From positions 3,286,001 through 3,350,000 of the forward strand of contig OZ004581.1 in assembly GCA_963924555.1 (NCBI GenBank): DNA of 64,000 bases. The letters run 5' to 3'. Position numbers and translations under genes: made by a program. Of the stretch, positions 1-64,000 are shown piece after piece. The notes under the pieces are model-generated. The model had not been told where the DNA came from. It ran no database searches and saw only the letters and a list, made by a program, of their open reading frames with translations. The stretch's first letter is position 1. Every line of letters begins with the position of its first letter. This DNA is from Crambe crambe (lineage: Eukaryota; Porifera; Demospongiae; Poecilosclerida; Crambeidae).

Positions 1-240
1 GCAATACAAAACATGCGCAGTAGCCCACGGAATTTTCAAACGCAAGTGAAATCTGCAGCATTGCAGACCGCATATTAAACATACTAAGCCTAGGCCTCCC
101 CGCATAGAGTCGGTCAAGAGAAACCCAGAAAGGAATCCTCAGTATTATACAGCTTGAGGTAATCACATACATACTAAGTAGAAACAGGATCACCTGATGC
201 AGTTAAGCTTTTTGCACTAATGATGTATGGGATATGGAGC

Positions 241-410
241 TAAAGTCTATTTGCATTCACCTTGCCCCTTGATCTAGAACTGCTATAGCTTTCTCAATTC
301 TCAAATTTCAAACACCAACAGAGAGAGATGCATTCAACTAGAAATTCGGTTAAGAATTGAGAAAGTTATAGTGAATGATCAAGGGGTAGGGTGAATGCAA
401 ATAGACTTTA
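241..410. mobile_element. Palindromic MITE, family M1 (copy 1)
   Basis: The ends are inverted copies (TAAAGTCTATTTGCATTCACC at the left, its complement at the right), and most of the interior also folds back around a short loop near 315-345. The same family recurs at 43,337-43,549 (full), 50,241-50,365 (left arm) and 54,527-54,620 (decayed), with a scrap near 41,597. It encodes nothing. I could not settle a target duplication. Confidence 0.8.
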
Positions 411-2117
<1,707 letters not shown>

Positions 2118-3220
2118 ATGTTCAGTCACGCCATCGCTTCAAAGTGGTTAATTCCAGGTTCTCTTTGTCTGCGGAATTTTCATACTCTTCGGTTAAATTC
2201 ATTTGCACGCCTGCTCACGGTATCTGCTGCAGAGATGTCTAAGCCCAAGGTGTACTTCGATATGTCTGCTGGGGGCAAGAAATTGGGAAGAATAGTTATG
2301 GAGGTCAGCTGGCTAGCGAGCTTTTTTTTTTTTTTGCTCTATAGTGTATTCATAGATTTAGCGGTCAGCTGACTGCCTGTAATCGCTAACGTAGAGAGTT
2401 AGGTTTTTTATTTAACAGTTAGCAAGCTAGCAGACTTTAGTATGATAGCAGAAGCCCTAATAGGTTTCAGGAGGCCATGTGGTGATAATTGGCTTACTAG
2501 ATCACACTGGCTAGAGAGTTATGATAGCAGGAGCCATTTATAACTCCTGTGGTGTGTGTAGTAATCATTGGCTTACTAAAACAAAGGATCACACTGGCTA
2601 TTGAATTTTGACGGCATGCTACTCTTGTGCATGCTATCATTCCTTTTTCTTTTCTTTACAGCTTCGTGGAGATGTAGTGCCAAAGACAGTAGGTGAGTTG
2701 TATCTATAATTAACTCGTTACAATTGACCACCTCTTTTTTGAGATTTGCTCAACTTACTGTTTTCTATAAGATTTAACTCCAAAAAGAGATTATCACTAT
2801 GAGAGGTCAATCTAACTGCTTCACTCTTTGTGTCACTGCCAGGATTTTCATGTAGAGTTATGCCATGTCATAGCACTGATCAGACAGCTCTAGCTTATGC
2901 AACTGAAGGCATAATTATAAGCCACACCGTTTGCATCTTGTGCTTTCTAGCTCTTTCAGACCTTTTTTAGTAATGGAAATGGTCATTGAAGTTTCTAACA
3001 TGGACTCATCTGTGGCATTAACTTAATAAAAACAAGGTTGTTGATACATTGTAGTGTATTCAACCTGAGGAAGCTTCACAATGGATCTTGCAGGTGGCCC
3101 TTTGGCTAGTTTAACATGTGGCCTGTGGATTGAAGGGGGAAGGCAAAAAGTTTCTACTCAACCTCTCGTCTTCAAGTTTACACTTTTTCATATTTTTTAT
3201 TTTTTTTAACTTGGTATAGT

Positions 3221-3288
<68 letters not shown>

Positions 3289-4887
3289 AGAGAATTTCAG
3301 GGCCTTGTGCACTGGTGAGAAGGGATTTGGCTTCAAAAGCTCCAGCTTTCATCGTGTGATCCCTGGTTTCATGTGCCAAGGCGGAGACTTCACCAAAGGC
3401 AATGGAACTGGAGGAAAATCCATTTATGGTGAAAAGTACGTATGTACTATTTACATCTGCCTATACAAGATGAGCTTTAATAAATCCCACCTCCCCAATT
3501 TACAGATTTGCAGACGAGAACTTCCAGCTTAAGCACACTGGACCTGGTATTCTCTCCATGGCCAATGCTGGACCCAATACTAATGGCTCTCAGTTCTTTA
3601 TCTGCACTGCCAAGACTGCATGGTAATAAATAATAACCAAGCAACTGTGGTCAACCTCTCACATTTTGACCAAGGGATCTGATTTAGGGATAGCAAGTGC
3701 CTTGTGGCTAGTTTGATCATTAGCCCAATGTGGCCCAAATTTGGTATACGTGCAGGGTTCTCCCCAGGATTTTAAGGCATAGGGGTGGCAGCCACAGGGG
3801 GTGGGTGCGGGAGGCTCCCATGCATAGCGCAGAAGCTGAAATATAGCGAATCCAATAAGGTCCCAGATTAGCTCTATTTTCTATAACAGCTTATTAATCA
3901 CCAAGTCATGTGGATCCATAAGAGGTTTAGAGGCTGAGCTGCACTTACTACTTCCACTATCATCTAACCTTGGTCTGACTACAAAGAATGAGTGGAGATC
4001 TTTAGAGCAACTAGGAGCAATTCTGCAACCTACACTTGTACTAACAATAACAACACCTGCCTTATAAGGAATTGAAACCATGCATGACTAATCTGGTGTG
4101 CTACATCAAGAATAATCAATCTACAAGGCATAGCTGATAGAACTCGGGCATAGCGCCCCGCTATGCCTTAAGATGCCTAGGGAGAACCCTGACGTGATTC
4201 GTATTTGTGGTGGCATAACAATAACTTTAGTTGGTTCCTGTATCACTTGCTTTTTTTGGAAAAAATATATGCACATTATATTTAGTCATTTGGTTCTCCC
4301 TAATGAGATAGCGACTGACACTAGACACCAGTCCACTAGAAATAACTGGTCAGTTTCTTATAAATGGCCAACCAAATTTTAAGTATTACAGGGTACTGTG
4401 AATTGTCTTATTTCTACCTCTGTACTATGCTTGGGGAGAACCCTGTTTATATACAACGCATACATGAATGAAGTTGCATAATTTGCTTTGCTTTTAATAG
4501 AATCGACTAAGTTGGTGGTACGTGTCTGCTCTTGGATTTCCTGCTGCCTGGCTACCTCTCGATCTGTAGTTATCACTCTTCCTGGATTTATCTTTACCTC
4601 GCCACCGTTGTCTATGATCAGCTGTCTTTTGGTTTATCTCCAGGGTAGTCAGCTATCTATTTGCGCATAATATGTACATGAGAATTTGCGCTAAGTTCAT
4701 CTGAAGTTTTATATTCAGAGTTTATTCTTGACCATCAACTTCCTCCTCCAGGTTGGATGGCAAACATGTTGTTTTCGGTAGCATAGTTGAAGGAGATGAT
4801 GTGGTGAAGGCAGTGGAGAGCTATGGGAGTGATAGTGGGAAAACCTCAAAGAAGATCGTGATTGAGGACTGTGGTCAGCTATCATAA
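2118..4887 (+). CDS. PPIF-like: Cyclophilin-type peptidyl-prolyl isomerase, five exons
   Basis: Catalyses proline cis-trans isomerisation in protein folding. Exons by splice consensus: 2118-2303, 2662-2692, 3291-3435, 3506-3622 and 4752-4887; all junction phases agree. The fold is collinear with human [27 protein letters not shown], then [34 protein letters not shown] (catalytic Arg), [23 protein letters not shown] (drug-pocket Trp) and [15 protein letters not shown] at the C terminus. The first 39 residues ([20 protein letters not shown] onward) are rich in Arg, Ser and Leu with almost no acid, like a mitochondrial presequence. A second in-frame ATG at 2235 (MSKPKVYF) would give the cytosolic form. 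The first ATG has a poor context (T at -3) and the second a good one (G at -3). An upstream in-frame TTG is not a likely start. Intron 2 ends in a long (CT)n tract. Confidence 0.93.
3225..3284. repeat. (CT)30 microsatellite forming a polypyrimidine tract
   Basis: About 30 CT units end seven bases before the exon starting at 3291, so the microsatellite is itself the pyrimidine tract of that 3' splice site. Confidence 0.95.
3753..4191. mobile_element. Non-autonomous TIR element (CAGGGTTCTCCC family), 5-bp duplication ACGTG
   Basis: It lies in the last cyclophilin intron. The left end reads CAGGGTTCTCCCCAGG and the right end CCTAGGGAGAACCCTG. ACGTG lies directly on both sides (3748-3752 and 4192-4196). 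Sub-terminal AAGGCATAG and CTATGCCTTAAGATG are also inverted. A relative lies at about 52,190-52,595. There is no transposase ORF. Confidence 0.88.
4288..4443. mobile_element. Related TIR remnant (GGTTCTCCCT / GGGGAGAACCCTG)
   Basis: Inverted GGTTCTCCC and GGGGAGAACC ends lie just downstream of the preceding element and share its terminal word. The flanks do not give a clean duplication, so this may be an older or rearranged copy. Confidence 0.45.
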
Positions 4888-5628
4888 GAGTTGCATCTGA
4901 ACAATATTTCTTGTGTTAGACTTACAGAGTAGAGACATGATTATTATAGATACATGAATTTTCAATTATGTGAGTTTATGTATAATCAAGTTTACTACGC
5001 GATGACATTATGGGTGCACCAGTGTGACCTGTCTTTGATTGTGGTAAATTCTTTTGTATTGCTCGTCTTTTGAAGGTTATGATTTTTTGGTGCTTTGGAT
5101 GTTCCACTGGTTGTAGTGGGTACTGCCAAGCTCCCCATGAAAGCAAGTATGTATTATAATCTTAGAAAGGTGACCCGTGGACTATCACAAAAGTGTCCAA
5201 TTTGGCAAGGAAAAAAAAAAGTGGACCTGGTCCAGTTTTCACTGCCATGAGCTTGACAGGTCCACTTTCTGCAAGGATAAAAGTAGACCAAATCTCAGCG
5301 GGTCCATTTTTGGCAAGGGGAAAAGGTGGTCTAGAAAATCTCGGCAGGAAAAAGCTGCAGGATTACCCCACCCTGATGGCACATTGCCATTGGACTAGTA
5401 CTTAGCATTTTCATATACTTCTTTCCTACCGTCAGCAACTCCTAACTTGAAGACAGAACACCTTCAGTGTGCTGGGACTCAAATACGAAGAGCAGAAGAC
5501 AAGGAAAATTCTCTCGATCTCATAATGCCGCGCCCCGGCCCCGCCCTCGGTATATTGGACATACGTCACTGATGACCCCTTCCATTGTTGAGGTCGCAAG
5601 TGAGGAGGCTGTAAAGAAAGAAGTTGCC
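4888..5628. other. Intergenic; short internal repeat, otherwise nothing
   Basis: Between 5,190 and 5,340 the phrase GTCCA..TTTGGCAAGG recurs two to three times with variation, an old local duplication. A lysine/glutamate-rich frame runs from 5,467 to 5,748, but it overlaps the TATA box of the next gene and resembles no known protein. Confidence 0.45.
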
Positions 5629-5637
5629 TATATAAAG
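5629..5637 (+). promoter_or_regulatory. TATA box of the TRIM-NHL gene
   Basis: TATATAAAG lies 130 bases upstream of the TRIM start codon, implying transcription starting near 5,660 and a 5' leader of roughly 100 bases with no intron needed. Confidence 0.6.
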
Positions 5638-5758
5638 GAGGAAGAAGTAAAAAAGAAAAGCTTAAAAGAGGTGGAGTTGAGTCAGGAGATATTAAACGTG
5701 TTAGTACAGTTTAATACTCAATCTAATCATCTCTTCATCGTTATCTAATCTGATAGCT

Positions 5759-7945
5759 ATGGCTGAACGAGTGGACGTAGTTGAGAAGAGTGTGGAAGAT
5801 CTTGAGAAGGAGATCACGTGTGCTATTTGTCACGATCACTACACTGAGCCCAAAGTCCTTCCTTGTCTCCATTACTACTGCAAGCAGTGTGTCCACAGGC
5901 TGACCCTGAGGACTGGCCTTGACAAGCCATTCTCTTGCCCAGAGTGTCGTAAAGATACTACTCTCCCCCAAGGCAATGTGGATGAGCTACCAACAGCTTT
6001 CTTTGTCAATCGCATGAAATCAGTGCACTCCAAGCTGGAGCGAGCTCATGGCAAAGTGGAAGCCAAGTGTGAAATGTGTTCCGGGGATAGAGCCAAAGCT
6101 TTCTGTCGACAGTGTACCCAGTTCATCTGTGATGAGTGTGTGAAGCAACATCACAGAATGAAGGTGTTTTTGGGGCACAAGATTGTTTCTCTTGATGAAT
6201 TGAAAGAAGGCACTAAAGAGATCATCATGGAAGAATCACCACTTCAAGTTTGCAAAGAACATGATGAAGCGATGAAGATTTACTGCTTCGATTGTAATTG
6301 TCTCATCTGTCTTTGCTGTACCATTGAAGATCATTCTGGTCACCACCATAAATTTGTCAAGAAATCCGCTCCCGAAATGAAGAAGAAGCTGATCAAGCAG
6401 TTGGACCCCCTCAAAGAAGTTAAGATCGATCTGTCACATGCCGCTGAGGAGATAAAATCGACTAAATGTGACATAAAGTCTCGGGGGAAATCTGTGGCCA
6501 ATGACATCAATGACTCCTTTGATGAACTCCAAAAGATAATTGAAAACCATCGGAAAGAACTGTTGAAAGAGGCCGCATTGAAAGTGAAGGTGAAGTCGGA
6601 GCGTCTCTCTGGCCAAGAAAAGAGTGTGTCCACTTCTTGTGCTGTTGTCCATAGTGTGATCGAATATACTGAACAGTTTGTCGAACATTCTTCTAATGAT
6701 GAGATTATGTGCATGCATGCTGAGATCAAGAGTTGCATAGAGAAAGAGATCGAAGAACATTGCAAAAAAAAGAAAAATCTTAAGCCAGTGGAGGAAGTAG
6801 ACATAGAAGTGGAGGTGAACTGTGCCAAGGACCTGAAGCAGCTGTTAAAGACCAATGCTAAGATAACTGTATGTAATATTGATCCTACAAAATGTACCTT
6901 AACCGGTGAGGGAATGAAAAGTGCTGAGGTCAACAAAGAGTGTGGATTCTCCTTAGCTCCTAACACTGAACAGAAGTGTGCTGTCAACGGCCACTTGAAG
7001 TCATTTTTGAATGGAACCATCATTAAGTGTTGTGTTGATCGAAGAGAAGGCAATGAATATCATATTTCATACACACCCACCACTCGTGGACGTCATGAAC
7101 TAACTATCACCGTGAATGGACAGGAAGTAGCTGGTAGTCCCTTCCCTGTGTTCGTTTCCATTCATCCAAGTAAGCTGGGCAAGCCTGTCAAGATCATCCC
7201 TGGACTGAACTGTCCATCTGGTGTAGCCTTTAACTCCAAGGGAGAGTTGATTGTGTCAGAGCTTTTAGGAGATGTGGTGGTGTTGGATAAGGAGGGGAAA
7301 AGGCTAAGAAGCATCAAACGATCTGATCATAAGTTCGGTAATCCCTCCAGTATAGCTGTTGATAATGAAGATAATATCTATTTCGATGAATGGTGTGGGA
7401 AAAATGTTTACAAGTTTGATAAAAACATGAAAAAAGTCATGCAGAAGCAAACAGAACATGGATGTTGCAGTGGCGTGGCAGTAGTTGAAGGTGAGGTTAT
7501 GGTATCTGGACAAAGAAACCCTGTACTAGAAGTATACAGTACAGAACTGAATTATACCAGGAAAATACGAGGAAACCATAAAGGTTATTTCTATCGTGTA
7601 TCATCTGATGGTCATGGCAAACTGTATGTCAGTGCCACTGGCCACAGTCGTATTCAAGTCCTCAGTAAAGGTGGTGAATTCCTGCATTCATTTGGAATTG
7701 ATGAGAACGGTGTGAATAAGCTTATTGGTCCACGTGGTGTATGTGTGGCTGGTCAGTATGTGTATGTAACTGATCATAGCAAGAACAACATATCGATATT
7801 CACCACTGAAGGGAAATATTTGACTTCATTTGGACAACGTGGTGGCAATGAAGGTGACCTGAAGAGCCCATGGGGAATCTGCATTGATAACGATGGTTTC
7901 TTATATGTCTGTGATTATGCTAACAGAAGACTTCAAATCTTTTAG
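5759..7945 (+). CDS. TRIM-NHL protein (RING, B-boxes, coiled coil, filamin, NHL)
   Basis: A 728-residue single-exon ORF with the full architecture of the TRIM2/3/71 class of RING E3 ubiquitin ligases. RING: C21-x2-C24, C36-x-H38, C41-x2-C44 and C60-x2-C63. B-box 1 runs from about C104 to H140. B-box 2 runs from about C165 to H197 (CKEHDEAMKIYCFDCNCLIC). The coiled-coil region covers about 205-340. A filamin-type immunoglobulin repeat at about 375-470 ends in the typical GSPFPVFV. NHL propeller blades run from 480 to the end, with GPRGVCVAGQYVYVTDHSKN and SPWGICIDNDGFLYVCDYAN as clear examples. The TATA box at 5,629 and AATAAA at 8,026 bracket it. No lesion is visible. TRIM-NHL proteins also act in RNA repression and development, so the exact substrate is unknown. 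A decayed relative lies at 55.8-57.0 kb. Confidence 0.95.
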   Translation: MAERVDVVEKSVEDLEKEITCAICHDHYTEPKVLPCLHYYCKQCVHRLTLRTGLDKPFSCPECRKDTTLPQGNVDELPTAFFVNRMKSVHSKLERAHGKVEAKCEMCSGDRAKAFCRQCTQFICDECVKQHHRMKVFLGHKIVSLDELKEGTKEIIMEESPLQVCKEHDEAMKIYCFDCNCLICLCCTIEDHSGHHHKFVKKSAPEMKKKLIKQLDPLKEVKIDLSHAAEEIKSTKCDIKSRGKSVANDINDSFDELQKIIENHRKELLKEAALKVKVKSERLSGQEKSVSTSCAVVHSVIEYTEQFVEHSSNDEIMCMHAEIKSCIEKEIEEHCKKKKNLKPVEEVDIEVEVNCAKDLKQLLKTNAKITVCNIDPTKCTLTGEGMKSAEVNKECGFSLAPNTEQKCAVNGHLKSFLNGTIIKCCVDRREGNEYHISYTPTTRGRHELTITVNGQEVAGSPFPVFVSIHPSKLGKPVKIIPGLNCPSGVAFNSKGELIVSELLGDVVVLDKEGKRLRSIKRSDHKFGNPSSIAVDNEDNIYFDEWCGKNVYKFDKNMKKVMQKQTEHGCCSGVAVVEGEVMVSGQRNPVLEVYSTELNYTRKIRGNHKGYFYRVSSDGHGKLYVSATGHSRIQVLSKGGEFLHSFGIDENGVNKLIGPRGVCVAGQYVYVTDHSKNNISIFTTEGKYLTSFGQRGGNEGDLKSPWGICIDNDGFLYVCDYANRRLQIF

Positions 7946-8025
7946 TTTTGTGACCAAAACAGAGTCAGTTTTTGTTTTTTTTGTTGTTGTTTTCAAACTT
8001 GGCATGATGATTTCATCTGTTACTG

Positions 8026-8031
8026 AATAAA
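8026..8031 (+). terminator. Poly(A) signal of the TRIM-NHL gene
   Basis: Canonical AATAAA 81 bases after the stop codon. Confidence 0.65.
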
Positions 8032-8039
8032 AATTGTGA

Positions 8040-9990
8040 ATCAATCTCTCCAAGTACAAAGTCACAGTCTTCTGGGCCTTCTGAGCTGCCACAGTCTGAA
8101 TAATTATGTCCCTCAAACTGTACATGATGTGAGCACCAATCACTGGCAAGCCTGGCAGCAGAAATTGCAGGCTTAATGCCACAAAAAGCCATAGAATAGA
8201 ATTGAAATGACCAATCAAATACAAGGGGAGGATGGGTAATATGGCTAATGCATGCAGTGCAGTCGCAAAAAGGAGGATTTGATTGCAGCCTGTTCTCAAT
8301 TGCATTTGCTGTGACCCTATTGCTCAGATCATATTTGTACATATGATCAAAAACAGATGGACTGTATCAAAAATTGAAGTAGCTAACTATTAGCCCATGC
8401 ACCAAGCTATTATAGGGCCAGCAGGCAGCTCAGTGGGCTCGAGCCACCCCTTTGATTCAGGAATGTGTGAACAACAATGACCTTCCTGACATTCTAATGT
8501 TTCTTCTGTGATAGATGAATTGCTAATGTCGATTCAACTTTCCAGGAATTATTGAGCATACTTAATGATTCCTGAAAAGTTGATTAGCAATTCATCTATC
8601 ACAGATAGTTAATGCAAAGACCTTAACACTATTCATGTTCAGTTGCTTCCATTCATTCCTCAGGAGACCAGACTGAAACATTGAGTGCCAGACCAAACCC
8701 ATCAACTACAGACATTATTACACACTCTCCTGTGGTGAGCACTTAGCATGCACATGACAAAGAGTACAGTGATCCCCGGGAGTATACCCCTGCCCCCTGC
8801 CTTATTAGACCACTTTCTATTATAGAGACCACCTGCAATATAAGACCATCCCAAGGGGTGGTCTTATAGAGCAATCGCTACAATTGAAAGTGAGCATGCA
8901 TGCTCAGTTTATCCAAGGTCATCATAATTTTAATGGAATGTGCTCTCAATCTATAGTTCCCAGTATCACACTATTGTCACCTCATTCTCTGTTCTATATA
9001 GGTTCACTGCATACTATATACAGCTGTGCCTGACCAGTTATAAAAGTGGTTTACTGATTAGCCTTATCACCACTTTCTCGGCTTATAACTTCCCTCTACC
9101 TCTAAGTAAAAGTGATACAGTTTATACAAGGAAAATGGCACAGAACTGAATCCCTCAAATTGAAAGCAGAAGTAAACGAGGCAATGAAGCAAATGTAGAT
9201 ATATAAGCCACTAACATGATACCATACAGTGATAGCAAAACAGAGAGGTTGATCAAGTGATCCTCCTCAGGCCTGTAGCCAGGGGTGGTAAAATTTTTCT
9301 GCACACAAGTGCCACGGATATCCTTCAGCCACACCTTTTCTAAAATCCTGGCTACAGTGGTGTGGTTCCAGCTAATTATCTGATATATAGAGTGATCTTA
9401 ACCTACATGCCAGGTAATCTATAGCTAGCTAAGTGATTTTTATTTCTAATACCATCCTATATAGCCACAACAGTATAGGGGAATTAATCACATGGCTTTT
9501 GCTCATATCTATAAGGATGGACAGATTTTTTTTGAACAAAGTTCAATAGAAAGTGAGTAGTTTGCTACGTAGCTACTATTTTTTATAACTAGCTAACTCT
9601 GTAGCTCTTCAGTAATAATAATTATAGCCAGTTTTACAATAATTGTAGTCATCTTTTTCGATATCTTTTGATAGTCTGTCCCTGGTTCATTATTAAATGT
9701 AGCTAGAGAAAACTAAATCTGTTGTGTAGCTTATAATGAAATTGTAGTGGAGCCTCTTATTCGTACAAGTGACGATACTTACAAAGTGAGTAAAGTAGGG
9801 TTCCAATGATTCTGCCTGTTATTGAGAATCTGTACAAATTTCCTCTTTCAATTGAGTGTCTCCAAGCCTCAGTGTTTGTTGTTGTTGTTTTTTTTTTGTT
9901 ATTGTTATTTTTTTGTTTGGATAACTCTCTCAACCATGCATAGCCATGACTTATATACGTAAGAATAACAGATCTTATAAGCACACAAAG
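8040..9990. other. Repeat-rich intergenic region
   Basis: No gene recognised. The segment from about 8,390 to 8,650 is homologous to about 25,225-25,600 (same GTAGCCAGCAGG start, same hairpin, same CTTAACACTATTCATGTTCAG), so it is one dispersed repeat. A small element at 9,271-9,357 has inverted CTGTAGCCAGG ends. The rest is AT-rich with homopolymer runs. A hydrophobic minus-strand frame at 7,901-8,305 overlaps the TRIM 3' end and is treated as chance. Confidence 0.5.
8506..8604. repeat. Hairpin of about 100 bp
   Basis: Arms CTGTGATAGATGAATTGCTA and TAGCAATTCATCTATCACAG flank a shorter inner inverted repeat (TCAACTTTCCAGGAAT / ATTCCTGAAAAGTTGA). A diverged copy lies at 25,445-25,560. Confidence 0.8.
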
Positions 9991-11110
9991 AAAGACCTTA
10001 CTTTTATAAAGTCATCGGAGTCCTTTGCCGTACGGCAATAACTGGCTTAATATATAGATTAGTGATTTCAGCTTTGAGGCAATCAATGCAACAATGCATG
10101 CTAGCCATAATTCTAAGCTTCCTTTTTAGCATCCTGCCAGTATTAAAGCTTTGATGATCAGACACATATGAACACAGCTCTTTGATCCATGCATCAGCTA
10201 TCATTATACTCATGCTCCAATTTTATAGCTATGACTGGTAACATTCATATATAGGTATGTATACAACCACATTTTATGCATGCATGCATGCAATTGGCAA
10301 ATAGCTACTAGCTAGCTATAATAATACTTGAGGAAAGGGGTCTCATCGCGCAAAACATTAATTAAAAGCTGTTAAATTCGATAACTCAGGAATGATAAAA
10401 GCCATAGCTAAATCTCCAGATTAAGAGCTTTAGAATGATACCAATAACTCCGTTTTGAATTTTTGCTCCCCCTTTTCTCAAGTACTATCACATAATCTAC
10501 TGTATTCTAGCGAAGCAGAGTCAGACTGCATGATGTAGCTAATGATGACTGATAAGGCAATAATAATAATAGCTAGTGCACATGTCATTATGGTACAAGT
10601 TATTGACTAATACTATCACACATTGCATAATCCATGATCCACTGGTTGCTAGTGATGAATCAGTTTAGGAAAGAATGCAAAGAATAATAATATTAGCTAT
10701 GTCTTTGCATGGCTGCAGAGTTATTGCAAAATATTTGGGTGGGAGGGGGGGGGGGGGATGGAATACATAGGAGTCATCATAAAAGCATGAAAGAGAGAAG
10801 GTAGCTAGCTATAAATAGAGGTGACTATAGCGGTTACAACTATCAGGTAATAGATACCTGCAGGACATGAGTAAACTGATATATTACATACATACATATA
10901 CATGCATATAGGGAATACATACATCAGTTGCAGAATTAGAATGATACCAAACCATTTTTTAATGCTGTTAGATATAAATCTATTCTTTAAAATGATTCTG
11001 GCAAAAATTCAGTAAAATTCCTCAGCCCATAAAATTAAAACCATCGTCTAGCTTCCTCAAATGGAATTATCAAATCTGGAGATGAGTGCTTAGATTATAT
11101 TGTCTCCTAT

Positions 11111-11388
11111 CAGGGTTTCATCTAAGGAGAGAAGAGGGGCGCAGGGGAAGCTTCCCCTGCCAAACAGCTCAACTTCCCCCAGCCCCCCCCCCCCCCCCCC
11201 CCCCCCAAGATATTGCCAAAAGAAAGAATTTTAGGATAAAAAATACTTCTAAGTGTTATTTTAGGATTAAGCATTTTTGGCTTCGCACTCTGTACAGGAG
11301 GGCTCCCGCACCCTCCCTCACCTTGGCCTTTATACGGCTACACGTTCCATGAGCTTCCCCCAAGGTGAAATTCCTAGATGAAACCCTG
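11111..11388. mobile_element. MITE (CAGGGTTTCATCTAGG family), 5-bp duplication CCTAT
   Basis: Left end CAGGGTTTCATCTAAGG, right end CCTAGATGAAACCCTG, flanked directly by CCTAT (11,106-11,110 and 11,389-11,393). The interior holds a poly(C) run near 11,179-11,205 and CCCTC/GAGGG-rich DNA. Block B lacks it at about 30,294. The same family is seen at 20,912-24,181 and, as right-end pieces, at 15,538 and 33,960. Confidence 0.9.
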
Positions 11389-11577
11389 CCTATATAGTAT
11401 GGATCTTCCTACTGATGAATATACAGCTGCTAAGCAGCCACATAGAGGAAGGTATTTGTGGAATGCTAGTAAAGTAGTCTCACTTGCTGGCCAGCCCAGA
11501 TTTCACTCTCTGTGCAAGCTGATAATGGGATTGTTGACAATTCCAGTTTCAAATGCCGACTCGGAATGTCTTTTTAA

Positions 11578-12221
11578 GGGAGTTGGTTCCCACAATTTTG
11601 GTGATTTCGAAAATATTTTGTTGAACTTCTAGGCTTCATACTGCCTTCATACATGCCCCTAGAATTTTTTTTTACCACCAAAATGCAGCTTTTTTAAAGA
11701 GCTTTCCAATGGTCTATTCAAAACCCTCCTAAGTCCAACCATGACCGAGATAGCAAAAATATTTTGGAAAATTCTTCAACTGATATCTCAAAATATAACC
11801 CTTCATACTTATTATGTGTTTAATACATGCCAAACACTACACAATGTATGCAGGAAATCAGCTGTGTACATACCACCAAGTGGTGGTCATTCACACTTGA
11901 GTAGCTTCCAACCACATGTTGATACAGCTAATTCCTGCATACATTGTGTAGTGTTTGGCATGTATTAAACACATAATAAGTATGAAGGGTTATAAATGTA
12001 TATATTTTGAGATATCAGTTGAACTATTTTCCAAAATATTTTTGCTATCTCGGTCATGGTTGGACTTAGGGGTTTTTTGAATAGACCATTGGAAAGCTCT
12101 TTAAAAAAGCTACATTTTGGTGGTAAAAAAAAATTCTAGGGGCATGTATGAAGGCGGTATGAAGCCTAGAAGTTCAACAAAAATATTTTCGAAATCACCA
12201 AAATTGTGGGAACCAACTCCC
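11578..12221. mobile_element. 644-bp near-perfect palindrome in a TTAA target
   Basis: Arms of about 280 bp (11,578-11,857 and 11,936-12,221) are almost exact inverted copies around an ~80-bp centre. The ends read GGGAGTTGGTTCCCACAA and its complement. TTAA lies directly on both sides (11,574-11,577 and 12,222-12,225). The paralogous site in block B near 30,470 reads CTTTTTAAGAAAA with no insert, which identifies the target. TTAA duplication is the piggyBac signature, so a foldback MITE moved by a piggyBac-type transposase is likely. It encodes no protein. Confidence 0.92.
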
Positions 12222-12225
12222 TTAA

Positions 12226-12654
12226 TGAAAAATTCGATCAGCACTCTAATTTAAGCGGTCAATAATTAAGTTCGGACCATGGATAACAATGGATAGAATG
12301 GATAACCATAGGGAGAATTGCCTACCAAATGCCATGATTCAGAAGATATACCTAGGAGGACACCGTAAGACAGCCCCAGGCTGAGGAAGATATACAGAGC
12401 AGAGCCATGAGCCGTATAGCTACTGAGCCATGAGCTGTGACTATATGGTCAGCATAATAATAATAACCAAGATAACTGGTTAGATGTAATTGGATTCTAT
12501 AAATAGAATTTTATTTTAATTGCTACTTGGAAGCTCTGGGATTTATCTTTTCTATACAAAGTAAAGTTACTTGGAATTATTTTTAAGGGTTGGGGTTTGA
12601 ATAGGATCCCGTGACTGCGTGGGCTAGTAACGTTTAACAGAGCAGAGTAATAAC
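12226..12654. other. Block A spacer, no gene
   Basis: Similar to 30,475-30,730 and to 19,120-19,260. It contains two units of the GAGCCATGAGCCGTATA motif that is expanded at 19.1 kb. Confidence 0.5.
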
Positions 12655-13532
12655 ATAGATAGTAGACACGGAACAGGATTGGAAACTTAATACTACCATG
12701 CGCGTGCTATCCGTGTTTGCCGGGAAATTTTGGCGCGAGATATGAATGCATAGTTACCACATAATAGTTAAGAATGAGTTCTGCAAAAGATATCAGAGCG
12801 AATATTAGTTTAGTAGCTTAATATTAGCTGGACTAGAGTGTTTCCATGTTGTGCTTTTATAAAATAATAAAATTTAATATGAGACTAGATCTAGCTAGAT
12901 AGTATAAATCTATGAGAGATTCAGTATCTCAAGTTTTGAAAGATGAAGAGTTTAGTCTTCCTCTCCAGCCATCTATAGATGCCCGTTCTTGTGCAGAGAG
13001 CTTTATGGAGTGGATAATAAAACATGATAATGCAAATAAATAATAGAAATGTAATAATAATAACTATTTAACCCATAGTTTAACACTGCAATCAAAAAAA
13101 ACTAACAGCTATGAATCAATATAACATATATCATCCGATAGACAAACTATTATACTACTAAAAGATATCAAACGCTTGACTTCTAAATTTATATTAGTCC
13201 TGTTCTAGTCCCACAAATTGGTAGGCCTATAAAATCTTTAGCAACATATCCTACACCAAAAACAGTTATTACACTCTTTATTTCAGTCTATTCCAGTAAG
13301 AAACTTTACCTTCCAAAATTCTATAGGATAAAATTGCAAGAAAAACACTTGTACTCGTAGCTCTAGTCCCACAAAGTCTGTACCTCTCTTCCTCAGAAAA
13401 TGTATTGCGACAATAGGGCTAAATTTTCTATGGTTACAACGCGGATAGCACGCGCGAAATGTATTAGCTTAATGGGAGTGACGTCACATGACGTAGGCAG
13501 TTTCCAATCCTGTTCCGTGTCTAATATCTATG
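12655..13532. mobile_element. Candidate TIR element next to fucosyltransferase copy 1
   Basis: Inverted ends CATAGATAGTAGACACGGAA and its near complement, continuing through GGAACAGGATTGGAAAC and, after a gap, GCGCGTGCTATCC. The interior repeats TCTAGTCCCACAAA. A 44-codon frame at 12,911-13,042 (MRDSVSQVLKDEEFSLPLQP...) may be an internal coding scrap; I do not recognise it. TGACGTCA (a CRE-like palindrome) at about 13,480 lies inside the right end, 180 bases before the gene. Confidence 0.6.
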
Positions 13533-13658
13533 GCAGCTGCCGTCTTCGACGATCGATCCGGTCCATAATCCAGTCCATTCCATGTGATTAGACACGGCCC
13601 CTAACTCATAGATAATATCTATGCCTATAGCTAAAGCTTGGAGCTACCCGTCATCACT

Positions 13659-15137
13659 ATGATGCGCTTGATGTACTTCATCTGGCTGAACATTTCAGTC
13701 TCTGCTGTGATTATATTGACATGGCGAAGTCACTCGATACTTCCAACATTAGATTTCAGACCAGTTGAACGTAGTGCGAACAAATACAGTCATGATGTGA
13801 CCTTCCCTCCTGTTTACATTTCGCCAACTCGACAGAAGAACAGAGAGAGTGAATTATTATTAAGAGCTAGTAAGTATGGATGGAAACTTTATACTGGAAA
13901 AAAAGCTGGTACTAGTAGTCCCAAATTCGATAATCACATGATAACAGCAAAACTAAATTTCACTCCAAGTAAAAGCATTGCTATTGATGACAGCATTCGT
14001 GAAGGAATTGAACATAGAAGCGTTCCTTTCCAATGTTACCCAGGAGAATACAGCTTCTTTCCTCCACAGTATTGGAAGTTTATCAACCTTCTGGCAGAGT
14101 ATACCAGGAACGAGTCAAAGATGAGCAACAAAAGGGTACTAGCTTGGCACTGTAGATCGGATTATGCATGCGGTGGTATAGGAGACCGTCTTCAAGGAGT
14201 GCTATCTACACTTGCTCTGGCTATTTTCAGTAGAAGAAAATTTGTAATGTACTGGGAAGCTCCTGGTGAGAATCTCTATCTCAGACCAAATATGATTAAC
14301 TGGGATGATAAACAAGCAATAGACAAGATCAAGAAAAGCAAGAAGAATGACAATAATGTACAAAAGCGTAGTGTACGTATTGGCAATCATCCATTTTACT
14401 TCAATGTCGGTCGAAAAACATGGCAAAGTTATTTGAGTACCATACAAGGTGACATTCCAATTGTAGCATTGGCTACTAACATTGAATTGAGTTCATTGTT
14501 GTCTAACTACACAATCGTTGGACAGAAATGGGTTGAAGATGGTCTTAATCGAGCTGGTCTGGTTAATTTATCGAAGGCAGATCTACTCAATCTTCTAGGA
14601 ATAGCCTTCAGGTATTTGTTTGTACTTAAGCCTTCACTTACCAATGAAGTTAAAAGTGCCATGAAAGTATTAGGAATTGATGGCATACCATATGTAGGGC
14701 TCCATTTAAGAACAGGATTTCATGGTTCCCACTCAGTGCGAGATGATCCCAATCTTAAGTGTATAAAAGATAGAACAAAATGGACAAAAGCTCTCCAATG
14801 TGCAGTTGATAGAGCTAATAAGTACACTGGAAACAACAGCTATATATTTCTGGCCACTGATTCTCCTTCAGTTAAGGATTTGGCAGTGTCTAAGTTTGGA
14901 CTGAGATTTCGAACTTTAGATATCGGAGCATTTCATGTTGACAAGATGAACAAACGACCTCATGCTGTTACAAGTAACGAAGATAAAGGAATAATATCCC
15001 TGCTGATAGATGTGATTCTCCTCGCTCAGTCGTACATCTTAGTACATTGGACTAGTGGTTATTCCCACTTAGCTGCAGTTGTCTGTGGCATTCCCAATGA
15101 ACGTAATATTAACAGCATGACTTGTAAACATTATTAG
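13659..15137 (+). CDS. Fucosyltransferase-like type II membrane protein, copy 1
   Basis: Intronless, 492 residues from the ATG at 13,659; the in-frame TTG 21 bases earlier is not a likely start. Residues about 2-22 (MRLMYFIWLNISVSAVIILT) form one membrane anchor next to a short N-terminal tail, the layout of Golgi glycosyltransferases. Residues 163-181 (WHCRSDYACGGIGDRLQGV) and 345-353 (YVGLHLRTG) match the first-half GxGDRLxG motif and the HxRxG donor-binding motif of alpha-1,2/1,6 and O-fucosyltransferases (GT23/GT37/NodZ type). HWTSGYSHLA at 463-472 fits the third conserved motif. Several N-glycosylation sequons (NES, NYT, NLS, NNS) support a lumenal domain. The likely role is transfer of fucose from GDP-fucose to glycans; the acceptor is unknown. 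I count about 21 differences from copy 3. Confidence 0.85.
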   Translation: MMRLMYFIWLNISVSAVIILTWRSHSILPTLDFRPVERSANKYSHDVTFPPVYISPTRQKNRESELLLRASKYGWKLYTGKKAGTSSPKFDNHMITAKLNFTPSKSIAIDDSIREGIEHRSVPFQCYPGEYSFFPPQYWKFINLLAEYTRNESKMSNKRVLAWHCRSDYACGGIGDRLQGVLSTLALAIFSRRKFVMYWEAPGENLYLRPNMINWDDKQAIDKIKKSKKNDNNVQKRSVRIGNHPFYFNVGRKTWQSYLSTIQGDIPIVALATNIELSSLLSNYTIVGQKWVEDGLNRAGLVNLSKADLLNLLGIAFRYLFVLKPSLTNEVKSAMKVLGIDGIPYVGLHLRTGFHGSHSVRDDPNLKCIKDRTKWTKALQCAVDRANKYTGNNSYIFLATDSPSVKDLAVSKFGLRFRTLDIGAFHVDKMNKRPHAVTSNEDKGIISLLIDVILLAQSYILVHWTSGYSHLAAVVCGIPNERNINSMTCKHY

Positions 15138-16293
15138 CTATACAAAACAATTTTCAATTTCAGAAGGTTGCCCTATTATATATTGTACTGGGGTAAAATT
15201 GAAAGGTCAGAGTATCAAATTGAGACTGTAGCACTCCACTTCACTTCCCCCCCAAACACCTCAACTTCCCCCCCCCCCCCCCCCCCCCCCCAAACTGACC
15301 TAACTTCCCCCCTATTTTGTTTGTAGGCTACTCCCTTTGGTGATCACAGGTTAATACCTGTGGTCACCAAAGGGAGTAATTAGGACCAATTTGGGATACT
15401 TCAGAGTAGTATATTTGTGGCTTCGCACTTTGGACGGGAGGGGGCACATCTCCCTCCTGCATCCTCCCCCTCGCTGTGGCCTATGGCCACACGATCAGTG
15501 AACTTCCCCCCCAAGGTGAAATTCCTATATGAAACCCTGCTAACTAGGGGGGTTTCTAAGGTTTCTGGAAACTGGTCATGGTTCAGACTAGTTATTGAGC
15601 TCAAACCATGCTTGAAACTACACACGTGTACAGTATCAATAATCTGACCTTGCTGGTTAACCATGGCAAAGAGACAGCCACGCACGAAATTACTACAAGC
15701 CTATTGTCTGCCACGGAGTCAAGAAGCATGCAGTTGAGGGTCTTTGTTGTAGTTTCTCACTCTTCTTGTGTTGGCTTCTAACAACTGCTGGAAGCCTGAA
15801 TAGAAATGCCCCAGCACTGTGTTCCAATGTGGCGTATGTTGTAATAGTTAGCCAGAAGTGTGATTCCAAAGACATACACTTCACTTGAAAAGCTGCACAG
15901 AACATACATATTAGACCTTCATCAACGAATAGTTTTATAGTTCTGCTCATTATTCTCAGCTAACATGATAAAAATTCAATAGAATTAGTTCTCATAAAAT
16001 TAGCTTATGAAACAAATCAAAGGGTGGTTTGTTTCATAAGCTAATTTTATGAGAACTAATTCTATTGAAGTTCTATAGTTGTTGGAGATGCCGGCAAAGG
16101 TAGCTAGCTATATGAATTGCTGCAAAAGCTGAACCAAAATGATGATAACCTGACAACCTCAAGTGGATGATTCCAATTGAGGTGACTGCATGGCACTCCT
16201 TGTATAATTACATCAAGATCCCTATGGAGATGCAGATATATATCACTAGCTACTGCATACTAGCTAAATAATCCCAATGTACTGTACACACAC
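15138..16293. other. Block A downstream flank, no gene
   Basis: Similar to 33,640-34,560. It contains a poly(C) run near 15,271-15,291, a right-end piece of the CAGGGTTTCATC MITE family ending at about 15,538, and the hairpin listed separately. ORFs here do not resemble proteins. Confidence 0.55.
15975..16068. mobile_element. Perfect hairpin insertion
   Basis: Two arms of about 41 bases (from TTCAATAGAATTAGTTCTCA, and its complement) face each other across about 10 bases. The paralogous site in block B (about 34,385-34,405) lacks it, so it entered or was lost after duplication. Confidence 0.8.
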
Positions 16294-16477
16294 TGTAGTA
16301 ACTTAACCACATAATTATATTCATCATTCACAATCATCACGCATGCTCTCTGTATTATATTCTTATGTTAGTTTTCCTCGTGTGTGTCAGTTGCAACCAA
16401 AATCTGAATTCAATAAAGTCTATTTTTATCCTAGTTTACAAGTGTAGCTGGTAGTCAATCGCTAGCTAGATACTACA
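16294..16477 (+). mobile_element. LTR retroelement fossil: single short LTR plus primer-site scrap
   Basis: The 184-base segment begins TGTAGTA and ends TACTACA, the TG...CA inverted termini of an LTR, and contains AATAAAG. Directly after it comes TTGGCGACGAGGATGGG, a primer-binding-site phrase common in Ty3/Gypsy-type elements. No internal genes follow. Block B lacks the insert, so it is probably younger than the duplication. It is a fossil with only one LTR and a leader remnant. Confidence 0.6.
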
Positions 16478-18830
16478 TTGGCGACGAGGATGGGAAAACA
16501 GTGTGCAGTATAAACACTTTCATTTTTTCAGTGTATAATATAGGGTTGCTTAACCTGTGTTTGGATACGGGGTTAAGACACTTACACCAATTTTCAGGAG
16601 ATCTCATCTACTTCTTCCTATTATGTTTTTAGCTATAGCTAGCTAGCTAGCTACTTTTATCTTATCTAAGACAGGTGTTGACCAGGAAAATAATATTTTA
16701 AAGAAGATGAACTGGAAGTTTCGATGTGTAATGCCCAGGAAGAAGGCCCATAGCAACCGGTCAGGCTAGTCACTTTTAGGGTTAAGTTAACCTTTGACCC
16801 CTAAGTAAGCATAAAATTAATTTCCCCCTATTATTATGCTATTCTCAAATTCTCAAGCACACTGTCCATAATGTTTTGATATCTACCTAGCTACCCAAAT
16901 ATTGGTAATTTCTTCTTTCTCAAGGTCTGATGGAGCAGGACCTTTCAATGCACAGCAAAGGGTGCATGGTTGTGTAGCAGATAATATTGGCATGGATGAC
17001 CAAGCATGGAGTAGCTAGATCCCAGAATGACTGGTGAATTCATACCAAGGGAGAGATGGGATGCCATATACAAAGCACCCAAGAGTGAAAGTATACATTG
17101 CGCTTTGAAGCTAGCTAAATACATGGCATCTTCCAGTGATAGCTACATTCCACTCAGTTAACTTTGGACTGTTTGACTGTTAGCTTTGAACTGCATTCTG
17201 ATTGTATACAATGAAAGAATATGCGAGGATGCTGTTTACAAGTTACATTATGCTTATGCCCCACTATACAGAGGGTGCACAAGAAGTCCATGTTGTGTCA
17301 ATCTCAAAGCCCTATAGCTAAGAGATTGAGCACCAACGTTGTGATGCTGACAATTTGAAAGACCATTATTATGTACATGCATGCTAGCTTCTATCCCAGT
17401 CCAGAGGTTCCATGGAGGTGGAGGTTAACACTGGCATGCAGAAATATGAGAAAAGCTTACAAAATACCCTGAAATTTTGTTCAATGAATTGTCATAGCTA
17501 GCTAATTACAAAGAAAATAAGTGAGTGCAAAAATTTATAGATAAAAGTGTTGACTGCAGCATCTTATCAAACCAAGCCGTGTGAGATGATAAATGATCAT
17601 AGATAACTTTAAGGACAACAGTAGCTATAAAGATAAACCAAACAAGTAGGCAGATTTGGAAGTCATTAGCTGGAGTCAGAGTTAGGGTTAACTTCCAAAA
17701 TGAAGGTGCTACAGCTGTTCTGTGCCTGAGTTGTGTGATGACACATTGTGGCATGCGCATTAACAGCTGCTGAAGGGCAATATGTAAAACATTAATTTGA
17801 TAGTAAGCGAGTGTGCAAGTAGCTATAGCTAGCTAAAGTCCTATAGCTTTTACTTTTAGTTCAACTCCTTAGATACACTTTGGAGATATATGAGCCAGCT
17901 CACTTGCTGAATATTTCATCAGGATAGCTACTTGCTTTATTAATATACAAGCATATAATGCCATGAGAGCACATCTTATGGCAAGTTCTCAAAACCATAG
18001 ACAGAGGAGTAGCTATAAGATTTATGATTTGGTGGGGCTAAAAAATTAATTTGACCTACCATGCCCTTTTGCTGATCACACCCATTTTTCAGTCATACTA
18101 AACAGCTTTGTTTCCATGAAATTTTACTGGGGCAAGTGCAGTTGCCCTAATGGTAGCTACTCCTCTGAGAGACCATTTAATATCACAAAGCACTTAGATA
18201 TACGTAGCTAGCCTATACCATACAACTGTCAACTGACAAAGCTTCACCCTTGAACCGGTAATAAACAAGTTGGTAGACAGGAAACAATGATAAGTAAAGC
18301 TATTAAAATAATGGTATTGTCTGCAGGTTTGGAGTAGCGAACTTGCCCAACATGCCCAGGATCATGCTGATTCATGTAGACTTATAGAGAATCCACTTAG
18401 GACGTTCCAACAGTCCACATTCTCCTACGTCGGTGAAACCACCATAGCTAGTAGAGAACCTACATAAGCACTTAGGTAACACATTTTTCAATCAATACGT
18501 TTACTACAACTATCAAGAGAACTCCTGCAGTTATTTTGATATATGTAGCCAATACACTCAGGTAAGGTGCATGTTAGCTATCAACTTAATGTACCATTGC
18601 AATTATGTAATTACTACACTATAGCTAGAGATAATAGATCCAGCTATATTTTTTATCTTGCTCAGTGTATACTCAGGTATTGATCAAATAGTTGCATATA
18701 GCTATAGCTATTACACCGCATGCATGGTTGCTGTTTAGTGCGCATTGTATAATCATGGAAGGTTGGCCTCATCCCCAGGCGATTTCATACGCTATTATTA
18801 ATTGCACGTGGAATCGCCTGGGGACGAGGC
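16478..18830. other. Non-coding end of block A and unique spacer
   Basis: Up to about 17,080 it matches block B (34,600-35,690, with an extra ~600 bases in B). From there to 18,830 I see no gene, only AT-rich DNA with many TAGCTAGC words, one small TIR element at 18,002-18,167 and a hairpin at 18,765-18,826 (CCTCATCCCCAGGCGATT / AATCGCCTGGGGACGAGG). Confidence 0.5.
18002..18167. mobile_element. Small TIR element (CAGAGGAGTAGC ends)
   Basis: Left CAGAGGAGTAGC, right GCTACTCCTCTG; flanks ATAGA and AGAGA agree at four of five positions, compatible with an eroded 5-bp duplication. Confidence 0.6.
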
Positions 18831-19122
18831 TAGAGGAAGGTATTCATGGAATGCTAGTAAAGTAGTCTCACTTGATGGTCAGCCCAGATTTCACTCTCTG
18901 TGCAAGCTGATGATGGAATTGTTGACAATTTCAGCCCACTAAAAAAAGGAGAGATATCCTAGCCTGAAATGTGAAGGAAACTTGATAAGGAAATACTTAG
19001 GATACATGAGGGCACAGCATGTTTCCTTGTTTCCTATTCAAAATATGCTGTGCCCTTGTGTATCTTATACTGTTTCCTGCAAAAATATACTGTGTTTCCT
19101 TCAGAATTATTTTTCATAGTGA

Positions 19123-19217
19123 CAGAGCCATGGGCCGTATACAGAGCCATGAGCCGTATACAGAGCCATGAGCCATATACAGAGCCATGAGCCATATACA
19201 GAACCATGAGCTGTGAC
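19123..19217. repeat. 19-bp minisatellite, five units
   Basis: AGAGCCATGAGCCGTATAC repeated about five times with G/A and C/T variants. The paralogous sites at 12,400 and 30,605 have about two units, so the array expanded here. Confidence 0.85.
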
Positions 19218-20088
19218 TATGGTCAGCATAATAATAACCAAGATGTACATGTAACTGGTTTTAGACTATAACCTAGCTCCCCCTATAGGAAGATATACAG
19301 AGCCATGGGCGTGGTTGGGAAAATTTTCTCTCCAACTAAAAGCGTATTACACTATGCAAGCACTTTAACAGACCACAATAATCGAGCTGTATCTTACAAT
19401 CCTTTTGGTGCAGCACATCAAGTAAGTGATCAATTATCAGAGTGATCAATTACTGGACACTTTCTGGCATCTGGTTTATACCAGTATAGTAAGTATCAAA
19501 TGATACCCCATTGAAAACTGAATCAGAATCCTGACTTTCAGCTGTGGCTGTTAATTCATATAGATTTTATACATCATTAAAGCAAGTATCCGAAAAATCA
19601 TTAATCATGCAGACATATTTCAGACAGCAACCACTTTTATGGCAGAATTTTCTAGGTAGCTATGATTGAAGACAAAAAGTTCTATCTTCTAAATGTAAAA
19701 TGAAACTTGATTGCAATAAAAACTTCTATTATACAAAAGCCTCAAGTTTACACATCTGTGGTCAAGCTTCGAATACTGCTACAATACAAACCTTCTTTTA
19801 GGTAACCAATAATTCAGACAGCAAAAAAAAAAATGGGCTGATTTTTAATTTGACCCACTTAACCACAATATTAACTAACTAGCTAATACCAGTGGAATCA
19901 GCATCCCCTTTTTGTTATTGTAACAAGTTTCATAACTAAACTATGAACAGTTTCAATAATTATTACTAATAGTTAGTTCACATTTTCTCAATTTTTATAT
20001 GGCTATTATTGAGAGCTGATACCTACAGATCACAAAAAACAAGCAATAATGACAGTAACAATAGTACCATCTTGAAACATTGGCATTC

Positions 20089-20381
20089 CAGTGGCATAGG
20101 AAAAGATGGTTTTGAATGGGGGGGCCACTTAAGTTTTAAGTTAAGATCACACTTATTTTACTGGGGGGGTGGGTTGGCACTACCTACTAATTTCAAACTC
20201 CAAAGTAATTTATTCATCGTTCAATTGACATTCAGTCCTAGTACAGTACTTCTTAATTTGACGAAGGGAAGAAAAAGAGCGTTCTGCTGTGGTAGCTATG
20301 TATAGCAATTATGCAATTAATAATAGCTGAACATAGGGGGGCCCTGCCCCCTGTCTGAAAATCCTTGTTCCTACGCCAGTG
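20089..20381. mobile_element. MITE with hAT-type ends, 5-bp duplication CATTC
   Basis: Left CAGTGGCATAGGAA, right TTCCTACGCCAGTG. CATTC directly precedes and follows (20,084-20,088 and 20,382-20,386). Its ends resemble those of the nearby hAT transposon (CAGTGGCGTA). It sits at the centre of the large inverted repeat. Confidence 0.88.
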
Positions 20382-20988
20382 CATTCAGCAGGTGCTGATT
20401 CCACTGGTGGTATTGAATCTGGCTTATATTCAGAGTGAAGGGTCAAATTACCATTTTTTGCCATCTGAATAATTATTGATTACCCATGCAAAGGTGCCTT
20501 AAGTTCAGGTTTGTATTGCAGTGGTATTTGAAGCTTGACTTCTAGCTATAAAAGTGTGGAGAGACAGATAGGGGAAGGATGAAACTTCTTGCTTTGATAT
20601 AAATTGGTGGCTGTCTGAAATATGATACTTATGTCTGATTATAGATTTTTTCGGACACCTGCTTTAAAATCTATAGCTACGAATTAACAGCCATGACTGA
20701 ACTGAATCAGTTTTCAATGGGCTATCTTTGATACCTAGATCAAAGTTACTAGCTAGTAGCCATAAACCAGATGCCTGGAAAAGTGTCTGACAATCGATCC
20801 CTTAATAGTGACAAAAGTATCATAATTATTTCAGCTACCAGTTTATGGCAGAGTTTTCTAGGTATGATAGTCAAAGTTGGAAGACAGGAAGTTCTATCCT
20901 GTGTCTCCATTCAGGGTTTCATCTAGGAATATCACCTTGGAGGGGAAGCTCATGGAATGTGTGGCCATAGCCATGGTGGGGGATGTGC

Positions 20989-23900
20989 CAGTGGCGTATC
21001 TAGAAATTGAGAAGGTGGGTGCTCGCGCGCGTAGCGCGCGCGAAATTTTTCGACCACGCCCCCTTTAATTAACCTCGCCCCTTATTATGTATGATAGTGA
21101 TGCTCTCTAGCTCTAATATCCCCTTGACTTCTGTAAGTTTATTTTGCTTGCTAGAGGATCAGCTTGATAGGTTGAATAAATAGCTAGCTATAAGCTATAG
21201 GAAGCAAGCCACTGGAAGTAGCTAGCTTTGCTCACTTGTGCTCTAATTGGAATTGTTTGACATACTGGTATGGAACTACTTTAGTGGTTTGAATGATAAA
21301 GTTATATTAATTTATTGTAGGTACAGATGCAGCAGGGGTGACCATGTATGTTAATCAGCCAAAATGTTAGACATTTGTAGTCTCCTGGGATGACGTCGAG
21401 CAAATTGATCGATAACTTCAGGGATATCTACAGAAATATCACGGTGGAGGTGAAGAAGAGTCAATCCTGTCAATCGCTCAGTTATCATTGAAGAACGAAG
21501 GGCATTCTTTATTCTCTTCAATGCACTAAATGATCGCTCTGCTGAACAACTTGTGACTGGCAAGGTACACAGAATATTGACCAAAGCTCTAACATTTGGG
21601 TACATCGAAGACGAATGCCGCAGAGTAGTTGTTGGGGTAGAAGGTAGGCTGATCTGTCCGTGCTCACTGAATTGCTTCTGCCATTTCATCTTCCAACAGT
21701 GTAGTTCACTTCCAATGCAATCATGAGATGGAAGATCTTGCTGGTACATATCAGCAAGCTGACAGATTTTGGTGTTACACTCATCTGCATCTGTTGAAGG
21801 ATCTACCAAGATTGATGGTATCAATGACAAACCAAGCAAAGCAGTTTGCTGGTGTATGCTGAAGCGTGACTCCATCTCTAAGAGTAGGTGATCGAGAAGT
21901 GGAACAGATATACAACGGCGGTAGTAATCGGATGGAGTATCACCAGAAACATTGCTGCGGTAAATTTGGCGGCCACATCGCCGAGGCAAAGATGCTTCCA
22001 TGCCAATACCATTACATATCTCCTTCACAGTATCAAACCACTGACAATGGTATGTATCAATCTTGTCTCTAGCATTCTGCAAGGCAGCTTTGACACTGTT
22101 GATCTCCTTCACAGCCTCTATAATATCCTTAGCCTCTGCTTGAAGATTGGAGGTCAAGGCTTGCAGGTACTTGAGGCATGAATTGGTGATGACTAAAGCA
22201 CAGATGAAATCAGTAGTGGTGATAGCCAACTGTAGACTTCTGGCATCAGTGAGAGAATCTGATGACCATAATCCAGAACCATCACTACAAATGCTTTCCA
22301 TACAAGCTACAATTGAAGGGTGAAGATGTTGAAAAATGTTCAGTGCATCAATGCGTTGGATCCATCTGGTACGGCAAAGGTCCTTCAACTTTGAAACAGT
22401 TGAATCTGGCTGATTATCAGTTATGGCTTTCTCAAGAGCCCGTTGCCGTTTTGGATGAGCACCAAAGAAAACTGAAACCCTATCCACCACACCCATCATG
22501 TTACGGATGCTGGTAACCTGCAGGGACTTTACGACAGCAAGATTGAGAGAGTGAGAAGCACAGTGAAGATATAAGGCAAGTGGATATTGTGCAGTGATAA
22601 GAGCTGCGGTGCCCCTAACTGAACCAGCCATGTTTCCTGCACCATCGTAAGCCTGACCCCTTAACTTAGAAAGATCTAAGCCAAAGCTCTGCAGAGAGTG
22701 GATAATCTTGTCAGCCAAGCAGCGTCCAGTTATTCCAGTGTCACATTCCAAGAAAGAAACTAAATCTTCCCTGACTAAGAGGGTATCGGGATCCACATAC
22801 CTCAATACAATACTCAACTGTTCCTTATTGGACAAATCAGTCACTTCATCAGATATCACAGTAAACCATTGGGCTGCCTTCACTTTATTGAGAATTTTCT
22901 CTCTGATATGCCCTCCAAGAATATCTATCAATTGATTTTGGATATTTGAAGATGTGTATGTGGCATTTCGGGGAGCAGTGGCAAGATGCTCACCTAAGAT
23001 TTCATCTCCTGCCTCAATTCTAAACTTCAAAAGAGCCCAAAAGTTGCCATAATTCTCTGAGGTGTCTCTCTCCAGATCAGTAGCATTGTCACGATGGCCA
23101 CGTAGTGCAATATTCTGTCGTCCACACAGAAGTATAGTCTTCACAATTGAGGCAAGCTTGAGACGATTAGAACTGATTGTGTCTGCCAGAGCTTGGTTGA
23201 TCCGATGACGAATACTTGGCTGCTGATTCTTCATCACTTGAAGAAACTCATCTGCTCTAACAACTGCTGTTTTATGATAGTCTTTGGCTTTATGTTTATG
23301 AAACAACTCTAATGCCTTGGGGAATGATATTAAAGGACGTCGTACAAGAATGCCTGGATCTGACCTGTGATATCCACAAGAAGCAAAGAGAACACATGGA
23401 AGACAATACCCACCATTCTCCTGCTTACTGTAAACAAGCCAAGGATATAGTTGCAACCAACGATATTGGAAAGCTCGCCCACTGACACTCTTGGGAAACT
23501 TATAGTCCACTCCTGGCTTGAAATGGTTAGTAAGTAGTTGATACTTACTATCAGCAGGAATAGAAGCACCAATATAACTTGCCACGTCATCACACAGTGT
23601 CAGAGGGACTCGTTTGGCAGCAGGTGGAATGCAGCTCTCATCAACAGATCTGGATTCATCAATGTCGTCAACAGACTCAGAATCACTGGGTTTATCTGAT
23701 TCTTCCAAGCTGACAAGTGAAGAGGACTCACCTGCTGTACTGGCTGGAGCTTCTTCTGCATCAGATACTGGTATCTGCTTCTGAAAGAACTTGAGAAGTG
23801 ACATTTCTTGATCAACTAACTAGCCCAATGAAAAAAAATTACACGAAGAATTAATTGAAAAAAACAACGTGACACAAGTGCATGCGCGGTATAATGATTG

Positions 23901-24061
23901 AACTCGAACTCTGAACCCAGCTAGCTAAAGTATACGAGCTAAGTACGTAGTAGCGGTCCAGACAGCCAGGGATTAGAGCTAAGTAAGAGTAAGTATTACA
24001 TAGCGGTCCAGAGCCAGGGGGGTGCTTGAGCACCCTGAGCACCTCGCTAAATACGCCACTG
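20989..24061 (-). mobile_element. hAT DNA transposon, apparently intact, 5-bp duplication TGTGC
   Basis: A 3.07-kb element with inverted ends CAGTGGCGTATCTAG (left) and CTAAATACGCCACTG (right). TGTGC lies immediately outside both ends (20,984-20,988 and 24,062-24,066). Comparison with the unbroken phrase GGATGTGCCCCCTCCC implied by the MITE family supports these borders. It carries one uninterrupted transposase gene on the minus strand. Short GCGCGCG palindromes follow the left end. The usual hAT duplication is 8 bp, so 5 bp is notable. Confidence 0.9.
21351..23804 (-). CDS. hAT-family transposase (ZMYM1-like, TTF zinc finger)
   Basis: An 817-residue single ORF. It starts at an ATG giving MSLLKFFQKQIPVSDAEEAP, then an acidic linker to about residue 60. 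A TTF-type zinc-binding region follows at about 110-185 (QYRWLQLYPWLVY, YCLPCVLF, FHKHKAKDYHKTA), then a DUF4371-like RNase H-fold core with catalytic-type Asp at about 319 (VISDEVTDLSNKEQ) and 387 (YDGAGNMAG). The C terminus has the hAT dimerisation motif (SAERSFSALKRIKNALRSSM, about 745-790). No internal lesion is seen and the ORF lies wholly within the inverted ends, so the element may be autonomous. Such proteins cut and paste DNA bearing matching ends. Domesticated relatives exist in animals, but the TIRs and target duplication argue that this one is a transposon. Confidence 0.93.
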   Translation of the reverse strand: MSLLKFFQKQIPVSDAEEAPASTAGESSSLVSLEESDKPSDSESVDDIDESRSVDESCIPPAAKRVPLTLCDDVASYIGASIPADSKYQLLTNHFKPGVDYKFPKSVSGRAFQYRWLQLYPWLVYSKQENGGYCLPCVLFASCGYHRSDPGILVRRPLISFPKALELFHKHKAKDYHKTAVVRADEFLQVMKNQQPSIRHRINQALADTISSNRLKLASIVKTILLCGRQNIALRGHRDNATDLERDTSENYGNFWALLKFRIEAGDEILGEHLATAPRNATYTSSNIQNQLIDILGGHIREKILNKVKAAQWFTVISDEVTDLSNKEQLSIVLRYVDPDTLLVREDLVSFLECDTGITGRCLADKIIHSLQSFGLDLSKLRGQAYDGAGNMAGSVRGTAALITAQYPLALYLHCASHSLNLAVVKSLQVTSIRNMMGVVDRVSVFFGAHPKRQRALEKAITDNQPDSTVSKLKDLCRTRWIQRIDALNIFQHLHPSIVACMESICSDGSGLWSSDSLTDARSLQLAITTTDFICALVITNSCLKYLQALTSNLQAEAKDIIEAVKEINSVKAALQNARDKIDTYHCQWFDTVKEICNGIGMEASLPRRCGRQIYRSNVSGDTPSDYYRRCISVPLLDHLLLEMESRFSIHQQTALLGLSLIPSILVDPSTDADECNTKICQLADMYQQDLPSHDCIGSELHCWKMKWQKQFSEHGQISLPSTPTTTLRHSSSMYPNVRALVNILCTLPVTSCSAERSFSALKRIKNALRSSMITERLTGLTLLHLHRDISVDIPEVIDQFARRHPRRLQMSNILAD

Positions 24062-24186
24062 TGTGCCCCCTCCCGCGCAGACCGTGAAGCCCAAAAATGC
24101 TGGGGGGGGGGGGGGGGGGGGGGAAGTTGAGCTCTTTGGAGGGGAAGCTTCCCCTGCACCCCCTCCTTAGATGAAACCCTGCCATT

Positions 24187-26861
24187 TATTGAAGTCAAGC
24201 TTTAAATACCACTACATTACAACCTGAACTTAAGGCATTAGGTAATCAATATTCAGACAGCAAAAAATGGGTTGATTAGTAATTTGACCCTTCACACTGA
24301 ATATAAGCCAGATTCAACACCACCAGTGGAATCAGCACCTTCACCCGAAGTTTCAAGTCCCCAAATAAATGGTACTAGCTATTGTCATTATTTCCTCTTT
24401 TTTTTTGTTGTGATCTGTACATGCAGCTCTCAATAGCTATGTAATAAAAATTGAAGTGAACAATTATTCATAATCAGTGGTGGATCCAGGATTTTAGAAA
24501 GGAGGGGCACATAGCTAGATGCAGGCTCAATTTTTTACCTGGCCATGCCCACTTTTGCCTAACCACACCCTTTTTAGGGAAACTGATTTAATGTTTTTCT
24601 GCAGCTAACTTGCAAACTGTCATACACCACTGTTAATATTGAAGTGCCTTTAAGTTTGTAATGCTGTGAAGTCACTAATTGATTGTTACTGGGTGAAGGC
24701 TAAGTGTATCAGTACTTGAGGTTAGCCACATTCAAAGCCCTAAATTCTCTCCATAAATTGGTAGTCGTCTGAAATATGATACATTTGTCTGATTATTGAT
24801 TTTTTCGGACACCTGCTTTAATGATGTATAAAATCTATATAAATTAACAGCCATGATTGAAAGTCAGGATTCTGAATCAGGCTCTTTTGATGCCTAAATG
24901 GTATAAACCAAAAAGTGTCCGGTAATTGATCCGTCTGATGATATTGCAGAGAGGAGCATGTATGGATGGGTTGAATCGTAGATGTTGATTACATCCGCCT
25001 TGCGCTGTACCATATATTTATAGTAGTACGAGATAAATTTCTTTGTTAAATTTGACATAAAATGCATTATAATAGCTAACAGACAAAACTGCATGGATGC
25101 TTCCTACACCAATGCCTATGTATAGAGTTTCTCATGCAGGAGTCTATAGTAATTGATTAATTTGGCTGTTGCTAAAATTAATTGCCACCAGTAACAATTA
25201 GAAGTAATTTAAAACAGCATTCCAGGCCTGTAGCCAGCAGGTGGCCCAACGGGCTTGAGCCCCCCCCTTTGATTTAGGAAATAATTATAGCATAAGAATA
25301 GATTATTAATTTGCTTCCATGTGCTCAAGAAAATTAAAATTATTCATCAGCACAGTTGTCAGCATGTGAAGTGCTAGTGATGTATAAATAATATAATGCG
25401 TGAATACCATGACCTTCACTTTCATCCTGACATTCTAATCAATATTTCATTGAATTGCTAATGTTGATTCAACTTTTCAGGAATTGTTGAATCAATAATC
25501 ATGGGCAATCTACTCAATGATTCCTGGAAAGTTGAATTAACATAGCAATTCATCTGAAATAATATTATAGCTAATGCAAGATCTTAACACTATTCATGTT
25601 CAGTTGACTGATCACTGAATGGGTCATTTGAGGATTCTGGCGTTCCATTAAGAGGCAGGCACAACAAAATTGTGATATCATTACTCATGAAAACACTGTC
25701 ATGATCACACTCACAACATTCATCACCCATTAGACTAAACACAAACTAAACACTACAACTGACAGTTCGACCCTGAACCACAACAACTAGAACCTGATGT
25801 ACAACACATCAGGCTCAAAGGAAGGAGCCAAGTTAGTATTATGCTCTGGGTGGGTTCAGATCAAGAAGTGTCTGCATGTGAGCAAGCCATTTCTCTATTG
25901 CAGCCATGAGCACAGCAAGCACAAATTAAAGAGTCGAATGGATAGTGAGATGTATTGTACATTCTTACATTGCAGCTTCTTTTCTTGATGGCCTTAGGTA
26001 AACTGAGCATGCATGCTTGTCCCTCAACCATAGCTATTTGCTATGAGACGAGGGAAAGTGATGCTCCATCTGGGAAGAGGGTCACAACATGACATGTTAA
26101 CAGTGCACAATGAGGATAGACCTTTTTTTATTATGATATCATACCCCATTTATTTTGCAAGTAGCTACCACTCTTTCTCCTCTACACACTGACTCTAGCT
26201 CTCCTACGTAGGGTGGCACCCATTATGGTGGGTGAACCACGGCCATGCATGCAGAAATAGGGCTGTCATTATTGTGCATGTATAGGGATCTTTGCCAAGT
26301 AGCTGATATCAATGTCTTTGAAATTCCTTTGATGGTCCACCGACCTGGCGTATCTGCTACAAAATACATTTTCCTTAATCTTGGAGCATTCCTGGGAAGC
26401 TTTGTTACACCTTGGTTTATCCACCTGAACTAATCACACCACTGCTCTTCTGTGGGAAGAACAGGGGTCGTGCATGCAAATGTGATCAGAGCACGAGTAT
26501 ATAGATAAGACTACAGCTGTTTGATGGAATATTGATTGAGATTTTCAACTGGTTGCACAGTCAGTCTGTGGTTACAGTCAGCTGTGAATACACTCGAAAA
26601 AATTGTTTGCTGCAATGTTCCAAGTGAGCTGATATATATTGCTACTTTTTGATCTGTACTTGTATGATTATATTGACCACACAGTAAAAATACTTAAGTT
26701 AGGCCATACAAACATTATTATTGGCGATTTATTTCAGAAAGTCATGCGGGATGCGCGTTGACCACCCTCCAGTCTCTAGCGAGAGTAGTCTTGGACGATT
26801 AATATCTTGGTAGATTCGACTTATGCGCATGCGCAATAAGAATTTAACCACAACATTTAAT
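24187..26861. other. Repeat-rich spacer without a recognised gene
   Basis: 24,187-24,930 is another piece of the 19.3-20.9 kb inverted-repeat unit. 24,477 begins CAGTGGTGGATCCAGG, a TIR-like end whose partner I could not place. 25,225-25,600 is homologous to 8,390-8,650, with the hairpin at 25,445-25,560. 25,640-26,860 shows nothing recognisable apart from an NRF-1-type palindrome at 26,824-26,835. Confidence 0.5.
26824..26835. promoter_or_regulatory. Perfect NRF-1-type palindrome
   Basis: TGCGCATGCGCA fits the full NRF-1 consensus but has no recognised gene beside it. An identical 12-mer occurs at 37,108-37,119. Confidence 0.3.
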
Positions 26862-27004
26862 TAATCAGAGATATTCTATACTACGTAAGGGGGTGTCTCC
26901 AAACTATTTTTGGAAAACATAACATCATTGTGACATTATGTTCTGACCCCCCTCCCCCCACCTCATAACATCACATAGTCATTAGGCCATTGGCATAGAT
27001 GCTA

Positions 27005-27211
27005 TTAGCTTTTCAAACAAACAGGGCAAGGATCAGTATGCTGAAAGGGATATTTTTCTGGGAGACACCTAATGTGTGTCCAGTTGAAGCATTGAATACA
27101 TTCCATCCACATGTCTCCTTCATCTTCCTCTCCAAAACCAGAAATGATGCACACTTCTTTATCAGTTGAAGTAGCTAGGTTCGCCAACAGCTGTAGCAGA
27201 TGTGGGTTCAC
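27005..27211 (-). pseudogene. PHD zinc-finger fragment
   Basis: The frame ends EVCIISGF..., then WMECIQCFNWTHIRC, then DPCPVCLKS and a stop. The spacing (C, W-x-E-C-x2-C-x3-H-x2-C, C-x2-C) is that of a PHD finger. It has no plausible ATG (the frame opens with GTG), and the upstream frame closes within about 30 bases, so only the C-terminal domain remains. PHD fingers often end DDE transposases and also occur in host chromatin readers. Its place inside inverted repeats favours a remnant of an autonomous parent. Confidence 0.6.
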
Positions 27212-27362
27212 CAGTTGCTGCAGCTATTGTGGATCCACCAGTTGAAGTAGGTTCACCAACAGCCGTAGCAGATGTGGGTCCACCAGTTGCCGTGGCTGTC
27301 ATGGACCCACCGGTTGCTGTAGCAAATGTGGACCCACCAGTTGCTGTGGCAGTTGTGGATGC
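27185..27362. repeat. Tandem repeat, ~24-bp period
   Basis: About seven variants of GTGGACCCACCAGTTGCTGT follow one another. Because 24 is a multiple of three, open frames persist by chance on both strands (a Pro-Val-Ala repeat on plus, a Gly-Ser-Thr-Ala repeat on minus). Confidence 0.75.
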
Positions 27363-27622
27363 CTTGCCAAATAAGGTTCAGCCATGGGATCTTGTTTGCT
27401 TCTTGTTTGCTTCGTCAGCATAATTATTAACATCATGTGATTTACCCCCTCCCGGGTCCCCCCCCCCCCAAACGAGTTTGGAGACGCCCCTTAACATAGT
27501 ATAGAATTATCTCTGATTTAACGTCCATGAAAAAACATGGTGGGGGCTGGCTAGTAATAAAGTTTGTGTGGCTTAACCAGCGACTATTACAGCTATAAAC
27601 CTTGGGACTATCTGTCATCACT

Positions 27623-29088
27623 ATGATGCGCTAGATGTACTTCATCGGGCTAATCATTTCAGTCTCTGCTGTGAATATATTGATATGGCGAAGTCAATCG
27701 ATACTTCCAACATTAATCAGACCGTGCGAACGAGCACAGTCATTTGGATCAAGCTGTGACCTCCCCTCCTACTCACATTTCGCCAACTCGACTCGGACAG
27801 AAGAACAGAGAAAGTGAATTATTATTAAGAGCTAGTAAGTATGGATGGAAACTTTATACTGGAAAAAGAGCTGGTACTAGTACTAGTCCCAAATTCGATA
27901 ATCACATGATAACAGCAAAACTAAATTTTACTCCAAGTAAAAGCATTGCTATTGATGAAGGCATTCGTGAAGGTATTGAACATAGAAGCGTTCCTTTCCA
28001 ATGTTACCCAGGAGAATACAGCTTCTTTCCTCCACAGTATTGGAAGTTTATCAACCTTCTGGCAGCGTATACCAGGAATGAGTCAAAGATGAACAACAAA
28101 AGGGTACTAGCTTGGCACTGTAGATCGGATTATGCATGCGGTGGTATAGGAGACCGTCTTCAAGGAGTGCTATCTACACTTGCTCTGGCTATATTCGGTA
28201 GAAGAAAATTTGTGATGTACTGGGAAGCTGCTGGTGAAAACCTCTATCTCAGACCAAATAATATGATTAACTGGGATGATAAACAAGCAATAGACAAGAT
28301 CAAGAAAAGCAAGAAGAATGACAATAATGTACAAAAGCGTAGTGTACGTATTGGCAATCATCCATTTTACTTCAATGTCGGTCAAAAAAAATGGCAAAGT
28401 TATTTGAGTACCATACAAGGTGACATTCCAATTGTAGCATTGGCTACTAACATTGAATTGAATTCATTGTTGTCTAACTACACAATCGTTGGACAGAAAT
28501 GGGTTGAAGATGGCGAGCTGGTCTCGTTAATTTATCGGATCATCTCGTACTGAGTGGGAACCATGAAATCCTGTTCTTAAATGGAGCCCTACATAATGGT
28601 ATGCCATCAATTCCTAATACTTTCATGGCACTTTTAACTTCATTGGTAAGTGAAGGCTTAAGTACAAACAAATACCTAAAGGCTATTCCTAGAAGATTGA
28701 GTAGATCTGCCTTCCAATCTTAAGTATATAAAAGATAGAATAAAATGGACAAAAGCTCTCCAATGTGCAGTTGATAGAGCTAATAAGTACACTGGAAACA
28801 ACAGCTACATATTTCTGGCCACAGATTCTCCTCCAGTCAGGGATTTGGCAGTGTCTAAGTTTGGACTGAGATTTCGAACTTTAGATATCGGAGCATTTTA
28901 TGTTGACAAGATGAACAAACACATGCTGTTACAAGTAACGAAGATAAAGGAATAGTATCCATGCTGATAGATGTGATTCTCCTCGCTCAGTCCTACATCT
29001 TAGTACACTGGACTAGTACTTAGCTGCAGTTGTCTGTGGCATTCCCAATGAACGTAATGTTAACAGCATGACTTCTAAACATTATTAG
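27623..29088 (+). pseudogene. Fucosyltransferase-like pseudogene, copy 2, with internal inversion
   Basis: Homologous over its whole length to copies 1 and 3. The fourth codon is TAG. The frame shifts near 27,730, after which a long frame (27,744 to about 28,530) keeps GGIGDRLQG and the central region. The segment 28,538-28,714 is the reverse complement of the matching part of copies 1 and 3, which destroys the HLRTG-containing region. The remainder to 29,088 is recognisable but interrupted, with short deletions (for example within the ...RPHAV... and ...SGYSHL... codons). No functional enzyme can be made from this locus. Confidence 0.93.
28538..28714 (-). other. Inverted segment inside fucosyltransferase copy 2
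   Basis: It starts GATCATCTCGTACTGAGTGG and ends AGTAGATCTGCCTTC, the complement of the corresponding stretch of copy 1 (14,573-14,748). The sequence on either side is in normal orientation. A minus-strand frame therefore reads the missing enzyme part. Confidence 0.92.
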
Positions 29089-29651
29089 CTACAGCTATTA
29101 GACAGTGATCATAGATGTAGATAAGGGGTGGCTTTGGGGGCTAAAGCCCCCCCCCCCCCCCCCCCCCCCACCCCCCACATTTTAGCAATAATATATATCA
29201 AATATAATTATTATGCATTCTACATACTACTGTTACGATGAATTCATTGGCAATATGTCTATAGGGAGGGAATCAGTTCTCATCTTTCCCATGTGTACCA
29301 AGATGTGATAGCTATAGCTACTACACGTATTTCTACATTATTTTTTTGGCCTTCTCACTCTGTCTGTGGGAAGACCTCCTGCAACCTCAAGTGGATGATT
29401 CCAATTGAAGTGACTGCATGGCTACTCATTGTATAATTCCCTATGGAGATGCAGCTATCACTACAAGTGAGCGCAAAAAATTTCTTCTAAATAAAAAGTG
29501 AAGTAGGGATAGCCATAAAATTTAGCTGCATTCCTATCACTCCTAGCCCTCCTAATTTCAATAACCACACTCATATATATCATCCTATTTAAATCCCTAC
29601 TCTTCACTCCCCCTTCAGCAATAAGTGAGTCAAGTAACCCCTACCCGTACC
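29089..29651. other. Block C tail, no gene
   Basis: Contains a poly(C) run near 29,146-29,170, then sequence shared with 33.2-34.5 kb. Nothing coding. Confidence 0.5.
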
Positions 29652-29770
29652 CTCAAGAATCACGGCAATAATATTATTACAAAACTACTATTCCTACTTC
29701 ACTCCTAGGCCTCCTTAGGAGTGAAGAATGAATAGTAGTTTTATAATAATATTATTGCCATGATTCTTGA
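29652..29770. mobile_element. Palindromic hairpin element, about 120 bp
   Basis: Arms of about 50 bases (TCAAGAATCACGGCAATAAT and its complement at the right end) with a CTCCTAGG-type centre. It lies at the start of block B, where block A (about 10,040) has none. Confidence 0.8.
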
Positions 29771-31583
29771 TAGATTAGTGATTTCAGCTTTGAGGCAATC
29801 AATGCAACAATTCTAGCCATAATTCTAAGCTCCTTTTTAGCATCTCAATCTCACCTGCCAGTACATGTAAGCTTTGATGATCAGACACATCATAGGCGGT
29901 GGAACAGGTTAGGCCAGTCAGGCCAATATTTTGGGAAAAACAAGGTTAATTATTAAGTAGCAAAACAGCAAATTGTAGAGCTTCAGTGGTCTGTGAGATT
30001 ACATTTCAATTTCAGGCCTGACAATTGAATCTTGCTTCCAACACATCTTCACATACGAACGCAGCTCTTTGATCCATGCATCAGCTATCATTGCTCATAC
30101 ATCAGTCACAGAATTAGAACAAAAGTATGATAGCTACCAAACAATTTTTTGATGCTGTTAGATATAAAATTTCTATTCTTAAAAATGATTCTGGCAAAAA
30201 TTCTGTAAAATTTTTTGAAATTCCTCAGCCCACAAAATTAAAACCATCGCCTAGCTTTCTGGAGATGAGTGCTTAGCTAGATTATATTCTCTCCTTGTAT
30301 GGATCTTCCTACTGATGAATATAGCTACAGCTGCTGATGAAACTAAGCAGCCACATAGAGGAAGGAATTTGTGGAATGCTAGTAAAGTAGTCTCACTCGA
30401 TGGCCAGCCCAGATTTCACTCTCTGTGAAAATGATGAGATTGTTGACAATTCCGAATGTCTTTTTAAGAAAATTTGATCAGCGCTCTAATTTAAGTTCGG
30501 ACCATGAATATAACCATAGGAATTGCCTATACCAAATGCCATGATTCAGAAGATATACCTAGGAGGACACCATAAGACAGCCCCAGGCTGAGGAGGATAT
30601 ACAGAGCAGAGCCATGAGCCGTATACAAAGCCATGAGCTGTGACTATAATAATAATATTATGGTCAGCATAATAATAATAACCAAGATAACTGCATGGTT
30701 AATGATAACCACAATAACCAAGATGTAATTGGTTATAGTACAGACTATAACCTCCCCCTATATTAAGCAACATAATTATGTAGCCCAGGAGGATATACAG
30801 AGCCTTGGGCGTGGTCAGGAAAATTTTCTCTCCAAACTAAAAGCCTATTACACTCTGCGAACACTTTAAATGACCACAACGAGTTGAGCTCTATCTTTTA
30901 ATCCTGGTGACGCTGTTTACACTTTAATTTAAGTAAGTGATCAATTATCAGAAGGATCAATTACCGGACACTTTTTTCTGGCATCTGGTTTATACCAGTA
31001 CCTACGATTCGTATAGGTATCAAAAGATAACCCATTGAAAACTGATTCAGAATCCTGACTTTTATACATCATGATATTAAAGCTGGTTTCTATCATATTT
31101 CAGATGGCTACCAGTTTATGGCACAGTTTTCTAGGTATGATTGTCAAACTTAGAAGACAGGAAGTTCTATCCTTCCCCTATCTGTATGGTCTCCATTTAT
31201 AGAAGTCAAGCACTGGCACTTTTCCACGTCCCAGTTCATTATATTGCTAGCTGCATGCAAAAACATCTTCATGGATAGTATTTACTAGCCCATTTTTCAT
31301 GAGGGGAGTCAACTTTGACACCGGTAATTTGATCCGTCTGATAATTGATCCCTTACTATTAAACCAGAGGTGGGTGGGTTGAATCGAAACATATCCGCCT
31401 TGCGGTGTAGCTACCGCAGAGCTCAGTTGCCATAGAGATGACTTATAATCATAGGTCACATGGCATTACTATTTTAAAGCGTATGAATCTCTTTTGTCTC
31501 CACTACAGTTCCACCCACCTTGGGGACTGATTGCGAGTACAACTATGTACGATAATATCTATGCCTATAGCTAAAGCTTGTAG

Positions 31584-31716
31584 CCGTGTTTACACGCGCG
31601 CCCAACCCGGATTCCAATTCACCTAATTGATGTGGGTTGGGCTACCCGGATCGGAATCCGGGTTGGTACCGTTCACACACGAAGCGAATCCGGGTTAGAG
31701 CCCCCGTATAAACGGG
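31584..31716. mobile_element. Small TIR element abutting the start codon of copy 3
   Basis: Begins CCGTGTTTACACG and ends CCGTATAAACGGG, inverted copies. The interior carries AACCCGGATTCC and GGAATCCGGGTT repeats in both orientations. Upstream of it (TAGCTAAAGCTTG) and downstream (ATGATGCGCTTG) the sequence equals that of copy 1, so this element lies in what would be the 5' leader, four bases before the ATG. Confidence 0.8.
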
Positions 31717-31720
31717 ACTT

Positions 31721-33199
31721 ATGATGCGCTTGATGTACTTCATCTGGCTGATCATTTCAGTCTCTGCTGTGATTATATTGACATGGCGAAGTCACTCGGT
31801 ACTTCCAACATTAGACTTCAGACCAGTTGAACGTAGTGCGAACAATTACAGTCAAGATGTGACCTTCCCTCCTACTTACATTTCGCCAACTCGACAGAAG
31901 AACAGAGAGAGTGAATTATTATTAAGAGCTAGTAAGTATGGATGGAAACTTTATACTGGAAAAAGAGCTGGTACTAGTAGTCCCAAATTCGATAATCACA
32001 TGATAACAGCAAAACTAAATTTCACTCCAAGTAAAGGCATTGCTATTGATGACAGCATTCGTGAAGGAATTGAACATAGAAGCGTTCCTTTCCAATGTTA
32101 CCCAGGAGAATACAGCTTCTTTCCTCCACAGTATTGGAAGTTTACCAACCTTCTGGCAGAGTATACCAGGAACGAGTCAAAGATGAGCAACAAAAGGGTA
32201 CTAGCTTGGCACTGTAGATCGGATTATGCATGCGGTGGTATAGGAGACCGTCTTCAAGGAGTGCTATCTACACTTGCTCTGGCTATTTTCAGTAGAAGAA
32301 AATTTGTGATGTACTGGGAAGCTCCTGGCGAGAATCTCTATCTCAGACCAAATATGATTAACTGGGATGATAAACAAGCAATAGACAAGATCAAGAAAAG
32401 CAAGAAGAATGACAATAATGTACAAAAGCGTAGTGTACGTATTGGCAATCATCGATTTTACTTCAATGTCGGTCAAAAAATATGGCAAAGTTATTTGAGT
32501 ACCATACAAGGTGACATTCCAATTGTAGCATTGGCTACTAACATTGAATTGAGTTCATTATTGTCTAACTACACAATCGTTGGACAGAAATGGGTTGAAG
32601 ATGGTCTTAATCGAGCTGGTCTCGTTAATTTATCGAAGGTAGATCTACTCAATCTTCTAGGAATAGCCTTCAGGTATTTGTTTGTACTTAAGCCTTCACT
32701 TACCAATGAAGTTAAAAGTGCCATGAAAGTATTAGGAATTGATGGCATACCATATGTAGGGCTCCATTTAAGAACAGGATTCCATGGTTCCAACTCAGTG
32801 CGAGATGACCCCAATCTTAAGTATATAAAAGATAGAACAAAATGGACAAAAGCTCTCCAATGTGCAGTTGATAGAGCTAATAAGTACACTGGAAACAACA
32901 GCTACATATTTCTGGCCACAGATTCTCCTGCAGTCAGGGATTTGGCAGTGTCTGAGTTTGGACTGAGATTTCGAACTTTAGATATCGGAGCATTTCATGT
33001 TGACAAGATGAACAAACGACCACATGCTGTTACAAGTAACGAAAATAAAGGAATAGTATCCATGCTGATAGATGTGATTCTCCTCACTCAGTCGTACATC
33101 TTAGTACATTGGACTAGTGGTTATTCCCACTTAGCTGCAGTTGTCTGTGGCATTCCCAATGAACGTAATATTAACAGCATGACTTGTAAACATTATTAG
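31721..33199 (+). CDS. Fucosyltransferase-like type II membrane protein, copy 3
   Basis: 492 residues, intronless, the same length as copy 1. The membrane anchor (MRLMYFIWLIISVSAVIILT), GGIGDRLQG, YVGLHLRTG and HWTSGYSHLA are all kept. Differences from copy 1 are scattered and mostly conservative (H358N, C368Y, K412E, D442N among them), and none hits a recognised motif, so both copies are probably under constraint. The predicted activity is fucose transfer in the Golgi. Its 5' leader differs from copy 1 because of the TIR element ending four bases upstream, so its expression may differ. Confidence 0.85.
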   Translation: MMRLMYFIWLIISVSAVIILTWRSHSVLPTLDFRPVERSANNYSQDVTFPPTYISPTRQKNRESELLLRASKYGWKLYTGKRAGTSSPKFDNHMITAKLNFTPSKGIAIDDSIREGIEHRSVPFQCYPGEYSFFPPQYWKFTNLLAEYTRNESKMSNKRVLAWHCRSDYACGGIGDRLQGVLSTLALAIFSRRKFVMYWEAPGENLYLRPNMINWDDKQAIDKIKKSKKNDNNVQKRSVRIGNHRFYFNVGQKIWQSYLSTIQGDIPIVALATNIELSSLLSNYTIVGQKWVEDGLNRAGLVNLSKVDLLNLLGIAFRYLFVLKPSLTNEVKSAMKVLGIDGIPYVGLHLRTGFHGSNSVRDDPNLKYIKDRTKWTKALQCAVDRANKYTGNNSYIFLATDSPAVRDLAVSEFGLRFRTLDIGAFHVDKMNKRPHAVTSNENKGIVSMLIDVILLTQSYILVHWTSGYSHLAAVVCGIPNERNINSMTCKHY

Positions 33200-35859
33200 C
33201 TACAGCTATTAGACAGTGTTCATAGATGTAGATAAGGGGTGCCTTTGAGGGCTAAAGCCCCCCCCCCCCCACACATTTTAGCAATAATATAATTATTATG
33301 CATTCTACATACTACTGTTACGATGAATTCATTGGCAATATGTCTATAGGGAGGGAATCAGTTCTCATCTTTCCCATGTGTACCAAGAGGATATCATGTG
33401 ATAGCTATAGCTACTACACGTATTTCTGACCACAATGTGCATATTTTAGCTAACATTCCAAATGAATTGCTCTAGAAGATACATTATTTTTTTGGCCTCC
33501 TCACTCTGTCTGTGGGAAGACCTCCTGCAGGTGCTTATGCAGCCATATGGGCATGCATACTCTAACCATTAGCCCCTCCACCCCATCAAGGTTATCTACA
33601 CCCCTATAGCTACATGAACAAGAAGGTGGCCCCATGATATGTACTGGGGTAAAATTGAAAGGTCAGGGTAGAAACTTCTATTCTTAGTGTAGCTTAGCTA
33701 CCAGGAAAGTATCTGGTCTAGTATTAAATTGAGACTGTAGTACTTCTCCCCCAAACTGCCCTAACTTCCCCCCCCCTATTTTGTTTGTAGGCTAGCTACT
33801 CGATCCCTTTGGTGATCACAGGTTGATACCTGTGGGGTAGTATATTTTTGGCTTCGCGCTTTGCGCGGGAGGGGGCACATCCCCCTCCCACACCCTCCCC
33901 CTCACTGTGCCACGTGATCAGTGAGCTTCCCCCAAGGTGAAATTCCTAGATGAAACCCTGCTAACTATAGTACAGGCTCTATATATTACAGGACATAGAT
34001 GTGTGTTATTAACCAGTGGCTGATCCAGGGGTAAGGTTTCTGGAAACTGGTCAAAGTTCAGACTAGTTAGTTTACACACATGTAGCTACACTATCAATAA
34101 TCTGACCTTGCTGGTTAACCATGACAAAGAGACAGCCACACACGAAATTACGGAGACATTTGATTGGCAATATAGCTACTTGGAATCAAGAAGCATGCAG
34201 TTGAGGGTCTATGTTGTAGTTTCTCACTCTTCTTGTGTTGGCTTCTAATAACTGCTGGAAGCCTGAATAGAAATGCCCCAGCACTGTATTTCAATGTGGC
34301 ATATGTTGTAATAGTTAGCCAGAATGTGATTCCAAAGACATACACTTCACTTGAAAAGCTGCACAGAACATTCATATTAGATCAACGAATGGTTCTAGTT
34401 ATTGTTGGATATGCCAGCAAAGGTATATGAATTGCTGCAAAAGCTGAATCAAAATGATGATAACCTGACAACCTCAAGTAGATGATTCCAATTGAGGTGA
34501 CTGCATGGCTACTCATTGTATAATTCCCTATGGAGATGCAGCTAGCTACATATAATCCCAATACACACACTATAAAAACAAAACAATGTGTGTATTGGGA
34601 CAGTATAAGCACTTTCATTTTTTCAGTGTATAGGGTTGCTTAACCTGTGCCTGGGTACGGGGCTGAGACGCTTACACCAATTTTCAGGAGATCTCATCTA
34701 CGTACTTCTTCCTATATGTTTTTAGCTATGGCTAGCTAGCTACTTTTATCTTATCTAAGATAGGTGTTGACCAGGAAAATAATGTTTGAACTGGAAGTTT
34801 CGATGTGCATGTCCAAAAAATGCCCAGGAAGAAGGCCTGTAGCAACCAGTCAGGCCAGTCACTTTTAGTTAAGTTAACCTTTGACCCCTAAGTGAGCAAA
34901 TTTCCCCCTATACTATGCTCTCAAGCACACTGCCCATGTTTTGATATCTAGCTACCTAGCTATGATATCTACCTATAATGCCCAGGACAGAATTAGTAAA
35001 GTCAAAGTAGACAACATCTGTGTATGTTTTGTTGTCAATTGAGTGGTGAATATCAGCTAGAAAGGTGAGGAGCTGAGAGAGACATGACTGGTTCTTCATG
35101 CTGATGAGGGGGGATAAAACTTTCAAGAGGATAGCTACACAATAGAGAGATAATTTTTGACGTCAGTGCTATCACCTTTTTGGGGAATTGATATAATTTT
35201 GTGTTGTTTACATTCGTTAGGGAAGGAGAGAGTAGACGATTACAGTGAGGTATTGAACTCTTTCATCATTGTCATGCATGTCAAAAGGGAATTAGCAAGT
35301 TGCCAGCCGCTAAAAAAATGCTCAAAATTCTACACACTCCTGACCACTAAAATTTTGTTTCCTAGCTACGGGTAGCTACAAAGATTGATTTCTCAGCATT
35401 TATGGAAAAACTGGATCAAAAGCACAACTCATTTATCATTTTTGAAGAAGGTCTTGTTGAAGACATGCATTTGGGACTTGAGAATGGCAGGTTTGAGAAA
35501 ATTGTAGCTACCACTGTCTGCAGCTATGAGAGATTGACACATACGTAAGAAGCATGGTAGATTTCCTGTGTGACTAGCTAAGTTCACAGACAGGAAATTT
35601 TGAAGCGACAGATGGCAAGCATGGAGTATATCGGCTGGTGAATTCATATCAAGGGAGAGATGGGATGCCATATACAAAGCACCCAATATGTGCTTTAAGA
35701 AATTTAAAGCACACTTTTCAGAGGATCTGATTGGTCAGAAGTGATGTGACCAGCATTTATAATAAGGCAGTTCACTTGTTTAATGGATTTATTTTTGACA
35801 GAATTGAAATAAATTTAAACCAGTATACTGCTGTATACTGAACACTGACATGACCATAC
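33200..35859. other. Block B downstream flank, no gene
   Basis: Matches 15,160-17,080 with gaps. Contains poly(C) at about 33,260, a right end of the CAGGGTTTCATC family at about 33,960 and a short hairpin at 34,555-34,603 (CCCAATACACACAC / GTGTGTATTGGG). About 35,000-35,600 has no counterpart in block A and no recognisable gene. Confidence 0.5.
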
Positions 35860-36549
35860 CATAGGCGGAGGAAGATAATTTTGAGTATGGGGGGGGCAAT
35901 ACTGACAAGGTTTATCCATAACGTGCGGCCGGAGGCTGCTGCAAGGGGGAGAGTGCAGGAGGGGGCACCGAAGCGAGAAGCTTTGGGTATTATTGAATAC
36001 TGGATGCCCGTTTCAGACTACAAAAAGCCAAACAACAATTTTAATATCAATAAGGGAAAAAACATTTCCGAAAAAAAAATTAGGGATGACCATTTCTCAA
36101 AAAAGTAAGGAAAAAAGGATAGGGAGTGGAAATGGGATCAATCTTTGTTCTGTATATCCAGCCAACAATCCCTATAGCCTCGTTCCCAGGCCTTCCTCTC
36201 TCATGTACCGCACGGGAGGAAGAGAAGAAGAAAAAGAAGAAATACAATCCCTACATATACATCGGGTAGCTTAAGATCATAGTGTACGTATTGTTAGCTG
36301 GATATACAGAACAAAGATTGATCCATTTCCACTCCCTTCCTTACTTTTTGAGCAATGGTCATCCCTATATTTTTTTCATTTCACGGAAATATTTTTTCCC
36401 TTACTTGTTCCTGGTCTTTTTTTCCCCTCTCTTTATGTGTATGCATAAATGTATTATCACACCTATATTTTGTATGGTGGCAATGCCCCCGTTCCTGCAA
36501 AAGAACGGGGGCAAATGCCCCCATTGCCCCCATGGTTCCTCCGCCTATG
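35860..36549. mobile_element. Foldback TIR element (CATAGGCGGAGGAA ends), 5-bp duplication CATAC
   Basis: Left CATAGGCGGAGGAA, right TTCCTCCGCCTATG, flanked by CATAC (35,855-35,859 and 36,550-36,554). Inner arms of about 130 bases (about 36,040-36,170 and 36,294-36,420) are also inverted copies, leaving a ~120-base purine-rich centre. The small ORFs inside are chance. Confidence 0.88.
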
Positions 36550-36554
36550 CATAC

Positions 36555-38790
36555 AAACTCAAAGAGATGCCATTACAGTAATGATGCATAGTTACTCATG
36601 TTTCGTCCTGCCTGCCTATATAAGAAAGGAGAAAAAACTGCCTAATGATGTACATGTTCTAACTTGTGCATACAATCTTTAGTGGCAAAAAGACTACATT
36701 GCTGGACCCCAGTGTTCTCATTGTCCACCTAATTGCAGCAACAACCTATGTGGTAAGTCAGTGGAGCAAGTACATGTGGGTTAGCAGCAGCACATGTACA
36801 CAAGTCAATAATTATATTCATAACCTCATATATGTAAATTCTGATTTTAGAGCCTTCAACTGACGCAACTACCTCAAATAGCATCTGGCAGCATAATTTC
36901 TAGCAGCCATCATATTCTATTCATGGGAACTGTTTTGTTTTTAGCAATAACGGAACACTATTTAAGAAAGCTAACTGCCACTATGATGTTGAACCATGAA
37001 ATCCATAACAGTACAATAATTATGCACACTGTAGAACCAAGGTTGCCATGTAGAAATTAATAATAAGATTTCAATTTAATTATGATGAAGTCAACTAATT
37101 AACCCTCTGCGCATGCGCAAGGGTTAGAGTAGCAGTACAGTCTCAACGCGCGTAAATTGAGCGGATTTTTGGAAAAAGGAAAGGCCTATACTAGAACTCC
37201 ATATAATGCACACTCCATGCTGCCGACCATTACCTGCTCCATCTAGGCTGTGAGTTGATTAATAAGCTGGAGCATCTTTAGTAAGAAGTCTGCGGCTTAA
37301 TGGATTAGCTAGCTGCTACTGTCTTACCTGCATGCTTAATTGTAGTACAGACTAGCTTCAACACTTATAGATGATTCAAAATAATACTCCTCCTCATCGG
37401 TGATGTGCTCAATATCTGCAAACACATACACAATTATATTATTGACTCTTAGTGTGCACAGAGGGTTAGCACTTCCGTGTTTTTCATTAGCCTACAGCAA
37501 CCGTAGTGCTATACTGCTAGTTAGCTACACAGCAAAAAATCTACATGATATAAGGACCTGTGCTGTAAGTGGAATTTAGGACAAATTGCTACTTTCTTCC
37601 CATGATGTAATGGGTGCTTTTAGCACTGCTACACAGGCTGTCATCCCTCTACTTTTCTAATTAAGTTGTATGAAAATTAAAGCAATTTAAGTGGATAAGT
37701 CATCATCCTCAGAGTTTCAATGTCTTCTTTTTCTCTATTAATTTTTTCCCCTTGAGTTGTAGCTAGTAAGAGAACAGCTTGGTGCAATAGGAGGATTTCA
37801 GGAGCCTCTTGAGGTCATTGCCACATCTGTAGTGTGTACAGTATTATGAACTGTCTGCTACCTAGTGCATGGTTTCTCACGTTTGGCAAATCTTGTTGCT
37901 GATATATTCCAAGTGCATGCCTTGTGATACCTATGCACAGGCTCTATCTAGGATTTTTTAATAGGGGGGGGGGGGAGAATATCCGTGCGCTTGCGCGCAG
38001 GAAAAAGATTGGGGTTTTTTCACCTTGGCCACGCCCACTTTTGCCTAACCACACCCTTTTTGGATATCAAACCATGCCCACTTGTCAATGGAAATTTTGG
38101 CCCCCCCCCCCCAGTAGATAGAAAAAATTATAACGACATCAAATATTTGGATTTCTACTAGCCTCTGAGTCTCCATATGAAATATGCAGATTTACCAAAG
38201 AGCACAGATTTACCAAAGAGCATCTGGGAGGTGCAAAAGTAAATGTACTACAGTCATGTTAGCATTACTGAATTAATAATGATTCACATATTCTATAATT
38301 CTGCTGATGTCTCTTCACTAAGTGTCGTAGAATGACATGATATGACATGATACATAGCTAGCTACTACACATTAATTTCTAGATATAGCTATAGCTACCT
38401 TGATAGCATTTTCCACACATTTTTTTTTCTGTAGCTGTGAAAAGGCTCAGGCAATTGCTGATGAAAAAATCTGTGGATATGGTTTACATAACTTTGAGTC
38501 GAACTCACTACTAGCAGTCCATGGATTTCAGTCATTCATGGTTATGGTTATTGCATGGTTCAGTCCAATTATCACTTCAGTTATATTGTGTGGTGGATGG
38601 GATCACCACCACTAAACCCTGAAGAACTTAGTATTGTGTACAGTAGAAAAATGGGAGGAGACAGTACGCGCATGCTCAGTTTAGATTGTCTTTGTCACGT
38701 AAAAACCTCTCCCTTGACACACCTTCTTTATAGTCCGCCGTATGCGTAGCTAACTCTTGTCAGAAAAGAAATTTGCAACAATACTCACCA
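36555..38790. other. Intergenic region upstream of IDO
   Basis: No coding region recognised. A TGCGCATGCGCA palindrome at 37,108-37,119 is framed by AACCCT and AGGGTT. From about 37,936 to 38,110 a G-run/C-run stretch resembles the dispersed CACGCCCACTTTTGCC repeat also seen at 24.5 kb. Short frames near 38.4 kb are hydrophobic but unlike any known protein. Confidence 0.5.
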
Positions 38791-39987
38791 ATGGCTGGTA
38801 AATCGCTCGAGCTATCAGTGTACGGCATATCCCCAGAAACAGGCTTCATTCCTTCTCCGTGTCCGCTGTCCAAGTTGAACGGAAGCTATTTCGCAGAGTG
38901 GGAAAGAGTAATGTCATGCCTTCCAGAACTCCTACGGGAAAAGCGACTTCGAAAAGAAATCGAAAGCCTACCTGTTGTCAATTTCAATGAGTCTACTCTA
39001 CATTCAAAGCAGGAATGGGAGCGAGCATTCGTTATACTCTCCTTTCTCGGAAATGGTTACTTATGGATGAACCATGATACCGATCGCGACCAGGAGGGCG
39101 CTCTTACGGAGCAACCGATATTACCAAAAAAAATTGTTCTGCCTTGGTGTGCTGTTAGCGAATATCTTGGACTGAATCCGGTGGCATGCTATGCTAGTGT
39201 TATTCTGTACAACTATGCAAACAAAGATCCAGGTGGCCAATTAATCACTGCTGATGATTTGAGTGCCATACAGACATTCACAGGCACTGAAGACGAGTCT
39301 TGGTTCTACATGGTTCATGTAGTAATAGAACTAACTGGTGCTCCTGCTCTTAAAGCCCTAGCAAATGTGTATGATTTTATGGCAGATAAAAATAACGAAG
39401 GCATAGCAGACAGTCTAAAAGAAATGCAGGAGTCTCTGAAGAAAATGCAAGCTGTGCTTGATGAAATGCGCAAACGTTGTGATCCAAAGACATTTTTTAA
39501 TGTCATACGTCCTTTCCTAGCAGGTTCAAAAGGTAATAAAGCTGTTCCAAATGGAATTGTGTATAAAGGAGTTAGCCCTGAGATACGGAAATATAATGGA
39601 GGAAGTGCTGCCCAAAGTTCTATTGTATATGCATTCGATATCTTTATTGGAGCAGGGCATTCTGGTGATCCAGCTGATTTCATTGCAGCAATGAAAGATT
39701 ATATGCCACGAGAGCATCGAGATTTCCTCATGAAGTTACAAACAATGCCTTCTGTTCGAAATTATTGCATTACAAGTCGTAATAGTGGACTTATTACAGC
39801 TTTTAATGGAGTTGTCAACACACTTATAAGCTTTCGAAGGCGGCATTTTGGTCTTGTGCAAACATACATCATCGATCACCTTGTTGGCACTAACCCATCA
39901 GAAGTTAAGGGAACAGGAGGAACTTATTTAAAAGAATTTCTTAAATGTGTCATAAGTGATACTGAAATTCAAAAGATCAATGCATGA
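38791..39987 (+). CDS. IDO: Indoleamine 2,3-dioxygenase-like heme enzyme
   Basis: A single-exon gene of 398 residues from the ATG at 38,791; the in-frame TTG 18 bases earlier is less likely. It is cytosolic: no signal or membrane segment. It aligns along its length with animal IDO: LPWCAVSEYLGLNPVACYASVILYNY; FFNVIRPFLAG, where two Phe and an Arg match human F226, F227 and R231 of the substrate pocket (here about 235, 236 and 240); YNGGSAAQSSIVYAFDI; DYMPREHRDFL; SFRRRHFGLVQTYI with the proximal heme ligand His at about 352 (human H346); and the terminal VKGTGGTYLKEFLK. It oxidises tryptophan to N-formylkynurenine, the first step of the kynurenine route. Invertebrate IDOs often have low tryptophan affinity, so activity cannot be assumed. 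It is followed at 257 bp by WARS on the same strand. Confidence 0.93.
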   Translation: MAGKSLELSVYGISPETGFIPSPCPLSKLNGSYFAEWERVMSCLPELLREKRLRKEIESLPVVNFNESTLHSKQEWERAFVILSFLGNGYLWMNHDTDRDQEGALTEQPILPKKIVLPWCAVSEYLGLNPVACYASVILYNYANKDPGGQLITADDLSAIQTFTGTEDESWFYMVHVVIELTGAPALKALANVYDFMADKNNEGIADSLKEMQESLKKMQAVLDEMRKRCDPKTFFNVIRPFLAGSKGNKAVPNGIVYKGVSPEIRKYNGGSAAQSSIVYAFDIFIGAGHSGDPADFIAAMKDYMPREHRDFLMKLQTMPSVRNYCITSRNSGLITAFNGVVNTLISFRRRHFGLVQTYIIDHLVGTNPSEVKGTGGTYLKEFLKCVISDTEIQKINA

Positions 39988-40244
39988 ACGCTGAAGATCA
40001 AGTGATTAATGACTAAACTGTACTATATTATATACAAGCCCCTTTTTAATCGCATTATTATTATAACTTGCTGAGCCGCCCACTTTAGTATTCCTCCGTA
40101 AAATTAAAATTAGAGAATAGACACGCCTCCCCAACATTACTGCACCTATTACGTGCAATGATCATTATTTCGCCTAGAGATATCGATTATCGATCGAAAT
40201 TCGACCATCGCTCGAGGAGGTATTTTTCAGGCCAGTTGCACATT

Positions 40245-41549
40245 ATGGCTGATGTTGAGCAGGAAGGAGGAAGCGACCAAATAGTTACTCCGTGGGTGGC
40301 GAAAGCCGCAGAAGGCAAGGCTGGCATTGATTATGAAAAACTAATCAGTGAGTGTTAGCTAGCCAATTCCCGAGGCATAGCTAGCTACTTAGCTATGCCT
40401 ATATCTCCTATATATATATCTCAATCAAGCTATAGCTAGCTAGTTGTGTGCTGTTTTCTAGCTAACTTTGATTACTTATTGTCATGCAGGGGAGTTCGGT
40501 AGCAAGAGAATTGATGATGCACTTCTAAAGAGAATTGAAACACTGACTCAGCAAAAAGTCCATCGCTTTCTGAGGAGAGAAATCTTCTTTTCCCACCGGT
40601 AAACTTTATACTATGTTAGCCAATAATAATGATCCATGAATCAACAATTATAGTGAACTTGAAAAGATCCTTGATGCGTATGAGAATCATCAGCCATTTT
40701 TCTTGTATACTGGAAGAGGACCATCTTCAGAGTCCATGCATCTTGGACATCTTATTCCATTCCAGTTCACCAAGTAAGTTTGTTGTTGTTTTTTTAGTTG
40801 GTAAGAAATAATGGTTAGAATTCAAGCTATGGATGTTTTGCAGATACTTGCAAGATGTTTTTGATGTTCCATTGGTAATACAAATGACGGATGATGAAAA
40901 ATTCCTCTGGAAGGATTTGACAGTAGAGGAAACAAACCACTTGGCTCATGAGAATGCTAAAGATATCATTGCCTGTGGTTTTGACCCAGAAAAGACCTTC
41001 ATCTTTTCTAATCTGGAATACATGAGGTTAAACAATCATATTCACTTACTGCACCACTAATTTAAGAGCCAATACGACATTCTGGCCATATACACGCATA
41101 TAAATTTAATATTTTTATGTACATTAATCTGCCACACCTCCTGACCTGGGAGCATTTTTTTCTTGGCTCTCCAATAGCTATAAGCATGGTAATTCTCATA
41201 TCAATAGCTATCAACCTATAATGAATTTCCAAGTAGTCATACATATGTTGTGGATTCACCATGAAAAATTTATACAAAAATTGTAATACAGCATTTGCCT
41301 TCCACAGCTCAGTTCCTGACTTCTATCGGCAGATCCTTAGGATTCAGAAGTGTGTGACTGTGAACCAAGCAAAGGGTATCTTTGGATTCAATGACAGTGA
41401 TAACATAGGCAAAATTGCCTTCCCAGCTGTCCAGGCAGCACCTTCATTCAGTACAACTTTCCCACACATTTTTGGTGGAAGAAAGGATATCCAGTGCTTA
41501 ATCCCGTGTGCCATCGATCAGGTATTATATATACAATAAGAGCAGATTT

Positions 41550-41585
<36 letters not shown>

Positions 41586-43859
41586 AGAGATTATTAAATG
41601 AATGCAAATGGACTTTAACATGCTGCTCTTCAATAAGAAGAATACTTAAAAACAATTTATCAGACTATAATAGCGAGTATTAGAATTAATACATTTGTCT
41701 TAGCTACAATCAATGTTTCGTATTAATATGAAGACTCCATACGTATACGTATGTAGTTACTTCTGTGTGAGGTGTGTAGTCATAATGCTTTTCTTCATAG
41801 GATCCTTATTTTCGTATGACACGTGACGTTGCACCTCGCCTTGGTTTTCACAAACCAGCTCTGCTCCACTCCACTTTCTTTCCAGCTTTGCAAGGCCCAC
41901 AGTCCAAGATGAGTGCTTCCGATCCCACTTCCTCCGTTTTCCTCACAGATACCATGCAAGAGATCAAAGAAAAGGTTAGGCCTACATAATTATGCTGATG
42001 TTTGTTAGCTACACACTATAAAGTAGAGGAGGAAAAAGAGGTCAGAATTAGCTATAAGGCTAATGAACAGCCTGAATTCACAACCAACCGTGCATAGCTT
42101 ATAGTTATTGTGGTAATAAAGATCTGGGTCTATTAGCTATAACAGTCTGACACAGGACAAAAATGTCCAGGCTAAACTATGATTTGTCCGGCCATTTTCC
42201 TCTTGATCTGAAACTATTAAAGTATAGCAGGTGTTTGAAATCAGTGCTATGCCATCAAAATGTCTGGTCAATAATTGTGATTTGTTATAATTGGCCCTGC
42301 AGATCAACAGATATGCTTTCTCTGGTGGACAAGACACTATGGAAGAACATCGCAGGTTTGGAGGAAACACAGAAATCGATGTATCATATCAATATCTCTC
42401 TTTCTTCCTGGAGGATGATGATAAACTGGCCCATATCAAAACAGTATGTGATAGTTATTATTACAAGGTTATAAGGTATTGTAGGGTTAACCAAGTTTTT
42501 TTTCAATCTCACCATTGAAATCAAACTCGTGTCAGTGAGCCATGAAAACAAGGGGTATTAATTTTGATAAGCAGGCTACAAATTTCTGACTTCTCTGGAC
42601 TTGCATGGGTGGTAAAACAGAGCATAGCTGCATAAGGCACGAAACCATGCTGTTTCAACACTTATGTTAATAACTCTAGTCTCAGGTTAACTTGGTTGTA
42701 AGAGTGCTCCATGTACAAAAATTATATCTCAGCCACCTGTAGGATTACCAGAAATCTGGAAATTTGCTGCTGGCTATGTCACTCAAACAACCTCTTAGAC
42801 TACAGATGGTGCTAGTCTAATGACATGGCTATAATGTTTGACACATACAACTATTTTGAAAAGCTCCTTGTCAGTTATGCAAGAAATGTCGTGCATGCCA
42901 ATTATTGCTTCAATCTCCAGCAGCTGTTTATGTGAGACTAGTCGATGTCCCAATATGTAAACATGCTTTAAACTTTCAATTTGAAGATCCCATGATACCA
43001 TTATCTGATGTGTACTCTTAATGGGAATTTCTTAGCAACCATCTATCTATAGTAGGGTTCAGTGGAATGGTGGAATGGATTGGAATATTGGAATGGAATA
43101 CTGCATAGCTCTCCATTATCAATATCTCGCAGTTCCGGTGTCGGGGACCCCCTATTTCAGGACCCCTGTCCCCAAATCTACGTATCCTCATCCCTAAATA
43201 ATAGGGACCACCATCCCCATATCTACAGTAGATATGGGGATCCCTACGTAGATATGCATATGGGACCCCAGCCTGTTTTGTCTAGCAGAGGTGTAGCTAG
43301 CAGTGTTTTGTGCATTGGTCAGGCAAATAGTCTCACTAAAGTCTATTTGCATTCACCTTGCCCCTTGATCATTCACTATATCTGCTATAACTTTCTCAAT
43401 TCTTAACCAAATTTCAAATTTCAAACACCATCAGAGAGAGTGTATACTCAGCTCTCTATTGATGCATTAAATTAGAAATTTGGTTAAGAATTGAGAAAGT
43501 TATAGTGGTTATAGTGAATGATCAAGCGGCAAGGTGAATGCAAATAGTCAGGATCTCCCCCATAATAATTGTAACCTGAGTGGCATGAAGAATCTGGGAG
43601 GTGTCAGTAGCTATAAAATTATCATATTAATGGACCATACAGTTATAGCTACCAGACCCCCCTGAAGCAAGGCCATCAGGATGTGAAAGATGTCAAATGT
43701 CTGACCTGCCTGGGCCTGACCCAGTGCTACACCTATAATATTAATGGGGACCCCATCCCAAATTTATATCTCATCCACAAATCTACATAGACATAATAAA
43801 TCCACACCTTCTTGGCCTTAGGATGGCTGTTCAAAGTGTGGTACGTAGCTGAGCCTGAC

Positions 43860-43901
<42 letters not shown>

Positions 43902-45004
43902 CTGTCACCTGATTGGTCAGTTGGTGGTCAATATGAGGCCATGAGGCCATATTGAAGCCTATAAATCATGTGCATCATTTAGCTACCAAGCAACTTTAGG
44001 GAATTCCAAAAACAAGCCACGAGGGCTGGGGGTCCCTACATCTATGCAGGGATCCCCATATTTATGTAAATTTGGGGACAGGGGGTCCCTAAAACTAAAG
44101 GGTCCCCAAAACTTTGACACCGGTAGCTATGAAATCTGATTCCTCTAGTGATAACTTATAAACACAGTCATATGATCATATGCATGGTGTGTGTTAAATC
44201 TGTCAATGACATCTAGTTTAACCTTATGTGATGTGTCCATTCCCACATTCTTACCCTGTAGCGCCCACATTTTCACCCATATCAAAGGAGCCTCATCGCC
44301 CTCTTGCTCCCTATTGTAAACACAACCACACCCATGTCCATCCAAAGCCCCAATAAAAAACAAGTTGTCCTGTGCTATGTAATGAAACATAATATCATGT
44401 TTTGACTATACAGACAAATTCTCAAGACTCGAAAACATGGCATGTGTGTTTGTGTGTTAGCGAAGCATACATGCAACTCTGATTCTCTTGAGAAAAGTAG
44501 AATAGCCTAGCTGACTCGTTTATACGTATACACTATAAAAATAAATGTGTAAAAACAACCCATTTAAGGTTATCTGAGTTCCAACTTGCAACTCAGATAA
44601 TCTAAAAATGGGTTGTTTTTATACATTAATTTCATTTTCACAGTGTGATGTCTTATCAGTTTATAAATTATGTCGAATTTGTGTGCGTGTGCAGCACTGA
44701 TCCTGCCAAAAGGGTACTCTACCAACTTACCTTTCTCTTGGCATCACAATGCAAGCTAATTGAGCTACAGATTCACAGAGACAGTCACACATCAAGTCAT
44801 ATCAAATAATTATTATTTTTTATTTATTTATTTTATCTATAGGAATATGAGTCTGGTCGAATGTTGACAGGTGAACTTAAGCAAGAGCTGATCACGGTTC
44901 TCCAAAAAATGGTTGGAGAACACCAAGACCGTCGTAGAACAATCACTGATGATGATGTTCGTCTCTTCATGACACCACGTTCACTCAACTTCAAGATGAA
45001 TTAG
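40245..45004 (+). CDS. WARS1: Cytosolic tryptophanyl-tRNA synthetase, eight exons
   Basis: Charges tRNA-Trp with tryptophan (class I synthetase). Exons: 40245-40347, 40490-40598, 40654-40773, 40844-41026, 41308-41521, 41801-41974, 42303-42443 and 44843-45004; phases agree at each junction. The protein closely tracks human WARS1: [60 protein letters not shown] (HIGH-type motif), [63 protein letters not shown] (KMSKS-type loop), [20 protein letters not shown] and [13 protein letters not shown]. It is about 400 residues. The start used gives [12 protein letters not shown] and then the catalytic core, so the WHEP domain at the human N terminus is absent, as in the short human isoform. An in-frame ATG lies at 40,158. 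The last intron (2.4 kb) holds nested MITEs. Confidence 0.95.
41554..41582. repeat. Poly(A) tract in WARS intron 5
   Basis: About 29 A residues, followed by a scrap of MITE family M1 (GAATGCAAATGGACTTTAA). It may be a retroposed tail, but no body could be identified. Confidence 0.7.
43136..44125. mobile_element. TIR element in the last WARS intron, carrying a nested M1 copy
   Basis: Left CCGGTGTCGGGGACCCC with CCCCTGTCCCCAAATCTACG; right is the inverse (GGGGACAGGGGGTCCCTAAA ... TTTGACACCGG). The interior has many ATCTACATA/GGGGATCCC words and an (AAT)n run at about 43,860-43,899. MITE M1 copy 2 lies inside it. Confidence 0.7.
43337..43549. mobile_element. Palindromic MITE, family M1 (copy 2)
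   Basis: Starts TAAAGTCTATTTGCATTCACC and ends with the complement; fold-back arms with a GAGAG/CTCTC-flanked centre. Nested in the 43.1-44.1 kb element. Confidence 0.85.
44530..44645. mobile_element. Hairpin MITE in the last WARS intron
   Basis: ACACTATAAAAATAAATGTG at the left and ATTAATTTCATTTTCACAGTGT at the right enclose strong arms (AAAAACAACCCATTT / AAATGGGTTGTTTTT and TTATCTGAGTT / AACTCAGATAA). It ends about 200 bases before the final exon. Confidence 0.75.
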
Positions 45005-45067
45005 CACTGAAGGCAGCTGATGTAGACTTCTTAGTTATTAAATCACCCATAGCTACATTAGACTGAT

Positions 45068-45073
45068 AATAAA
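45068..45073 (+). terminator. Poly(A) signal of WARS
   Basis: AATAAA 63 bases after the stop codon. Confidence 0.65.
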
Positions 45074-45512
45074 TCAAAAACAAAACAAAAACAACTGCTA
45101 ACACACATAAATCCCCCCTCAGATTTTATGCCCCCTAGCTATCACATTAGATCTCCACTTCTATAATTATTAATTCTGATTACTCAGCATGTATAGTAAT
45201 TGTATTACTACATGCCTTCACTACAATTGCTACTACACTTACAGTTAACTCATGTCAATAATCAGGGAACAAAGAATCATGTCTACCTTGCTTTAAAATT
45301 TTGGTCCCTCCCTTAAAAGAATTTTCTTGGTTAGGAAGTTTCTACTTTAACAATAATATATTTATCTAGTCTAAAGTTGCAGTTTCTTTTCATGATGACC
45401 TTTTTTTTGGTAAACTGCAGCTGAGCATGTGCGCTCGCCCCGCAATGCTTGCACTGCCCTGATTAGTGTAATAATTATGATAAGTTAAACATAATAGTCA
45501 TACATATCTAGT
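45074..45512. other. Convergent intergenic space between WARS and SPATA20-like gene
   Basis: 439 bases of AT-rich sequence with no gene or repeat recognised; both flanking genes end here. Confidence 0.6.
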
Positions 45513-47532
45513 TTAACTACTTATTTTAGGGTTCAGGAGCTTCTTTAAGCTGATGGGGTCAGTGATGGGAGCTGTGCAGGTGTAGTTCTCACATACATAA
45601 GCAGTGGCTTTCCCCTCATTTTTGTCAACAGTTGATAGGACTTCAATGTGTTGAGACAAGAACCGGTTGGACGTTGTGTCAGACTTGTCGTGGTGTATGA
45701 GGATCTTGTTGGGGAGGAAGAAAGAGTTGACCACGTCAAGGAGAGCCCGTGTGTCCTCTGCAGTCGGTTCTCCTGTAATGATTATCTACAAACAGCATGA
45801 ATAATGATCATGACAGCATAGTAAAAACTGAAGTGCAAACCTACAGTTTGATTAAAAGTCCACAAAAATATTAGCCCACAAAAAAATTTCTTGCATATGC
45901 AGTTAGCATAGTTGCAAACCACTTTAACCACAAATATTTTTAAATTTCCCACCATACAGTAGAAGTAATGTTAGTAATGTAATATAACAATAATCAGATG
46001 TGGTTATTTTTATTATGTCTTGTGGTTTTGTCCTCAGTATTTATGATGGGACAGGATAGGTCCTTGTAAGCCACTACCTATTTCTCATTCCTTACTGACA
46101 ACCAACGTACATACCCAAACAGGGTTTCATACAGGATCTATGCACATACCCAAATAGGTTTGTTTTGTTTTTTTTGTTCTGTTTTTTTGTTATTGTTTTT
46201 TACTGGAAAGGGGAATCGCTGGCAAATTATTATTACATATTATTACATATTATATTACATTATTATATATATTACATATTATTATTAGAATGACATCATA
46301 TCTATGAATGATTTTCTGACCTGTTTTGGAGTTTGAGAGTGAAAGATGAAGGCAGACAGCATTTCTGGTAGAGCTATAGGATGCTGACTCAACATCTCTC
46401 CAAACGTCTTTATGATATCGATAGGAGCGGGCTCTGCCACTTTGCCAGGAAGATAGGCAGAGAGGCGCAGAAGATTCAGGGCGGAGTAGGAATTAGGACT
46501 AGGCTCAGCTCCATCTTGATCTAGATAAGTATGTACGTGATGACTGAAATTCAGGATTATATTTGTACAGGGAATCTTGCAAAATGCCGAGTGTGCATTC
46601 TTGTACATGCTCAACTTTGAGCCTCGAAAATTTCACCAGAGAAGGTGAATGGCATGCTAATAGGTTAGAACTATACTAGAACAGTCACTAGCTAGCTCTT
46701 CAAAGCTTATTTCACTAAAGTTCTTTCCAAATCTGAGTGTAATTTCAAAATTTAAGCTGTTTTATCAGCAGCAAGTTAGTTTGCTGGAACATTTAGTAAA
46801 GAAAACAGTAGCAGAAACAGTTGTAATAACACGGCCGGAGGCACTGCTATGGCTGGTACAGCCATGGCCATACCACCATTCAGAGTGTGTGTGTGTGTAT
46901 GTGTGTGTATGCAATTTAAATAATAATATTGACTTATAAGTTAGTACATGGCATTGCCTGGATCATACCAGATTGAAATTGATATTGAACTTACTGGAGG
47001 GAATTCCCCAGACCCTCCAGATGGAAGCTATGGCTGTACCACTATAATTAAGGTGGCTCCGGCTCTGAATAATATTTTTTTTTTTGTTACCACCACCAAG
47101 TATGTAGGTGGCTACTCTAATTCAGCAGTTTAAACAAAGGAACTCAAGAGTTGACATCAATACCTCCATATCTGCTAACCCCTGAAAGTAAAAATTTCCT
47201 ATTATGCCAGTATTGTGCTGGCATTAAGGTCCAACCCATTATGCCCAAAACTATGCCAGCATAATTTGCATGTCCCTAGTGCATATAATTATAGTCAGTT
47301 TACGGATGATGCCTGATGATTATTTTTTGCAAGATTCCCTAAAACCACAGCATACATCCTTCTATAATGCCAAAGGCACGACATTAATTTTTATTGCAGT
47401 GTAGGGCCAATCAGGGTTTAATTCAGAATTTTGCTCGAGGGGGATCAAATGCCTAGTGAAAAAAATTGAGGAGGGGCAACTACAAACCAGTACATGTATA
47501 TGATAATCTCATTATGAAAGCTAGCTAATTCC

Positions 47533-47564
<32 letters not shown>

Positions 47565-50500
47565 AGCCATCATTCAGAGGGGGCAGAAGCCCCCCCCTCG
47601 CCCCCCCTTGAAATAAACCCTGCCAATTATAGCAAATCACACTTGACCTGACATTTAGCTAACGGCAGAGTACTGAATTTGCAAACACCTGATGTACTTG
47701 GTGTGACCAACAGGGAAATTTAATAGGACCGAACATTTAGTCCTATTGAGAGAGGTGTCTCATCACTGCCATAATGTGTGCACTACATAGGTTGCTGCTT
47801 AGAAAAGCTGTACAACGAAATCCATTATGCTTAATGTTCACATCAACTACACTACACTATTTACCATTCCTGACTACATGACACATTCCTTCCTTGCTAT
47901 GTGTATAATATAAAGGGAGTCTTGATTTTTGAATCACTCACTCATTAGGCCACTATTTTGTTGATCATAAGTTTCTCATCAGATGGTTTTGCTCAGACTG
48001 ATGCGGTTGGGTGGCATATATAAGCCATTATGTCATTATTTTGATAGTTATTTTTTGGAAAAACCACAGGAGTTGATACAGTCAGAAGTGATGCAGACAT
48101 GCAGTATAGAAATCCAATTATAATGGCTAAATCCTGTAGGTAGAGTAAACTAACGTGGGTGGGGGATGAGAAACTTGTAATCAACCAATAGTGGCTTTAT
48201 GTACGTAGCTACACATAAAGTAAATCAGGGAAATTTTGGTTAGCTAGATAAGTAATTAAATTTCATATCATTTGTTGAACATGACCACGAAAATAAATCA
48301 ACATAGAAAATTCCCAAATCTACCATTAATTATGCAGTTATGTAGGATCTATGTAATGTACCTTCTTTCAAACGCAGTAAGATACTCGGGTCTTTTGCAG
48401 TGGTACTGAAGAATCCTCCATTGTCCTTGTCCCAGAAGAGTTCAGTCATCTTTTGCTGGAGCTGCCACGCCCACTCAAGCCACGCTTCTTGCTGGCTAGC
48501 CTCAAAGAGATCCAACAGTCCCCCGATGAGGAATGCATAGTCATCAGCAAAACCATCAACAGAGCCTGCCACCAGATCCCTATGCATAGTCATATGGATT
48601 ACTTGGCTACATAGTCCTGGTAAGGGGTTGTTCATACACAAAGCAAATAGGAATGAAGGTTTTTGCATTACTGGATTCATGGAGTTCACTTTCTACGCAT
48701 ATAGAAAAAAGATTTCAAGCACTTTAGCTTATGTAAGATCTTTTTCTGCACAAATGTATGAATGTAATACATTGTGGGGCAAACCTGATGATCCAGATCG
48801 ATGTGATTAGATGTTAGTTGTGCATGATTGCTTCAGTTTGCCGTATGCATATTGAAAAGTTGAATGGACTGATGTTATTTAAGTGACCTTTAATTTGCCT
48901 TGTAGAAGACTTTTTACCACATGCCTAGCACCTTTGCTCAAGTCAGAAAAACAACAACAACAACAAAAAACAACAACAATATCTAGTGGAGTGACCCTTT
49001 ACCCATTGCTGTCTCTGTAGGCATTCCTTATGAGCGTCCCCTTTTCGTCATCATATAACTGACACTTGATGAAAAAGGCAATCTTCTCAGCCTTTTCAAG
49101 GTAATCCACCTGCTTCAACACCACTGAAGCTCTAGCAAACCCGGACATCATCAGTCCTGCATGCAAAATCAATACAAGGACATTATGTAATGGTACACGC
49201 TCTAGACATTATCAGTCCTGCACATGCATGATATCAATACATGGACATATGTTGGTAATTCTAATGGTGCACACTCTAGCCATCATAAGTCCTGCACATG
49301 AAATCAATGCAAGGACATATGGTGCACACTCTAGACATTATCAGTCCTGCACACACATGATATCAATGCATGGACATAATTATATGGTAGTAATTCTAAT
49401 GGTGCACACTTGGGAGGGGGGGCAGTCATGCACACACTAAATCAATGCATGGATGTAAGTGTGATTTGTGATTGGAGAAAAAAACAACAGTTCCTTGTAC
49501 ATGAAGTACGCAATTAAGTGCTTAAAAGCCAACCACAACACTCCTACATACCAACTAGAAATCTTAGCTATCAGCGATAATTACATTTTAAAATGGTAAG
49601 CTGCCAGAAATTAAATGCAATACGTAGTAATATGAGTACATACGTAGCTCTAACTTCATTGAAAAAAAGAGAACTTACACACTCTTTTTTTCCTGATAAA
49701 TTTTACCCTCCCCACTGAAATTTGCACCATAAATTAAAGAATTTATAAGTTTGTACGTAGCTAACCGTTCCATGCAGTGAGTATTTTATCATCCCTGTGA
49801 GGCTTTGGTCGATGCTGTCGCTGCTCAAACAACTTCTCTCTGCCCTGCTTCAGCAGTGCTGCTACCCTGCCCTCCTCCATCTGGAAGAATTCTGCCGTTT
49901 TAGCAACAGACCCTCGAACTATCAGTACGTTCTGATCCGAGAGCTCTTTGTGGGGATCCTGAGGAAGAACATGTAAAAGAGAAGATATGATTCGATCAGA
50001 AAGGGAGCAGAACAGTTTTTATGTCGATTGAATTATACCATAACTTGGTGAGATTTCATTCTCGTGTGTCATGTTGAAAATTAATCACAGAATATTACCG
50101 TGTTGTAAAAACCAATTAAAGCTGCAACAATGAATTATTATTACCTCAATTTAGTACCCCATTAATTGACAGAACTGATTGAAACCTAGTGCAAATGGGG
50201 GCTATGTACTATGTTACATTATGTACTCTGAATTTGGACATAAAAGTCTATTTGGATTCACCTTGCCCCTTGATCATTCACTATGACTGCTATAACTTTC
50301 TCGATTCTTTACCAAATTTCAAATTTTGAACACCAGCAGAGAGAGTGAATAATCAGCTCTCTGTTGGAATGGGTTGAACCCACTACGATATCAAGAGGTG
50401 GGTTGGATCCAGACCAGATTAGTAACATGTCTAATCCGGGTGCAATAGACCAGACTGAATCCAATTAAAACAGGGCTATAGAGAATACTATGTACAAAAT

Positions 50501-53500
50501 ATGTATATCTGACCTGTTCAGGTGCCACATTGCCTGCATTTTTGACTCCATAATGATGGCAAAATAACTCAGACAGTGTCTTCTTTTCATCACTTTCAGC
50601 AGCACTAGATGATGCAGCACCAGATGATATGGTTTCAGCCAACAAGGATGATATCTCCTTGTAGGTCCATACACAAAAGGCACCTTCTTTCTTCTTCCTC
50701 CTTCCACCTCCAACTTCTTTGCTATGATATGAATCAGCATCTTCTGCAGAGTAGTAACCTCCATCCTGTGAATGAAGAAGGTACATAATTATAAAACATG
50801 CACTAGAGTGACCCCCTTCAGTGTGGACCTAAAATACTATTGTGTCCCAGCAGTCGCGAGCAAAGCAAGCCCCTCTCTATGGTGTACAAACTGGATAGTG
50901 GCGATATATATTGGTACGTCAAGCCCTGAGGGTAAAATACTGCATGCATGCATGCACAAAATAGCAGCTAATGATGTGAATGAACACTGCTCCAAAACTG
51001 AGTAGCAAAAAACAAAAACAAAAAAAAAACAACAAGGTTAGACCAGAGGAATGCGAAGGATAGAGCCAGAAGAAGCTCTGAATCAGCGGAACAAAGACGG
51101 TCGAGGCTTGATAAAAGAGAAAGAAGAAAATGACAAGCAGAGTCTGAGGATGCCCACTCAAGTCCAGAAGAAATGAAAGAGATAGAGAAAAAAGAAGAGC
51201 AGAATCTGAAAGTGACAGGGAAATAAGACTAGATTCAGAGTGTACTGAACAAAGAGAAGCTAGGTTAGTAGTATCAAGGGCTTATAGACTCAATGAGGCA
51301 TGCAACTCCAAAATATCATTTAAAGTTTTCGCTGTGTTGCTTCACTCACCTTTCTGTGCTATGAGCACATAACTAGTACATACACTATTCATTGTTGTTG
51401 TTGTTGTTGTTCTTGTTGTGTGTATGTGTCCACATACATTGTAAGATTACATACATACATACATACATACATACACACACATACATACCTTGTCACCCAA
51501 ATCTCTTGTAACATAGAGCAGAATATCTTCCAGAACAGTCTTGAAAAATTCATCACCAGATATCTACATAATGCAACATACTTCATCCTCTTGAATCAAT
51601 AATCCAGGATCTATCAGGAGGTTGAATATAGAATCCTCCTATTGGTCCAAGTTTCTAACTATTGGCATGTACAAGTATAGGTACACTTAGTGGTCGAAAC
51701 ACACCTGAAAAGCTGAAGCATAGATTGAAGCCAGCTGACCTTGGTCATACAGCATTTTCTCAAAGTGAGGCACATGCCAGAATTTGTCAGTGGAGTAGCG
51801 ATGAAAACCCTAAAATTTGCAAGTCATTTTATTTGTAGCCATTAAGGAGCACTACACAATAATCATGCATGCCACTGAGGAAATACTAGAATATACTGTA
51901 CCACCCTACTGACCTGTCCAACATGATCAGTAAATTGAGGGAATACTAGAATATACTCACCCATGTAGAATACTGAGGGAATACTAGAATATACTGTACA
52001 CTCTACTGACCTGTCCCACATGATCATGCATGCCACCATTGGCCATTGCTTTGAGAGTGGAGAGGGTCATTTTCAGAGCATTCTCCCCCATGGGTGAGTT
52101 GGGGTAGCGTGAATACACACGAAGCAGAAAGTTCAGTATTGCTGCATATAAAACATAACCTTCAGTAATGTGAGGATGCTGTGTACAGCATGGTTCTCCC
52201 CAGGATTTCTTGAAGGCATAGAGGCAAGACCATGATCACGATGAAAGAAATGGCCCCAATGATTATAAGTGTTCTAAGATGGCTCCTGGTGTAGAAGAAT
52301 GAGGCATAGGGGGGAAGAACTGAGGCATAGTGGCAAGACTATAATAATCATCATGAAGAAGAGGGGCCCAATGATTATGAGTGCTCTAAGATGGCTCCTG
52401 GTGTAGAAGCCAGCCACCAGTAATGAGGCATAGGGGGAAGAACTGAGGCATAGTGGCAAGACTATAATAATCATCATGAAGAAGAGGGGCCCAATGATTA
52501 TGAGTTCCTGGTGTAGAAGCCAGCCACCAGTAATGAGACATAAGGCAAGGCACAGTGGCCCACTTTGCCTTAAGATGCCTGGGGAGAACCACATACGTGA
52601 CAGTCGAGGGTAGAAATCAAACGTTTTAATCAAAGTTTACTTTTGTCATGATTGATAAAATTTTCTGCCTTTCGAACTTTTTTTTCAAAAGTAGAAAGCA
52701 TGAATAAAGTTTGATTTCTACCCTAGACTGTCACATAAGGTAGTCTCTGCATGCTGATCTGAAGATATAATATACGCACATACCACATGGCCAGTTCCTG
52801 AAAATTTACTGTGAAAATTTAAATCCTGGGTAGTACATAATAATTAAGGTAGAACCCTGAACTTATTGAACGAGTAGAAAGATCAGGGTTTCTACTGGTG
52901 AGAATCTCTTTATTAGTGGACAAAACCGTAAGCACTTCTTAGTGAGTGCAAGGATGTGGTCAAGACAGTGAGAATGTTGCCCCTAATGATCACTGTTGAC
53001 CAACTAAGGAGAACTTATAATTGAGCTCACTTGGCTGCGGGAATTTTGGTGCGTTACCGAATCCTCCATGCTCGTGATCGTACCTCTTCTCCAAGGTCTC
53101 GTACCCTCGCTGGATGCAGCCAGCTCCAGGGACACTGGCATCAGACTCTGATGTTTCCATGGCTTTGGAAAGAGCATCAATAATCTTTGAACCCTGATGG
53201 ATTATGAGGTCACGCTTCAGCCTCCACTAAAGCATAAAGGAAAAGCACTTTTTAAAAAATATTATCACGATAACTTTATTATGACTTCATGTCATATTTT
53301 TGTAACATTATTAAATCCCTTCTCAATTATCAAAGCCTAGGGTTTCATGAATTTTGAATAGAGGGGGGGATGCATGTGGCTGTGCTTGTGTGAGGGGAAA
53401 AATGTGATTTTTAAGACACATTCAGTAATTGGTTAATGGGGGAAATTTCAATCAGAGGGGGATCTCCCCCTTTCCCCCTCCGCTGTATGAAACCCTGAAT

Positions 53501-53678
53501 TTAGCCCATCTACCTTTCTCTGATATATTATGTGTTATAAGACATGCAAGCATTGTAGGGCAAACATGCTCAGGATGTCGAAGCTGCAACATTAGAACAT
53601 ATTTATACATTTGCATATGTAGGGTGAAAGGTCACCATCACTATTGTGGGACTCGCTTCACTTGCCCCAATTACTGCA

Positions 53679-53742
<64 letters not shown>

Positions 53743-55030
53743 TCTCTCTCTCTCACTCACTCTCTCACAGGGACAAGTCAAAGAATTGGGTTGAGGTGTA
53801 ATCTTACTCACTCACTCACTCACTCACTAACTCACGCCCTGTGTGAAACATCATTGCTTACTTGATCTGAAATGCTCCTGAGGATGGTGGAAAACCCTGG
53901 ACGACCGAAGGAGTCAAATGGTGGGAAATAAGTACCCCCCATGAAAGGCTTGAGGTCAGGGGTCAGAAAGACACTCATTGGCCAACCACCTCCACCTTGT
54001 GTGGCCTACAGACAGTATTATGAGTACATACAGTATTCTTATAATGATTGTTTATGTACATCAACATACTCTTGCTAAGTATACCAACACAGTAAGGAGC
54101 AGTCAGGATATTAAGGTGTACAAACTTAATCTTCTAAGGAGCAGTCAAAGTATACCAACATGTAGGAGCAGTCAGGATACTAAAGTATACCAACAAGGAG
54201 CAATCAGGATACCAAGAATACCAACATGATCCTAGGAGCTGCCTATCTAATGCTCCTAAACTGACCTGCACAAATGTCATGTACACTTTGTCCACATCTG
54301 GTCTCTCTTCTCTGTCCACCTTTATACTGACAAAGTTACGATTGAGTTGCTGAGCAATCTCTACATTCTCAAATGACTCTCTCTCCATCACATGACACCA
54401 ATGACACGTGGAGTAACCAACAGAAAGAAAGATTGGTTTGTTTTCTGACTTCGCTTTATCAAAGGCTTCCTTTCCCCATGGATACCTGAAATGAAAGAAC
54501 AAACTTAGAAGGTGAGTTGTCAATTAAAGCCTATTTGCATTCATCATTCGTTATAGTTGCTCTCAATTCTTTAAATTTCAAAAACCAGCTCATGGAGTGG
54601 GCGATCAGCTCTTGACTTATGATCAAGGCACCTTCTTTGTGGTGGCTATAGTGCATATCTGAGGCAATACACAGCTTCCCAGGGATGTTAGCAGTGCACT
54701 GAGGTTTTGCACAGTGATAATTACATGGTATACAAACAAAGAGAGGACTATTAAACTTTTTTTCCTGATGTGTACATTCAAATATTCTGGCCATCTGGAT
54801 TCTACAGCTGCCGCTACTTCAGTGCAAGTATCAGGCATGTACAACCACATTACTGTAACTGACCAGTCAACAGGATTAGTTGCATGTTGTAAAAGATACG
54901 GTGATTTCTCACTGTTCAATCTGTTCAACGCGGTAGAGTGGGTACTTGGAGTACTGCCTGAATCTGTCGACGTCGCCATTGAGAGAAAGGATACTTTGAA
55001 CAGGTTTGGAGATAGAAATCTTCTCAACAT
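45513..55030 (-). CDS. SPATA20: SPATA20-type protein (DUF255 thioredoxin fold plus glycosidase-like barrel), 13 exons
   Basis: Exons in gene order: 54864-55030, 54266-54485, 53862-54005, 53031-53226, 52011-52141, 51705-51809, 51489-51563, 50514-50765, 49766-49958, 49003-49156, 48362-48565, 46321-46520, 45513-45785; about 770 residues, close to human SPATA20. The start [20 protein letters not shown] is basic and could be a mitochondrial leader; an alternative ATG (MATSTDSG) follows. Diagnostic runs are [40 protein letters not shown] (CxxC thioredoxin-like site), [95 protein letters not shown] and [18 protein letters not shown]. All junction phases agree except exon 10 to 11, where one base is unaccounted for; a small unseen exon or another donor is likely. 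Function in animals is poorly known: spermatid-linked in mammals, with bacterial homologues (YyaL) of unknown substrate. Confidence 0.93.
47412..47622. mobile_element. MITE (CAGGGTTTAATTC ends), 5-bp duplication CCAAT
   Basis: In the SPATA20 intron between 46,520 and 48,362. Left CAGGGTTTAATTC, right GAAATAAACCCTG, flanked by CCAAT (47,407-47,411 and 47,623-47,627). The centre has a long poly(G) run (about 47,527-47,562) and CCCCCC/GGGGGG palindromes. Confidence 0.85.
49141..49440. repeat. Tandem copies of the exon-10 splice acceptor of SPATA20
   Basis: The junction segment (plus strand CATCATCAGTCCTGCATG) and its intronic neighbour (ATCAATACAAGGACAT) recur at about 49,150, 49,212, 49,285, 49,337 and 49,421, separated by TGGTGCACACTCTAGACAT. 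Each copy reads, on the gene strand, ...TGCAG followed by GACT, the real acceptor sequence. Only the copy at 49,156 continues into coding exon. Confidence 0.85.
50241..50365. mobile_element. MITE family M1, left-arm fragment
   Basis: TAAAAGTCTATTTGGATTCACC through GAGAGAGTGAATAATCAGCTCTC equals the first half of the M1 copy at 43,337. The second arm is missing. Confidence 0.7.
51451..51487. repeat. (CATA)n microsatellite at a splice donor
   Basis: Tetranucleotide run ending at the left edge of SPATA20 exon 7; on the gene strand the donor reads AAG then GTATGTATGTG, so the repeat is continuous with the 5' splice site. (GTT)n lies 30 bases further along. Confidence 0.8.
51861..52030. repeat. 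Duplicated exon-5 splice donor segment of SPATA20
   Basis: CTACTGACCTGTCCCACATGATCA at the end of exon 5 (52,004-52,027) has a copy at about 51,905-51,928 with one change, and GAATACTAGAATATACT occurs three times between. The intron therefore holds a second donor-like site about 100 bases on. Confidence 0.8.
52190..52580. mobile_element. TIR element related to 3,753-4,191, with internal tandem repeat
   Basis: Ends GGTTCTCCCCAGGATTT and TTAAGATGCCTGGGGAGAACC match the 3.7-kb element, including the AAGGCATAG subterminal word. Inside, a ~110-base unit (GAGGCATAGTGGCAAGACTA ... GGTGTAGAAGCCAGCCACCA) is repeated about three times. Flanks are only partly alike. Confidence 0.75.
52597..52734. mobile_element. 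Small MITE with 26-bp TIRs
   Basis: Begins GTGACAGTCGAGGGTAGAAA and ends TTTCTACCCTAGACTGTCAC; inverted match over about 26 bases with one or two differences. Lies in SPATA20 intron 4, 17 bases from the preceding element. Confidence 0.8.
53338..53496. mobile_element. Probable MITE (AGGGTTTCATGAA / TATGAAACCCT)
   Basis: Inverted ends of the AGGGTTTCAT type with a GGGGGG/CCCCC interior. It resembles the CAGGGTTTCATC family, but flanking duplication is unclear. Confidence 0.55.
53682..53757. repeat. (CT)n and CACT microsatellites
   Basis: About 36 CT units with one CC interruption, then TCACTCAC; a second (TCAC)n array lies at 53,805-53,835. Both are intronic in SPATA20. Confidence 0.9.
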
Positions 55031-55766
55031 AAGAAGGCAAGGTGCTAGCTAGTGCGCTGTACCCGCGACCCTTTACCATATCATTACTAGTTCGTCGTAG
55101 GTGTGAATTCCAACTTGTTGTCTGTTCTCCACCTGGCTAGCTTTGGATGAGTGCATACAGTGCAGGTTGACACCACCACTCCCACCAGGCAGGAGCACTG
55201 CATCTATCAGAAGGGATGTAAAGTCCTGGGGGGCCTGTTAGTATTAGCCTATTATGGCTAGTTCAGGCTCCTCATCAGCCACTTTGTGATGAATTAATTT
55301 TTTTTTTTTAAATGACAAAAAAGCAAACAAACAAAACAATTCAAGCTCTACACCAGTGAAAGAGGACTGAGCTTGACTATGTGTATGGATGACATTCACT
55401 GGAGTTTGGGGATACAGTCAATGTGGCAACTCGAATGGAAGCAACAGGCCTGGTACATATCTAAGATAACAGGGCTGGTACAAATCATCAGCTGTAGCTG
55501 AGGCAACCTGCCAAGAAATATTGTAACTTATGATGTTTTGTGGTATTCTATTGAAGAAATAGAAGCTTAAGCTGACCAATAGGATCTCACAGAGTGCATG
55601 CTAGGGAAACAGAGGAAGAGCCTGGGGTGGGAAGTCAGGATCCTGTGTAGCAGTACATTCATGATTTCCTTTTACAGTGAAAGTCATAAAAGTCTTGAAA
55701 TAGTGTCAAATATTGTACTTTACGTATGTCAATAATAATTATGCATGAGGGCTATAGAGCTCTGTT
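55031..55766. other. Intergenic, nothing recognised
   Basis: Upstream of the SPATA20-like start. No TATA box or coding frame is evident; low-complexity A/T near 55,290-55,340. Confidence 0.5.
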
Positions 55767-56990
55767 TCAGAACACTTGAATACGATTATTACAAGAGTCG
55801 CACACATACACAAAACCATTACTATCCACTGCTAGTCCACAAGGAAAATTGAACCATCCTGGTCTTTCCCCTAAGTCCCAACCACCAAATGAAGTCAATA
55901 AATGACCCTCAGAAGTGAACACAGACACTTTATGATCATAAAAGGCCTCGAGTTGGCCTTTGAAATTGATGGCTTGCATAACAGCTGTAGACTTCTCTTC
56001 AACCTGTGCTACTTCCAAACCTTTACCAGTGGCCCAGCATTTTGATGGATCAGGTGATTCTTGTGTGAATATTTGTCCATAGGTTCGACACTTTTCATTG
56101 ACATCAGTTGAGGCTTGATTTTCACATCAGCTTCTACGTTTGGCACCAGTACATCTGGTGGGAAAGGTGTGGTCAGTTCCCTCACTTGATTAACAATGTT
56201 TGTCTTCATCATCAGTATCTCTTCTTGATTGTTCGTCTTCAGGCTCTCCTTCGTAAAGTTTAGACAACTGCTAAGTTGGGCTTGGATGGTTTCAATCTCA
56301 TCCCTCTGGACTGCAAAATTTTTTAACTTCCTTTGAGTCATTTTGTGCAGCTGGTCAACCAGCTAAGTCCTCCTAACTTCAAGGACTGACTTCATGAAGT
56401 TGTCCAATGTTGTCATGTATGTTAGCTTCAATAGCTGCTTGCTGGTCAGCTAGATCTGTACTGCACTTATCCAACTGTGCCAGTGCTTTCTTAAAATCCA
56501 ATTTCCTCTCCAGTGGCTCAAGTGATGGAGTTACTTCTCTTTTGTAGATTTCAAATGCCTCATCCAATGTATGGTAATTATGATTTTGGTGCTTGCCCCA
56601 TTTAGCAACACATTCAAAACAGATAAGGTCACCGCATGGTTTACAGTAAAGTTCTCGTTCTTTCTTGACATATTCAAAGCAATTAGTGATGACCTTCTTT
56701 GATAGAATGGTATGTGTCACTATAGTCTTTGCCCCCTCTTGACTGGCTGTTGTATCTTTAGCCTTCTTATGCTCTTCCAAGATCTCTAGGAGGTGATTAA
56801 CTTGAAATGCTGACTGGAGGCCTGCCACTCCATTGGTTGGAACAGGTGTGGCCTGACGACAGGTTGGGCAAGTCAGAGTGAGTTGTCCCTGCTGGTTTCT
56901 GATCATGAGTTTCATAACTATTAAGGCATTTCTTGCAGTAGATATGGAACGTACTCTCTAAGTAGGGATGGCACGGATGCTCCATTGGAG
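55767..56990 (-). pseudogene. Decayed TRIM-NHL gene
   Basis: Gene order is on the minus strand. A RING remnant at about 56,985-56,850 has HIYCKKCLNSYE in one frame and LTLTCPTCRQATPVPTNGVA in another, so there is a frameshift inside the RING. Next comes a B-box (ELYCKPCGDLICFECVAKWG, then H-rich NHNYH) and a coiled coil, with a further frame break near 56,380 and another near 56,015. It ends abruptly in a single NHL blade (FNFPCGLAVDSNGFVYVCDSCNNRIQVF, stop at 55,767) instead of six. No filamin repeat is seen. It is host-derived, related to but much diverged from the intact gene at 5.8 kb. Confidence 0.8.
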
Positions 56991-57209
56991 TAGTACTTAA
57001 TAATATTTTCTTTCATAGCTAATGTAATCACAGAAATAAATCAACATTGAAAATTTCCAAATTTAAGATTTTATTTGCTATGCCACAAAATTTAATACAT
57101 GACTAATTGTGCACTTCCTATGGTCTCCATGTCCTATAAAATCATTCATACCACATATCAGCCTTAAACTGTTTCCTTGCTAGCTAGCTATAACAGTCAG
57201 TCTTTAACT

Positions 57210-57912
57210 ATGCTTCAATACTTTTATACCATCACAGCTATTTGCATTTTCTCTGCTATACAATCATCTGATTCTTCTAATGATATGGTGTTTGGAAATG
57301 ATGATGTGGCAGTAGCTTTAGTGAATCAATACTTCTCTCTCACACAGACACTCACTTAAATGTGATGCATCATTAAGTATGTGCATTTTTCAGATCATGA
57401 GGCTTGTTGGTGGAAATAGGTGTGGAGGACGGCTGGAAATCAGACCAGCTACTTCAACAATATGGGCAGGCTTGTAACAGTCGTGCAGGAAATACTGAAG
57501 CCTCGGTTATCTGCAGACAACTAGGTTGTGTTGGGGCCAATGGTACAGGACAAAAAGTGGATCCAACGAGGTAGCTAGATAAAGTTACACTGCACAAGTT
57601 TAAGGGATTCATATTATACTGAAATAGGTTTGGGTTCTCACCATAGCAGTCAATGTGTACCGTGGATTTGATTACACTTGTAATGGAAATGAAGGGTCCC
57701 TTGCAGCCTGCCATCGAACTGGTTCAGATTGTACAACAGATAGTGCAGACCATGCAATAGCAGTGGTGGTACAAAGGTTGGTGTGCAATTAGCTATAGTT
57801 ATTAATATTCAATCCTCAGACTGTCCCATCAACCTACATGCTGATCATCAGTCTCTCGACCCTTATGATGAAGTGGATACACTAAGACCTTCTGTGTTCC
57901 TGTGCAGAAACT
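57210..57912 (+). pseudogene. SRCR-domain (scavenger receptor) gene remnant
   Basis: A possible signal-peptide exon starts at 57,210 (MLQYFYTITAICIFSAIQSS). Then three splice-bounded pieces follow: 57,394-57,570, 57,628-57,776 and 57,820-57,912. The first holds MRLVGGNRCGGRLEI and, in another frame, NTEASVICRQLGCVGANGTG; the second DYTCNGNEGSLAACHRTGSD; the third DCPINLHADHQSLDPYDEVD. These are the start, middle and end of an SRCR fold with its Cys pattern. The reading frames do not join through the visible splice sites, so I call it a remnant. A live gene with unusual splicing cannot be excluded. Confidence 0.6.
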
Positions 57913-60809
57913 GTATGTACGTAGCTAGTAAACTGTAGTTTCATTCAAGTTAGCTAAATAAATTTAAGTAAACCTGTTTTATAGATAGAGACTTGGCTTA
58001 TCTTTATTAACTATTGTTGGTATAGCTAGTAGAAATTGGGACAAAGGGATTTCAAAAGACAACTTTAAATCTGTTCAAATGTAGATACTCTTAGTACTCT
58101 CAATGCATGGGGTTCCTCATGGAAGGATTTACCTCGGTGATCATTTACATCATCCCGAGGACTTTAATTCCATGAGGAAACCCATTGAGGGTGTCTTACG
58201 TACTTGGTTAGAAAATGTAGAAGTTTTTTCAATGAAATATGTTCTTATTGCCTGTGGTGAGGTGTTGATCAGGATTTTACAAGTGGAAATGAACAAGAGG
58301 TCAAGGGGGTGTAAAAGTACCTTGATTGTAATTAAAATATCTCTATAACTAAAAGCAAGTACCTATAGCTATAGAGGAATAAATTATTATGGTTCTATTT
58401 TTTCGTGTGCTCACAGCTCAGAATCAAGGAAACAGGAAGTAAAGGGGTGTGCATCGCATTTCTATAGGGAATAGAGTAGAAAAACAAGAACGGTTAAAGG
58501 ATAAAATTATGTCAATAGGAAATTCTGTTGCAGTAACCGAATTCAATCCTTGATTGTCCTTTGGTTCACCACAAGTGAGGTAATTCATTGCCTGCTCTGA
58601 TTTTAATTTGATTTCTAGACACATAATTATATACCTGTTATGTTGGCTTCACAGTGGGGATTGAACTCTTTGAGCTCTTATAGTTTTTGATATCGTAGGA
58701 TGTGGATAAAATGTTGCTATGCATGCACTGTGAATGTGTTTTGGGGTTTATCAGTGAAGATGAGCTGCTAGTTAGAAACAATCTTTCTGATGCACAATAA
58801 AATTGATGTCCTAGTATACTATGGTTTCTATCTATTAGCTATTACATTATAGAAGCCAGAATCACAGTTGTATTATTGCTAGCTATAAGTATACCTTTAT
58901 CTGTCTTGTAATAATAAGTGTTAAGAAACGAGACATGTCACTGTTATAGCTACTTAGGTAATTCACTTCCTGTTCTAGTGATTTCTTTTTACATAGTCCC
59001 CACCACTACGTAACTGACCTGAACTAAAATTGAACTTGGGTATGTGCATGCTATGGGAGGGAAGAAATTTTTGTGAAAAAATGTAAGCAGACTAGACCAC
59101 CTGGAAGACCAAAGAAGTTGAAGAAAGGAAATCATAGCAGTAGCTACCATGAAAGTGACTGCTGTGTAAGTGATGATTTGAAGTGGGAAGTGGGTAGCCC
59201 CAAATTAGTCTCGCGAGCCAGCCCACTTATTTTTTTCGCTGGCTCGTGAGACTAGCCCCAAATGTTGTAGCTAGCATGTAGGCAGGTTATTCAGCTGGTC
59301 TACAGCGAGCTGGTGTTTTGTGCGCTGCTTTCTTTGATCTTCTGACTGGGCAGACACGAAATAATTATACTTGTATCCCTCGCAGGATATAACTAGGATC
59401 TTTAATAGAGTAGCTATTCTATCACTATAGCACTCAAAAGAAAGGAAATTTCCCCGGTGCCATTTATATTTCCATAATGGTTTTGTAGTTCTTGTACTAA
59501 ATCTATGAGTCTCACGTTCATGTATATATTAATGGCTGACAATAATTAAGGAACCCCTTCTTTAAAATGAAATAAAAGTTAAGCTACACTGTAAAAATGA
59601 CTGTGATCATGATCATAGGCGTAGGAAGCAATTTCACTTTGGGGGGGCTAGATTTTGAACTTTGTAGTGGACTGCATGGCTGTTAGGCCACGACGAGGGG
59701 GAGGGTGCAGGAGTCCCGCGTGGAGCACGAAGCAAAATTTTAACTACTTCTTCGAGGCTAGATTTTTGATTTGCACCATCATAAAAATCAATATTTCCAT
59801 AGTATTGCTGATTAGCTAGAAATATTGGGGGCCTCAGCCCCCCCTGGTTCCTACGCCTATGATGATTACTATAAATAACAATAGCTTCTATAGCTATATA
59901 CGTGAATATTCACTAAAAATTAAAGAAAAAGCTAGGGGGTTCCATATTCCTGAGGGGGTGCAACAGTGTATTTGGCTCAGTGATGCGAAGTATTTTACTT
60001 GGGGGTGCCAAAAGTAATATGGGTTATGGGCATGAGGAGATAACTGCATAGTGGGAAATATCTTACTTTTTGTATATTGTGATGGCATGTGCATATGCAT
60101 ATGCCTGAGCATGCGCATACTGACCTTTGAACCGTGATTCATTGGTAAAGGGTTGACACTGTACATATGTACGTGCACGTGGGCGCACGTGCAGCGCGCG
60201 CACATGGCTATCTCCTGCCTGCAGTGAAGATGTTAGTGGCAAACCTGGTGTAACCTTACTCATCTGAAAGTAAGAATTAGCTACTGGGCAATGGTGCTTT
60301 TGTATGATAGCTTTTCACCACATGATCCCTTGTAAAACTAAGGTGAGACAAGTGAACTTGTTTTTAATCGAATACACGTTATGATCCTGTATGCTGCTCG
60401 GGTAGATCACAGAGTAGTGGGTCCAAAGAACAAAACTGGTGACAGTACAGCCTTGGAGGATGCTGCGCTGCAGTGTACACGGCTCTGATATTTGCCCACC
60501 AATCCTGAGTCTACATTCTGGGCCAGAATACCATGAGCAAAGCAACCTTCATGTTCAGCCACAGTGTGGAATTGTTGGCTGAGCATGAAGGTGACACTTG
60601 TGTGCCCTCCAGTAGGATCAGATCATAATGTGCACGCCCAGTCTAAGAATAATAGTAATAGAGAAGAAGAAGAAAAATCTAGCAACTTGCTTTGCTGTAT
60701 TTCTGGAACAGTTGGTTCCCTGGTCCTGAAACTGTATGCTCTAGTTAGTAATAGGCAGGATAATCATTCACTGTAGCTTTTGTAAAGTCCAAGTGGAGAA
60801 ACTGGAATT

Positions 60810-60843
<34 letters not shown>

Positions 60844-62006
60844 GAGTGTCTACATAGAGAGTGAGTGTCTACATAGAGAGAACTAACTCTTAAAAGAAGC
60901 TACCCTAGCAAATTATGGACTAGTTCTTATTTCCTACTTCATATATTATTAGCACATTAACAATAAGAAGTATGTAGCTACACCGATTTGCAGGTCGGTA
61001 GTGTCAAGCCAATTTCACTTATGCGTGTTGAATTCCATTGGTTTGAATCGCACATGCATACAAATTGACAACCTTTTTGTGGCAACCATATACCGACCTG
61101 CAACCGACTTAGCATGCATAGTAATGGTAAATTGGCGAGTGTGATCAATTATTATAAATAATTTATGGGTGAGGCTTCCGTTATCTGAATATTAACTTAT
61201 CTTGCATGATTTTGGACTCTTTCTGGGCACTGCTGTTCAGATATTCGAGGGTCTACTCTATGCCATTGTGACTTATATCAGTTAGTTAACAAGAGTTCAT
61301 AGAACACATGACCCTGCGCTAATTACCATTGCGTGTGCACATTGTGTCGTGGCACAAATGACCTATACACTTGACAATCCCTTACCCTATGACTATTATT
61401 TAAAGCCTACTCGTGATTGAGATCAAAGTACCATGCAGCAGACTTGTTGTTTACATAGGCAAGGGGGAAGTGAGGTACTATTCATATTACCTAGGATGGG
61501 ATTAGGAACAGTTAAACCCAGGATATATTGCCTTTGCCCTCAGGTGTCAGGCAATATATCCTGTACAGCCCTTGTAGGCATGGTTTAACTATTACACATA
61601 TATGGACACCATGACCAATTGCTTTAACCCTTGCTGTGCATGTGCGTGTGCGGGGTTATAATGGTTGACATTTTTTTTTAAACCTTAGTTGCAGATTTGC
61701 TTATTCCGGGGGCCATCCAGGATCCATAGAGCTCAGTTGATGATTAGGTAAGTGTGTTCTTTGTGTGAATACTATTAGTATGATTGTTTCAACCAAAGAA
61801 CTGTAACTCTAGGTCATGGTGAACTTGGACTGCATAATGTCGTCAAACACTACATATTATGTAAGTTGTAGCTAGCTGACTACTTAATCGTGTGCCGACC
61901 CTTTACCAACCACAATTGTTACTTTTTGTTTTTTTTTAAAATAAAGTATTGATACTGGGTAATTTTAAAATAATAGAGTTGAAGACTTCACATTTTCAGG
62001 TAAGGA
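57913..62006. other. Gene-poor region with small elements
   Basis: No gene recognised. It contains a ~95-base hairpin at 58,097-58,192 (CTCAATGCATGGGGTTCCTC / GAGGAAACCCATTGAG with an inner CCTCGG/CCGAGG-type stem), a hairpin at 59,208-59,256 (TAGTCTCGCGAGCCAGCCC / GCTGGCTCGTGAGACTA), the MITE at 59,614, a small hairpin at 60,548-60,590, (GA)n at 60,814-60,841 and an inverted GCAATATATCCTG pair at about 61,520-61,562. Confidence 0.5.
59614..59862. mobile_element. MITE (CATAGGCGTAGGAA ends), 5-bp duplication ATGAT
   Basis: Left CATAGGCGTAGGAA, right TTCCTACGCCTATG, with ATGAT directly on both sides (59,609-59,613 and 59,863-59,867). Ends are close to the 35,860 element (CATAGGCGGAGGAA). The G-run near the left and CCCCCC near the right are inverted. 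Confidence 0.9.
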
Positions 62007-62279
62007 TTACATTACATCAGGTGTCAAAAAATCGTCAAGCATTTTGCCTGTGATGTTCTCATAATTACCACCTTCACGTGATATAATGGTTTTATTTCCC
62101 ACCGTGGCAACAACAGGAACTCCATTCCTTGCCAGTTGAAGCCAAACATAACCTAGGAAATACGACTTGCCCATTCCTGGCGTCCCAGTTACACGAATGG
62201 CTTCATTTAGTTGCGTTTTATGTTCTTTAATGACATCGATCCTTTCTTTTATGAGACGATAAAGATCTGATGCTGGCAT
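62007..62279 (-). CDS. Short P-loop NTPase ORF, possibly Crinkler/RHS-like
   Basis: A complete 90-codon ORF from a real ATG. RVTGTPGMGKSYFLGYVWLQ is a strong Walker A motif (GxxGxGKS) followed by an amphipathic helix, and NGVPVVATVGNKTII fits the next strand. The preceding LIKERIDVIKEHKTQLNEAI is helical. The wording resembles the NTPase part of the Crinkler/RHS class found scattered through eukaryotes, but only the first third of such a domain is here and no Walker B is seen. It is probably an exon or a fragment rather than a whole gene. Confidence 0.45.
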   Translation of the reverse strand: MPASDLYRLIKERIDVIKEHKTQLNEAIRVTGTPGMGKSYFLGYVWLQLARNGVPVVATVGNKTIISREGGNYENITGKMLDDFLTPDVM

Positions 62280-62779
62280 AATTTTTAATAAGCATAATCA
62301 TCACATTTCAAAAATAAAATCATGTTCATTTTGAAATGGCTATTATACTCTAGCCTGGCACTCAATTCCATATATATATAGAGCTAGCTTGTTTATCAGT
62401 AAAATATCTTTTTAGCATTGAAAAAAATTCACAAGCCATGAACACAATCACAGGAGGTCAAAGGTCAATAATACCAGTGCACATGAGCATTTTTTTTTGA
62501 GCATAGAAGAATAGAATATATATTAGCTAATTTTTTGAGCATAATATGCCAAGGCCTTGTAAGGATTCAGCCCTGATCACAGCTTTAGGTAATGACAGTT
62601 TTCTCATTGATACAGTTGGTTGGAGTTTGTGGTACACACAACAGTACCACTTAGTACATAGGTCATAGTTTCTACTCTAATAATAAGTAATGGACATCAT
62701 TATATGTACAATAGCAATGTTACAAGCATTGGGAGATGTGTTAGCTGTTCTTTGTTGTTATTTGTTGATAATATTGATG
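62280..62779. other. Non-coding, nothing recognised
   Basis: AT-rich; no repeats or frames worth naming. Confidence 0.5.
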
Positions 62780-62900
62780 CGGTGATGATTTATTCTAACG
62801 TTGAGTTATTTAGTAGTGAGTCCAACATATTGTTTGTTACACTTTTTACATGTGATGAGATAGATCAGGTTTTCTGAGTCACAGCTGAAGTTATGCCAAA
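62780..62900 (-). mobile_element. Retroelement scrap with GIY-YIG endonuclease motif (fossil)
   Basis: On the minus strand a frame gives LIYLITCKKCNKQYVG, the start of a GIY-YIG nuclease as carried at the C terminus of Penelope-like elements. Only about 40 residues are recognisable. It is a fossil fragment; age unknown. Confidence 0.55.
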
Positions 62901-63060
62901 GGTAGTAGGAACGGCCTGTTTTTGATACTGGACCCAAAATACCCCCAAACTTATCCGAAAGAAAGAAAGAAAGTAGGCAAACCAATTAAAAGGCAATCTA
63001 AAAGGGAAAACAGTGAAAAGATAATGGCAGGTTACCAAAAACTTACCAAGATAAAACTCC

Positions 63061-63378
63061 TCAAGGGATAGGAGTCAAAGAAGTCGTTGGTGGCAAGGAC
63101 AATAAGGACAATGAGTCCTGTGACGTTGGTGTAGCCATTGCCTTCTCTGGTTCTAGCTGTTTGGATTTTGCTGCTGTATTCCTGGGGTCCCGGGGTTGTT
63201 CGTCACTTGAATCTGCGGTACTTAGGCTTCTGTGTCGTCTGCTCTTGCTCCGTGACGCCCGATGAGTGTTTGACATTACCGAATCTTTGCCTTCCTCTGG
63301 CAGACAAGTCCAACTTCTTTCTTCCGAATGTCACTCCCGTAGGCACAAGTTCAATCCTCGTAACCGCTGCCACCAAAT
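63061..63378 (-). mobile_element. LTR retroelement fossil: leader and start of a gag-like frame
   Basis: Next to the LTR end at 63,379 the minus strand reads TTTGGTGGCAGCGGTTACGA, a primer-binding-site-like phrase. About 100 bases on, a Ser/Arg-rich frame opens (MSNTHRASRSKSRRHRSLST), as at the start of some gag proteins. No pol domain follows in the window, so the element is at best partial. Confidence 0.45.
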
Positions 63379-64000
63379 GTTGGGATTCTATTCTAACGTA
63401 GGGCTAAGCAGCTACTAGCTTTTGATAGAATAATTTGTATGAATCACAACAGTGAGAAAATGAGACATGTATATGATGATAGCTAGTCTCAGTTCTAAAA
63501 ATCAATCAGTCTGTCCACTGTTGCTGAGCTAGCTTCAGAGCTGCTCAAATCAGCAAAAGTCCATAAAAGGTAAAATCAGTGAGTTTGTGGTCTGTGCAGG
63601 TTCTTGCATGCCAATGCCTATAGTTATGTTGGATAAGGCCGGCTCTTGTCCAACAGTATGGTGCACTAGTTGCTGGCCACAACCCTATGCCAAATGTTAG
63701 CACATTGGGCGGGGGTTGTGATTGGGAGAAAAGGGTGGGGCTACGACGGACCATTAATTGATGATATGAAGTGGTTGTTGAGGTGTGCAGGTGACACAGT
63801 GTGGGTGATTACAGCGTCGGGTTCTTAGTCCAGGTTTTATGTTTGGTAGTTGTCCTGCTGTGACATGTATAGAGTAGTTTTCCTGCTGTGACATGTATAG
63901 AGTCGTCTTTGTGCTGTTTGATAGATATCTATAGTCTGATCTTCTGTCACTTGTAACGTACTGTGTGTATTACTTTTTCGATGAATCTGACTGGGTATCC
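63379..64000 (-). mobile_element. LTR of a retroelement fossil, continuing past the window edge
   Basis: The plus-strand edge TGTTGGGATTCTATTC is the expected inner border of a minus-strand LTR beside the primer site. The outer border was not found, so the LTR is long or extends beyond the window. CCTGCTGTGACATGTATAGA is repeated in tandem at about 63,854-63,902. Confidence 0.4.

Follow-up and report, generated by a model that had tools for sequence, protein, structure and literature searches.

hAT transposons usually duplicate 8 bp of target DNA, and the exceptions named in excerpts of the literature are hAT5, hAT6 and hAT7. The 5-bp group, reported from invertebrates and fish, was named by Kapitonov and Jurka in 2007 (hAT5; Repbase Reports 7:1188-1191, as cited in excerpts of PMC12730594), with the trait also described in a passage of PMC9004415, and the 6-bp group hAT6 was named by the same authors in the same year (Repbase Reports 7:1192-1204, as cited in PMC12730594). 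BuT2, a member of the Tip group, combines a DUF4371 region with a hAT dimerisation domain, and both it and its group make 8-bp duplications, according to PMC3942097; Hermes takes an 8-bp target with an nTnnnnAn preference, according to an excerpt of PMC10368747. The elements described here lie in a 64,000-nucleotide stretch of the Crambe crambe genome (the window), and resemble hAT5 in joining a hAT transposase to 5-bp duplications, a likeness of trait. The label hAT5, which the first-pass annotation of this sequence had mentioned tentatively, is indeed a published one (PMC12730594).

That annotation had described eight different TIR elements with CA...TG ends and exact 5-bp flanking duplications. 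All eight sets of flanks were verified (8/8), with the right end of the last element moved from 59,862 to 59,861, and the eight are separate insertions of seven rather than eight end-types, because the 11,111-11,388 and 20,912-24,181 elements have common CAGGGTTTCATC ends. The ninth element that had been placed at 18,002 was also recovered, and an Rfam search of the window gave no match. The features are as follows.

3,753-4,191, no strand assigned: non-autonomous element, ends CAGGGTTCTCCC, target duplication ACGTG; end regions shared with the transposase loci L028 and L040
11,111-11,388, no strand assigned: non-autonomous element, ends CAGGGTTTCATC, target duplication CCTAT
18,002-18,167, no strand assigned: probable older element, ends CAGAGGAGTAGC, flanks ATAGA/AGAGA equal at 4/5 positions
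20,089-20,381, no strand assigned: non-autonomous element, imperfect ends CAGTGGCATAGG/CACTGGCGTAGG, target duplication CATTC
20,912-24,181, no strand assigned: CAGGGTTTCATC element split by the transposase-encoding element, target duplication CCATT
20,989-24,061, minus strand: hAT element encoding a transposase, ends CAGTGGCGTAT, target duplication TGTGC; sits inside the 20,912-24,181 element
21,351-23,804, minus strand: 817-aa transposase with DUF4371 and Dimer_Tnp_hAT and putative hAT-type D, D, RW and E motif residues
35,860-36,549, no strand assigned: non-autonomous element, ends CATAGGCGGAGGAA, target duplication CATAC
47,412-47,622, no strand assigned: non-autonomous element, ends CAGGGTTTAATT/CAGGGTTTATTT, target duplication CCAAT
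59,614-59,861, no strand assigned: non-autonomous element, ends CATAGGCGTAGGAA, target duplication ATGAT

The proposal that one of these elements encodes a full hAT transposase was borne out for 20,989-24,061, whose uninterrupted 817-aa frame matches Pfam DUF4371 (2e-21) and Dimer_Tnp_hAT (PF05699; 4.6e-9, exceeding the curated cut-off). The same domain pair is found in BuT2, from which the window element differs in its 5-bp duplication. Residues D319, D323, D387, C415, H418, R480 and W481 are invariant across 14 relatives and E756 is nearly so; by motif and fold, D319 or D323, D387, E756 and the RW motif are the probable hAT active-site residues. Around the RW and C-terminal E motifs the profile is matched by four Hermes sequences (E 1e-7 to 9e-5), and all five Foldseek matches at E up to 0.001 for the AlphaFold model (mean pLDDT 79.7) are Hermes chains (PDB 4d1q, 6dww, 8edg, 8sjd). 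The folds resemble each other across about 570 alignment columns, with a loose superposition (rmsd 7.6-8.8, target TM 0.59-0.62) and 13-16% identity in the structural alignment. Unlike Hermes, the window protein carries DUF4371 and gave no BED hit when scanned against Pfam, and its element is flanked by 5 bp rather than 8. The dimerisation domain, motifs and fold are thus those of the hAT superfamily, and the usual 8-bp duplication is absent from the window elements. Scoring 55 of 557 candidates gave a single copy of this transposase, and the next matches have 61-64% identity over parts of the protein. The duplication length of this transposase itself is therefore read from one insertion, supplemented by its relatives.

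The judgement that eight exact 5-mers are implausible by chance was upheld in a scan of the window for all CA...TG pairs that were separated by 80-6,000 bp, paired at their first 6 bases and matched at 11/16 or more TIR positions. Of the 1,069 pairs obtained, 10 were flanked by an exact 5-bp repeat where about 1 would be expected. Seven of the ten are elements from the earlier list; the 20,089 element was missed because base 3 of its TIR is mismatched (CAG against CAC). As that list had been hand-picked, the stronger test lies in further copies chosen blind to their flanks. Thirty full-length copies of three window families were picked by homology to the element, with the flanks unused, and the tally of flank lengths that had been suggested genome-wide was run on this sample (about 300 kb of the assembly). 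An exact 5-bp duplication was present in 29 of the 30 (binomial p about 1.5e-86), with 9/9 copies in the 3,753-4,191 family, 11/11 fitting 5 bp in the 11,111-11,388 family and 9/10 in the 59,614-59,861 family. One CATAGGC copy (L067/L068) shows no duplication. Another copy, L054, one of the 20 from two of the families, sits in ATATATA and fits 7 bp too.

The uninterrupted state of several targets could be read from paralogous sequence. Element L057 reads GGGGGATGTGCCCCCTCC, with TGTGC once; in the interrupted copy, TGTGC brackets the insert. L057 thus provides a sequence-matched empty site for the transposase-encoding element. For the 20,912-24,181 element, a paralogous empty site within 31,081-31,240 contains CCATT once, and insertion-free paralogous stretches were found for the 11,111-11,388 element (about 30,181-30,425) and the 20,089-20,381 element (about 24,231-24,470, reverse), each with a small deletion at the site. 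Among 57 distinct 5-bp targets, A or C at position 1 or G or T at position 5 occurs in 81 of 114 cases (p 8e-6), and when the symmetry of base preference was scored at 14 centres, the middle of the 5 bp came out highest (raw scores, 22.8 against a second high value of 16.3 at another centre).

The idea that several of the short families are passengers of hAT enzymes could be substantiated for one, the 3,753-4,191 family, which is joined to L028 and L040 by ends and subterminal sequence, and not for the others. A Dimer_Tnp_hAT match on C3 is flanked by CATAGGCGT ends, and hAT open frames also occur between ends of the CAGTGGCG, CAGGGGCG and CAGGGCCG types. CATAGGC ends enclose a short (115-aa) hAT open frame at one locus, where the flanks are equal at 4/5 bases only, and there is in addition a likeness of TIRs. 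A transposase partner was sought for the CAGGGTTTCATC and CAGGGTTTAATT end-types and none was found; for CAGGGTTTCATC, end matches were compared by eye with hAT matches among the matches listed (100 of 248 and 100 of 123). One CAGGGTTTCATC end does lie about 4 kb upstream of a hAT match on C1 (3,081,309), and no partner is claimed there because a matching right end is lacking among the matches listed.

These observations bear on two other accounts of the window elements. Usual 8-bp hATs with wrongly placed ends, such that five of eight duplicated bases are read as flank, could be suspected since 8 bp is the usual hAT length and six hAT loci in four families of the same genome have it. Against this, every copy begins with an identical CA and the flanks vary between copies right up to it (20 further copies), the flanking 8-mers of the ten further copies in the 59,614-59,861 family mismatch at 4 to 7 positions, and the 5 bp are present once in the empty site, leaving this account next to no probability. 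Redefined ends that would give 8 bp, which had been named as a possible refutation, were sought and rejected for the tested families on the same flanks and empty site. It is likewise improbable, to a lesser degree, that some short elements belong to the CMCT group (CACTA, Chapaev, Transib and their relatives), although CA...TG ends and duplications of 2-5 bp are usual in that group (PMC12730594) and the CAGGGTTTCATC and CAGGGTTTAATT types are without an identified partner; hAT transposases lie between the CAGGGTTCTCCC ends, a Dimer_Tnp_hAT match between the CATAGGCGT ends and hAT open frames between the CAGTGGCG, CAGGGGCG and CAGGGCCG ends. Wherever a transposase was found it is hAT by Pfam, and a CMCT assignment is unsupported there.

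We therefore regard the window elements as cut-and-paste hAT transposons of the hAT5 type (probability roughly 0.93), in agreement with the 5-bp-duplicating hAT lineage first suggested for this locus: the hAT transposase, the 5-bp duplications at 8/8 window elements and 29/30 further copies, and the empty site place them in hAT5 by trait. A hAT transposase with a DUF4371 region would cut the element out at its CA...TG ends, the two ends would be joined to target strands 5 bp apart, and repair of the gaps at this stagger would yield the 5-bp duplication. These enzymes, or sister enzymes, may also mobilise short elements whose ends are identical or alike; the 3,753-4,191 family has its end regions in common with transposase-bearing loci. 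The spacing would be a property of the enzyme and, as relatives give 6 bp or a mixture of 5 and 6, a loosely held one.

Duplication length is not a clean lineage marker in this genome. End pairs were sought at 29 transposase loci, with none at L021, L023, L027 and L030, and the 25 loci with assigned ends comprise 14 with 5 bp, five with 6 bp and six with 8 bp, rows that are not independent because the flanking repeat entered the scores or lists by which the ends were chosen. The 8-bp loci fall in four families (L009-L011, L012, L019 and L039); L039 has 8 bp despite a sub-threshold DUF4371 match, and DUF4371 alone does not predict 5 bp. The L042 family has 6 bp in 4/4 copies, and 6 bp also prevails in the L041 family (four copies, with 5 bp in two and none in one) and in the L018 family, all three thereby resembling hAT6. 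Unlike hAT6, the 6-bp lineages here are nested among 5-bp ones, as is L018, or mixed with them. The duplication-less L041-family copy, L101/L102, is internally rearranged. Near-twin transposases L028 and L040 are flanked by exact 5 bp and exact 6 bp, respectively. A single 5-bp clade, and with it a clean counterpart of hAT5, was rejected at AU p 2e-56; as this value was driven by the twin pair, the test was repeated with L040 left out, and the clade was again rejected (p 0.0004, in a tree with long branches). Grouping the 5- and 6-bp rows as one clade against the 8-bp rows gave AU p 0.042, or 0.054 without L040, again with long branches. The place of the very long L019 row is not trusted because it shifted beside L015/L020 in a repeat tree.

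The stagger between the two target cuts apparently changes with ease from 5 to 6 bp and back. We lean, by a narrow measure, towards one hAT branch in which a single enzyme can give both 5 and 6 bp, with a family-specific bias that has reversed at least twice, the L018 lineage being one instance; hAT5 and hAT6 would then be alternative settings of a single adjustable transpososome and not separate lineages. A more doubtful account is that the mixtures arose without enzyme slippage, through cross-mobilisation of one end family by either a 5-bp or a 6-bp transposase or through mutations that altered the flanks afterwards. The ends of the L041 family do vary (CAGGGG, CATGGG, CATGAG), both kinds of transposase are present in the genome, and two L018-family copies show 6 bp only with one mismatch. 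However, two short L041 elements with the same visible ends have 6 bp (L103/L104) and 5 bp (L105/L106), the near-twins L028 and L040 carry transposase themselves, L018-family copies include the transposase region, full length or interrupted, and an exact 5-mer is expected by chance about once in 1,024. A limited literature search found no description of a 5/6 mixture within one hAT family, an absence that such a search leaves unproven.

Although 5-bp hATs are largely known already, having been named in 2007, target-duplication length serves as a near-fixed superfamily label, and this genome holds 5-, 6- and 8-bp hATs side by side. Because near-twin transposases with 5 and 6 bp occur in one genome, the determinants of strand-transfer spacing could be mapped among natural relatives. 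Annotation that expects 8 bp will overlook or discard genuine short hAT elements.

The eight window insertions with CA...TG ends all carry exact flanking 5-mers (8/8), and the first-pass annotation's argument that chance is an implausible source of such agreement is borne out by a scan of the window for inverted CA...TG pairs, which returned exact 5-bp flanks in 10 of 1,069 pairs where about one is expected. Seven of the eight insertions were recovered; the element at 20,089 fell outside the filter because TIR base 3 is mismatched. The right end of the last element, originally placed at 59,862, lies at 59,861, and the flanks of a ninth candidate at 18,002 do match at four of five positions. 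The window also encodes, in single open frames, an indoleamine 2,3-dioxygenase (38773-39987; Pfam IDO 2e-113) and a TRIM-like protein with RING, B-boxes, filamin repeat and NHL repeats (5759-7945), both of apparently animal type, and contains a long GA/TC simple repeat that generates long but spurious open frames in several reading frames (637-1204) and a large palindrome (11616-12182; 192-nt arms, 94% complementary, 183 nt between).

Since the insertions had been listed by hand-picking, the whole genome (143 Mb in 119 contigs, the window being on contig 1) was searched with the DNA of three window elements, with 40 of 73 (CAGGGTTCTCCC, the ends of the 3,753-4,191 family), 40 of 353 (CAGGGTTTCATC, the ends of 11,111-11,388 and 20,912-24,181) and 40 of 44 (CATAGGC, the end family of 59,614-59,861) candidates scored. 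Copies matching the query from first base through last were chosen, best first: among the matches listed, these were all 9 other full-length CAGGGTTCTCCC copies and 11 of the 24 for CAGGGTTTCATC, and for CATAGGC 10 of 18 other copies, with sequence at both ends only. The flank-length check proposed genome-wide, run here on this sample, upheld 5 bp, exact in 20/20 CAGGGTTCTCCC and CAGGGTTTCATC copies and in 9/10 CATAGGC copies, where 8-mers differ by 4 to 7 mismatches. At L054, which sits in ATATATA, the 5-bp duplication also fits 7.

Insertion-free sites provide a second view of these borders. Removing the insert 20,989-24,061 and one TGTGC from its host CAGGGTTTCATC element yields GGGGGATGTGCCCCCTCC, the sequence found in the uninterrupted copy L057; the other four CAGGGTTTCATC copies compared (L058, L059, L062 and that at 11,111) vary close to this site. 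Paralogous window stretches match the flanks of 11,111-11,388, 20,089-20,381 and 20,912-24,181 without insertion. Duplicated blocks around three similar tandem open frames (13638-15137; 27744-28553, short, middle; 31721-33199) are the source of such stretches for some of the insertions. The paralogue of 20,912-24,181 is clean (GTCTCCATTTAT, CCATT once), and the other two, with small deletions at the site, are less informative. The one tandem frame scanned weakly resembles alpha-1,6-fucosyltransferase, below threshold. The different families together gave 57 distinct 5-bp targets, some of them from loci whose ends were picked with the repeat in view; in these, position 1 is A/C or position 5 G/T in 81/114 cases, and position 2 is G or position 4 C in just 9/114. 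Among 14 centres scored, symmetry of base preference is highest at the midpoint of the 5 bp (22.8, with a second high value of 16.3 elsewhere), the expected trace of two symmetric strand transfers, which would fall 5 bp apart on the target.

One insertion encodes a full hAT transposase, as first annotated: an 817-aa open frame with DUF4371, a recognised hAT transposase region, and Dimer_Tnp_hAT. Fourteen relatives in this genome show no change at D319, D323, D387, C415, H418, R480 or W481 and almost none at E756. Searching with a profile of these relatives gave four Hermes sequences at E 1e-7 to 9e-5, aligned in the regions of the RW and C-terminal E motifs; a fifth match (E 0.11) was unrelated. 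An AlphaFold model has a mean pLDDT of 79.7, with its first 69 residues below 50; all five of its Foldseek matches at E <=0.001 are Hermes, with a loose superposition (rmsd 7.6-8.8). With 55 of 557 candidates scored, one copy of the window transposase was found, its next relatives being 61-64% identical over parts.

A Dimer_Tnp_hAT search (150 matches scored from 280 candidates) supplied 26 loci, each with an open frame of at least 463 aa, and a protein search added L030 and L036 and met some of the others again, for 29 distinct transposase loci, window included. Of these, 25 have ends that could be paired and are flanked by an exact repeat.

Transposase loci by length of exact flanking repeat
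5 bp, 14 loci: window, L013-L017, L020, L024-L026, L028, L036-L038
6 bp, 5 loci: L018, L022, L040, L041, L042
8 bp, 6 loci: L009-L011 (three copies, one family), L012, L019, L039

Because these ends were picked with the repeat in view, independent copies of three 6-bp families were sought. The L042 family gave exact 6 bp in 3/3 further copies; six further L041 copies showed exact 6 in three, exact 5 in two and no duplication in one; and of three from L018, two fit 6 bp at 5/6 positions and the third carries an exact 5-bp duplication. Within the CAGGGTTCTCCC end family, L028 (AAGAT, 5) stands against L040 (ATATAG, 6), their transposases being near-twins over the compared 463-aa piece (end branches 0.016 and 0.018). 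Pfam detects DUF4371 in L040 and L018, below threshold in the 8-bp L039, and not in L041 or L042; thus, DUF4371 alone is no marker of duplication length. BuT2 (Tip group) has DUF4371, and 8 bp is reported for it (PMC3942097). Other TIR pairs have differing flanking repeats (L036:172-506, L005:1929-2380, L013:267-1532, L014:206-1451), by end setting 9 bp for TAGTCTGGC, 6 or 8 for TACGGTGGCC and 9 or 11 for GGGTGTCTTG, and are possible internal controls.

The tree places mostly 5-bp lineages around the window transposase, with the 6-bp L018 and L022 inside a starred ten-row set (six rows 5 bp, two without a length) and L039 (8 bp) paired with L042 (6 bp; 91/98). The proposed reading as 5-bp-duplicating hATs is supported; one single clade of all 5-bp loci is rejected (AU test, p 0.0004 without L040). 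One clade of 5- plus 6-bp loci gave borderline values, p 0.042, and 0.054 without L040, on a tree with very long branches that make its deep joins unsure.

The suggestion of passenger families held for the 3,753-4,191 element, both end regions of which are 70-80% identical to those of the transposase loci L028 and L040. For CAGGGTTTCATC, a comparison of end copies (two forms, 248 and 123 exact copies) with hAT matches found no partner among the matches listed, and for CAGGGTTTAATT no transposase partner was found. At C3:508,376-511,034, CATAGGCGT ends enclose a Dimer_Tnp_hAT match with a 115-aa open frame, with flanks matching at 4/5; similar ends occur at L037, L038 and the left of L027.

The 'hAT5' label, mentioned in the first reading, is real and published for 5-bp hATs. 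As hAT5 (5 bp), hAT6 (6 bp) and hAT7 (7 bp) are already published groups (hAT5 and hAT6 as cited in PMC12730594, the 5-bp trait as described in PMC9004415), the window finding is a well-populated new member set of a known kind. Retroviral genera differ in the duplication their integrases leave, between 4 and 6 bp (PMC3790719), and by analogy a small change in active-site spacing on the target would be the likely cause of the looseness between 5 and 6 bp. It is this looseness within families that may be novel.
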